DNA of 64,000 nucleotides, taken from Ptychodera flava (lineage: Eukaryota; Hemichordata; Enteropneusta; Ptychoderidae). The notes beneath the pieces are model-generated. The model saw only the letters and a list, made by a program, of their open reading frames with translations. It did not search any database and had not been told where the DNA came from. Position numbers and translations under genes: made by a program. The DNA lies in the NCBI RefSeq assembly GCF_041260155.1, contig NC_091946.1, forward strand, positions 15,892,573-15,956,572, in the 5' to 3' direction. This document shows, in pieces, positions 1 through 64,000 of this stretch. The stretch's first letter is position 1, and every line of letters begins with the position of its first letter.

Positions 1-257
1 AAAGAGCCTTTCACAGTGTGCTTTTCAAACACCGGAAAGCAGGCACTAGTACTGAAAGCAGGCACTAGTATTGACCGGAAATCTATTACAATGCAAAAAA
101 AGAAAAAGAAAGAAAGAAAAAAAAACCATTAACACAAAACCAAAAGTTCGGTAATCTATCTAAGTACCTAAACAAACTAAATGTTGACAGATTAGTACAG
201 CGTCTAGTCAAACTCAACTTGCCCAAACCAAACTCAAAGCATCCAGAACTCCCGTCG

Positions 258-329
258 ATTATGACACTACACATCGGATACATTATGACACTACACATCG
301 GATACATTATGACACCATACATCGGATCG
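258..329. repeat. 24-bp tandem repeat, three copies
   Basis: Three head-to-tail copies of a 24-bp unit beginning ATTATGACACTACACATCGG occur at 258-281, 282-305 and 306-329. The first two are identical and the third carries a small change in the middle. A minisatellite; no function is inferred. Confidence 0.9.
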
Positions 330-1600
330 CGCACAATAGAGTCAGTCAACAGTGACTAACTCTCTCAATAACGAATCTGGCTTCTCCTCTTCAACGGAAG
401 ACGACTATCACACAACCAAACGGGGATACATATCAACAGGGCGACTGATGAAGGGGCCTCACGTTTGGTTCCGAAACACCGTTAAGACGAATCACTCACG
501 CATAAAACCGGTTTACCGGGGACCAAGATCACATAACCAGGGTCAAAGCACTATCGATTCACCGGTATTTCGCCATGTATTCCACACAAAATAACTACAA
601 TGATCCACTCATTCACTATATCGTACCACTTACAACATTAAATCCGATGTGTGAAGTACTTGTCATTTCCTTTGTATATATTGCTTACCAATAAAACATA
701 ATGAAAAGGCTATCTTCTTTCTTTACGGTATCAAACATATGAAGTGTATTTCAGATAGCAGCATTGTGTAAAGGAAATCATAGGGTTACATCTTTTAATC
801 TGAAAATCAGTGTTAGTCATAGTCACAGAGGGCTGTTTAGCGCCACACTTTCGAAAGAAAATAAAGATTAATATATTTTGCTCTTAAGGCTACCATTCCA
901 ACGCAGTAGAAGGCTCGAAGATGCACCTCCAATTAAAACAGCGAATATTTAAAATTAATTTCAAAGACTTTGTGCTAGAGATATGAAGATCTGTCTTTGT
1001 ATAATATTTATTTCCATGTCAATCTCACGCTTTGCCAGTTACTAGTCGCTTTTACTAATTATCAACTGTATCAGCTATAAAGTTGCCTATAGGTACTTAA
1101 TTATTTACTAATATGGGGTCACCATTAGCGGAAGGGCTCGAACATTTATTTCCGATGCTATATTATCCCCGTTTTTCCTCCATTACTTATATGAATGTAC
1201 ACGAATGACATTTCCTCCGAAATTACCAAAAAGATTTCCTTTCATAGGAAATACGATACATTTATAAGAGAGGCGGATATTTGATATTTAATTGATTTTA
1301 CACATTTATCGATGTAGAAAGAGAAAGATGATGACGAAAGATGTTCAATATATTTTCTTAAAATATATCAACTTGCCAGACTTAGTTACTCACTTTCAAC
1401 CCATTCACCATCTGCACAAACCGTTTGTACTTGTTCTTCAGAAGTGAAATTTAGGAACCCATACCTGGTGAACTTTCATCGGTCTATGTTAACTGAATCA
1501 AATCACCCCTCACAAACAAGTAATGGTTTCAAGACATTCACTTAAGATTCTATTTCGAAAGAAATGCAGGCTTATATTTTGCCCAATTTAATGGTATTGG

Positions 1601-1669
<69 letters not shown>

Positions 1670-1680
1670 TGTCAGGGCCT

Positions 1681-1712
<32 letters not shown>
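1601..1712. repeat. TA dinucleotide microsatellite, interrupted
   Basis: Two long TA runs (about 1601-1669 and 1684-1712) are separated by a palindromic GTCAGGGCCTGAC block, which is the left terminus of the MITE-like element at 1670-2137. Open frames made of Ile/Tyr codons here are artefacts of the repeat. Confidence 0.95.
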
Positions 1713-1716
<4 letters not shown>

Positions 1717-2137
1717 TAGGAATTAGGAAGTTATGCTGCACAAAGGGTTTTAAAACGGAGGCTAAAAATGGGGAAAGGCTCAATCAATAAAAGGAATACC
1801 AAGCATAATTTTCGTGAAATATAAGTTTGCAGCATGTCATTCTTAGCATTAATCGATATTTGTGAATTATTACCTCTAAATGACTGTGAATGTTCTTTCA
1901 GTGTCTATAACAAGCATGTTTAGTAGTATATTTGTTAATTATATTGATTTTGATCGATTTACACTCTGCAAACGTCCTTAAGAAATGTCGTAATTGCAAT
2001 CTCCTTAAACCAGCAAAGGAAATTACCAATGTGACACCGACTGTTGGTGAGCGATTAAATGTAATTTTCTTTTCAAGCAAAATTATTAATTTTGACGAAG
2101 AGACTAACCAGGCCGTATTATATGTCAGGCCCTGACA
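1670..2137. mobile_element. MITE-like element with 19-bp inverted termini
   Basis: The sequence starts with TGTCAGGGCCTGACATATA (1670) and ends with the exact reverse complement of those 19 bases (ending 2137), giving an element of 468 bp. Each terminus is itself nearly palindromic (TGTCAGGGCCTGACA). The left terminus abuts TA microsatellite DNA, so a target-site duplication cannot be read. The interior has no recognisable transposase; a 67-codon open frame at 1932-2135 resembles nothing I know. Inference: a short non-autonomous DNA transposon. Confidence 0.6.
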
Positions 2138-2606
2138 GTAGATTTCAACCGTTGATTAATACTTTGTATTGAATAATCTGATACTGTCGACAAAATTGGA
2201 ATTATATTAGTAAGAATAATTTAGATAGCGAAAATGCTCACGACATATTGAGGTTGTGAAAACTGGAACAACATACTACTGTTACAACTTTGTACTAAAT
2301 TATTCTTTCAAAATTCTGAATAACATCAATCGAACACCATTTTTGTCGATACATATTATTTAGAGGGACGTTTCACACCATGCCAGTTTTCACTCAGTAT
2401 GCCATGTGTTTACTAACTACGATAAATATTTGAATTTATCTTTACAGCAATAATTATTGCTCTTCCGTTGGTAATCGGTGTGTTTCAATATGTAAGGGGA
2501 CATGAATACCAGTCCATTTTATTTTTAGATGGGAACTTTAGAACTGTCGGCAGTTTCGGACTTAAATACCTGGTAGCAAGTGGCCTTTTATTAATCCATT
2601 TTAGAC

Positions 2607-5600
2607 ATGGCGGTTAAAGGCAGTGTGGTGGCACTTCTCGTCATTTCTTCAATTTCATTTAATGTAGCGTCGTTATCCTTGGACAAGGTAAGTGAACTTC
2701 TGCAAGTACACAGTTTAAATCATTAACTCAATGGCAAAGCTTTATTTTGATAGTTTCGTATGGATCCTGAATAGTACTTCCATCTGATGCGATGAACGGC
2801 CCTTCTTCGGTCTCCTTTAGCAACTATATCAGTATTGGATTTGGTCCAGCAAAATTCCATTCATGGCGTCACTGCAGCAAACCTACAGAGGATAAATTGT
2901 TCACTATTTGTTCAACAGGCGATCGAAGCGAGCATAAAAGAAACCGATGTTTAAGAAAATGAAATTTCCAAAATCACTATAAATGACTCTAAAGCCATAG
3001 AAGTAAATTAGTATGTAAAGCTGTTTTTTGGTGTTTCGATAATAGGCTTGTGAAGAATATTCAAGAGCAAGGGTAATGATGAGTCATGTAGCTGATATTG
3101 TTACTTTGTGGATCTACCTCGATTAATTGGAATACCATTCTTCTTAAACGTCTTTTGGCCTACAGAGCTAGCTTCGTTATAAACAATGAAAGCGGTCTTT
3201 CTGTTTTTTCTTCCATTCTCCCATAAAACAACCAACCAACAATTTAAAATTCTGTCTGTTTGATCTCCCTCTCTCCGCCTCTCTCTCGCACCCCCATCCC
3301 CAACACAGGCACTACCAGAAGAGGCAGTCCAACGATATGCGAAGGCCGCAGGCTTGGATGAAGGTAAGAAAAAGTGATGTGACAATGATACTATCAGTTT
3401 CTGTTTGCTGTTTTGTTCGCTTTGATTGCCTTTGATAACAATACAGAAAGATGAGGCGTTTGGTCTTCGTCTCTATAACCCCAATAACTTCGACGAATTC
3501 TTGTCTATTATGTACTTCATAAGGTGTAAAGTGTATCTGATAGCGAAATGCCCAAAAGTTCGTCAAAAAAGTAAAGGAAATTTCAATAAAATATTTAGCT
3601 CGTGAAGGTTGTCATTTTATATTTTTCATGTTTTCGTATTAATCTACAAGGAAAGTTTTGAACATTTTTTCTTAAAACCTTCGGACAAATTTGCCAACAT
3701 CTGATTGTTATCCAAATCAGTGATTTAACCATTGCCGATCTTGTCGACTGCGCACAATTTCAGAGTGGTACAGTAACTTCTGTTCGTTGGAATGGCGCCC
3801 TATCGGGCATAATAGGTCTTACGCCAGGGAAGGAGGTGTGGGGAAAATAATATATGACTGTAAATCATGCTGATTGCATGGATTCACAAAATTGCAAAAG
3901 AGTGATACGTTTAACATAAATAAACATGTTGCCTTACAACATGTTTTCTGAGACTTTTCATCGCTATCGCTTGTGTGTCCAATCAAAACATTATGTGTGA
4001 TTTTCTGTGTTGTATTTGTCTTTTATCCTTGTATCAATTATTTGAACATATTGAATGACTTGGCAACAGCATTAGATTGCCAGCCTTCGCGCGTCTCGTA
4101 ATATAAAAAGCCCGGGAGTTGTCAACAGGCCCTGTATATCAAGCCATTTTCGACGTCTTTCTTGCCTATATTGTGTAGACATGTGTCATCTTTATGGCGT
4201 TTTGCAAATCGCTCAAAAGCAGGAAGTTCCATTTGTTCTTTATCCATGTAACTGACCTTTGCACACTGGCATTAATTTCAGGAGGAGAATATGACGTTGT
4301 CTATCCTAAATTTAGCCAACGTTGGAAAAGGGAGGCCACCGTCGATGATGATGACGTGGATGATCATGTTACAGTGACTGCATTTGGTGAAACGTACAAT
4401 TTACGCTTGAAACGAAGTGATGGTAAGTCAGTACCCTACTGTCGTTTTACTGAGCTTCATTTTGTACAGCTGTAAATCGTAACATATTTTCCCTGCATTT
4501 TCTGCATTTGGTGAAACGTACAATTTACGCTTGAAACGAAGTGATGGTAAGTCAGTACCCTACTGTCGTTTTACTGAGCTTCATTTTATACAGCTGTAAA
4601 TCGTAACATATTTTCCCAAATATTTTGCAAGTAAAAAGCATGTCGTCTTTTACTAACAATTATACGTAAGTCATGTTCAAACGCCTTGTTTCCAACGTGT
4701 CAGCACAAGTTTAATCTATATGACGGCCTTCGTGATCGTTACAGATCTAAATTCGTACAAAGGACAGGAATTCATGTGTGAACATAATAGTCGTGTATCG
4801 TACAAAATGCATTGTAGAGGGAAGGCAAAGACGTGTAACATATATTTCAACAGATATCAAGAAGAAGAAAAGATTATTGTTTCGTTGACATGTATAATGA
4901 AAATAGCATGAAAAGTTACAACCAGTGTACATATAGCAGACGTCTGTGACTATATCAAACAGTAATGATAAATAGACAGATGAGGAATCATGGGAAGATA
5001 AACGAATGTGTTACGAATCGTTTTTGCCATGTTGCTGTAAGACATGGACTCTACAACATGTGCATATGCAAATATGCATAATCACATGTATAAGCACAAA
5101 TTGTTGAGCTTATCTTCATCAAGGCTGTGGCATTTCTTGTCTTTGATATATCTGGCACTGCATTCTTAAATACCCAATGGTCCCAGCTCGTTCCCCTTTC
5201 TTTCACAGATTTCTTTGTTACGCCATTCGTGGAATACTGCGGCACTGGTGGCATTCGCTCTGACTGGTTTCCTTTTGATGCTGACAAGTCATGCTTCTAC
5301 AATGGTTACATCACTGGCGTCGAAAACTCCTTAGTTGCCGTTAAATCTTGCAACGGAGATGACGTGGTATGCAATCCGTGGATGTTTATTTTATAATTGT
5401 CACTGGAAGTGTACAAATGTGAAGCACATAGTCTCCCATCAAACCTGTTTTCCATTTCTTGCTATTCGGACATCTGATACTTGCCTCCATTTTCCTATCA
5501 TTCAAAGATCGGTAAATTGTTATAGTATGAACACAAATGTATAACTGTCTTTTAAAACAACCCGTACAATAAGCCACTTCTTCAATGCTGTGAGCTCTCA

Positions 5601-6122
5601 TTTGACTTTTTCAATTATAACTAGAATGAAGTCAACATTGTTATGTTGTCTTCCATGTAACCTGATTTCCGTTTCTTTCTATTCGTGCAACATATTTTAC
5701 ATCCGATAGCGTTTTCCTATCTTTCCAAGAATTTACATTAATTTTTTACGATGTCACGCTCGGACAAAAAATGAAGCAATTAAGTGTAATCGATGTGATA
5801 AACACATGGACAATGCTTGTGAATGCCAACACAAACAAGCGCTTGATTAAGCTGACACTAGTATTTTACGTTATTCTTGATATCACCTGTTCTTGCCTTG
5901 CCAATGGTGAAAATAGTGCATTAACCAACTTGTGTTTGGTGCATTTTTCAAAAAATAAACAATAAAACAAGACCGGTTGGTTGATTGGAAACTACACCTT
6001 ATTTCTGCATCCGTTGAAAAGCCAAGATCTGCCGGTAATCGATGGACATCCACATATAGCATTACTAGTGGAGGAGAACCCCACAGAAGAATTGTGGCAG
6101 AACGACATATTGATACCAAAAG
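2607..6122 (+). CDS. Exons 1-5: signal peptide and ADAM-type propeptide
   Basis: Exon 1 encodes a 27-residue start with a hydrophobic core ([15 protein letters not shown]) typical of a signal peptide. Exons 2-5 encode a reprolysin-family propeptide, recognisable by YDVVYPK (residues 49-55), the CFYNGYITG block and [10 protein letters not shown], all standard pieces of ADAM/ADAMTS prodomains. A furin-type motif RWKR lies at residues 59-62, and a minimal RETR site at 206-209 in exon 6, just before the catalytic domain, is the likelier activation cut. Splice phases run 0, 1, 1, 0, 1 and join without stops. Confidence 0.88.
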
Positions 6123-6977
6123 GTAATACAGATAGTTAGCGAATTTTATTCATCACAGAGCTGTGGAATTCTGAAAGCAGTATGCTGTACGTTGAATTTG
6201 GCCATAAAAGGCTCATTATATTTGATATTCCAGTGTTACAGTAAGGAACGACGATTTGTTATTTTTATATCAGGCCCCCTTCACTGTTTAACACCAATAT
6301 TATGCATACATTCTACTATAACAGAACAAGCAAAACGTGTTGCAGAGCACGAGAGGGAAACCAGAGACAATGGCAATGTTCCTCGACCTACATACGTCGA
6401 ATTGATGGTAGCGGTTGACAAAACCGCTCAGGAAAAACTTGGGAAGAACACGATACCTCACGTACTTGCAATGGTTAATATGGTGAGAGATTGTTAAAAT
6501 ACTGTGCTTCATAAAAAATGATTACTAAATGGTTTTTGACATTTGTAATTTTCTTTTTGGTCTTCATTTGCAATTTACAGCTTTATATCAAAACAGGTCC
6601 TGACTATAGTGTTTTTCTTTTACCAGCTTTATAACTCCAGCAAAGTACTCTGAAAAACTTCAAGTGCAACTCATAACATTCTTACATCCAGCTTGATGTT
6701 TGAAGTGTCCCCCCCCCCACATAGTAATATCTGAATGTTTGACATTACTTTTATTGTTGAATAAGATGGGAAGAAAAGGGTTCAATTATTGTAACAGCAA
6801 GTCTACAGCTTGAAATTTGTAATGTTTTCGGTTGATCGTAGGTTGGTACTGCTTATAAACATCCGTCGTCGAAAGATATGAACATCCATGTACGGCTTGT
6901 CAGGTTGATTCTAATTGACGATGACAAGGTATGAATTACTGTTGTCATAGAAGTTCAGTTTAGCTAACATAATGATC

Positions 6978-7069
<92 letters not shown>

Positions 7070-10000
7070 GGTGGTGGTGGTGGTGGTGGTGATAATTGAC
7101 AGAAAGCAAGGTCGTTTTACCGAATGCGTTCCTTTCAAGAAGAACAAATGATCCCAGAAAAGATGACGACGACTTTAACTGCAGTAGTAGCAGCGACAAT
7201 AACAACAACAATCATTATCACTATCATCTTTATCATCTAAGCCCATCCTTAACTCTCCGTCTTTACGATTACTTAAATAAAGTGCAAACCATATTTTAAT
7301 ATGGCGGACGATGTCTATGACCGTCTGGACAATTTTGCTGGTTGGGCGGATGCCATCAACGTTGAAGATGACGATAGTCCTTTGCACTTCGACTATGGTT
7401 TCCTTATTACTGAGTAAGTAAACAATGCGTTTATAATCTAATGTTATTTGCAAATCTTTATTTCGAAATGAACTATTAAAGTATGAAACATAACACAATA
7501 GCTAATTAACGTAGGCTTTCCATGGAAGTGTTGGTTTTAATGATGTATTCATAACTGATTAAGAAAAAGTCATGTCATCGAATGTCATAAGGTTTTTAAC
7601 GACGTCTGTAACATCCATTGTGACACTACCAAACGAAAGCAACTATAATGTGGATCAAGCATGCGCGCATAAAATAAATGTTTGCGATCTACGGTAACAC
7701 GTCATTTCATGATAATCTCACTTGCATACGAAAGTTTCCCCCAAACGTTACATGCATCTTGGCCTAAATCATCAAAGCTTGTTGAAATTATACGGAAGAT
7801 TCTTTTTTGTTGAAATAAGAAATACCATGTGTGATGTTTCCCGTTAGAAGACTTGTATTTTTGTTTCATAAACCATCCAGAAAGGACTGGGTTAATTCTG
7901 ACGTTGGTGGTCTAGCATACAGGGGAACAATGTGCGGTTATTGGGCCGTTGGCTTGTGCCCTATCAGCACCTCCGTCAGTTGCTTTGGCCATGAAATGTC
8001 GCACACGTAAGTTACTATACTTATATAAGCTATAAAAAATTAAAAAGGCCTTTTTCGCTGTTATTGATGCCGATTTTGAACTTCTTATTACAACATTTGC
8101 AAGAAATAAATGCACCTTCACATTGCAATTGCACTGCATGAAAACCCAATAATTCAGATAAATTAACATTAATGAGTTGCCTGTATTATAGTATAATACA
8201 CGTGAATTCACATGAATCCACATGAATACAGGCTTGCTGAATACAAAAAATGAATTATTGACTGTATTCATCTGTATATGCACTTTTCAGCTAAAATACA
8301 GACAATAATCCATGCTAATACAGTAAGTATTATAGGGTTTTTATGCATTGCAATTGTGCGTAATAAGTGCTTAATGAGTCACCATGTTCTTGGAACTAAA
8401 AGTAATTATCTTCGTAAAAACGATAGCAATCGTTTGTTCCGTTATTCCTAAATATAAGTAATATATGTAATATATACGTCGCTCAGGATTACTTAACCAA
8501 GAAATTCCGAGGAACAAGTCCAACTCCCATTCGGCCTAAGAGGGCGCGTTTCCATTCATGATTGTCCGTTTTCAGAAAATGAACTAATATTGTGTAATGT
8601 TCGAAGTTGCTCCTGAATGAAGATGCTCCATACATTTTACAAACCAATTAGATTGCAATGTGCATTTACCTTTCGTACAACCATCCACATATTGTACACT
8701 GTGCAAAAATCTTAGCTACTGGTAGTGTAATGCCGTAAGTTGCCACCTTTATGAACCCTATTTGACGTCTACAACCTTACACTCAGATTCACCCAATACT
8801 TGTAAAGTAAAACTTTGGTTCCCGGTTCTATCTTTATTTTTTGTGCAAAACAACATAAATAATGCAAATAATATTGTAACTGGTTTAACCTGAAAGCTAC
8901 CGCAGGCAGAGTACCTTAAAGACAAGACACATATACGTAATAATGTTTGTTTTCAATGTATCTATCCAAATTAAGTCATGATTTGTTTGCATGAGTCCTA
9001 CCAAACGATACAATCCGTTGCTTCATGCCGCCCGGAAACGGTGAGATTAGCGGATTGCACCATTGCAAGTTATAATTAGAGAATTAGGCCAAAGGTCATC
9101 CGAGATCATTTAATAAACAAACCTGGAAATAAATGAGTTCGCGTGCAAGAAAACAAAACCTGTAGCTCTATTGATTAACCTAGGACTTGATATATGCATA
9201 ACTAACGTAGAAGAGACGTTGCAATGAACTTCCCACATGAGGTGGCTTCTGTCTACGAATACTGAGGGCTCTGTCCTATTGTGATTGTTGAAATACTTGT
9301 AAAAGGTCAAATTTTGTCCAAGGTCATAAAATGTGGGATTACAGCCATCGAATCGTATCTCTTGCCCTAATGGTAAGCCTACAATTAAATGTTGGTATGC
9401 ACTCTAGACATGACATAAAGCTTGATTGGCGATTTGTCATGAAATATCACACAGTTTAAAGATAGAGTTACACTGGTCATATCTAAAATCTTATTCAATA
9501 ACGACAGACACTTAATGAATTCAAGTTTCGTTGATTCTCGCTTGAGTTGAGCGTGTAAAGATGGCAGACATCGTGAGAAATCGATTCCTGCAGAACATAT
9601 TGAAAAGAACTCGTCATGAAGTATTCTTGTTACTTTGAGAATTACCCGCAGCAATAACAAACTATTATATTAAATGATTGTAAATGGTAATGCTTATACA
9701 GTATCTTGACTTGCTACATTGCAAAGGTGCTTTTAAAATTCCAAAAAAGGGTCAATTTATACATGTCGTTTGTCCTCTATGTATCCAACGATTGAAGGCG
9801 CGTGCTATGTAACATTTGTTTTTGAGCCAGCCAGAAAGTCAAAAGGGCTAAAAGGTGCATTAAGGCTTATGATATATTAAGTATCACGGTGGCAGAAGAG
9901 TGGAGGTAATTTGTCAAGTACATCTTTCCCAGCAAAATACTGTGTTCTACGACTATAAGACAATAATCCACAATGTCAATCGCACATTTACTAGCTCGCA

Positions 10001-13000
10001 TTTAACCTAATTGAAGTAATTTGTCATGTATAGTACGAAACCTTTCTTTGAATTAACATTTAATTTATATATTTACAATAGGCTTGGCCTTAATCATGAA
10101 CTAGAGATTTGTCCTTGGTCAACCGATAAAGGTTTTCATTCTGGCGGATACTACAAATTCACGGAATGCAACAGAAATGAACTCAAAGATTACATGATGT
10201 GAGTATATAGCTATGTTGAAACCTGATCTGAAAGTACATATTCACTCATTAATTTCGAAGTCATGCGAATTTCACATGTATGTATGTATGTATGTATGTA
10301 TGTATGTATGTATGTATGTATGTATGTATGTATGTATGTATGTATGTATGTATAATAAAAGATGTCAATACTAAAAGTAATATCATAATTTTTAAAATTT
10401 ATCACAGAAAGTATCGACAACCTTCCTCGTGTTTGTACGATGAACCTTCACCACAAACTACCTTTCCATGGCCTGGGTATGGTAAAACAGAAAAAGTGAT
10501 TTCGGGAGAAGCCTTTACTCCAGACGTGCAGTGTATGGGTTATTATTATGGAAGAAGCACAGGAGAGTGTCCATGGAAAACTTTAGAAGTACAGGTATGG
10601 ACATTTCCGATGTCCCTTAATTGCCGTCAATGTAATGAGACCTTTATTTGACATTTGCAATGATCACTGAGAGGCTAGAAGGTATAGAAATAATCCAAGG
10701 TTTTGGTATGCTGCGCAATATAAAGCACGATCCGCTATGCGATTTCCATACCGATCTAACCCTACCAAGATCGAGTGGATATCCGCTTGTTGAGATGATC
10801 ATTGCTATTATTAGTCGGGTCGGAAGGTAGGGTTCCCATGCACCCCATGGATGTATTTTTTTAACCTACATTTTTGTAATCCTTAGGGTCTATATTTAAT
10901 GAATTTTGATGTTCCCAAAATCAAATCGTGTCCCATGGGTTCATTTGGCGCCATCTTTGCCGCCATCTTGGCCGCCATCTTGGATTTCAACGATGGGGTA
11001 GGGGTCACGTATCTACCGCTCGACGGAAACAGAAACAATAAAATACTATAAACGTTACATTTTTAGAAAGCCAAGATCATGGCCTTTTCATTGATATATA
11101 ACTTAATAGGGATTAATTAATATTCGAACATCGATTAGACTTTATAACGGCCATTGGCCGTAAATCGTAAAATTTGCTAAATTTCACACCCAATAATTAA
11201 GTTCCCGTTCCTCCAAACAATTTTTCATAAGGTATTTATATATTTTTTGGAAGACCTCAGTGCAATAAACAAGAAAAACAAGATTAAAAGTATGTGTCTT
11301 GAGATTTAGTGGGTGCATGAGCTTGTTTTCTTATTACGCGGTATGCCACATATCCGTGTGTAACATAAGGGTAGGGGTAATGTTTCCCTTTCTGTTTCGA
11401 ATCATGAATGATGAAACCATAAAAATGTTACATTTTTTGAAAGTGCTGCATCAGACCTTTCTAAAAATATATAGATTTATGGGGAAAAATTGCATATTTA
11501 AAAGTTACAAAGCTAAACCTTTCGGTTTGTGTCGATTTTAAGTGATTTTTTAAGAACGAAATTACAACATATGGAGTAGGGGTAATGTTTCCCTTTCTGC
11601 CTCGAGCCATGAATTACGAAACCATATAACTATTACACTGTTTGAAAGCTCTGAAATTGGCCTTCCCAAATATGTATAGTTTTATTGGGAAAAGTCCATA
11701 TTTTAAAGTTACAAAGCTTATGCCTTTCAGCTTGTGTAAATTTTAAGTGATTTTTTAAGGACGAAATTACAACATATGGGGTAGGGGTAATGTTTCCCTT
11801 TCTGCCTCGAGCCATGAATTATGAAACCATATAAATGTTATACTGTTTGAAAGCTCTGAAATGGGCCTTTCCAAACATGTATAGTTTTATTGGGAAAAGT
11901 TGCATATTTGAAAGTTACAAAGCTTAAGCCTTTCAGTTTGTGTCAATTTTAAGTGATTTTTTGAACAAAATTATAATATAAGGGGTAGGGGTAATGTTTC
12001 CCGTTCTGCCTTGAACCATGAATTATGAAACCATATAAATGTTATACTGTTTGAAAGCTCTGAAATTGGCCTTTCCAAACATGTATAGTTTTATTGGGGA
12101 AAATTGCATATTTGAAAGTTACAAAGCTTAAGCCGTGCAGTTTGTGTCAATTTTAAGTGATTTTTGAACAATATGCACAAAACAGTTAGTCCGTTGGCCA
12201 TGTATCGAAATCATCCCCTCTAAGGCATTTTACCCACTATGATTTTCTGTTAGCTAGTATTCTCAGCTGTCATAATCTGCTTATTTTCCATTTAACTGAT
12301 TGTGTGTGAGAGTGTAACGACTTGTTTGTGAAGGGCTGTCACGCCCTCAGTAGTAAAATAGGAATGGGTTAGGGGTAACATATTTACCGCTAGTCGGAAA
12401 CAAAACAAAAAGTACCATAAACAATACATTCCTAGAAAGCCCAGATATAAGCTTTTTACTTTTATGATAATTATTCGACTTTAGATGGCGCCAACATTCC
12501 GTATGTACATGGCGGTCAGCAGCTGAATCATTCACATAACGAACGTTGATATGGCCTGAAACTTCGGTAATTCATTCAAGCAAACTCTTGTTTGATTAAG
12601 TTGATAGTTTTCCTTTCTTTTTTATTTCGAGTATTTGCCATGGCATGACTGAAACGAACCTTGAAACGAAGGCTGTACGTATCTATATTAGTCCGAGCCT
12701 GAGCGTGATCTGAGAGCAAACAGATCCGCAGATAATGCGAACGATCGCAACCGTTACCAACAGACTCATTATGCAGAGCCATGCCCCAAAACGCCCAACC
12801 AAACTTGGCACTAATCATGATCCCAGTCCATTTCGAGCCGGGCTTTAAGGGAAGTGCGGTGGCCTTTGAAAGACCTTTGGTTTGGTTTTGTACCGTAGTA
12901 TAGGAAGAAAACCCGACCTGTCGTCGTTGCTATGAATGTTTGTGTTGTTTTTAGCCTCTTTTTTGCCTATTTGAAGAATCGTCTTTGCAGCCTTCCATCC

Positions 13001-16000
13001 TGCGTTCTGTGTAGCGAGTGTCTTCGATTGCTCTCTTAAGTTTGTGATGTACAACTGTCTTGAGTCCCGGTGCTTTATTGGGTGTAGAGGTAAATAGTTA
13101 GAGATCAGGGTGATAAATTGGTTGCCGCAGTGTCTTTCCAGGTGTTGCCACTTTTGAAGGAATTCAACTCTCGGTATTTTGCCTGGTAAGTATTCTTTAA
13201 GGTGTACCTGTAGGCTACGTGGTACTGAATAGGGGCCACTTAGGTTCAACACATTCGATACTCTTGACTTTCGCTTATACCCCGTTGTATGAGTAACTGG
13301 GATCGGAAATGGGAAAGGCTCAATTAATATCCATCTTTCCTAATATTAATTCTCGTTTGGCTTACAGATGGACACCTCTACTTGTTTCGGTGAAAATTTG
13401 ACTTTCAATTGTACAAAACATTGAGTATGACTTTCTTCTGTGTGTTATTTAAGCCTATGAAAATATGAAAATTGCATACATATTGTTGTCAAATATCTCA
13501 ATCTTAGATTGTAAGAGATAGGCTTAGGCTTCCCTGTAATCATACAAATTAGTTAAATGGGAATTTATTGGAGTAGATTACAGTAATCGAAGAGAATGGT
13601 TGACACTATAGAAAGACTTATCTCGGATTGCGGGGACCTAACTATAAAAGAACAGCACAGTATACTTGCCGGATTTATTGACTGTTCATTTATAGTACAG
13701 GCTAGGACAACATGGAATGTAAAACATACAAATCAAAGAAGTGGCAAATTTTCTCAACTTTTAACAAAGTTTATATTCCATCATTACTATCAGGATTAGG
13801 ATTTCCCAATCTATAAATAAGCTATTACTTGATTACACCTTGATTCAGCATGACTAACATTTTGCATTGCCACGCAACCAGCCATGCCCGTCCCTGGGAT
13901 CGCGAACAATGCCTTTAACGAAGCTTTTGAACGCTTTTTTGAATTGTGTAAGAATGTCCTCTCTGTGGAGTATAATGTGTGAAGCCGTTGTCTAGCTCGC
14001 TTGACTCTGATGATTATGTTGACTTCTTTTTTCTCAGCTGCTGGTGGCTGATCTAACTCGACAGTTAGATCAATCTAGTCTCTCTGATTCTATCATGCTG
14101 GTGGGAATGGTATCTTCAAGCATTGACCCTAAAACGTCCGTTTGTAGGGTCTTTGCTTCAAAGACGTCAGGGTCTAACATTGGGTAAATGTCATCCATGA
14201 TAAGAAACTAATGATAGATTCACTCACAAGGCATTTTAAACATTGAGGTGTCAATGGGAATATAAGCCTTTTTAGTCATTTTCTGAGGTTTGTCTAGCCT
14301 TCTTATTACTTGGTGTAGAGAGTGTTGTTCGCCTTCTGTTTACTATTTAGTTGCGTAATTTGAATGCGTTCTGTGACATTTGGCTTTTCGGGTTTTAGTT
14401 CCGGAATTATTTTGCTATTGAATTTTAGTACCCAGTCGAAAATGTAATCCTCATACGGAGTATATAGTGTTCTGCGTTGTAAAATAATTTCGAAAAATTG
14501 GTTATGATCTCTTGTTTTCTGGTAAGGAAGGTAAAGCGTTGTCGATCCATCTTATCTTATTATGGAGAAGCTATATTGTGCATTAATGGTGATTGGTTTT
14601 CAGCGATAAAAGATTCTCTCGTGTTCCCGTGTGGTATTAAAAGTAATAGTGAGCTCTGATTTGCCCAGACGGTCACTTGACTGTGCATGTATTTACGATA
14701 TACTGTAAAGTTGGCCATTCCCATCTCCAAAGTGGGTTTCTTTCACATTGTTTGTATTTTCATCACAAGTTTCAATATACTGATATAATATAGCGATAAA
14801 CAACCCTATAAGTTGGGTACATCACTCGAGCTCTGTTTTGACCATTTCACTCCTTATACACACGACTGAAGTTCGTGCGTATATGTTGTTTACCGGTCGA
14901 AACCGTGTGGTATCCTTTCAAAGTGGTGCTTTATTGCTTATATAACTCTAGCGATACAATTAAAGAAAAGGGATTGATTGTTGCTGCTGTCATATCAACT
15001 TTGCATGACGACTATGACATCCAATTTAGTGTTTGTGGGTTTGGAATATATAATTTTTGACATATTATAGCTGTTAACTTTCTTTCCCTAATTTGAGTTA
15101 TTGAAATAAGTAAAACGTCTTTTATTAACCACCATTTTAGCTTTTTAGTGCTATTTAATGCCTATTGAGTATTTTTCTATGTTCCTTTTAACAAGTAAAT
15201 GTCAGTAAAGTAACACAAACTTTTGAGTTTAGGCATTGTCACTGCATAATTTTGAGTTTACCCCATCAAGCCATATCTTGTTGGAAAAACAACTGCGTTA
15301 GTGTTTCAGAGATATGATATTTATGTGGCTTCCTTATTCGCTGCGCTTGGTAGGAGAGGAAACATTACCCATACCCCTATCCCTTAAATGTATATTATAG
15401 AGGGATGTACGGATACCATATATTAGGTAAACAATCGACGCACCCATAAGTCTCAAGAAGATACACTCTTTTAATGTTTTTACTTCTCTATTGCATTAAG
15501 TTTTTTTCAAATGATATATAAATACCTTGTAAAAATTGTTTGGAGGAACATGAACTTAATTATTGGGTTGAAATTAAGCAGATTTTACAATTTACATTTC
15601 ATGTCCGATATAAATCTAATCGATGTTTGAATATCGATTTATCCCCATTTAGTTGTATACCAATGGTAAGGGGATTATCTGGGTTTTCTAAGAATGTATT
15701 GCTTATGGTATTTTTTGTTTTTGTTTCCGACTAGCGGTAAATATGTTACCCCTAACCCATTCCTATTTTACTACTGAGGGCGTGACAGCCCTTCACAAAC
15801 AAGTCGTTACACTCTCACACACCATCAGTTTAATGGAAATAAGCAGATTATGACAGCTGAGAATACTAGCTAACAGAAAATCATAGTGGGTAAAATGCCT
15901 TAGAGAGGATGATTTCGATACCTGGCCAACGGACTAACTGTTTATCAGTTAAAATTGACACAAACTGCACGGCGTAAGCTTTGTAACTTTCACATATGCA

Positions 16001-19000
16001 ACTTTCCCCAATAAAACTATACATGTTTGGAAAGGCCAATTTCAGAGCTTTCAAACAGTATAACATTTATATGGTTTCATAATTCATGGTTCAAGGCAGA
16101 ACGGGAAACATTACCCCAACCTTTATATTATAATTTTGTTTAAAAAATCACTGAAAATTGACACAAACTGAAAGGCATAAGCTTTGTAACTTTAAAATAT
16201 TGACTTTTCACAATAAAACTATACATGTTTGGAAAGGCCCTTTCAGAGCTTTCAAACAGTATAACATTTATATGGTTTCATAATTCATAAATCGAGGCAG
16301 AAAGGGAAACATTACCCTACCCCATATGTTGTAATTTCGTTACTAAAAAATGACTAAAAAATTGATACAAACTGAAAGATTTAAGCTTTGTAACTACAAA
16401 ATATGGACTTTTCCCAATGAAACTATACATGTTTGGAAAGGCCAATTTCAGAGCTTTCAAACGGTATAACATTTATATGGTTTCATAATCCATGGTTCAA
16501 GGCAGAAAGGGAAACATTACCCCTACCCCATATGTTGTAATTTCGTCCTTAAAAAATCACTTAAAGTTGACACAAGCTGAAAGGCATAAGCTTTGTAACT
16601 TTAAAATATGGACTTTTCCCAATAAAACTATACATGTTTGGAAAGGCCAATTTCAGAGCTTTCAAACAGTATAACATTTATATGGTTTCATAATTCATGG
16701 TTCAAGGCAGAACGGGAAACATTACCCCAACCTTTATATTATAATTTTGTTTAAAAAATCACTTAAAATTGACACAAACTGAAAGGCATAAGCTTGTAAC
16801 TTTAAAATATGGACATTTCCCAATTAAACTATACATGTTTGGAAAGGCCCATTTCAGAGCTTTCAAACAGTATAACATTTATATGGTTTCATAATTCATA
16901 AATCGAGGCAGAAAGGGAAACATTACCCCTACCCCATATGTTGTAATTTCGTTACTAAAAAATGACTAAAAATTGATACAAACTGAAAGATTTAAGCTTT
17001 GTAACTACAAAATATGGACTTTTCCCAATGAAACTATACATGTTTGGAAAGGCCAATTCAGAGCTTTCAAACTGTATAACATTTATATGGTTTCATAATC
17101 CATGGTTCAAGGCAGAAAGGGAAACATTACCCCTACCCATATGTTGTAATTTCGTCCTTAAAAAATCACTTAAAGTTGACACAAGCTGAAAGGCATAAGC
17201 TTTGTAACTTTAAAATTATATGGACTTTTCCCAATAAAACTATACATGTTTGAAAAGGCCAATTTCAGCGCTTTCAAACTTTATAACATTTATATGGTTT
17301 CATAATTCATGGTTCAAGGCAGAACGGGAAACATTACCCCAACCTTTATATTATAATTTTGTTTAAAAAATCACTTAAAATTGACACAAACTGAAAGGCA
17401 TAAGCTTTGTAACTTTAAAATATGGACATTTCCCAATTAAACTATACATGTTTGGAAAGGCCAATTTCAGAGTATTCAAACAGTATAACATTTATATGGT
17501 TTCATAATCCATGGTTCAAGCAGAAAGGGAAACATTACCCCTACCCCATATGTTGTAATTTCGTCCTTAAAAAATCACTTCAGGTTGACACAAGCTGAAA
17601 GGCATAAGCTTTGTAACTTTAAAATATGGACTTTTCCCAATAAAACTATACATGTTTGGGAAGGCCAATTTCAGAGCTTTCAAACAGTGTAACATTTATA
17701 TGGTTTCGTAATTCATGGCTCGAGGCAGAAAGGGAAACATTACCCCTACCCCATATGTTGTAATTTCGTTCTTAAAAAATCACTTAAAATCGACACAAAC
17801 CGAAAGGTTTAAGCTTTGTAACTTTTAAATATGCAATTTTTCCCCATAAATCTATATATTTTTAGAAAGGCCTGATGCAGCACTTTCAAAAAATGTAACA
17901 TTTTTATGGTTTCATCATTCATGATTCGAAACAGAAAGGGAAACATTACCCCTACCCCTTATGTTACACACGGATATGTGGCATACCGCGTAATAAGAAA
18001 ACAAGCTCATGCACCCACTAAATCTCAAGACACATACTTTTAATCTTGTTTTTCTTGTTTATTGTACTGAGGTCTTCCAAAAAATATATAAATACCTTAC
18101 GAAAAATTGTTTGGAGGAACGGGAACTTAATTATTGGGTGTGAAATTTAGCAAATTTACGATTTACGGCCAATGGCCGTTATAAAGTCTAATCGATGTTC
18201 GAATATTAATTAATCCCTATTAAGTTATATATCAATGAAAAGGCCATGATCTTGGCTTTCTAAAAATGTAACGTTTATAGTATTTTATTGTTTCTGTTTC
18301 CGTCGAGCGGTAGATACGTGACCCCTACCCCATTGTTGAAATCCAAGATGGCGGCCAAGATGGCGGCAAAGATGGCGCCAAATGAAACCCATGGGACACT
18401 ATTTGATTTTGGGAACATCAAAATTCATTTAATATAGACCCTAAGGATTACAAAAATGTAGGTTAAAAAAATACATCCATAGGGTGCATGGGAACCCTAC
18501 CTTCCGACTAGACTATATCTTACATAAAAATATATTCTTATGGTATTTTAATTTGGTTTTCTCCAGACTGTTAACAACGTAAAGATAAGGTAGATTTAAA
18601 AATTCAGTTTAACTTGAGCCCAGAGCAGAGCACTTTATACGCATTCTCGGCAGAGTCATTGGAAATAGAGTAGATGCCAAAATGTGCTAATTTTCGTTTG
18701 GCGATGCCCGAACAAAAGGCTCCAATATCACAATTTTACAATATTTTTTTCTTTCAAGTTTACTGTCATTACGTTGCTTTGCAAATGATTCCTGTGTTTT
18801 TAATTATTGCATTTTAAGAACCTCAGTTTTTCTCCAAATGCCCCTTGATTCGGCGTCGAAACAAGTGTCATTCTGTGCCACTTGAAGGATCTTTTTCAGC
18901 GTTGGAATATCCTTGTTTTGTCAGTGCGCATGCGTAAGTTCTCGACCAATCAGAATGATGCATTGACATGTTGTCTCTATAAAATAATGATAATCTAGAT

Positions 19001-19984
19001 AATAGTAGATTTGTTTACCTATTGTAGGCAAGGCGTCCCCTGCAATAGAAATAAATTATCCCGATGTCCGATTTGTAATACATGAACGACATGTTTGTCA
19101 ACATCCAAATGTTACATTCTGAAATTAAACATAAGCGTTGATTTATTCGACAGAAGATAGACGGAAAAGAATATTAATTATGAACTTTAACGGCGCGTTA
19201 TGAGCAATGAATACGTCAACAGTAGCCGTAATAATGATCGAAGCGCAGTGAGTGAACATCATAGTATGGCGGTCCCTGATTTTGGATATATATAGTGACA
19301 TTTTCATTCGATTTAGCAGCATTTCTAACTAGCTGTGCATCGGAAAATTATTCTTCGTACGCGACTCATTTGCTCGACATAAGTTTTAAAATTCAAGGTT
19401 GAATATTAACCTTTCAATATTGTTTTCTTCCTTCCAAGTACTGGAATATGTTACATTCATATACTCAAGTGAAGATCGATTCACAAAAGATAGCAAGTGC
19501 ATAGAACAGCGTAGGTCCCCTGATTCAGAGCGTAATTCGTAAAAACACGGTCTTTACAACACTTAATTAGATGACCGTTTACAAGCTTGATATTATTGCA
19601 TGTTAATTTTCAGAACCTTAATTTTGGCGAAGAATGTCAATTGTACTGTGAAATGACAGATGGTTCCTGTGAACACTGGGGTAAGGCCATTGAAGGCACA
19701 CCTTGTGGACGTGGAAAGGTAACGCTGTGGCCGCATATTTCAAATATGGTTTACAATACATTTTAAGAAAAGCGTGGTTTTATTTTATCGTAAGATGACA
19801 AAAAATGGAGCAAGTGCTGGATAAATGACACAAGTTTCGAGCGCTCTAAATATCAAATACACCTTTAAATCTGACTTGAAAGATTATGTGAAAATGAATG
19901 TTCCTTTGTAGATGTAATTATTGTAATTTGCTTGAGCCCCGATGAAAATTACTGTACAAGTAACTCGGCCGCTCAATAAAAGTG

Positions 19985-20016
<32 letters not shown>

Positions 20017-23000
20017 AAATAAATAAATAAATAAATAATAAATATCAAATGCCCCTGCCATTTCTATTGGTAAGCAGTTTTTAAGGGTTAGTAGCTCTAA
20101 CTTTTGATGATTTTTTTACAGTACTTGTTTTCCTTTTGTCTGTCTATTGCAAATTCTTCTCCTTCTCCCCAAAGCATGTGAATACACATAAGGTTTAACT
20201 CGTAAACCCAAAATTCACTTGACTATTAGCAGCGACAATGCACTTCACACATGTACAGGCTTAGGCAACAAGCTGAACACGGTGAATCCCAACATGCTTT
20301 GGGTGTAGAATAAGAAAGTTACTGTAGTTGATATTTATCACAAAGAAGGTGAAACAATTGAAAAGAGTTACGTACAAAACACCTTCTAAGCAGCCCTTTA
20401 GAATTCGAACTTGTTGCTTCGTTTTAAAGGTCAACTCTTAACCTGTCTTCCAATGTGACATGCAAATTTCTTCCAGCATGCTTGCAATGGTTTCGTTGCC
20501 TCAACAAATTATGACATTGATCGATTGAGTAGTCTGAGTCGAAAAATGTGAGTGACAAGACTGCACGTCTGTACTGTGGCGAAGAAATTTTCCATCAATA
20601 TTATGCTAAAATCTATATCTGTACTACTTCAAATTGTCGTTCATTCTCCTTCTTAGTCTTGTTTAGGTGACATCTGCACATGCGTTGATCAGACATTCTG
20701 TTCATCAACTGGGATAGGTGAGTATCAACTGCTGACATTACTTGTTTCCAATCATAGGAATCGTCAAAGTTGCCTAACTTCACTTTCATCTTTCCTTGGT
20801 TGAATAAAGTATGGAATAATGGCTTCGTGTAAATTTTGCTGGAAAAAATATTAAGTCACAAACCTGGTTAGCGTATCCCAATTCAAATATAACTCATCAA
20901 TTCTGTAAAATTATACTTATAGATCTGTTTATTATGAACCCAGTTACTGTAGTTTAATGGCAAAAACACGGAACGTTACATATGGCGCAATGACGGTGTA
21001 ACATGCAGTTGGATTACCACAAAATGTTCGAGATGAGAAGCCTAACAACCTGCATATTAACTTATAAGAGGAAAAACAGCAATAAACATATACACAGAGT
21101 TGCAAAGAGAAAGTGGCGAATTTGGGATTTGGATATTTCGACCCTTTGCATCACAATAGGGCTGCAAAAATCGATAAAGAATAATCGCGATTTCAGTCAT
21201 TTCGCCTTGGCTTGCGCGCGACACGAATGACTGGTGCACTGATAAGGTTTGACAACACCAACAAGAATCGGATGTGGTTTTAAGCCTATTTAGACGTTCA
21301 CAGTGGAGACAAGGAAGGCAGATTTACTGTCGAGAAATTGGGGACTTTAATTCTGAGACCTAAGTTTGATATATTAAAACAATGCAACAAAAGCGTAAGC
21401 GGCCTCTTTTTTTAAGCATAATTGTTCTCTATAATTTGCGTTTCCGCCCCAATATAAAATACGCCTTTGGGACAGATACATGTATTTAGATTGGCAAATG
21501 TTTACAATACTGTCTGCTCCACCGCTTGTGTGCTCTTAGAGTGAAATATGTTTTCACCGTCTTAGCCTTGTAAAAATTCAATTTTTGCACACAGAGTTAA
21601 TACAGGGATTGCAGCCATTTTGAAAATCAAGTATTGGTAAATTTAATTCCGTTCCATTGTACCAAGATTCGCATGATGGCGGTGGGTTTTCTTCTTGATT
21701 TTTAAAGTGAATTATGGTTGAAAGTGTCGTCTAGGAAAGTTTAGACAAAAGTCAATGTTAAGTCTTTCAATTTCGAGGCGTGTACTAACTTTATGGATAT
21801 CAGCAACCTTATAAGAGTAAAGGATAAAGTATTGACCGTCTATTGCAAAAATATGCCTCCTTATCTCCATTATTTTCCATCACCGTCAAATTATTTCCAG
21901 GTTCCAGGCCTAAAAACATCAACTACATGCCGTCAGTGTTTGAAGCAGACCGTGACACCGCGGTTCAAATCTGTAACAGCCAGCAAGGCTCGTTGGCAAA
22001 AATACTCAACAAGGACACGTACGACCACTTGATAGGTGTCATTTCAACCCATCATCAGAGGAACAACCGGTTTCATTTCGACGGAAGGCGCTTTTCGTAC
22101 ATTGGAAACGACTGGAGGACACTGAATGGAGAAAGGTTAGCTTTCTTCACGTGGGAACATGGGGAGCCGAACAATCGTGATGGCAATGAAGAGTGTTTGT
22201 ATCTCTGGTAAAAGTTTGAAATTTTACGCAAAAATCAAAAATCAAATCTGTTATTAACTTCTAACGGCTATAAAAAGGCAACAACTATTAGAGTCATAAC
22301 TACAGACTTGTGTGACGTGATGATCGATGATCGGGACTGTGTACGCTACAAAGACAGAATAACATTTATATGTCAATACATAATTATGTATTTCTTCACT
22401 TCGTTACATACACATTTCACATTCCTGTTTGTTCAAAATCTCAAATAATGTCACACAGAAACTGATCACTACTGTTTTCTTCATGTCAGGGAGGAAGTAA
22501 TGAATTTTTCCGACTACGCATGTAACAGTAACGCACATTACATTTGTCAGAAAGGTAACGTACGACTCGTCGTTTCAATATCACGATCGATCCAGGGAGC
22601 AGCTGTTCATCTCTACTAGAGATTTCCTTAATACTAGTACTTTCAAAGGAATTTGCTCACATTTATATTGTCCAAACAAATGATCCTACTGATGTGCAGC
22701 GCGCTCAGAAGGTTATATCTGATTGGTCGATTGTCACTAGTCACATCAACATAGGGAGTCTTTTTGTATTATTCAATAACAACTCTATGATTCAGCCACC
22801 CTATAACAGCTTCCGAGACTCCGCACATTAGCAAATGATCTGCTTGAGTGGAAGTTTACAAAGTGTTCGATTTTAAAATGTTTACTATTAATGAGCTTGA
22901 AATTAATATGTCATTGGCAGAGTTTATTTAGTAAAACTAACGTAACAAGGAGTGGCCGTTTTAATGAAATATACGGACGTGGTTAAAGGTAGGGCCTCAG

Positions 23001-26000
23001 GAAAAAAGCTTTCGAATTGACAATATTTTTACATTTGTGCGTACTCTTTGTGAAGCCTTTGGAATAAATGAAATGTTTTCATTTGAAAATCGAACATTTA
23101 TTTTCCTCTCACAGAGTTCATAGGAAATATCGATCATTTGAATTGGTAAATTATAGGTATTTTATTCTCTAGTTCCAAACATGGTACAGTATGTTGACAC
23201 TGTATATATTCTAGATTATGAGAGACATTGGGGAAAGTTAGTTTAAGAGAAAATTAAAGCGTAAGACGTTCTGTTACGATTTTTACACTGCCCATTTCGT
23301 GTTCATTGTGATGTTTCTTGAGTGACTTTCAATGATGAAATGACTTCTAATGATGAAATTGTTAACAGCACAATGTGACGAAACGCATAGCAACGATTTA
23401 GGGAGTGTCGCTTGGGTTTGTCTTATTTTCCTTTTGATTCTTACAGACGGCAAGGGGGAATGTTTTACCGAGGCATTGGCAAACGACTATCGAGGTATGA
23501 AATCAACCACTAAGCAAGGTTACACATGTCTTAAATGGACAGAACACTCATATCCTAAGACTCCTGAAGCGTTTCCAAATCGTGGACTTGGCGATCACAA
23601 TTACTGCCGTAACCCTGATGTCGACTCTGGTGGCGCTTGGTGCTACATTTCCGGCGGAAGTATACACTATGATTACTGTGACGTTGGTCAACCTCAACAG
23701 ACGTGTGGTGAGTGTAAATAATTGTCATATGTGATTATGTCTCCATTTGCTATGTAATCATTGTGACGTATTTATTCGATGTATCAAAGCATCCCAGCAT
23801 TGTCCTCTGCCTCAATCGTTTGCACCCTGTCCCACTGTGAATGTACACATGTACACGTGGATTAACTAGGGGTCAGAGTTCAATTGGTTAAAGTCAGATT
23901 TCTATTTAACAGGTGGAAAAGACGAATGTTACCAAGATGCCAATGGATATGATTATCGAGGTAAACTTTCACAGACCATAAGTGGTCACACCTGTCAGAA
24001 GTGGACCGCCCAGACACCACAACAGCATTATAGTACACCTGAAAATTATCCGAATCGGGGTATTGGAGACCATAACTATTGCCGAAATCCAGACAACGGA
24101 GATGTAGGTCCTTGGTGCTTCACGGTCGATGGCCCGAGATGGAAGCATTGTGACGTTGGCAAGCCAGGAGATTGCGGTAGGAGACTCAATATAAACTGAT
24201 CAATTTTTACATATCAACTACTAGAATATTACTTTAAAGGGTATTGATCTGTCGATGTACTCCGAGTCGTTGACGAAAACATGTTATTACATAAGTCAGC
24301 CGATGGTTACTGTCACAGCTCACGCTTGATTTCACACGAGGTACAGATTCGCAATTGGTGAGTCGATATATACCCGATATTTTATAAACCAGAAGACAAG
24401 TTTTAACTGGACTTTTCTGTAAATGTAAACAATCGCATTTATTAAGACCTGTTTCAGTCAGGTCGCTTCGATACGATTTATTAAAATAAAATAATGAAAT
24501 GTTTGCTTCATTTACAGAAAAACTTGGTCAAAACATGCACGGGAAGATGGTACGGCTTGGGGAAACATCCACACTGGTATCGACAAAACCTTTCTTGGAC
24601 AGCATCTCTGAAATTACGGTGTCATTCTGGGTAAGAAGTTCCGGTAGTGACTCTGGTTTGCCTTTCATGTATTCCTCCCCAACCATTCAAGATGAATTCA
24701 GTGTTCGTAGTATCGGCTCTATGCACATGTACGTACATGGGATAGCTGGTGGAGCCTCTTACTGTGGTGTAAACGACGGTTTTTGGCATCACGTGACTGT
24801 GACGTGGCAGAGTTTGGGTGGTGATTTTCAATTTTTCAAAGATGGCATTATGGTCTCTTCGGGTGCCGACTTGGCAAAGGGGTTTCAAATAGAAGCTGGG
24901 GGAATACTAGTTATTGGCCGTGGCCAATTAAGAATGGGCGATGCTTTACCTTACAATTACATAGAAGGCGAGATGACAAGCTTCAATGCTTGGAACAGAA
25001 AACTGACGGCCGAGGAAATCCAGATTTCGGCAAGGTCATGTGATGGTTCTATGACTGGCAATTTGATATCCTGGAGCAGTTACGATCTTGGTGTTCAGCT
25101 GTCGGCCCCAGGTAGTTTACCTATCGAAAAGGCCGATACATGCGGTAAAGTATCTATATTTAGCAAATAAACAGCTCAGAACAATATTCAATGATAGTTT
25201 TTGACAAGCATAGATAAAGTTTGACACGAATGACGAATAGGATTATGCAATCAGCATTGTGGTCATAGACCTTGACCATATTACAATTTTCGTTACATGT
25301 TTTAAGGTAATATAACAATTATAGAACAGGTTGCTTGAAGCAATGTAAACACATTTTGAAACGGAATGTAATATTTCATTATCGGTTAGGTAACCATTTT
25401 GTATTTTCCATCAGCTGGACAGTATCTTTAATCCCTTCATCACAATTACGCAGACTTTGATTGCAACTTCTATTACTCCTCCCGGAAACGCAAAAAGCAC
25501 GTCTGTATTTCATGAGATAAAGTTACATAAATAAGGGTAACTAAGCTTCCTATGTATTATCATCCACATTTACGTAAAAGTATTATCTTGGAATCGATTA
25601 ATATTTGTATGCTTATTCTTGCAACAATTTTAAAAAATGTATTGATAGCTTTCGTTTATAGGTTAAATGTTATTTGGAGGACGCATTTTCATATTTTTTA
25701 TATATGCAGCATGGACTAGTCTAGAGAACTTAAAATATGTAAATTAACCTGATATAAAAGAAATTATTCCTTTGCCTTACAGAAGATCTATTGTCTCGCT
25801 TAGACTGGAAAATGATCATGTTCAGTGGCGACATTACCGTCGAGAGCTTCACCACTATTCCTAAGCTGACACAACTAACTGCATGCTTTTGGTTACAATC
25901 AACCTACTCCAATGGAGGATGGTTCACCTACCAAACACGAGGGCAGTACGCGATGGCGTTGTGGTATGATACCCAATTAATGGTGCAGAGCGGCCACTGG

Positions 26001-26360
26001 AATGATGTTTCGACCACTGTAAATGACGGCAAATGGCATCACTTGTGTGTCACGTGGACGTCAGCTGGCGAGTGGCAGGTCTTCAAAGATGGTGTCAAAG
26101 CTTCGAATGGCGCAGGACATGGCACTGGATTCGAATTGGCAGCCGGTGGCAGGTTCATTCTGGGTGCCTATGGGGACTACGGAGTCAAAGGCAACATGGC
26201 GTTCTTCAATGTTTGGGACCGTGTAATGACCGACGGAGAAGTCACTGCTGTAAAGAATGCTTGCGATGGCAATTACGAGGGTAACGTCTTGTCTTGGAAA
26301 CGCGGCATTAAATCTCCTCCTAGTCAATACACAGCAAGCGTGAACCTTTGTGTTATTTAG
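2607..26360 (+). CDS. Secreted ADAMTS-like metalloprotease with C-type lectin, two kringle and two pentraxin domains
   Basis: Twenty exons join in a single frame (3663 nt, about 1220 residues): 2607-2687, 3309-3363, 4282-4422, 5209-5366, 5972-6122, 6325-6482, 6842-6928, 7283-7413, 7881-8006, 10082-10198, 10408-10594, 19614-19718, 20477-20489, 20667-20717, 21901-22207, 22490-22554, 23447-23707, 23913-24176, 24518-25144, 25783-26360. Domain order: signal peptide (1-~24), propeptide (~25-209), reprolysin-type zinc protease (~219-402), disintegrin-like/Cys-rich region (~403-520), C-type lectin (521-644), kringles (650-731, 737-819), pentraxins (820-1028, 1029-1220). The start ATG has a good context (GACATGG) and opens a signal peptide. 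No thrombospondin repeat is present, unlike true ADAMTS enzymes. Expected role: a secreted protease that binds carbohydrate and other ligands through its C-terminal modules; substrate unknown. Least certain are exon 8 (weak acceptor) and the 13-nt exon 13. Confidence 0.88.
4378..4617. repeat. Recent 124-bp tandem duplication across an exon end
   Basis: Bases 4378-4493 recur at 4502-4617 (offset 124) with about one mismatch. The copied segment holds the last 45 coding bases of exon 3, its GTAAGT donor and part of the intron. The second copy lacks its own acceptor, so it should be spliced out unless the second donor is used. If read through to that donor, the reading frame meets stops in the spacer (TAA within CTGTAAATC). 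Confidence 0.93.
6325..10198 (+). CDS. Exons 6-10: reprolysin-type zinc metalloprotease domain
   Basis: The domain opens with YVELMVAVD (residues 219-227), the usual first strand of ADAM proteases. Exon 9 gives GLAYRGTMC and ends inside the zinc site. Joined with exon 10 this reads HEMSHTLGLNHE, so the three zinc ligands (H358, H362, H368) and the catalytic E359 are present. The methionine of the Met-turn, normally about 15-25 residues further on, is not seen: residues 370-400 contain none, and the region before Cys392 is shorter than in ADAMTS enzymes. Exon 8 (7283-7413) uses an acceptor with a poor pyrimidine tract. Exons 9 and 10 are separated by a 2-kb intron (8007-10081) in which I see nothing. 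Confidence 0.88.
6970..7092. repeat. Trinucleotide microsatellite (ATG)n-(GGT)n in intron 7
   Basis: A pure ATG run followed by a GGT run covers about 120 bp, some 190 bp before exon 8 of the metalloprotease gene. The His, Ile and Met homopolymer frames it creates are artefacts. Confidence 0.97.
10275..10353. repeat. (TATG)n microsatellite in intron 10
   Basis: About 19 tandem copies of a TATG tetranucleotide lie about 55 bp before exon 11 of the metalloprotease gene, close enough to length-modulate that small intron (10199-10407). Confidence 0.97.
10408..20717 (+). CDS. Exons 11-14: disintegrin-like / cysteine-rich region
   Basis: Exon 11 encodes the tail of the catalytic domain (CLYDEP) and an ADAMTS-like segment ([13 protein letters not shown]). 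Exon 12 gives FGEECQLYC and GTPCGRGK, close in spacing to the ADAMTS disintegrin-like consensus (QLWC ... GTPCG). Exon 13 is either a 13-nt microexon (20477-20489) giving HACNG, or a longer exon ending at the stronger donor at 20548; only the short form keeps frame with exon 14 ([11 protein letters not shown]). Exon 14 is a 51-nt phase 1-1 exon rich in cysteine. Exons 11 and 12 are separated by a 9-kb intron holding the foldback element at 10819-18508. Confidence 0.75.
10947..10983. promoter_or_regulatory. Three clustered YY1-like motifs in the left arm
   Basis: Three near-tandem copies of the GCCGCCATCTT type (reverse of AAGATGGCGGC, the YY1 consensus; the outermost copy is GGCGCCATCTT) lie here. 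The mirror copy is at 18343-18379 in the right arm. Inference: the arms could bind YY1 or a similar zinc-finger factor. Confidence 0.5.
11371..12175. repeat. ~205-bp tandem repeats in the left arm, four copies
   Basis: The block GTAGGGGTAATGTTTCCC recurs at about 11371, 11576, 11781 and 11985, a period of about 205 bp. Each unit also holds a conserved ATATAAATGTTA...CTGTTTGAAAGCTCTG segment. These are the inverted counterparts of the right-arm array at 15930-17960. Confidence 0.93.
12480..15350 (-). pseudogene. Centre of the foldback element: decayed coding sequence, unidentified
   Basis: The minus strand shows several protein-like stretches broken by stops and frameshifts. The best is 12845-13252 (135 codons, extending further upstream without a Met); others lie near 14050-14220 and 14340-14580. 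I recognise no transposase, polymerase or capsid motif. The stretches may be remains of the element's own proteins or captured sequence. No function is assigned. Confidence 0.35.
15355..15780. repeat. Second, diverged terminal-arm copy inside the element
   Basis: This segment parallels the outer right arm (17945-18340) in the same order: AAACATTACCC, ATATATAAATACCTT, GTTTGGAGGAAC, TTAATTATTGGGT, CTAATCGATGTT, TTTCTAA.AATGTA and GTTTCCG.CTAGCGG. It is clearly more diverged than the arms are from each other. This suggests nested insertion or internal duplication of arm sequence. Confidence 0.7.
15930..17960. repeat. ~204-bp tandem repeats in the right arm with higher-order pattern, ten copies
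   Basis: GGGAAACATTACCC recurs at about 16103, 16304, 16509, 16713, 16916, 17120, 17327, 17528, 17734 and 17938. Three unit types can be told apart: A (AACGGGAAAC...CCAACCTTTATATT), B (AAATCGAGG...GTTACTAAAAAATGAC) and C (CATGGTTCAAGG...TTTCGTCCTTAAAAAATC). They run A-B-C, A-B-C, A-C, then two more units, so a ~610-bp higher-order unit has been duplicated. Confidence 0.88.
18343..18379. promoter_or_regulatory. Three clustered YY1-like motifs in the right arm
   Basis: AAGATGGCGGC appears twice and AAGATGGCGCC once within 37 bp, the inverted counterpart of 10947-10983. The high identity of this cluster between arms may reflect the low age of the element or selection for factor binding. Confidence 0.5.
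18509..19613. other. Rest of intron 11, nothing coding seen
   Basis: This sequence lies between the foldback element and exon 12. A TGCGCATGCG palindrome (NRF1-like) with a CCAAT box close by occurs at about 18925-18955, but no transcript start is supported. Confidence 0.5.
19983..20043. repeat. (AAAT)n microsatellite in intron 12
   Basis: About 15 copies of an AAAT/TAAA tetranucleotide with two small interruptions lie between exons 12 and 13. Confidence 0.95.
21455..21792 (+). mobile_element. ~340-bp MITE family copy (diverged) in intron 14
   Basis: It starts near ACGCCTTTGGGACAG and ends near TTTCGAGGCGTGTACTAACT, with internal landmarks GTTTTCACCGTCTTAG, CAGGGATTGCAGCCATTTTGAA and ATGGTTGAAAGT shared with copies at 40062-40410, 46104-46444 and 46615-46970. 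The ends are imperfect inverted repeats around GCGCCTCG. No coding capacity. Confidence 0.75.
21901..22554 (+). CDS. Exons 15-16: C-type lectin domain
   Basis: Two exons encode a C-type lectin-like domain of about 124 residues (521-644). It has the four canonical cysteines (C545, C619, C634, C642), a WEHGEPN segment with the EPN motif at 609-611 that marks mannose-type calcium/sugar sites, and the closing HYICQK. The usual WND motif is replaced by FSD, so calcium-dependent sugar binding is plausible but not assured. The domain is bounded by phase-1 introns on both sides, and the internal intron splits a Trp codon. Confidence 0.92.
23447..23707 (+). CDS. Exon 17: kringle domain 1
   Basis: One 261-nt phase 1-1 exon encodes a full kringle. 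The six cysteines are at residues 650, 672, 698, 710, 722 and 731, with the typical blocks [25 protein letters not shown] and AWCY. Kringles mediate binding to lysine residues or other protein ligands in extracellular proteins such as plasminogen and ROR receptors. The one-exon, phase 1-1 layout makes it a mobile module. Confidence 0.95.
23913..24176 (+). CDS. Exon 18: kringle domain 2
   Basis: A second phase 1-1 exon (264 nt) encodes another complete kringle, with cysteines at residues 737, 759, 788, 800, 811 and 819 and the blocks [25 protein letters not shown] and PWCF. It lies about 205 bp after kringle 1 and shares its organisation, so the pair probably arose by tandem exon duplication, although the two are clearly diverged. 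Confidence 0.95.
24518..25144 (+). CDS. Exon 19: pentraxin-like domain 1
   Basis: A single 627-nt phase 1-1 exon encodes a ~209-residue pentraxin/LamG-fold domain. The stretch HVTVTWQS at residues 911-918 aligns with the pentraxin signature HxCx(S/T)WxS except that the cysteine is Thr. FFKDG, a Gly-rich strand and [13 protein letters not shown] follow in the usual order. The missing signature cysteine suggests that the conserved disulfide is absent or moved (a nearby YC at 901-902 could substitute). Confidence 0.9.
25783..26360 (+). CDS. Exon 20: pentraxin-like domain 2 and stop
   Basis: The last exon encodes a second pentraxin domain and the TAG stop (26358-26360). HLCVTWTS at residues 1115-1122 matches the pentraxin signature HxCx(S/T)WxS exactly, and VFKDG and [13 protein letters not shown] follow as in family members. 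The protein ends about 15 residues after the domain with no membrane segment, consistent with secretion. Confidence 0.92.
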
Positions 26361-26619
26361 TCTGAGATAGTCACACTCTTGATGCTCGATACTCATGTTC
26401 TTGAGTTTGAGTTTTGTCTTTACTGCCTACGATGCGATTTTGCGTCAGAGTTCCATCGTTAATGGTAAAACGATGGATGTTAATGCCATTGCTCTTCATT
26501 TGAGTTTTGGTAAACCTAATACAGCCTTTTCATCACTAGTTAACATTCAGATATCTGAGTAAAATACACTAGATTACTTATCAATTTTTCACAGTCAAGT
26601 TCAAAAGGTTGTGAGTGAA

Positions 26620-26625
26620 AATAAA
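26620..26625 (+). terminator. Candidate polyadenylation signal of the metalloprotease gene
   Basis: AATAAA occurs about 260 bp after the TAG stop at 26358-26360 and is followed by a T-rich stretch, a plausible 3' end. Other signals downstream cannot be excluded. Confidence 0.5.
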
Positions 26626-27920
26626 TCACTTTTAATTTGACTTTTTGACATCTTTTTTCTCAACTTAGAAAAATAAATCTCAGCACAAATATATGCATTG
26701 TCTGTCTCTGTGTAATAACTTGTGCCCAAATCGTGTCATGGTAAGAATCAAGTCTCACATACAACATGCTCAAATTAATGTAACAAAATTACAGGTATCG
26801 TGATCAAGGGGCTGTAACAGACAACACAGCATATTGATTAATGTATGTGTGTGGGTATAAGTAAGTAATTAAAATGCATGTTTGTATATGTCTGTCTATC
26901 TGTCTGTCCGTCTTGCTCCGTACTGCCTGTCTGTTCGACCGTTTGTTTGTCATCATCGCTTATGTATTTCTTTTCTCAAATACTCCTAGCATCATATTAA
27001 GACCCACTTTACATACGAAAGTGCAACAGAGAGAAAACATTTGAAAGGATGTAGTTCATGTCATTTTTCACTATTTCCAGAAGACACAGTTTGCAAATGC
27101 GGTTAATGAAACTATTGGTGATGGAATTATATAAGGCGTCGATCGAGGACCAAAGTAATAGTTGTTCAATCATTTCAGGTGCATATGCGCAGGCGTTCTG
27201 TTAACATATCACCACTTACCTCATGCTGCACCTGTGAACTCTGTCTGACCGTACAGATTGAGTGTGCAAAATTTTAATTGAGTGATAAATGGACCGGGCT
27301 TACTTTGTATAATCTTAGTCTGGTTTGATTTTGGATGAATTGTGTTTGGAAAGGGGTGTTATTGTTAGTTCTGGCTTTAAAGGGACAGACGAATTAAGGA
27401 TCCATGGGTACTTGCATGTGTTGGGTTCACAAGTTTTTGTAACAGCTTAGGTCTAAAACTGATGTTTGACTGATCTTTGAAGACAAACTTGGGTGGAATT
27501 GGCTCACGTATATGATCACCAGTGACCTTGCAAATCGCTTGAATCAATCGAACAAGCTGGTGTTTCATACGTTTTAAATGATCAAAATCGTTTCCAATTT
27601 TGAGTGGACGGCAAAGACCCTTGTATGATAGCATCCAAATGGTTGAGTCATTTTTCCTGTATTGGTTACATTGGTCTTTCTGAGGGACGGAAAAAATTAA
27701 AAAAATAGTGTGAAACGGCAATTTATGTTATACAATCTACATATACCATTATTTCAACACCATTTGATGTCATTCATAATAAGATTGACATGTTTGGTTT
27801 TCATTCCAGTTCAGGTACGTTCTACTTGGTCGATTATGCAAATATTTTCTGGCCCACTCTCAAATTTTCAACATGGTTGAATGGGCGGGAGATGTCTAAG
27901 TACAAGAATAGAATAAAAAA

Positions 27921-28112
27921 ATGAAAGAAAGCGTACCTGGTGTTTCTTATAAGCAAGATATTGAGACATATCATATTCGTTATGGTAGAGCATATAGTTC
28001 AGAATTTGTGGAGAGACAGAGAAATCTCTCTTGCAAGCTTGTAAATCAGGGTTACTCAAGAAAAAGGCTTGTCTCTAAATTCAAACGCGTTTTTGCAGGT
28101 GCCATGAACTGA
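27921..28112 (+). pseudogene. Retroelement polymerase C-terminal fragment (tentative)
   Basis: A 63-codon open stretch reads IRYGRAYSSEFVERQRNL, then KLVNQGYSRKRLVSKFKRVF. This follows a pattern I associate with the C-terminal part of polymerases in some animal retroelements: R-Y-x-R-A, then F-x-x-R, then a short Leu-rich helix and x-x-G-Y. The remainder of the element is not visible on either side. Family uncertain; a chance resemblance is possible. Confidence 0.4.
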
Positions 28113-30234
28113 TAGATAAGTATTACGTGTCACTTACACAAATGATCACTGATGGTATCGGCGACATGTGTCTGTGCACGTGGATTAAGACCACTCCAAA
28201 TCTTGACGAACAGATTGATATATAGCTGGTGCAACAACCATTTTTTAAACACTTGACTTTACTTCTAACTTGTTTTTACAGGCGGTCCATATATTTTCTT
28301 GTACAAATTTAACTTTGCTGTATGTACCAGTACTAGCTTGTTGTCTATATCTGTGTTGTGGTGTTTGTGTTTGTTACATCGAGTTTGTCACTTTTGAATT
28401 TATGACTATGAAATAAATTATGGCTTGGTAACAGTTCTGATTCTCCCCATACCCCCAAGGCGCTGAGGGGGGGGGGTGGACATATCAGATAGGTTTCTGC
28501 CTTAATTCAATACAAATTAAATTGCAGGCATCATCAATGGAGAAACTGACTGTATCGGAGCAAAATGTGAATTTGATTCTTCAATATCGAGTCATATCAT
28601 AACATATTTACATTTATTATTATATGGTTTATCACAGAGTCCCCTGAGATTGCTTCAAATGAAAAGTCGGTAACACGACTCTCTTATGAGAAACCTCGTC
28701 GTTTTACTAATAGCGAAGTCGTCAAGTAGTAGTCGACGATCACTTGTTTTTGAATTAGTATCTACTCAGCCTAATAAAATACGGATGAGTTTCACTGTAA
28801 CAGTTGTATTTGCCTTATCGCTATCTACACAAATTTAATCCAATCGCTTTGCACCTTTAGTGTGCGTGAAAGAAATTGGATACTGCATACAAACGTGCGG
28901 TATCGGCTAGCGCGAATCGAGCGCGGTCCTGAAAAGCACCAGAAATATATGGCTATATCCGTCGGCCTACGTCCCCGGGGAATAGTGATGCGTTCATGGT
29001 AACGCACAACTCGATATACGGGCGCTATAGCCCTCACGACCAGGGAATAGGTGTTAACTTTTATTTTTGGTTTTCTGAGCTTGATGTGTGAAATGAAGTA
29101 CATGTTACTGGCGACGACCTACAATGGGCTTGATGGGCATCATCGCCAGCAGCCGATGTCAGGTATACTGTGATGTATGCTACATCGTGCGAGTAAGGTA
29201 TGATCGAGTGTTCCTTGATTGAGATGTGTGCTCAAGCTTATCCTTGGATGGCGCTACATGAGTACGTGAATTGTGCAGTTATTTCTTGGGAGGGCGCGGC
29301 GCGCACACTTTTCGTGACGTGAACATGAGTAGAGTAACCTCGCTCTACTTAATTAGATAATATTTTAACATAATCCTGCCAGTCTGACACATATTTTACC
29401 ACAACTTAGTTAAGGATATCGTTGTATAGATTCCAATAAATTGGTCAAGGGGATCGTTAAGCGGGCGAAAATCCAGTACAATTTACTGTTCAAAGGGACC
29501 AAATGAACATGTAAAGACAAAAATTTTAAAGCTGTTTGATAGTGGCGGGTGATGGCGTACGTCAGACTCTCTTCCACGCCTTTTAACATACTTGGGCAAC
29601 TATAGAAGACAAAGTTACCGAATATTTACAGACAAGTGAATTTCAAACAAACCACAAATCCTATGTTTCGACTACGGAGAAAATCAAAATATTTTTCGAT
29701 CACAAAAAATATTAAAACTGTCACAAAAATAGGCAAGTGAAAGCTGCACTTATTATTTGAGCTTCAAAGGGAGCCTGCACAAGCGATAGACGAGAAAAGA
29801 GGAGCCGGATATTTGTCTCCGACGCTCGTCAAGTTCTTACTTATATGTAAGTAGTCTACTATTACTGCGTCAGTAAAGGACTTTTGTCACGACCTCTACT
29901 CCTTACAAACCTGTTGCATGCAGCGAGTATCATTTCCGATGCCCCGTTGGCAACCCCGGGTGATTGTTGTTGGCGTAACTGGATACTCTGTTCACGGTTC
30001 CAACGTCCCTGCCCTCTAAACAGCAAATAGTCATCAAAACTGTGCAATGCGCTCAATATGAAATTAGTCAAGCGTAATGTATTCCATTTCTACAGTTACA
30101 CGATGGTCTCAGGCATGAAGGCACCAAAGTTTAGACTGAGATCACAGGTTATCATTAACACTCCAGCATGAGGTCTTCATATTTAGCTCACGTCTGTGTG
30201 TGTGAGTGTTTGGTACTGGTTTGCTATGGCGATA

Positions 30235-31485
30235 GTGTTGACAGTCGACATATATCAAGTAATACTGCACAAAATTTCATGAAACTTTTCCCTCATGACA
30301 ATCTCAGAACATTATGATTGTACTGTGAGTGTCATATCAATTATCTGCTCATTTGCATATTTAATAAACTTTTGTAAATAGTTATATAACTCCAAAATTC
30401 CTACACCAAATTTGATGATACCTGCTACAAATGTTCATCTGATAGATATCTAATTATACTGAGAAGCATTGAGCAGTGTCAAGTTAATAAACAGCTCATT
30501 TGCATATTTAATAAGTTGTAATTAGTCAAGTAACTCCGAAATAAAACATCAAATTGTATGAAGTCTGCTGCAGATACTGATCCGATAGATTTCTGACTGT
30601 GTTTGACTCTGTTATGCAGTACTGAGTAGTATCATGTTGATTAAGGGTTCATTTGCATATTTAATGAACTTCGTTATTGGTGATATAACTCCGAAATTAC
30701 AGAACTAAATTTGATGAAAAGTGCCACAGATGTTTATTTCATAGATGTCTAATTGTCTCATGAAGCATTGAGCAGTATCAAGTTAATAAATTGTTCATTT
30801 GCATATTAAATGAAGTTTTGTAATTAGTGATTTAGTTCCGAAAGTACTGTGCAAAAGTTTATGAAACCTGCTACAGATATTGATCTGACAGATATCTGAT
30901 TGTTCTCTGAAGCAATTAGCAGTGTCAAGTTCATTAATGGCTCTTTGCACATATTATAAACTTTGTAATTAGTAATATACCTCCAAAATGACATCACCAA
31001 ATTTGATGAAACCTGCTACAGATATTGACTGTTCTATGAATCATTTAGCAGTGTCAACTCAATTCAATGTTTCTTTAATTTGCATATAACATAAATGTAA
31101 TATACATACGAAATTCGACAAACGTTGCTACAGATATTGGTATGGTAGATGTTTAATTTGTACTGTGAAGCATCGAGCAGTGTCACATTAAGAAATGTCT
31201 CATTTGCATATGTCATGAATTTTTGTTGTTAGTAATTTGACTCCAACACTATTTTACTAAACTCAACTGAAGCTGCTACATGGTGATCTGACAGATATCT
31301 TACTCTTCTGTGATGCGTTTAGTCGTGTCAATTATGGCTTATTTGCATATTTAATAACTTTTATAAGTATTAATATGAGTCAAAATTACTGTACCAGATC
31401 TGATTACACTTGCTATGAATGTGACAGAAATCTGGCCTATACTGAGAATAAGAACAAGTGTCCTGTTAATGAATTGCAAAACTAC
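30235..31485. repeat. ~148-bp tandem repeat array, about eight degenerate copies
   Basis: The block TCATTTGCATATTTAATAA, or a variant, recurs at about 30350, 30497, 30650, 30796, 30943, 31077, 31201 and 31340. Between occurrences the order AACTCCAAAAT, AAATTTGATGAAACCTGCTACAGATATTG, TCTGA.AGATAT, GAAGCATTGAGCAGTGTCAA is kept. Copies differ by many substitutions and small indels, so the array is old. Most copies carry ATTTGCAT, the POU octamer. Confidence 0.9.
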
Positions 31486-31751
31486 AGTTCTTTTATTAAA
31501 GTTGCTCTAGGTGTTTGACTTGATTTGAACTGTACTTCATGTTTCTTCCCTGCTCGAAACCCAAATGACAGCAGTCAAAACAATTTAGCATCTTTATTAC
31601 AGCTAATTGCATATTTGTGCATTCAATGACCTTAGGAATGAATTTGTGGTGAATATTGTTCATGATGTTGATCATAACACCTTCGAGTGGCAAACATGTG
31701 GCAAAAGTTTAACTTTACAGAAAACTGCAATATATACCGAAACACGTGAGC

Positions 31752-31753
<2 letters not shown>

Positions 31754-31833
<80 letters not shown>
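31754..31833. repeat. TA dinucleotide microsatellite
   Basis: About 80 bp of TA with one phase break; the Tyr/Ile frames are artefacts. Confidence 0.97.
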
Positions 31834-31836
<3 letters not shown>

Positions 31837-32576
31837 TAATATATGCATAAAATTCTATAATATAGGGCTCAGCCCTTGGTGTCGCGCCAGGGGTTAAGAT
31901 TGGCAATGTTATTTGTATTGATTCATGATAAACTGTAATTGTTACTTCATAAACGTTTATATGAAAACTATGCCCAGTTTGCCTCTGATGAAAGCAGTTC
32001 ACGTACTTACACGACGTCAAACCCTGCAGCAGGGCAGGTATAGATTTTCTGTAGCGTGTAAAAATTTTGGACAAAATTGGCAATTTTTACAATGATAACA
32101 GCCTATGGCGTTAAACAAGGGACGTATTATGCAATAATTATCATTGCAATGGTAACCGCACTGCCCACCTTCCACTTGCAAGCTGAAAACTATAGCGTTC
32201 CGTCTAAAAACTTGCAATTTTTGAATCTAATTATTGACACAGGGGGCGCTCTTCTATAATTCAATCCCAGCATTCTTTGCGTATGCCCCCGTTCATATGC
32301 ACGACAGTTTTCTCCGTTTATCTATATCAACGATACTTTGTATCAGCGACAAGGTGTATAATAACATTTACTGGCTAATAAAAGAGGTATATTTTATAAA
32401 AGGCATGTTATATCATAGTAATTTGTTTCGTATTTGTTTATTTACGAGTACTCAAAAAAAAAAAACATGGCGGCGCCCATCATGAGAAAGAAGGGTACAC
32501 TTCCGGTTACTCGCATAGTATATTATGAATAAGCGCATGCGTAGTCAGTAAGCCGCTGGCGCGACTATTATATGCA

Positions 32577-32715
<139 letters not shown>

Positions 32716-33481
32716 ATAAATTGGTATTGTGTGAGTGAATAGCCTCTGAAACATCATGTGACTCTGTTTTGCTGAAGCTCATGTTTGCCAATTCTTTTGT
32801 CACGCAATCATCAATCCATCTCCAACCCAATGGTCAAGGATGTATAAACTCGACACGCATCAAAGCCTGGGCATATACTAGTAAGCATTTTGTTAAGAGT
32901 TGGAATGTGAACAAAAATCTAAACATATTACTGGTTTTCCATTTATGAACTCTTTCGGATGTGTAGTCAAAGTCCGTTTTGGCCTCAGTAATCCCTCATT
33001 GGTTTTGCAGAAGATCATTTTTAAAGTCAATTTATTTATTATGTGGTCCTTTCGCTTTCGACTACCATTTAATTTTCAAATACATGTATCATACCAGCTG
33101 TGTTTGTAAAGTGAGCAAATGTGAGAGACTGGTAGTCATATTTAAATCGAAACATATTACTGGTCGAATTGACACACACTGCGCGTACATTGGCATTTTT
33201 TCCCTTTAAACAAACAAGGGGTCCATTTCTGTGCCAGCAACGACCGCACATGGCTGTAAAAGTTTGTGATACATACAGCTCTGTAAACAGCTACTTAAAG
33301 ACCTGTGTTATGTGATGTGAACATAGGTTGCGATAGGCCCTAAACGTTATGAGTTTGTCTGCAAATGGCATAACTGCGTTCACTTTCTAAAAACAGACAT
33401 GTGACAAGGGCGCATTTCTTTGTATGTCTTACACATTGGAATTGTCGGACTATATTTCTGCAATTTCTGAGAAAAATTTAA

Positions 33482-33694
33482 CCCTTTGAGCGCCAAAGTC
33501 TATTTTTGTCCCTACATAAAATAAATCCCTGTCAATTTTTCTCAGATTTTTGCCAAAATTTTCAGAAAAAACTAGCCAATGAAATGTGATGTCCATTTGG
33601 CCCAAAACTATAAAAAAATTACAGAAAAAATCATAAAAGTTGGTAAAATTTTGCTCTTAAATTTTGGTGGGAGAAAATTACAGCGCTCAAAGGG
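33482..33694. mobile_element. piggyBac-type MITE, complete, with TTAA target duplication
   Basis: A 213-bp element begins CCCTTTGAGCGCC and ends GCGCTCAAAGGG, and is flanked on both sides by TTAA (33478-33481 and 33695-33698). TTAA duplications and CCC/GGG ends are hallmarks of piggyBac transposons. It has no coding capacity. A diverged relative is at 53240-53456. Confidence 0.85.
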
Positions 33695-36189
33695 TTAAAT
33701 ACTCAACTTTTTTTAAAAAAATTACTGCACAAATCTCGCATTTAGCGTGCCTTGAGAGTCAACATCGGATAAAACTCTGTCTGCTAATCAAGGAACACGA
33801 TCAGAACTAGCTAGGCTTTATGCTGTCATGTGCTTATAGACCTGTCAGTACGTCTTTGAAATGTTACTGAAATCACAGGCTTTTTTGTAGGAGTTATAAA
33901 TCACATGGGAGCGACTGATAACAGCCTCTTAAAGGCTGGTCTCGGACTCTGCCCGTAGTTTCCTTTCTGTTTTTGTTAAGTTTATCATTTATCGTTTTAA
34001 AATATGTTTCCACGTTCTTCACGCTATGTGCAATTCTTGCCCCAGATGAAAAATACTGAATTACGACACGACATTTCTTGACTGTCAGACAAAATGGGGA
34101 CAAAAAACAAACCAATATTGCCTGTAAACTGTTGATTTATCTCTTGCGCGATACTTACGAGTTCTTAAGAATAACGACTGGTCTAGCTGAAGGAATAGCT
34201 GTCGGAGATGTTTTGAATTCTTATAATAATTGTGTAATGTAATTGACGTCGTTGACGACTATTGGCGAATATTTATCTTAACAGTATGTGTGTGGGTAAC
34301 TTTTATTTAGGCATTGTATCAAATCCAACAACCCTGATCAATTATTTGTATGTTTGTTATTTTAACTAATGTATTATGACAGGCATACATGTAATTTTCG
34401 ATTTTGTATCCTGAATGAGATCAGTGTTTTGGCACGGATTCTAGATAACAAGGCGTCAGACAGATTGGGTTGCAAAGAATGCGTCAACATTACTCTCTGG
34501 GCAATGTCCCTTTATCCACAGGAGCTTGCAGCGTGGCTTGGATAGTCGATCCGTGGAGGTAGAAGGAGAGACTACCTCCATAGTTGATCTAAGGCCCGGG
34601 ATCGAAGTGTCAGGCCGAAAGGCGATTCATTGTAGCTATTCTTCCGAGGTAATACCGAAGTTTGGCCTCCGGCCTCACACTTCGATTCAGTCTTCGATAG
34701 ACTTAATACAAGCAATGCTGCCAGCACCTGTGCATCTGTCTAGGATAACGTGGACTGCGTATTCTCATTTGAAATACGTAATTGGAAAAGAACTTGTACT
34801 ATTCGCATAATAAGGGTCAGCGAGATCTAATGACCTACATTTTCTTAGTTTACAGTCTCCTTGTATCGCGCTCCAAGAAGTCGGAGATCACATTCTCACT
34901 TGAAATAGGTAATTTTGAAAAGAAATGAAGGAAAATTGAGCTTCCCCAAAGTTAATGACAATATAAACCACCCAGATCACGTCATTGGGTCAGAGCACGG
35001 TTATTCTACCCCACGTCAGAGAGACCAAATAACCCCAGAAGTTTGAGAGACCAAATAACCCAAGAAGTTCTTTTTCATGGTGTCATTGTATTCTGTACTC
35101 CCAGAAGTACGGGTGTAGTCAGAGGTAAATTTGCACTCTTGTTGTTGTTTTTATTTTTCAATGTACCTTTTCACACCTGCAGTTCACACATACAGGAAGT
35201 CAGCCAGATTGTCTTATTGTGTACAGATTGTCCTGACAAGCCCCAACTTCTATATTTACAAGGTGAGTTCTGATACTTGTGTTTTAATAGAATAGTTGAT
35301 TTGGAGATGTAAAACTAGGCCAAATGTCATGGATGTCAAGCTACTTTACATTTTGTATGATAGTGCAGTAACCATTTTTATGTGGACTGACAGCTGGTTA
35401 TTTGTGAACCTAAACAATAGAGTTGTACTTCTTGAATGACACTATACAACAAAAAAACTAAGCCAGTTATGTACAGAACCATGAATTAGAAGTATTCTTT
35501 GCCTTCTATGGCAATTCATTGACACAGTATATCTCATCAGAGTCTAAATTAGAATGGTAATTTTTTTAGATCCTGAATATATTTTTTTTTCTTCGTGAAG
35601 CCTCTTAAATGACCAAATTGCAGCTTTTATTTTTTCTAGGATGATACCCTGTTGCTGTTTAGTGTTTAAATGCACAAACAAAACATTTAAATTTAGAACA
35701 TGTAGAAGGTAGTTGAGCTTTATCATCAAATTCACAACGGTGTTGGTAATTGCTACCAAGGTACAGGACCCTTCCAGTTATTCACAATACCATCCAAGGT
35801 ACAGGAGCCTGCAAAACACTCGGAATGGGTAAGGCATATCAACCGAATGGATCCCCAGACAAAAATAAGAACAGGATGACAGACAAGACGACATTAAACT
35901 GATCCAATAATCATTTTCATTCAAGGTAATACATTACCAGGTCAATGGGACATTTGTTATTTACAAAGTAAAGTGGGACAATCCTGAACCACTGATAGGT
36001 AGTGGTGGTGCCAGGTGTCCAGAATGGGCAAGCGTACCCTGCTAGCATACTATATATATATAAACCTGTCAAGATTGGTCCAAAGTTGTTTAAACTGTAT
36101 GACGTGATACAAATGCAGCAGAGTATGTTCTTAACACTTTGTTGATGGAAAACCTACGACAGAAAAGCCTAACCTAAGTCTGAAAATGC

Positions 36190-36640
36190 CTTACGGCGTA
36201 CAACAGCAAGCGCAAAGAAGAAAATTTCAGAAGGATCCAGCTGTGATTACTGCAAAGAAGAAAAAGGCTTCGGACAAGAGGGAAGAAACATTCAAGATAA
36301 AGGAAAAAAAGAAGCAGGAAAGAAGATACTATTGAAAATGCTTCCCCGGATACTGACATTCAGATTGAATTAGATGTTGATGACAACTCAGGACTGAACA
36401 CTAAGCCTGTACACTTTAATGTTCATGATGAACACAGCTACTCATTTCAGTGCAATAGTAATCAAAATTGTATCTACAAAGGGTGTGAGGAAAAACACAC
36501 TATGACTCTATTATAAGATAAAATTCAAAATTAGATGCCAAGCCTATTGTCAACTGCGAAATTTATGAAAGCTAAACAAAAAATAAATTGGTGAACAACT
36601 TCTGACCAGTAACAAGAAAGTCAAATTCTATACTGATCTT
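36190..36640 (+). pseudogene. Decayed DDE-transposase-like coding remnant (tentative)
   Basis: Broken plus-strand frames show a Lys-rich stretch (about 36190-36330), an acidic stretch with DIQIELDVDDNSG and KGCEEKH (about 36350-36515), and KKVKFYTDLPSIGLLYDLQ (about 36615-36671). The KFYTGLPS-like motif is one I associate with DDE transposases of the ISL2EU/Harbinger-like group. Stops and frameshifts separate the pieces. Assignment is weak. Confidence 0.35.
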
Positions 36641-37369
36641 CCAAGCATTGGTTTACTGTATGATCTTCAAAGGTAGACAGAATGCACCATTGGTATGGAA
36701 AGAAACATGTTGTTTCAGCTAAGGTCCCAAGGAGATTTCTTAAGTCACCAAAAATTGTGCCAATGAGAAACTTAAGTAGAAAAGATGAATGGCCTCTTGT
36801 TCAGAATTTCAGTATTTCACAGCATACATATCTTATGATCCTAGTATTTGATGGTGTGATCACTGTATCTGCGACATTGTGCAATGTCTCTCCAGCTCTT
36901 GTAAGGTGAAAGAATTTATTCGTGTAAAGTAATCATTTTTTATGAAGGCCAGCAACCCTGCAGTCAAATCTTGCCGCTCCTGGAATCTTCTTTTAAAGGT
37001 TTCACCTGGCATAGCAGATAAATCTGGGCCAGGATAAACATTTAAGGGCTTTCCCAACTCTTGCAGCAAGACAGATAACTTTTGTGCCATTATTATCTTA
37101 GTTAATGTGAACACAGGCAACTTATTTCTAGCGTCAATGAGATTAAATGCCACATTCCCATTCATTTACTGCACACCGCACATCATTTACCGCGTTCCAA
37201 AAAATACCCGTCCAGAGTTATTTTCTTTTGATAAAATGTACTTTATAATATTTATTGTACTCAGCCACGCTGATTCCTTGTCACTGTATGTAAAGAAATT
37301 GGAATGTGTAATATGCATAATAAATACTGTGATATGAAAATCAGTGAATATTATAGAAATAACGGGCGA

Positions 37370-37503
37370 CGCTCTGACCATTAACGTTAATTTGTGGGCA
37401 TGGGCGAGAGGAAAGCCCAAACTTACCGGGCGAGGCTTGCCGAGCCCGTTAATTAGGCTTTCCTCGAGCCCGCGCCGACAAATAAACGTTAATGGTCAGA
37501 GCG
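37370..37503. repeat. 134-bp hairpin element
   Basis: The left end CGCTCTGACCATTAACGTTA pairs with the reverse complement at 37484-37503 (one-base bulge), and the inner GC-rich segments (GGGC.TGGGCGAG.GGAAAGCC against GGCTTTCCTCGAGCCCGCGCC) pair too. It would fold into one long hairpin. It resembles a small palindromic MITE. Confidence 0.75.
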
Positions 37504-37872
37504 GAGTCTGTTCTCTCAATTATATTATCAGCGACCCCAAGAAAACCGTCAAAATTTCCGAAAATCTCAGGAGCGAACGACAACTGGGCCCCAGAAACTG
37601 AGCAATACTCGAGGCACTGTCACGCGCGCTGTAAAATATTGGCAAATCCGGAGATGCTTTCAGAAAAAAGTATATCAACTTGACCTACACGTGCTCCATT
37701 TTATTTTGTGATTGATTATGATTTACGTTTGAGCTGTAAAGTTACGATACTTTGAGTTGTTAATATTATTATTATTCATATTCACGGGAATGTAAACAAA
37801 CCATTACTGTGTATTTGTGGTCAGTCACGTGGTTCAACTCGACCAATCAAAATGCGACGGGCAGGGCAAGGT

Positions 37873-38410
37873 AATATTTATTTATTTATTTATTTACTTA
37901 ACTTTATTTATTGTCGATAACATGTTCGGCCAATAAGGCCGATCTTCCACAAGGTCGACTTTAAAAATTTACAGAATGACAGAGGAAAAAATACAAGTAC
38001 TAATACAAGCAACAAACCAGTAAAAAATCACGTCAAGAAAAAAAAACAGCAATTAAGACAATAAGACAACTAACACTACAACATAAGGCAAGAACATATC
38101 ACTTCCGATCCATGAGAAATTTATACAATTGCAACTTGAAAGATCTCAGATTTGGGCTGTTTTTCAAAGATGAGGGGAGTTCATTCCAAAGGACAGCACC
38201 AGAATATGAAAGGCTTTTTCTCATTATTTCCGTTCTAATTTTTGGCAAGTACAAATTGTTTGTTGAAGTTGAGCGCAGAGACCTGGATGAATGAACGTTA
38301 GCAGGCTGGAAAAGATTACTCAAATAATTTGGACACAAGCCATTGACAATTTGGAACATCTGGACCCCTTTTTGATAAATCAAGCGACTACCGAGTGGTA
38401 GTCCATTGCC
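37873..38410 (-). mobile_element. 5'-truncated LINE (non-LTR retrotransposon) 3' end
   Basis: The minus strand encodes the C-terminal end of a LINE polymerase ORF (stop near 38099): LPLGSRLIYQKG, MFQIVNGLCPNYLSNLF, then SYSGAVLWNELPSSLKN and FKLQLYKFL. This is the standard tail found downstream of the reverse transcriptase in CR1/Jockey/RTE-type elements. A ~200-bp 3' UTR and an (AAATA)-like tail follow to 37873. All upstream domains are missing. Confidence 0.85.
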
Positions 38411-39270
38411 TTATTTTACAGGGAAAAAATAAATCAAACATCACAGAAACATTGAATTGGTATGCCAACTGGTTTAAGCTACTTTCTATACAGGGAACAG
38501 GCTGACAACAAATGATAACATGAACTCTAAAGGCTTACGTGTCTCATAGAAAATATTTAATGGCGTTAGTCCATCAATGTTGTATGTGAAAACTCACCTT
38601 CAAGGCTTGTCAGGACAGCACTTCTAAGGTCAGGCTTAACCTTATGCAAAACCATACACTAGGTAATGTCGATCTCGGGGGGGGGGGAAGAGAAAAAATC
38701 ATGTTGGGGATAGAAAATCCAGGTCTTAAAATCAATGACGATTAAACAAAAGGGTAGAAGAAACTGAGTAACACAACAACAAAAAAGACTTAAAATAAGT
38801 GATGATCGATATCACTAAGCAACTTTTCACTTTGATTCAAATTCAACACACTATTTCCTATCCAAGAAAAGTACCCTACAATCACAAGTTGTCTGTCATC
38901 AACAGAGAGCGATTTCAAGCAAATTTGTTGAACACGATTGACTTAAGAAGGCAAGACTTACCTTTGAATCCCCAGAAAGTAGAACTGTCGAAGATTGCCA
39001 AACACAGCTCCTGGCCTGCACCGATGTGTGTATCTGCATGACTTCCTGTTTTGGTTCTCACCCTAAGACCTTTTGACCTCTTAATTATTCAAGATGGTGG
39101 ACGAAACTGGGACATGACAAGGCTAAGTACGGTTGACTCGCTTGGGTAAAAAAGGGTTCGTCTATTGTTCTTCGTGTATCACAAAGCGGGCGTCGTGGCA
39201 CCGGAACCAACGAAAAAAATAGCGAAAATCGGGACTTATTTGTTTCCTTCTTTGACGGATTCTCGCAAAC

Positions 39271-42200
39271 ATGAATGACCAGGAGATGAAATTGCCCTGG
39301 AAATTGACTTATTTTCTGGAGCCTGACCTCATCATGCCTGCTATTATGGATGAGACCCAGCTACGAACCACCTTGAAGGACTTTGAGGTCAGAGACGATG
39401 ACGTCTTTTTGGTTACCTACCCGAAGGCTGGTAAGTTTTAGACAAGTTAGGGAAAATGATAGGCTTTCTACAGAGACTTTAAATAACATTCTACATACGC
39501 ATTTGGTATATACAAAATATCAAAATGTCCAAAACAAGAAACAGAATGTATAAATGAATGTAAATTAGGAAAGTCTTTCATCTGTTGTAGCAGCAGAGTT
39601 CACCTCGGGGACAGATATTCGGACTCTCAAACTTTTACAAAACTTTTTTTGCTCTACCTAGTGTAGTGGCTAATTTTGAAGTTCATCAACGGCTTGTTTT
39701 TGTAATTGAAAAAATAGTTTCACATAGGAGCTAACATAGGGATTTCTAAGTGTCGGTAAATAGTGGGTACAAAATGTTTGCATAGTGCCCCCTGGTTTTT
39801 ATTGACGATTTCAAAAGAGATACTTAAAAAATTCCATACATTGAGGGAGAGTTTACACGTCTTTCATTTATAAGCATGGGCCCGGCAACCAGATCATTCA
39901 TTAACTCCTTCGCTGTTGCGCATACGATACAGTGTTAACGTCATAAAGTAGTTGAAATACCGTCGTAATCATTATCCATGAAAAATGAAGGCATTGTGCG
40001 CGTCCACAACCGTAACGTGTACTGTGTGCGGGGTCACATAGCTGTACTCAGCTCTTACGATAGAACACGCCTTAGGGATTTCGGGCTCTCAAATGTTATC
40101 AATACTTTTCTGGTCTACTACTTGTGGAGGTTCACTTTAAAGCTCTTAGAGTAAGAAAATATTTTACCGTCTTAATTTTTCGAAAAGCGATACTTTATTT
40201 TCCCCGTAGAATTGACATAGTGACGGGGATGGCGGCCATTTTGAATTTCAAATATCTTGAAATCTTGGGTAACTTGTCTCTGTACTATCAAATTGCGCGC
40301 GGTGATCCCTAATTTTTATTCCCGATTTGGTAAGGTATTGGTTGAAAGTTATGTAGAGGAAATTTTGAGCAAAGTTGAAGTATTTCAATTTCAAGGCGCA
40401 CACTACCTAAAAACGGTGAATTCGACCAGCCTTATATACTCCTTGTTCACTCCAAGTACTCTAATACAGTTGCTACATTGAAATTTGGTGACACTTCTGC
40501 CCTATACATATACCTTCCCGGCCTCCGCCGAGACCGTACCCATGATAAATGAATGTCACGTTTCTCTGAATGACCACTCATGACTTTGCAGGCACTAATT
40601 GGACCTGTGAAATCCTTGATGCTATCCTCAACATCGATAACCTGGAGGTGCTCAAGACAAGATCGCTCGCCGAGAAAGTTCCGTTGTTAGAATTTGGACC
40701 ATCTCGCCATCCAGATCTTCTCGAAGATGGTATCCAAGACGTGCCATCGATAGTGGAGACTGTCTTGAACTCTGCACCTTCTCCAAGAAGAGTACCGACC
40801 CACCTGTTACCCAAGTACTGTCCAAGCCAGCTGTTCACAAAAAAACCTAAAGTAGGTTGTAAGCAAATTGTATTTTCAAGTTTTGTTTCAGAAGAGAGAG
40901 TGGACACACGGCCCGAGGGGAGGTACTCCAATTCCTTGTTTATATGTATACGTGCCGTTAAATGGGCTTGGTATTTCAGCATCTTGGTGTAAAATAGGGG
41001 TATTAATTTAACGGTAAACCAGGGTCTAAAATGGGGTTGATTTTCAAATGCCATACAAGAACAAATTTCAACCGTCCGTCCCCGTCTCACTAGCAGGGCC
41101 CTGAGCTGCACTCAATAAGCATCGATATCTGTTACCATGACAGGGGAACCATGAAAGAGACCCCCTGGCTTTAGCTAAAGTAAATATCGACTTGGTTTTA
41201 AAACATCGTCACTGATTAGTCAGAACTCCATATATGGAAGATTTTTGCCCAATAGAAAATATTTCATCAAAGTGGCTCTACTACTCCTAGTATTTATCAT
41301 GACAGATCGACCATGCATGCATGGCCACATGAACTAGTTTGAGATTATAAACGGCAAGCTAGGGTATTTGGTTGCGGATATAAGACCTCTGGGGTGAAAT
41401 TTAGCATATTTTGCAGGGAATAATCACCTAACGAAGTGAAAAACACCAGTTAGACTGTAACTGCAGATAGCTGATAATTGTTAGAAGCTGGACCAAAATT
41501 TAGTGAGGGTGAAAGACATTTTCTTTCATCCAATTTTTTTAGTATTTTCAGAAATGTTTTTCGGAAATCATGGCTTGCCAGCAACAATGTAGGGCCTAAA
41601 TGCGGTATAGCGGTAGGCCTTGCCCGAACATGTAAACCAGTCATGAAAATGATTGCTTTTTACCCTATAACGTTTTGCAAATTTTGACACTATGACTTTT
41701 AACCTGGGTCATAGATCATAAAGGTCTATAACACTGTCCTGAAATAACGAGATTTTAGATGTAAAATTAGCCCTGGGTTTATACGTGCGGCCACACACCC
41801 CTGTCACTTCTCCGAACAAGTGCCCCAAGTTTCAGGGTTTTCTTTACAAAACTTATTGCAATTTTTTGTTTGAAAACCGACGTAAATTCAACATGCTATC
41901 AGTATCAAGTTGTGAGAACGAAGATACAAGGGGTATGGGTGTGTGTACATGTGTCTAAACTGCTATTGTTGATCTTTGATGATACGTTATATGAACCTCC
42001 ATGGAAGTCCATGGGACCGAGAGCCAGTCTTTAGAAAGAACTTCGAAGATGATATTATTGGTGACAGTATTTTTCAGTATTTCATCTCGTCTGAGTGATT
42101 TGGTGGATCAACAACACTTATTCATTTCTATTGCCTCCTTTTAGACAGTCTTCATCGATAGAAATCCAAAGGACTGTCTAGTTTCACTCTTTGGTTGGCA

Positions 42201-45200
42201 CCAGTACGTGCGTTTCCTCCTGCCAGTTGAGTGGGACATCTTTTTCGACGCACATATGGATGGACACAGTAAGTATCAACAGTAATATGGGTTTATTTTT
42301 AACAATTGTCAGATCAAGGGGTAAGAATATGGCATTCTTGCTTCTATGTACCTCAATTGACCCAACACTTATGCTCTGTGTGCATTATTGATGTTGCAGT
42401 AGCTGAGAATGTCGACTTCCAATTTCAACTATTGCGCATCTCAAAACTTATGTTAACTTTTGCTCAAACTCAAAACTTCAAAACTCTTTCAAACCCAAGC
42501 TTGCAGGCCAGGTGTCACAAAGCAAATTCTGCTACCACAGGAACATATTACTTAATCTTTACCGATCTTTGAAATTCAAAGTGGCAGATGTCCTATTTTA
42601 TCTTCATGGAGAAAAGTGCATTTTGGATTTTCACAAAGTGGAGGGTTAAAGTTTAATTTAATCAAGAAGTTTTTGAACAAGTACACACAAGCAGTATACC
42701 AGCAGAGTCCAATTGTCAAATCCCAAAGTCGCATTCTAAATAACACATGAGGTCAAAGCGGTAGAATTCGTTCAGCAACTGGAGCAAAGAGGTATCATCT
42801 CATTCACTGAGCTGTTGTAACAGAGAAATTTTGATTTTCACGAGTTGGAATGAACATGAACATAGTTCAGCATGTGTTACCATTCATAAATGTTTTTCAA
42901 ATGCATTGCCAGGTCACATGTCTAAATATCCGGAAACATTTTTCTTTTCATTTTTACACACTTTCCCATTACACATACACCACATCACCCTTGGCTAAAA
43001 ATCCAATCTCTGATTAAACAAGTGAATAAACAAGTTGTCAGTACCCAGTTAAGTTGTGCAAGAAAAAAACATGAATGGAGTTTATTCCTTTGTTCTTCTT
43101 TTGTCAGCAACAGACTGTAGAGAACGAATCCATAGGGGTACTTAATTCAAATTCCTTGTAAAGAGATTTTCAATTGTATTAATTAAAACACTCTGCAGTC
43201 ACAAGATAAAGTTGACCAGTTTCAATTTTTACTCGTGAACTTTAAAGGCACTTTTGGCAATCCCTAGGATCGCCTTTGTTCCAGTATGGATTATTGAGGT
43301 GTGATAGCCTTTTGTTTTCCATTGACATTGTAATCTAGTAAGTAAATTTTCTGATGAGACGATCTGGCGCCAACACAGGCAAAACTCTTGTCAGTCTTTT
43401 TATCAAAACAAAATGTAAGTTAACTCATAAGCTTATTCCACGAAAACACCATGCTTTAAAGAAATAATAATATCAACATCTTGATATTATTTGTTCTTTT
43501 AGCTGTATACGGACCGTATCCAGAATTCCTCAAAGCTTGGTACGAGTACAAAGATGAACCTTGGTTCTTGTTTATGCGATACGAAGATTTGAAAAAGGTA
43601 CTGAGAGTATTCACAACGCCATCAACGGCTACTTACAGTTTTGTTATTTACTTTTCTCGGCCGTTTCCTCTGTTTTTTGTTTTTCAAAAAGTTTTTTGCG
43701 AAATAATTTTGGACAGTATCATACATTCAGTGGCGGCACTCTGAAGGAAAATTGGTGTTCCGAAAATCATAAGAAAAGGGATTTTTGTTCACCATCAAGG
43801 TATGTGAAAATATGAAGGGCAGTTTTTTCCAAAATCCTGGCTGATGAAAGGATTTGAATACCCGAACATTACGTCACATCACAATAAAGAGAAGAATCAG
43901 TGTCCTATTTAGAGAACTGATTCGTACGTTAGACATGTAATAAGCTCGTCAAAATCAACAATAATAGACGAAAACAATCTCGTTCTTCTACTCAGCATTG
44001 ACATTGCTATAACTGTGTTTTGCTATTATCTCTCCGTCTTCCAGATTTTGTAAATAAGGGGACCTTTAGGTCAGGCTATTCACATTTTTTACAATTTCAC
44101 TTAAATAGGGTATCATTTTGTGGAAAAGTCCTGCATTTAGGGTATCTGGAAATTTTGCGAAATGAGGACAGGTATGCCCTGCCATACTAGGAGCGGCTCA
44201 GGAAAAAAGTGTCCGTATGACGTCATAGGTCACCAGAGGGTCAGGGTGCAAAGGGTTAACAGTCTATACAGCTGATTTAGCATTCGATGGTTGAAAGGAA
44301 CATTATCCCTCCTATTGTGTGTGGCTGGTCAACGGAGCTTTGGAAAGACGCTTCATTTGTCATTCAGTGCAGATTCAAAATAGTAATTGGTATGAGATGT
44401 ACACATAACTTTAGCTGTGTGTTGTTATTTGCCATACAACTGCAGGCATGCTTATACCAGTGCAGCATGCAAGACTATTTCTTTTCAATTCATTTCATTC
44501 AAGACGCCCAAGGAATCAATAAAGAAGATTGCCAAGTTCCTGGGGAAAGATCTGACGGATGATCAGCTAAATAAAGCGGTCCGTGTAACCAGTTTCGATT
44601 ACATGAAGAAAGCAAATGAGACCGTCAAAGGGCGCGATTTCTACTTGCGTCCCACCGGAGTGTGGCAGAGGAAAGGTATATTGCAACATTATTGTGGATA
44701 CTGCGTCAGCTACGATCATTACTATAAATGCCAACCGAGATTCATCATATTTCACGTACGAAATTGAATATTAAGTATTGTTAGACAATCACGGTTAATC
44801 CAGAAAACACTGAGTTTTACTATTCATATGATGTTGCCCCGAGTTTGCTAAATGATTAGAGGATATTTGGCAGTGTTTTAGCAATTTCTAGAAGGTACAG
44901 CAAATCCCCTTGTAAAAAGGAGTAAAACACTTCACTAGTGGAAATAAAAAAAATCAGAAAATACATAGGATCGATTTTCAAGATAAAAACGGGAAAATCG
45001 TGACTTCAAGTGTTTTACAATTTTAAAGGAGGCACCATTGGAAAGTGGTTTAGGTTCAGGTCTCACTATTAGAGAATGTTGAGTTCAAGACCCGGTAAGT
45101 CTAGAGTAGCGAATTGACTGTCGGAGGATGATGAGTTCGAGACTCCAGTCTGGTGTTGTGCCCTTGAGCAAGGCACTTTACTCCTCATGCTCCAATGAGT

Positions 45201-45587
45201 AGTGTATTATAATTGGGCGTTAGCCTGTGGGATGACGGATTGAATAAATACAAAATGTAAAAAATACCCTGAAAATCCAGTCTCTTGTCTGCTATGTGGA
45301 TAATAAGAGAATTTCTATCTCATTACTATATACTGAGAGTATAGTATGACCAAACATTTACCCTAACGTTATAGATGTCGTCCGATTACGTGATGTCGAT
45401 GATAAACTGTCTGTTCTTTTACACATGCGTGTGAAACATGAACACTCATTGCCTTTCTTGTTTCCCAACAGGCGTTGTTGGAGATTGGAGAAACCGCTTC
45501 ACCGTGGCTCAAAATGAGGCCTTCGAGAAATACTACTATGGACGAATGAAGGAGCTTGGAATCGATCACCTGAATTACACATTTTAA
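39271..45587 (+). CDS. Cytosolic sulfotransferase (SULT family)
   Basis: Six exons (39271-39430, 40592-40851, 42145-42268, 43503-43597, 44504-44675, 45472-45587) join to 308 codons, the usual SULT length. The enzyme transfers sulfate from PAPS to hydroxyl or amine groups of small acceptors in the cytosol. The PAPS 5'-phosphosulfate loop reads TYPKAGTNW (49-57), where TYPKSGTTW is common. The catalytic histidine is H124 in VPTHLLPKY. The 3'-phosphate site is RNPKDCLVS (R146, S154), with the same 22-residue spacing from the histidine as in SULT1A1. RKGVVGDWRNRFTVAQNE near the C-terminus (from R269) is the second PAPS signature and dimer region. There is no signal peptide or membrane segment. 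Acceptor substrate cannot be told. Introns hold MITE copies and a SINE. Confidence 0.95.
39598..39835 (+). mobile_element. MITE family copy, partial and diverged
   Basis: CACCTCGGGGACAGATATTCGGACTCTCAAAC matches the start of the copies at 46615 and 40062 in outline, followed by CTAGTGTAGTGGCTAATTTTGAAG, ACATAGGGAT and GCATAGTGCCCCCTGGTTTTTATT. The right terminus is lost. Confidence 0.55.
40062..40410 (+). mobile_element. ~350-bp MITE family copy in sulfotransferase intron 1
   Basis: The copy runs from ACACGCCTTAGGGATTTCGG to TCAAGGCGCACACTACCTA, with GATGGCGGCCATTTTGAATT in the centre. The order of landmarks is the same as at 46615-46970. Confidence 0.8.
40912..41110 (+). repeat. Dispersed 'GGTACTCC' repeat fragment
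   Basis: The GAGGGGAGGTACTCCAATTC start, followed by ATACGTGCCG and several AAATAGGGGTAT / AAATGGGGTT blocks, resembles a dispersed repeat common in marine invertebrate genomes as I remember it. A related AAATAGGGTATCATTTTG stretch lies at 44100-44165. Identification is from memory only. Confidence 0.4.
45035..45262 (+). mobile_element. tRNA-derived SINE in sulfotransferase intron 5
   Basis: Two box-B-like segments (GTTCAAGACC near 45083 and GTTCGAGACT near 45137) are followed by TGCCCTTGAGCAAGGCACTT, which resembles a conserved central domain found in several metazoan SINE superfamilies. A short A/T-rich tail ends the element. It is in the same orientation as the gene. Confidence 0.7.
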
Positions 45588-46103
45588 ATATCAATATCGT
45601 GATACGGTCGATAGATTAACATCATGATTTGAAATTAACAGGTCCCTTTCAATCCCATCATAAATGTAGCCAATCAGAATTTGAATTTCTTGTTTGCCTT
45701 TATATGAACCGTAGAAAGAAGAGAGTATGTAATCTATTTTCTTTGCGAGTCAACTTTCACACCACGTAAAATTCTGTGTTGCACTTTGCTTGCATGCTGT
45801 CGCTTGAACAGACAATTGTTCCTTATACAACTTGCACATTTTCTTGTGTTGTTTTTCTTCTTCACATTTAGTGCGCTTTTTATCTCCTCCCTTATGTTTG
45901 TTGAAATGTAAAATATTAACCAATTCATAGCACGCTTTATATAATATGTAATCTGAAGTTGTCGACAAATTAATTCTAGACTAGACCTAAATTCGATTTT
46001 CTAAAATAATATTAGAGTGTTCCAAACATTCATACAGACAGTGTTTATAAGATATAAACATTTGGAATTTAGACCTGGTTTTTGGAGTAGAGGAACTGTA
46101 TCT

Positions 46104-46444
46104 AAGGTAGTGTGCGCCTCGAAAGTGAAAGACTTAAACCTTAGCTCAAACTTCCTAAATGAAACTTCCAACCATTCTCTCAACAAATAACATATAAAAA
46201 TCAGGGGTCACCTTGCAAATTTTGTACAAAAGAAACAAATTACCCGATATTTGAAATTTAAAATAGCTGCCATCTCTGTGTGAACTCTATGGAGAAAAAT
46301 AAAATTGTCGATTTTGAAAAAAACTAAGAAGGTGAAAATAATTGCTACTCCAAGCTTTAAAATGAGCCCCCACAAGTGGTAGGTCAGAAGAGAATTTTAA
46401 AAGTTTAGGAGTCCGAATATTTGTCCACGAGGCGCATTCTACCT
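46104..46444 (-). mobile_element. ~340-bp MITE family copy, inverted orientation
   Basis: Read on the minus strand it has the same landmarks as the copy at 46615-46970. The outer end here is AGGTAGTGTGCGCCTCGAAAG. With that copy it forms an inverted pair separated by about 170 bp. Confidence 0.85.
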
Positions 46445-46614
46445 AAATTCATCAAAAGGACAAAAAAAAAAAACCAAAAAAAAAAAACAAAACAAAAAAA
46501 AAAACCAAAAAACGAAGCAAACATTACAGCTTTAATGGAAATTCACTGTTTAAGACTTACTTGTTATTGTAAACAATATGTGCTGAAATAATATTTTGCG
46601 TTGCAGATCCAGTT

Positions 46615-46970
46615 TAAGGTAGAATGCGCCTCGGGGACAGAAATTCGGCCTTTCCAATTTTATCAATTCTCTTCTGATCTACTTGTGGGGACTCATTTTA
46701 AAGCTTTTGATGAAAGAAAAGTTTTCACCATATTAGTTTTTCGAACTTAGTCGATAATTTTATTTTTCCCCATAGAGTTAACACAGGGATGGCGGCCATT
46801 TTGAATTTCAAATATGTGGAATCTTAGGTAATTTGTCTCTCTAGAACCAAAGTTTGCATGGTGACCCCTGATTTTTATTCTTGCTTTGGTAAGAGAATGG
46901 TTGAAAGTTTCAATGAGGAAAGTTTGAGCAAAAGTTTAAGTCTTTCACTTTCGAGGCGCATATTACTTTA
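46615..46970 (+). mobile_element. ~355-bp MITE family copy, best preserved
   Basis: The ends AAGGTAGAATGCGCCTCGGG and CGAGGCGCATATTACTTT are imperfect inverted repeats. The centre contains GGGATGGCGGCCATTTTGAA. It has no coding capacity, and the transposase family is unknown. Confidence 0.85.
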
Positions 46971-49900
46971 AACTGTGCTATATCATGAACACGTGTTCGT
47001 CATACGTCAGCATAGCTGAGTGACAGCATATGTTTATCAGAAAACGATCCATTTATCAGCATATATAGTAATTCTGTTTATACATCAATTATTTTATTTG
47101 GTAATCCATGCTATCTTCGGCTATGTAATAAAATATTCATATCTTTCTCACTGTTGTAGTAATTGTATGAAAAGGGAGGGAACATGCACGACAGCAGCAT
47201 TTTTTTTACAAAATTGATTTATTCATCAAAGTAATGCTGGATCTTTCCATTCAAATTAAATATACAAATATCTTGAACCATGCAAAGTAAAAAAAAATTA
47301 CAGAAATGCTATTACTGTATTTTTAACAATAAATATACACATTTCAAGTCGAGACGACCATACTGTCAAAGAACAAGAAATGCTGGGATAACTTATGACC
47401 AAGTTCAAAGGTCAAGAAAATGTTCTAAGGGGTCAAGGGTCGTTTGCACTGGCACGTGAAACAGGTTACTGTATCCCAATAACCTCTGTAATCAGATACA
47501 ATGAAATTACAAAAATCAATACTGGCGATGCACTTCAGTCGGCAGTCTGCACCGTTACTTAGTCAACAATATAAATGAGAGATAAGACTTATTGGAAGTT
47601 CAAGGTAAAACAATTATTGTACCAACTGATTGCGTTAAAAGTGATATTCGCAAATCGTGGTTAATAACGCATGTACAACACGCTGAAAAACGAAAACAGA
47701 GAGGAAACAAAATTGTCGAGAATTTCATATCGACCGGGAGTTCTCTTTCTTCCTCCCACGGACAGGATAAACAAAACAACCCTTCTCCATGGAAAAGCCT
47801 CGAGATGGAATACAACATAGGGTGTTTCACTTGAAATTTTACTGATTACGTCGCCCAGAATGAGGTAGAGCGAGTAAGGGAATAAAAACATGGCAACACT
47901 TTAAAAATAATTGTTCCTCTTAACCAAGTCTTTGACGTCTAGTTTAAAACGTTGATCTACTGAACCATTGGTTTCGCATTGCATCATGGGCACATCGCCT
48001 ATATATTTTTAGTCAGGAAACTCCCGATATAAGCAATCATAAACATGTATTCGATCATAAATTGATATTTTCATCCAAAATATCTCTTGTTGATAATATG
48101 TTTTGGTTTCACTGTCGTCACATGTGCTGGCCCGGTTATCATCATGAATTTTGAGGACAAAAAGAAAAGTTTGGTTAAAATTTGCAGCATTGTACGATAT
48201 TATCGTTCCTCCGTCAACAGTGAAACTATAACCTCATCTTTACGAGTGTTGACGTGAAGCGTCGGTTACAAGAGATTCAATATTTGAAAAATTGTATGAT
48301 CTTTCATGATAACACTTGATATCTTTACATTTACATGTAAATATATTAATCTGGCACCATATAGGTAATTTTACAAGACATTATAAAAAACGATGTTTAC
48401 AAGACATTGTCACGTTTTGACTTGACAGTGTGCAAGAACATATAAGCTACGGAAGAACCCAAAGTTTTTTGGAGGTCAAAATATTTCTGCCTTTTGGGTG
48501 TGAAAGTATTCCTTCCGAAGTCACACCGTCATCAGTTGTAGCACACATATATCAGTGCTTAGAGACAACTAGAGGAGTGATATTATCGACAAAAGAAGTG
48601 ACATATTGATTATTTCTGTAAAAAATACATTTATCGTGTGTCCCTCCTCTGTCCTTCATAAACCCAGAAAGTGATGCGTTCAGATAATGCGCACATTTTA
48701 TGTAATTTTAAGATAAATATTAATATGCTTCTCTAGAAAGGGCATCCATAAAATCTCAACAAGTAATCCGAGTCCCATCCGGCACAAACTCGAGACGAGT
48801 TTCTGGCAGCGGACTGTCATTTTTATAACAGACCCTTTGCTTTCATCGTTACCGCTTAAAATGCTGTCTACTGAATTAGTACTGAATTTAGATAGATAAT
48901 CTTGACACAAAATGCTAAACGCTTATAAAAACTTACGACGACAATTTTTGATAAACCTCTCTTCTCTACAGCATACATCAACAAATTGCTTATAATATGA
49001 TAGACATATAGTTAATTGTATCTCCTATATCCCTTGCGTTTGACGCAGAGCAGCATTGATATTTCATGGGCATTTGGATATGATATCGATGTGTTTTTCC
49101 TTATTTTACGACACATGTAATTCACATAGTCATATAATTATAACACGCTTCTATTGCTCTCAAGGCTTGTCGCTTGGGGGCGCACTATTCATTCTTCCAA
49201 TTCCTGACCTGTCGTTAACTCTGAAGCGGAGTGACAACGGCACGACAGATACGCCGGGACGTAACTACACAGGAAGTCTATTTCAACGTGAGACTACTGA
49301 CAAAAATATCAACTGTCAATTCTTCCCCCTGTAGAAAGATGACGAATTTAATTGTGTATTTACATGAGGGTGTTCATGCCCTCCAATTTTAAAAGTAGTA
49401 AAAGGCCGATTTCAATTTCTGGCTGGTCCGGTTTGCTCTCTCACAATATACCGTCTCAGCAATTTGTTTCAAAATGTTAAATCGAGAAACCTTAGCTTTT
49501 CAACACGCAAAATGCGATACACATATGGTAACATTGTTTGCTATGGATTTTCGCCTCACTGAGCGCATGTAAAATGTGCTATGCTGACCTCAGATTACAT
49601 ACTGATGTCATTTCTAGATTACGGTGGGATAAACGAGAATCTTTGAATTAAATTGATTTAAAACGAATCTGTTCACAACTAGAAATGAGTTTTCCCTACC
49701 GTTTTGAATCCGTGCCGCTCGACGTTCGCATGAAAATTTACGCAACAATAACCTACAATGGACTTTTCCTCGCTTCCTTAAACTAGAAATTTGTTCTGAA
49801 AATCGCAAGTGAAAAAGAAATAGAGCCAGGAACATTTCATCTATTGAAATCATCAAAAAGGCTGAAGTAAAGAAGTCATTCTAATAACACGATCACACAA

Positions 49901-50688
49901 ATATGGCACAGTCGCGTTCATCTATTTGACGACACTTTACCCACATAACGATATACCCGACATCTCGACCTATTTTCTGCCAACGATGGGTACTGAAAAA
50001 TGTCCGCCCTCAACGACAAAGAACTAAGCCCATTATCAGTGAAGAATGCAAATGAAAAGCGGAAAATATTTTCATTTGAAATGCAGATTGCATAGAAAAT
50101 ACAGGTAGCATCCGATCACTTTTCATGTTTACAATATCTCGCTTTACAATATTTCAAAATCAACGCTTTCATATAATAAGAACAAATTCATTTACATCCT
50201 CAGTAATTAACCTGTCCGATTAAGATCTTGAAGACGAATTATTCAGGCATTCTACGTTGAATGTGGCCAATATTTGCAAAAAGAAATGTTTGCCTAAAAA
50301 ATAATCAAAATCTGTTTTCTTTTTTACAGATTTCTAGATCCCTAAACACACAATAATGCTCAAGTGCATGTAAACAGAAGGTTGTTACATGTAATGCTTG
50401 GGGGCGCACCATGGTGAGCTTTTGATGCCGCCAAAATATTGCACAGCTTTTTAGAGTAAAGGTTTATATCATAGCTAACTTTCGAAGACGTTCTCTCTTC
50501 TGGTTTCTGTTTTATGGACGACGACGACATAAATTCATGACCACACTTTTCTTTGGCTTCGCAAAAATCTTCCGTTTTCTGGTTCGTATCTTCAAATCCC
50601 TGAATTTCAATGGCGGCCTTTGTCTATCACATCGGTAGAAAGGTAAATTTTGCGAAAATAAGACCCGCAGTTTTTCCGAGATAGCGGG

Positions 50689-51250
50689 TCAGACAACTGT
50701 TGACGTGCCCCCGGCTTCAGCAGCCTTAGCCGCTGCCGCTGCAGCAGTACCAGCATCTTTGAAATACACAACTGTCGCAAGGCCAACAAGGTTCAAGAAC
50801 AGTAGACCACAGCCGATGGCAATGACGGTGCTAAGTTCAGTGGCGTAATCTTTTTTCTCCTTTTTGTCCCTCCGCGTAATGTTATATTCTATCCCGGGCG
50901 GTAAAGAGGGCAGTACATATGTCACTCCTATTTTCGCTGCCGTCGTTACCGGTATCTTGGATGTAGTACCGGCAGTGGTTGTCGTGATAATGCCCTCAGT
51001 ACTCAGTCTGGTCGTCGTGAGAGTTGTCGTCATTCTGTTCGCTTCCTCGATCGCTGCCACGTACTCAGTCCAAAACGCAAGTTTGTGAGATCGGTAAAAA
51101 TCGCGAATTTTCGGCGAGGAGCCGATGTGCACGAACTCTTGGTCGTCCATAGTGTACCGCGGCCACTGGCCTAAATTCTCAAATCTGAATTTCAGCTGAT
51201 ACATACTATGAATATCAGTCGGGTTTTGTTGAACTGGAATGTTTGGGTTG
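50689..51250 (-). CDS. Neuroligin-like last exon: stalk, membrane helix and PDZ-ligand tail
   Basis: After the end of the globular domain comes a stalk of about 50 residues rich in Thr ([23 protein letters not shown]), a likely O-glycosylated region. The hydrophobic helix [20 protein letters not shown] follows. The cytoplasmic tail is only about 25 residues, Ala-rich, and ends TSTVV, which fits a class I PDZ ligand (T at -2, V at 0). Vertebrate neuroligins have tails of about 100 residues or more with a gephyrin-binding motif, which is absent here. Confidence 0.88.
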
Positions 51251-54200
51251 CTGCAATTGAAGTGGAGATGATGATGTCATCATTAAAACATTAAAAACAA
51301 AATCTTGTCAAAATGCACCATGTAGAAAATATGCAAGCTCGATTGATTCAAAGGTCGTCAGTCAAAAAGTTACGTTTTGGTAAAACTTCATGAAAAGGCT
51401 TATATATCAGACCATATTTTTTCACTTTTTTTAAGGAGGATGAATATCACGTGATCTCGTGTGGGAGCACAGAAAACTTTCTTACGGCTGCATGCCTCTA
51501 CTTAATCAAACGGAAAAATGTTGTACACTGATATAATGCATCGGCAATTAAGTGACTTCAAGAGGCAAAATCGTAAGCTTGAAAGGTTTTTTTTCCCCAG
51601 ACATACAATCACTCTTTGAAGCTAATTACTAGATGCAATTATGCCTTTGCGTTACAAGGCTGTTTGTTTAATTGAAGGCGGGCTTTCACTGCAGACATGT
51701 GTCGATTTCAAAAAGTATGCATGTCGATGTCTTCATGTATTTTAAGGGAATCTTTAAGGTTGTTCTTATATTTGAGGAAGAAGTCTTTTGTCAGACGATA
51801 TTTACGGTATGCATAATTTTGACTACGGAAGACACCATGACAATTTGTTGGCAAGACTGAAGATTGAATGAACACAATGAAATTTTGTTTAAATTGTTAG
51901 TAACATAGGGAGTCCACTCACACCATCAGTAATATTTAGAGCCCCCTAAGAAAATCCGTTTGGTTCGCAACCAAAGGTGTTTCAACTAATTTTCAGTCGT
52001 CCTCACAATTTAATGATAGCGTTTAATTCTACTCTCCTCTTTTGTACTTACCCTGTTTTAGCAAAGTTCGTCCAGTAAATAATGACTGCTAGGCTAACTA
52101 GAGCGTCAGATTTGCTAAAATTGTACTGGAAAATACCAAGGCCATTGACTAAGGGAGCACCGAAAACGAAAGGTAGTTCTTCACCATGAGTGGCTCCTTG
52201 GAAACAAGAAAATTATTTTTAAATTAGTTGGTTATCTGAAAGTCGTGTTCAAAGTTAATGGGGTTGTGAACGAACATTCAGGGAGCTTATGCTTGGGCTA
52301 ATGGAAAACGTTGAGACTGTGCCACTCTAATGTCCCCTTCTCGATATTTTACTGTTTCGACAAAATAGCTTTCTGAACTTATTTTGCCACTGAATATTTA
52401 CTGAATTTAGTTAAAACATGTTATTTTGTTCAAACTGACTATTTTAAAGCTCCATAAGCTGTATCCCCCCGCCATTTTTTCAGTATTTTTGTTTTGGTAC
52501 CCTTACACTTTCTGAATTGAATCCCTGGAGTGTAATTTAATGCCAAGTATTTAGCATATCAACACAACCTATATGAGTATTATCTACATTGTTATTGTTG
52601 AAAATTGTATTCAAGTCCGGATTAGAATTCATTTGTAAACAATAAACAATGATCACTACAGACATACAAGCTGTGTTGACAAAAAGAATACTCGAAATTT
52701 CAGCATGACAAACGGAAGAGGGTCAGACACGGTGGCTGATATATAGAAGCAGAAAACTGAAAAACTTGCCACAAGTTACAGCTTATGCCCCTTTAAACTA
52801 ACATATCCTAAAAATCAACCATTGTCACACCGATACCAACAGAATGCCATTGAGAAAGGTACAGTAGTCTTGGCCAAAAGTGAAAGGCGACGCTTTGTAG
52901 AAAATGAGCTTCAAACGAAGATCACAAACATTTGCGAACATGACTTGGAGACTTTCAATAAAATTGTATAAGCAAATTCAGACATCATTTCAAATATCGT
53001 TCAAGTAGACTTTGCGTCCACTTAATGTATATGATTGCGAAAAACAAAATATTAGCTTTGCAAACAAAACTCATTGTATACTGTTACAGTATGAAATATT
53101 ATTTAGGTCAAATTAATTCTAGTCTTTTGATTGAATTTATTTGGCAATTAAGATAAAATATATAAAATGTACATTTCACATTACTGCCGAGGATACAACA
53201 AGAAAGCAATTGATGCTTATTTCCATTGTGGTCCTCGAACCCTTTGAGCGCCAAAATCAATTTTTGTCACCTTTATAAAATATACAACAGTCATTTTTTC
53301 TATTTTTTTCCAAAATTTTGAAAAAAAATGCAGTTAATTAAATGTGATGTCCATTTGCTCCAAAATTATAAAAACAAATACAGAAAAAATCATAAAAAAT
53401 GGTAAAATGTTGCACTAAAATTTTAGTTGGTGGGAAACATTACAGCACCAAAAGGGCCACAGTGTGTACACATACCTGTCCACTTTGGAGAATCGCCATT
53501 CTTAAGTCGGTGGCCGTAGGAATACAGGTAGACAAGTTTTCTGTCATCGGACATGAGTTGCGCTGTCTGAATGATGGGTAGACCGTAAAGCCTATCCGTC
53601 ATTGCTTCTGTCAGACTGTCTCGCAGTGAATAAGGGTTATTCTTGCCGCTCGCCCAGTCAGTGTACTCGAAATCGATTGCCATACTGACTTGCTGGCTGT
53701 AGGAACAAATATTACAAATTCGGTGAGAAAAAAAAGCGAGTACACGAGTGAACAATTTGCAGCATTCCACGCTTTTTAACAGTCACGAAAAATGTTGTAC
53801 ATGGTCCTTGTCACGGCGCGCAATGCACATTGGGAGGAACTTATGAACTTCAAAATTTCAATGTGTGATCACAGCGAGAAAAAGTGTACTCTTTCTGTCA
53901 TTGAAGCATATGAATATTGGTCAGTTTCTTGTGATCGACTTTTATTGTCCGATATTTTTACTCGTACATGTTTTGGCATTGTGCCAAATCGATCAAAAAT
54001 CGGAGTTAGGGTTACTCCCTATCGATGGAGGCATGAAGTTGATGTACAGGCAGATGTAGGATATCAAGAACAATGTGGCAGATACTTTATGAATTAGTAC
54101 ACTTTAAGCATGCTTGTAATTTCTCTGGACTCACGTCTTCCAAAGAAACTCTCTGTCTTGTATAAAATTGTTTGCTTTGCCACTTTGACGTTTGCAATCA

Positions 54201-56331
54201 TGTTGCAAAAAACGACACCGTTGAGGGCGCCATTTATAAGCTCAGGTTCGATACTGACCTCGATATCTCTTGTACCTACCTGGCCTGTGTATTTTCTCCA
54301 TACATGCTCTCAACAAACTCTTCTAACAAGTGGGAATATTTGGAACGATGCAGGCGTCCATGCCTGTCTGTGTTATTCGCGATGAGGGGGAACGCTTCGC
54401 TGGAAACAAGGCCGAGTAGCAACGGAATGCCATCCAACGTCGGGTACCCGTTGTTGTCGTAGGGAGACTGCCGCCGGCGCCTCGGTTCATTTGTGAGTGC
54501 CGTCCAAGGGTCGTCGGAAATGACGGTACCGTCAATGACAGGACCGAAAGCCGGGTAGAACCTCGAAGACGAGTGTTGCATACGAATCAGCTCTTCCCAG
54601 GCAACGTGACGTAAGCACTCGACGCGTTCTCCCGACGTTTCCCGATCGCACTGAAAATTGTCCGTGAGCATGCCGAAGTTTGTTATCGGCTCTTTGGCGA
54701 ACACCCAGGGCGCTGTAGCGGTTCCACTCTGCGCGATAACTCGGTGAATTAAACCTGTAGAGAAAATTAATATAAAACTTAAATCTAAATGATTTTTAGC
54801 TATACGGGTAGAGCACCGTAAATGTTAAGGTAGCCGACAATCTCATAAAAAAGTGTCCATATCAAGTTTAACAGTGCAACCGATACAATGTTCACCTTAA
54901 AAGGTGAAAGTGATCATCTATGTTTGCAGCCTCTTTGTCAGAATGAAACAATGTTGAATTTTACTTTCGAAAGAAGGCCTACCAACTGTCAGGTTTGACA
55001 TCGCCAGCAGTTGTGCGCACGCAGCACCGGTCCCCGATCCGAAAACGGTGACGAGGTAAGGGTTTCCACCAAATTCAGCGATGTTGCTATTAATCCACTC
55101 CAGAGCAAATATCTGGTCTTGTAAACCGTAGTTTCCGGGGGCTATGTCGTCACCCGAGGACAGAAAACCTGTACACGGCAAACAGAAATGACAAATTATC
55201 AGTTGAGACGGCCGAAGTATATATTTTAGATTATCCTAGATTTATGGGAGCATTTATTTACTTTTACATGTTTTTATTTCTGGGATGTAAATCGATGTTA
55301 AGCTCTGTCAATTCACCGACATTCCTTCAGCTACGTATGACCACAAAATGTAGGGTAGGGGCGTTTACCCGAGTGGGGGCGCTTATCCGAATAAATATGG
55401 CCTCGCCTAAGACTGTTTTCTAAGTAATATGTGCACCATGTACGCTAATACGGATAAACAATAAATTTATTGATATGGCGAGAGAAAAAAAGTGTGTTTC
55501 CGGTAATACATCATCAGGAAAAAGGGTAGGTCGGTCGGGAACTATTTTAAAACGTTAAATTTTCGGTGTGACCAAACACAAAAATTCTGCAAAATCATAG
55601 GTCGGAGGATTTTAAGGGTAGGTTGTGTTATCGGAAAGAAAAGCTTAGCCCATATTTTTTATTTGGCCTAAGTTACCTGGTCTTGTAAAATTGCATCAAT
55701 CCTTGTATGTCTCGTAAAAGAGGCAAGTCAGCCGTATTTTCATATTCAAACGTCAATGATAATACACAACGTTGGAGGTTTGCGTTTTTTCGTTGCCCCA
55801 TGTCAATAATTTGCTATGATTACATTAAAAGACTGAATCCCTTTAAAGATATACTGTCACCTGTTCCAATTTTCCCACAATTACCATGGAAACAGAAAAT
55901 CTAACCAATCACAGATTTTAAGCGGGTGGCTGCTTTTTAAAAACAGCGCTCTCACACGGCATTTTGAATACCAAGGAACGCCCCTTTGACCATATATGGG
56001 CATATTTAAATTACAGGTGACTGTATACCTTTAAGGCTAAAAAGCAGAAAAAGCCTATCACCATCGAAAATATGTTTACGGTCACATCAGTTGTGTTTAT
56101 ATTTTGACCAAATGTGGAAAATGTAAACATTCAGAATGCGAGTTTTCTTATACAAATACTTACCTAGAACACCTAGTCTGTAATTTATGGTCACTACGAT
56201 GACGTCACCTAGACTGGCTAAGACGGAGCCATCGTAAAAACTACCAGTGCCTTCGACGTAGTTTCCGTCGTGAATGAATACCATGACCGGACGAGGGATA
56301 TCTTCCTCGTTCACATCACCGCGATTTACTT
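50689..56331 (-). CDS. Neuroligin-like cholinesterase-fold adhesion protein, C-terminal 584 residues
   Basis: Six minus-strand exons join in frame: 56331-56164, 55168-54983, 54754-54280, 53696-53476, 52196-52052 and 51250-50689. They encode most of an alpha/beta-hydrolase of the cholinesterase family ([47 protein letters not shown]), then FAKTGNPN and [16 protein letters not shown]. The last two are typical of neuroligins, synaptic adhesion proteins that bind neurexins. The nucleophile elbow reads FGSGTGA, so the catalytic serine is glycine as in neuroligins; the His of the triad remains in [11 protein letters not shown] Thr-rich stalk, one membrane helix and a short tail follow. The first exon seen begins in phase 1. 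The signal peptide and about 150-200 N-terminal residues were not found and may lie beyond the window. Other cholinesterase-like adhesion proteins are alternatives. Confidence 0.88.
53240..53456. mobile_element. Diverged piggyBac-type MITE copy beside a coding exon
   Basis: The sequence follows the same order as 33482-33694 (CCCTTTGAGCGCCAAA, AAATGTGATGTCCATTTG, AAAAATCATAAAA, then CACCAAAAGGG). The right terminus is degraded and TTAA is no longer flanking. It ends 20 bp from the splice donor of the neuroligin-like exon 53696-53476. Confidence 0.8.
54280..56331 (-). CDS. Neuroligin-like exons: core of the esterase-like fold
   Basis: Exons 56331-56164, 55168-54983 and 54754-54280 cover the oxyanion-side strand (VFIHDGNY, where active esterases have HGG), the [12 protein letters not shown] segment, the nucleophile elbow (coded near 55021-55050, Ser replaced by Gly) and [16 protein letters not shown] becoming HDG also argues against esterase activity. 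Exon phases are 1-1, 1-1 and 1-2. Confidence 0.9.
55330..55680. repeat. Possible dispersed repeat in a neuroligin-like intron
   Basis: G-rich phrases (GTAGGGTAGGGGCGTTTACC, GTGGGGGCGCTTATCC, AAAAAGGGTAGGTCGGTCGG, ATAGGTCGGAGGATTTTAAG) contrast with the surrounding AT-rich intron and look like a decayed dispersed element. No ends or family can be named. Confidence 0.3.
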
Positions 56332-56915
56332 CTGGAAGGTACAAAACAAGAGAAACATTCGCCATTTAATTCGATGGAACCCCATTAACGGAAGAGAAAC
56401 ATCGTGCAAAAATCACTCTAATTTCACATTCATCGGCAATGGAGTCTGTCAGAGGCATTTAGTTGGTTTTCATTGCCAGACTGAATCCCATGCCACTTTA
56501 GGCCAAGGAGATATATGTCTACATAGATGCCACATCTACGTTCATGCATGGGTTTTGAAAATCATTCACACATCACATTTTAATGGAAATTGAGTTGACC
56601 TTTGTGTGTGCGAAGTGAGATGAGTAATTTGAAAAATCACGAACTAATGCTTTGGTGAGTTCAACTGCATTGGCTTTTCGGGCATGGCTCGGCGTCAACA
56701 AAATGTCATATCGCCGCTTTTTAATTTTCAGTCTGTATAATTGAAGGAAAGCTAGAGCACGGTAACTCGTGACTGATACATTTAGCGAACGAATTTTCTC
56801 CTACATATAGAGAACAAAAGTAATGTGCGTCTATGCATGCCTGCAGATGTATCTGTAAGTGTGTACGTGTGTCTGCCTCTCTGTCTTTCGGCCTGTCTGT
56901 CGTACGTGTACACGG

Positions 56916-57033
<118 letters not shown>

Positions 57034-57293
57034 GCCCCGCAGTGTTTGACATCTATTTCATGCACTTTTTGAAGGTAACTTGATAATTGCATGCACAACA
57101 TAACACGGACTTATTAAATTACTTAAGTTTACAGTCGCGATAGAAAGACATTCAAAATACAAGTGACCGTTCTTACAGCTTACAACATTTAGAATTTAAT
57201 GATGTAAAGTTTTGATAAACCGATGGTTTCAATATTGCCGCTGAATGGTGTGTCACAATATATTGGGAGGTATTTTGTAAGTCAAGCAAAGCA

Positions 57294-57437
<144 letters not shown>

Positions 57438-60400
57438 TGCGAACGATTGCCACTCAATTCAATTATTCGATATTGTTCGTGATTCACAGTTTGAAATTTT
57501 CACTCAGTCAAACCGAGCCATGATGCAAAAATCTTTCAGACATGTTTCTTGTCTGGTCAAGCTTGAACTGTTCCAGTTATCGGTCAGGCGGTAGCCACGG
57601 TTCGGTATGCAGTCATTGCACGTGATTTATTTCGGGTGATACGTCACTCGAAGATGAAACTGCTACACATTTGCTCATGCCTAATCAAAGAAAGTCGTAA
57701 ATGTTTATCTTCCACAATCAAGACAACAAATAAAGTCTCAAAAACAGAAGCCTTGGTTAGAGAAGCAAGTTGAATACTCTGATGTTTGGATATGTAATTG
57801 CTCCCGTCGCATTGCCTATGTTATATATACAAACAAAATAAAAATATATCTATCTTTATATTTTTCAGAACAAAATACAAATCGAAAGCAAACAGAAATC
57901 GCAAAAAATTTGGCATAGACAACGTTATTTTCTTCACAAATTTCACTTAAATTCATACGAGCTGAACACTAGCGGAGAAAAGCAAAATCTGCATCGATGA
58001 AAAGGAGGTTTCTAAGTGCAGCAAGCGAGTAATGCCGTACAGGAAGACCATCACTACTTGTGTCTTGTAAAATCACTCTGGCTGGGCTAGTTGCTTGCCT
58101 TGTGAATCGTGGCGTGTCGTCATGATCACCGAGGCGTGAAATGCACGCTGGGAAGTCACTTCAACGACAGAAAGGGGCGGATATACTACAACGACAGACA
58201 GTGTAAACCACATCCATTTACTTTTGCTGAAAATCCAGTTTGTGACACTATCTTTTCTTTGTGATCAAGAAAGGGGCGTCGGTGACTTTCTGCTTTCAAG
58301 ATCATTCTAACCGCCAGACTGCATCTCAGAACTGCGCTTGTGTAGCAGTACTGGATGTCTCATTAAATCGCATTGTCGGTATTAAGCTTATTTACGGGCG
58401 TTTTTAACACCGGGGATTTAATTCACAGCATGTGCTGAACAAAATTACGAGTAAAGAATGTACTGATCCAAGCTAGGAAACAATGTAAATCAGCGTATTT
58501 GCGCTGATGGAAAAAATCGCAGCAAGAAAACGACTGATGTTTTTATCGTTAAAGTTGAGAGAAGATTGTTTAGTTTGTGAGCTGGCTTTTCTCTTCTACA
58601 AAGCATGAATGGAGTTTGGTCATTCATTGTTGTCTTTTCAAATACACTTGCTGGCGGTAAACTTATTTCTTGGAGTAAACGATTTGACAGAACATATCTT
58701 TGGTAGCCCAATTTATGGCACTAATTGAAGAAATGCCAATTCAAGGTCATTAATGTTGAGCACACCAGCTGCGTTTTTAAACGGATGTTAGAACATCATA
58801 AATTTCTCAAACTTGGCGTGTGTGAGCTACTTCAAATCGTCATTAGTTTCTGATAATTTTGCTGATAACTTTTATAAATATCCTTTCTTTTAAGATACCT
58901 GTAGACAATTAGTAGGGTAGGAAATACTATCGGCTTCTTATGTCGAATTAGTATGACTAGATTGAGCTGCTGCAATAGCGCGCGTTGGCGAGTCAACCTG
59001 TCGTCAGTCTGTTAACTTGATGTTGCACAAAAAAAGGCGCCAATTGAAACAACACAGCCCAACCGGGCTATCGTTCTTTCTTTCCGCAGTGCCTGTCGTA
59101 CGTTTGAGGTGTACAGTGAGGTAACATTGATACAATTATTGGGTTATAAATCTCTATTTACTCTGAAGACGACATTATCGGTCATATGTTCCGTTCTTCT
59201 TTATCAACATCTTTCCTGAATCGAGAGCACACGACGGATACATTAACGACAATGATTGAAAGTTATGTCGTGATCCTTTTTACGCCAGAGTCCAGAGACC
59301 TCTCCCCCTCGCCGCAGAGAAATACTTCAGAATTATAAGGAAGAAGCTGCTATCTTTATGACGAGACGTTTGTTATCTGCGAAAAGTATGCGTTTATGAT
59401 GGCCTTGGATTATTTTCTATCGTGTTCTTCAAAGCTACACTGCCTCAAAACGCTCGCCATACTTTTTGGGTAACATTATTGAACTATCATTAAGTTATGT
59501 CGGAGCAAAAAATTGTGACAATTAACGAACATGTACACTCAACTAACCAGAATAAGTGAAATGCGTCATTTACTTCCATGAAACGACAATAACAATATTA
59601 CTTTGAAACATGGTGAATATCTAAATCTACTGTCAAACCTATGACACATGCGCCCATTTATCCGTCCGTTTGTTCGACAAACAACTTACTAGGTATTTAC
59701 TCGTTCATTCATTCTCCATCCAAGATCTTTCTCTCTTATTCCCAAATGCAATATTTTGAATTCAGTGTCATGCATACTGTCCATGACTCTTTCAGTCGTA
59801 TACTACATCATTATTCTAATGTTCCCTTCTGCTAATCATTGCGCTATTTATAACTTCGTCACTAAAGGATATTTACATACTATTAGCCACAAGGGAAGGG
59901 GCGGGCTTTGTTCTTTGACTAATTGCTGGAAGGAAGCAAACGCAGCCAATGAATAAATGACCAAACACTAATTCCCTCTCTTTTGTTGACAAAAGCTTGA
60001 TATAACAAGACGGCTTATTATCTGTGGTTTACTTTGAGACCTTATACGTCGAGAGTATCGATTTCTGAGTCAGTTCATGTGTCCTTCAGAGCTTTCATCA
60101 CTTATGACTGTAAGAACGGAAAGCGCTTTACATGAAATGCTAACAAATATGAACGGATTAGAATACAGATGTACAGCCATTGGTTTTTCTTATGGTTCTA
60201 CTGTGTCTCCGTTGCGTGACTTTGTGACCTCGTCCTGTATGTTGACAGAAATACTTGCTGTGCTTGTATTATTCAAATTATTACATCAGACTAGAACCGA
60301 TCGCTGTAGCAGCGGCATTCTGAAGGACAGAGACAGTTCAGACGAAATTGGGTAAAATTGCCCTATTTACAGAAGTCTTCATCCCTCTAGTGTTACAGTG

Positions 60401-60773
60401 AAAGCAAAAGCAATATATCCTATAATATATGCAACCAGGAATCTGTTTTCCCTCTCATCAATCCAAAAGGCGTCTTTTTACAAATTGTGCATTCCGTAAT
60501 CACTAAAGTATGCAGAAACTCCTTCCAGTCTCTCTGTCTCTGTTTTCCAGTCCCTGCAAACATGCAGTCTGTTGTATATGCATGTTTTAAACTGGCGTAA
60601 TTATGCCAGTCTAGACCTTTAATTGTTCGACAACAAAAGTCCGAGGTAAAATCTATTACCTGAAAAATTGCAAGTTAAAAGGGAACAGCAATTTTCCTAC
60701 ATAAGATTTGCCTTTTAGTGTTACAGTAGTAATGAATAAGGACGAGATTGTTCGCAATGACTTTCTTTTTGAG

Positions 60774-61338
60774 TGTTAGAGGGCGTACATTCAATTTAAT
60801 TATTTACATTACACAAGAAAACAATGTTCACCTCGTTCAAAGTTGCCAGTAAAGTTCCATCATTGATCGTGGTATTCGACTGAATGCATATTAGTACCAT
60901 TATTTGTTTACTTTTAATTTCCTTTAATGTAAATTCCCAAGACGAAATAAAGATCTACATCGAGCAATTTTGTCATCCTGCAAAGATCTTAGGATTAGTG
61001 TCGGAGAACAAATGACACATCATTTGAACATTATTAATAGGACTAAGCAGAGCCTATGTGTTATCTTTCTACCAATCAGACTCTTTGGTAACTTTCATCC
61101 AATGACTGTGGACTATAATCTCCCGCCAAAAAATGTTATCCTTTGGTGTTCTATTACATTCGGTGCATGCGCTTTGGCGCCTTTATATGTAATTGCTACA
61201 GTTGTGTTCCGGTTGGCGCCTTTTCTATCTCACGGCGTGTTCAGTAATAAAGCTTGTGTTCTTAGCATGAACTGGTGTCGTTCGCAGTTCTGTATATAAG
61301 TCAGACAAGAACCTTGATCATAAAACCCCATCACGACA
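60774..61338 (+). repeat. Putative 5' LTR
   Basis: It starts TGTTAGAGGGCG and ends CATCACGACA (TG...CA), immediately before the primer-binding-site-like sequence. An AATAAA lies near 61247 and a TATATAA near 61293. The 3' LTR is outside the window, so the left boundary is an inference. Confidence 0.5.
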
Positions 61339-61343
61339 TTTTT

Positions 61344-61361
61344 TGGTGCCGAGACCAGGAT
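61344..61361 (+). other. Putative primer-binding site
   Basis: TGGTGCCGAGACC directly follows the putative LTR and resembles the TGGTGCCGAAACC-type primer sites seen in BEL/Pao elements. The matching tRNA was not checked. Confidence 0.5.
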
Positions 61362-61365
61362 AAGG

Positions 61366-62640
61366 ATGTCTGACGAGGAGCAGCAACCAACTCAAGCCGA
61401 GCAACTGGCAACGAAATTGGCCAAGTTGAAACTCAAGCGCAGGGGACAACGTGCCCAAATGACGAGGCTGTTCAACCGTGCAGAACAACTCACATCAACG
61501 TTCGCTGCAGCTGAGAACAAGACTGAAGCTCACAGGATACTCAGAGCATTGAACACTCAACTGACTCAGAAATACGAATCTTTAACTAAGATCGAAGAAG
61601 ATATCTTAGATAATACGGATGAAGCAAGCTACGATGCTGCGAGCCAAGAATCCGGCGACTACATGTCCGAGATATTCGAGAGAAACGACAAGATCACTGA
61701 TTTCATCAAAAACAACAAACCGAACAATGCGACTGGCCCATCGGCGAACTCCGACACCGCTACTCAAGACACATCGAAGAAAACGGTCGCATTACCGAAA
61801 CTACAGCTGAAAACTTTCTCAGGAAACGTACTCGAGTGGGTGAGTTTCTACGACACTTTCAAATCGTCCATCCATAATGATAAGAACCTCGAGAACATTC
61901 AAAAGTTCACATACTTACGCAGCGTTTTAACTGATGAAGCTGCCCGTACGATTAGCGGTCTCGCCTTGACAAACTCCAACTACGACCATGCTTTAGAGCT
62001 ACTCATCGAACGCTACGGACAGAATCATTTGATCATCGATGCGCACATGACTGCACTGTGGCAGATTCCTCAACCTACGAGTGACATTAACAGTCTGAGA
62101 TTGTTTTATGACACATTAGAAAGTCATATTCGCGGTTTACAATCACTTGGCAAAGAAGAGAACGCTTATGGAGAACTTCTCATTCCCATGATTCGAGATA
62201 AACTACCAAACAATATTCGGAAACAAATCGCAAGAGATCACGGAAACAAGGCTTGGACTTTACCAGAGTTGCGCAAAGCCATCCTACGGGAAATCGACGC
62301 CATTCAAGCCGGAGTTCCACTCGATGAGTTATCGGTTGCGGACATAGCAACACAGCCTAATATGACCGCTTCATTTCATACTAAGGCCGCATCTACGCGC
62401 ACAACAAAGCCTTTGAGAATCAAAACATGCGTGTTTTGTAAGGGAAATCACTACACAAGTGATTGCCAAGTTGTCACCGACCCGAAACGTCGCTTAGACA
62501 TTGTCAAACGCGATCGTCTCTGTTACAATTGCCTTGGAAAGCATCGCGTGAGCGATTGCAAGTCTCGTTACACTTGCAAGATCTGCAAGCGTAAACATCA
62601 CTCTACCCTTCATCATGACACCAAATCAGCTACAACGTCT
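61366..62640 (+). pseudogene. Retrotransposon gag region with zinc knuckles
   Basis: The frame opens at ATG 61366 and runs about 425 codons before the first frame change. It has a charged N-terminal helix region and then a DUF1759-like gag core (LPKLQLKTFSGNVLEW, FTYLRSVLTDEAARTI). Three Cys/His clusters follow: CVFCKGNHYTSDC and CYNCLGKHRVSDC fit CX2CX4HX4C, and CKICKRKHHSTLHH is a variant. The frame stays open to 62850, but after about 62645 it is out of register with the element's protease. Confidence 0.88.
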
Positions 62641-62645
62641 GGAAA

Positions 62646-63080
62646 AAGGGAACTTCTGAAGTTCATGTGGCATTGGCGAAGACAGACGACACAAAGGGGA
62701 AATCTACACCCAACGGATCGGTTCTCCTCAAGACGGCAGTCATTCCTATGTCGGTCGGCGATAGGAAACCTATCAACGCTACCGTGCTGTTCGACGATGG
62801 GTCCAACAGAACTTTTATCACGCAGCGATTTGCTGACAAACTCAACTTGAAATCGGACACTCATGAGAACGTGAGCCTGTCAACATTCGGGGACAATTCG
62901 AAACAAATTCATTCCATGAAAAGTGCAATGGTAACTTTGCACGAACAGAATGGACATACCAGTACTGTCAACGCCCTGATAATTCCCGAGATTTCGTCCA
63001 ACCTATTCAACCACGTGTCAGCAGAAATACTCAACTCAGACCATCTACGGGGATTAAAGCTTGCCCACCCAGTTTCCAAT
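62646..63080 (+). pseudogene. Retrotransposon aspartic protease region (DUF1758-like)
   Basis: In the -1 frame relative to gag, the sequence continues naturally with SEVHVALAKTDDTKG and contains the active-site motif FDDGSNRTFI, the D-x-G-S form of BEL/Pao proteases. The change of frame lies in an A/G-rich run (GGAAAAAGGG, about 62640-62650), a typical site for an indel. Confidence 0.85.
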
Positions 63081-63489
63081 GTTAAACTATGGAAATTGAT
63101 GTACTCATCGGAGCTGATCAATATTGGAACTTTGTTGGAAACCATATCGTGCGCGGGGCAGGTCCAACTGCAATATCATCTAAGTTCGGCTACTTGTTGT
63201 CCGGTCCTACTGGAAAGCGTGGGAAATTGGACTCTGACATTAATATTCATCACGTGAATGTAGAAACACACACCGACGATGACATACGAAACTGGTGGAA
63301 TTTAGAGCTCATCGGAGTGAAGGCAGACTCGCAAAATGATGAAAATACCGACTTCGAAACATATCGGGACACTCATCTACGTGTTGAAAATGGTAAATAC
63401 ATAGCCCGTTTACCATGGAAAACTGATCATCCGCCACTGCCTTCAAACTATGCGGCAACTGAAAATCGCACGCGCGCTATGGTTCGCCG
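63081..63489 (+). pseudogene. Retrotransposon linker between protease and polymerase
   Basis: After a second -1 frame change near 63085 the sequence reads VLIGADQYWNFV, then FGYLLSGPTG and WNLELIGVK, typical of the segment between protease and polymerase in BEL/Pao elements. The frame ends at a stop near 63505, just after a third change of frame. Confidence 0.85.
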
Positions 63490-64000
63490 TTTGACCCTGA
63501 CTTAACGAAGAGATATGACGACATCATCACCGATCAACTGCGCCGAGACTTCGTCGAGAAGATTCAAGATGACAACAAAACTGAAGGACATTATTTGCCG
63601 CATCGAGCTGTCAAGAAGGACTCAGTTACCACTCCAATACGTATTGTATACGACTGCAGTAGCAAACAAAATGCTGACTCGGCAAGTCTAAACGACTGTC
63701 TTCAAACTGGGCCATCATTAATCAATGATTTACCTGCCATTTTGCTACGATTTCGCGCTAACCGAATCGCTTTCGTCAGTGACATTGAAAAGGCATTCTT
63801 AAACATACGTCTAGAGGAAGACGAGCGTCAATACACCAAATTTCTTTGGTTATCGGACATTCGTGATCCCGAAAGTCCATTTGATGTTTATCAATTCAAG
63901 TCTGTTCTGTTTGGGGCGGCTTGTTCCCCATTCATGCTCAACGCTGTAATCAAGACCCACTTGGAAAGTAATGCCTCCATACCGACTGCTGATGACCTCA
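63490..64000 (+). pseudogene. Reverse transcriptase, N-terminal part, truncated by window end
   Basis: The frame from 63490 to the window edge reads PIRIVYDCSSK, FVSDIEKAFLNIRL and FGAACSPFML, which are conserved blocks of BEL/Pao reverse transcriptase. The catalytic YxDD box would lie just beyond the window. The frame is open to the end of the window. Confidence 0.9.

Follow-up and report, generated by a model that had tools for sequence, protein, structure and literature searches.

Does the stretch of the Ptychodera flava genome in which a metalloprotease is followed by a lectin domain, kringles and pentraxin-like domains encode one secreted protein or two adjoining genes, and what might such a protein do? 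We addressed this in a window of 64,000 nucleotides of contig NC_091946.1 (positions 15,892,573 to 15,956,572, forward strand), to which all coordinates below refer.

A gene of 19 coding exons

With the exon chain rebuilt from splice signals and phase, 19 exons between positions 2607 and 26360 of the forward strand were joined into one open reading frame of 1219 residues and a stop codon (Table 1). The product is letter-for-letter identical to P0001, an "uncharacterized protein" of Ptychodera flava in NCBI/UniRef, in which a signal-like start is followed by an M12B propeptide, a reprolysin domain, an ADAMTS-type disintegrin-like domain, a C-type lectin domain (CTLD), two kringles and two pentraxins. 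The signal peptide is putative and was assigned from hydropathy, the hydrophobic segment of exon 1 having an 11-residue peak of 2.6.

Table 1. Exons of the P0001 gene and one exon-like piece, in window coordinates
Feature	Position	Strand	Residues	Content	Basis
Exon 1	2607-2687	+	1-27	Start codon and hydrophobic signal-peptide-like segment	P0001 identity, hydropathy
Exon 2	3309-3363	+	28-46	Propeptide start	P0001 identity
Exon 3	4282-4422	+	46-93	Propeptide	P0001 identity; Pep_M12B_propep 57-127 (below cut-off)
Exon 4	5209-5366	+	93-145	Propeptide	P0001 identity; Pep_M12B_propep 57-127 (below cut-off)
Exon 5	5972-6122	+	146-196	Propeptide	P0001 identity
Exon 6	6325-6482	+	196-248	Propeptide end, catalytic domain start	Reprolysin 219-415
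Exon 7	6842-6928	+	249-277	Catalytic domain	P0001 identity, Pfam
Exon 8	7283-7413	+	278-321	Catalytic domain	P0001 identity, Pfam
Exon 9	7881-8006	+	321-363	Catalytic domain with HEMSH	H358, E359 and H362 invariant in alignment
Exon 10	10082-10198	+	363-402	Rest of the zinc site, GLNH (H368); from residue 380, Met-turn region GFHSGG	
Exon 11	10408-10594	+	402-464	ADAMTS-type disintegrin-like/cysteine-rich domain, part 1	ADAMTS_CR_2 435-506 (below cut-off); collinearity with ADAMTS-13 and -5
Exon 12	19614-19718	+	465-499	ADAMTS-type domain, part 2	P0001 identity, Pfam
Exon 13	20657-20717	+	500-520	Final cysteines of the ADAMTS-type domain (C501, C506, C508) and lectin linker; phase 0 in, 1 out	
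Exon 14	21901-22207	+	520-622	C-type lectin domain with EPN	Lectin_C 539-643
Exon 15	22490-22554	+	622-644	C-type lectin domain end	P0001 identity, Pfam
Exon 16	23447-23707	+	644-731	Kringle 1, single exon, phase 1-1	
Exon 17	23913-24176	+	731-819	Kringle 2, single exon, phase 1-1	
Exon 18	24518-25144	+	819-1028	Pentraxin-like domain 1, single exon, phase 1-1	
Exon 19	25783-26360	+	1028-1219 and stop	Pentraxin-like domain 2	
Exon-like piece	20477-20547	+		Splice signals present; outside the annotated protein	

The coordinates and the single spliced frame of the original prediction were recovered, but it had counted 20 exons where there are 19 coding ones; its twentieth was probably the exon-like piece at 20477-20547. 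The 20-exon chain was rejected because the good GTGAGT donor of this piece leaves phase 2 where exon 13, entered at 20657, requires phase 0; because the seven in-frame joins found that include it all run through other internal donors judged poor; and because it is skipped by P0001 and no such insert is present in the aligned relatives (P0002 and P0003 of the same species and P0095 of Saccoglossus kowalevskii). An isoform joining 20547 to a second acceptor at 21908 would keep the frame and may exist.

Two repeats lie within the gene. A direct duplication of 116 bp, its copies 99% identical (4378-4493 and 4502-4617), takes in the last part of exon 3 together with the donor site. Intron 11 contains an inverted repeat, probably a large transposable element, with arms of ~1.36 kb (10812-12168 and 17158-18515) that are 96% identical, hold internal repeated units and lie ~5 kb apart.

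Relatives of P0001 are found in hemichordates

Ptychodera flava has three proteins of the family. P0002, 80% identical to P0001 over 1229 aligned columns, keeps the whole domain order, and P0003, which is N-terminally short (75% identity over 883), keeps it from P0001 residue 338 on, just before the zinc site. P0095 (LOC144360991, uncharacterized), from another hemichordate family, keeps the order through pentraxin 1, with 41% identity in alignment and with 38 of 39 cysteines retained as far as residue 1027; Pfam returned neither the propeptide nor ADAMTS_CR_2 in this protein at E <=0.01, and both parts rest there on the alignment. Where P0001 has pentraxin 2, P0095 has a PAN domain and a second CTLD. 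The match between the two proteins reaches the cysteine just before the exon 18/19 boundary, identity in 20-residue steps being 10/20, 8/20, 8/19, 7/20, 7/20 and 6/20 over residues 908-1027 and 3/20, 4/20, 4/19, 2/18 and 3/20 over 1028-1127; as identity shows no sharp drop, the point of divergence was set where the conserved residues end and the modules change.

A search with residues 46-520 of P0001 returned four proteins among 2351 candidates (P0001, P0002, P0095 and P0003), and a profile search with the protease half returned five among 6750, namely the same four and P0096 of Glandiceps talaboti. All five proteins recovered by the protease-half searches are from hemichordates. The full-length query scored 7990 candidates sharing most words and gave at least 94 proteins, with a kringle domain in 94/94 of the matches listed; reprolysin and kringle occur together, among the matches listed, only in P0001, P0002 and Branchiostoma P0091. 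These searches need shared five-residue words and lengths of 0.55-1.75 times the query, and it is within these limits that the domain order, for which a search of other proteomes had been proposed, was recovered in hemichordates only.

Three further observations concern individual family members. Residues 1-176 of P0002 form an N-terminal extension ahead of a normal signal-peptide-like start; it is absent in aligned relatives and is possibly a gene-model fusion. Kringle 1 (P0001 residues 644-731) is identical to that of P0002 at 86 of 88 positions, the propeptide, catalytic, cysteine-rich, lectin, kringle 2 and pentraxin parts being 76-85% identical, which suggests recent gene conversion or constraint at the level of the exon. 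A similar cysteine-rich stretch ending in C-x-D-Y was seen by eye beside other modules in P0095 (1030-1080) and in P0091 (585-634).

Domains, catalytic site and ligand sites

The joined protein was searched against Pfam, where the domains that had been predicted from the DNA were borne out, the propeptide and ADAMTS_CR_2 at sub-threshold level in P0001. Above the cut-offs are Kringle (PF00051, two stretches, E 1.1e-35), Lectin_C (4.6e-8) and Reprolysin (PF01421, 8.1e-12; 46.0 bits against a cut-off of 20.8), and the two pentraxin parts are each matched by both Laminin_G_3 (3.4e-27) and, less strongly, Pentaxin (PF00354, 7.2e-20). Pep_M12B_propep scores 22.5 bits, below its cut-off of 23.7, and passes with 24.1 when the 522-residue protease half is searched alone. 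ADAMTS_CR_2 (cut-off 27.3) stays below threshold in P0001 and P0002 (19.1 bits each) and in P0096 (22.0) and passes in P0003 (28.5). The disintegrin-like region is present, though of the ADAMTS kind; among the families reported for P0001 the ADAM/snake Disintegrin model does not appear. Two pentraxin domains were likewise found, of which only the second has the Cys of the pentraxin signature H-x-C-x-x-W: pentraxin 2 reads HLCVTWTS and pentraxin 1 HVTVTWQS. The expected lack of thrombospondin repeats after the disintegrin-like region was upheld, as Pfam returned no thrombospondin family at E <=0.1 in either half, nor at E <=0.01 in P0001, P0002 and P0095. No spacer family was reported in the Pfam searches of both halves, P0001, P0002 and P0095, no trypsin-type serine protease domain in those of the halves and P0001, and no NCBIfam family for P0001 or P0002 at E <=0.01.

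The zinc site reads HEMSHTLGLNH in P0001, in agreement with the predicted HExxHxxGxxH. In M12B proteases an Asp after the third zinc His and a methionine at the Met-turn are expected. P0001, P0002 and P0003 have Glu after the third His where P0095 and P0096 have Asp. At the Met-turn, P0001 and P0002 have His, P0003 Gln and P0095 Val; only P0096 has Met (GFMSGG). In the alignment with ADAMTS-5 the Met-turn Met stands opposite the His of P0002, a tentative correspondence, since ADAMTS-13 has this Met in an unaligned insert. Profile and zinc site mark P0001 as an M12B-type protease, with two common features altered in Ptychodera flava. Structures predicted from alignments of five were too poor to use (mean pLDDT 31.2 for P0096 and 35.7 for P0003, 883 residues).

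To the tail we applied the ligand-site definitions of kringles, lectins and pentraxins. Mannose-type C-type lectins combine the EPN motif with WND; EPN is present in 4/4 proteins compared, and the place of WND is taken by FSD in P0001, P0002 and P0003 and by LND in P0095. By inspection, kringle 1 keeps a plasminogen-like Asp-x-Asp in P0001, P0002 and P0003, not in P0095, and in kringle 2 the standard Asp-x-Asp spacing is not kept. Opposite the EQD of neuronal pentraxins, pentraxin 1 reads GQL in P0001 and GQD in P0002, P0003 and P0095, and it is without the full calcium set; pentraxin 2 is without the calcium-site loop. The ligand sites of the CTLD, the pentraxins and the second kringle thus look partly degraded, and binding is plausible while the ligand cannot be read off the sequence.

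History of the modules and other genes in the window

The five introns between tail modules (13/14, 15/16, 16/17, 17/18 and 18/19) are all in phase 1, and the one within the lectin (14/15) is in phase 2; the kringles and pentraxins have one exon apiece and the lectin has two. Symmetrical phase-1 modules, together with a change at such an intron, are a classic signature of exon shuffling. Because the tail modules are bounded by phase-1 introns, the lectin, kringles and pentraxin-like domains would most simply have been gained in this way. Glandiceps talaboti P0004, with four kringle and five pentraxin stretches, presents another arrangement of the same modules.

Elsewhere in the window, a sulfotransferase-like gene lies at ~39271-45587 (+; ends set by eye), two of its ORF pieces matching Sulfotransfer_1 (6.9e-8 and 3.7e-7). 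Pieces of a carboxylesterase-type gene lie at 50692-55235 (-; COesterase, 5.6e-17 and 2e-24), where the ORF 50692-51276 (-) terminates by eye in a hydrophobic stretch. Retrotransposon pieces, presumably of the BEL/Pao kind, occupy 61324-63999 (+; DUF1759 8.1e-39, and an RVT_1 match below cut-off).

One gene or two, and its possible function

We consider it highly probable that the protease and the lectin-kringle-pentraxin tail belong to a single gene. The order through pentraxin 1 in Saccoglossus is independent support for this, identity between P0001 and P0095 runs unbroken over the protease-lectin junction (10/20, 9/20, 8/20, 7/20 and 14/20 in 20-residue steps over 460-559), and the exon 13 passage, with C501, C506, C508 and the lectin linker, is present in P0002, P0003 and P0095. 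That gene prediction fused two adjoining genes, the first for an ADAMTS-like protease with its end near exon 12/13, the second for a lectin-kringle-pentraxin protein, is a case that the original prediction had itself raised and one that the annotation of Glandiceps talaboti appears to present, the halves being there two proteins, P0096 (513 residues, protease) and P0004 (1337 residues, kringles and pentraxins only). The 9-kb intron between exons 11 and 12, with its large inverted repeat, also points that way, and the tail half may have its own separate start: among the ATG starts that stay open for at least 18 codons in 10595-21900, six have a hydrophobic start (peak >2.2), the nearest at 21382. 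However, P0096 breaks off at the equivalent of the exon 12 boundary (..GTPCGPGK), short of the final cysteines of its domain; the three residues that follow, VLV, look like intron read-through. P0004 opens with kringle 1 and has neither a CTLD nor an evident signal peptide. As the contig given for each has 32312036 bases, they probably lie on the same one, and the pair, from a third hemichordate family, is probably a split gene model. With four proteins of two species joined over the junction and the linker exon conserved between those species, a fusion of two genes in Ptychodera flava strikes us as very improbable.

As to function, we lean modestly towards an overall account in which this single-gene architecture serves a docking-and-cutting mechanism; the mechanism taken by itself is proposed tentatively, at a little short of even confidence. 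The product would be secreted as a zymogen, and its propeptide would be removed at basic sites (RWKR and RLKR occur in P0001; RHRKR stands ahead of the catalytic domain in P0002 and is absent from P0001). The tail, whose kringle 1 carries the plasminogen-like Asp-x-Asp, would dock the enzyme on glycans or proteins, and the catalytic domain would cleave nearby extracellular targets in mucus, coelomic fluid or matrix. Judged from the sequence, such a recognition-protease function is plausible, and catalysis is not assured, given the Glu after the third zinc His and the replaced Met-turn Met of the Ptychodera flava proteins. The same replacements (His, Gln or Val at the Met-turn in all but P0096, and Glu for Asp in three proteins) would suit a pseudoprotease whose metalloprotease domain is a scaffold and which acts by binding only. 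Metzincins with a substituted Met-turn can nevertheless stay active, HExxHxxGxxH with the catalytic Glu is kept in 5/5 family proteins and the Glandiceps protein retains both Met and Asp, and we regard a pseudoprotease as improbable. An enzyme of matrix or ADAMTS-type tissue remodelling, with a tail that only anchors it to structural matrix and no role in defence or clotting, is a real possibility, if a less than even one: ADAMTS-5 and ADAMTS-13 are the solved structures closest to the core, and ADAMTS enzymes are described in a passage of PMC10381214 as acting mostly on matrix, but the tail modules differ from the ADAMTS set of thrombospondin repeats and spacer. It seems rather unlikely to us that these proteins amount to a hemichordate recognition-protease family, an ADAMTS-type chassis aimed by a lectin-kringle-pentraxin cassette and performing the target-directed cleavage that in vertebrates falls to clotting, fibrinolytic or complement proteases of the trypsin type; the final modules of the cassette differ between species across a phase-1 intron (P0001 against P0095, exon 18/19). 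If the enzyme docks and cuts as proposed, targeted extracellular proteolysis would have a testable route that needs no serine protease; as a matrix enzyme, it would still record module swapping inside one phylum.

Comparison with known systems

The architecture had been put forward as apparently undescribed. P0001 is already in NCBI/UniRef, uncharacterized; of its domain order, no description was found in the open-access journal literature searched, and the available parts of PMC11175523, PMC9643190, PMC9848320, PMC6337849, PMC4349717 and PMC10381214 give no account of it. For Ptychodera flava, PMC11175523 reports PacBio Iso-seq and Illumina reads that cover 16 stages.

Among solved structures the core is followed, behind ADAMTS-5 and ADAMTS-13, by ADAMTS-4 and -1. 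It shares with the ADAMTS enzymes a propeptide, an M12B catalytic domain and an ADAMTS-type disintegrin-like domain in the same order, the alignments with ADAMTS-5 and ADAMTS-13 being collinear through the catalytic and disintegrin-like domains (~290 residues for ADAMTS-13). It differs from them in carrying a CTLD, kringles and pentraxins, and in that the Ptychodera flava proteins keep neither the methionine of the Met-turn nor the Asp that follows the zinc site. A passage of PMC4349717 gives as ADAMTS features the propeptide, M12B domain, disintegrin-like domain, thrombospondin type-1 repeat and spacer. The first three were found in the family and the last two were not; since the thrombospondin repeat and the spacer, both defining, were looked for and not found, P0001 was not filed as an ADAMTS proper, though it may act like one.

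Kringles and pentraxins had been described in the original prediction as otherwise belonging to coagulation and innate-immune proteins. Their association with metalloproteases is not new, having a precedent in the astacins, whose ancillary domains, according to a figure legend in PMC9848320, include C-type lectin, kringle, PAN and pentraxin. Astacins are secreted zymogen metzincins, as P0001 is predicted to be, and resemble it in the C-type lectin, kringle and pentraxin modules reported for them (PMC9848320, same legend). They differ in the astacin catalytic domain, which stands in place of the M12B/reprolysin and ADAMTS-type domains of P0001. This precedent for lectin, kringle and pentraxin modules (PMC9848320, legend) tempers the significance of the tail. 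Branchiostoma P0091 (LOC144903755) is likewise an M12B protease bearing a kringle; it has an ADAM-type Disintegrin domain (below cut-off), CUB and WSC, a single kringle and no CTLD or pentraxin, and its best alignment covers 6% of the query.

The kringles are closest in sequence to those of plasminogen, HGF and apolipoprotein(a), their nearest solved structures being plasminogen, angiostatin and HGF, but plasminogen-type proteins have a trypsin-type domain where P0001 has a metalloprotease. Among solved pentraxin domains, those of neuronal pentraxins 2 and 1 come closest (NPTX2 at E 4.8e-24 with domain 1 and 2.6e-21 with domain 2); P0001 differs from them in the calcium-site loop, of which domain 1 has an incomplete version and domain 2 none. 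These kringle and pentraxin parts do not make P0001 a plasminogen or a pentraxin. The lectin is nearest, among solved structures, to mosGCTL-1, to an N-acetylglucosamine-specific lectin and to codakine. Each part is of a known kind and the protease class is known; what is new is the joining of an ADAMTS-like core to a lectin-kringle-pentraxin tail. In a deuterostome phylum other than the chordates, that core has been recombined with modules otherwise linked to fibrinolysis and innate recognition.
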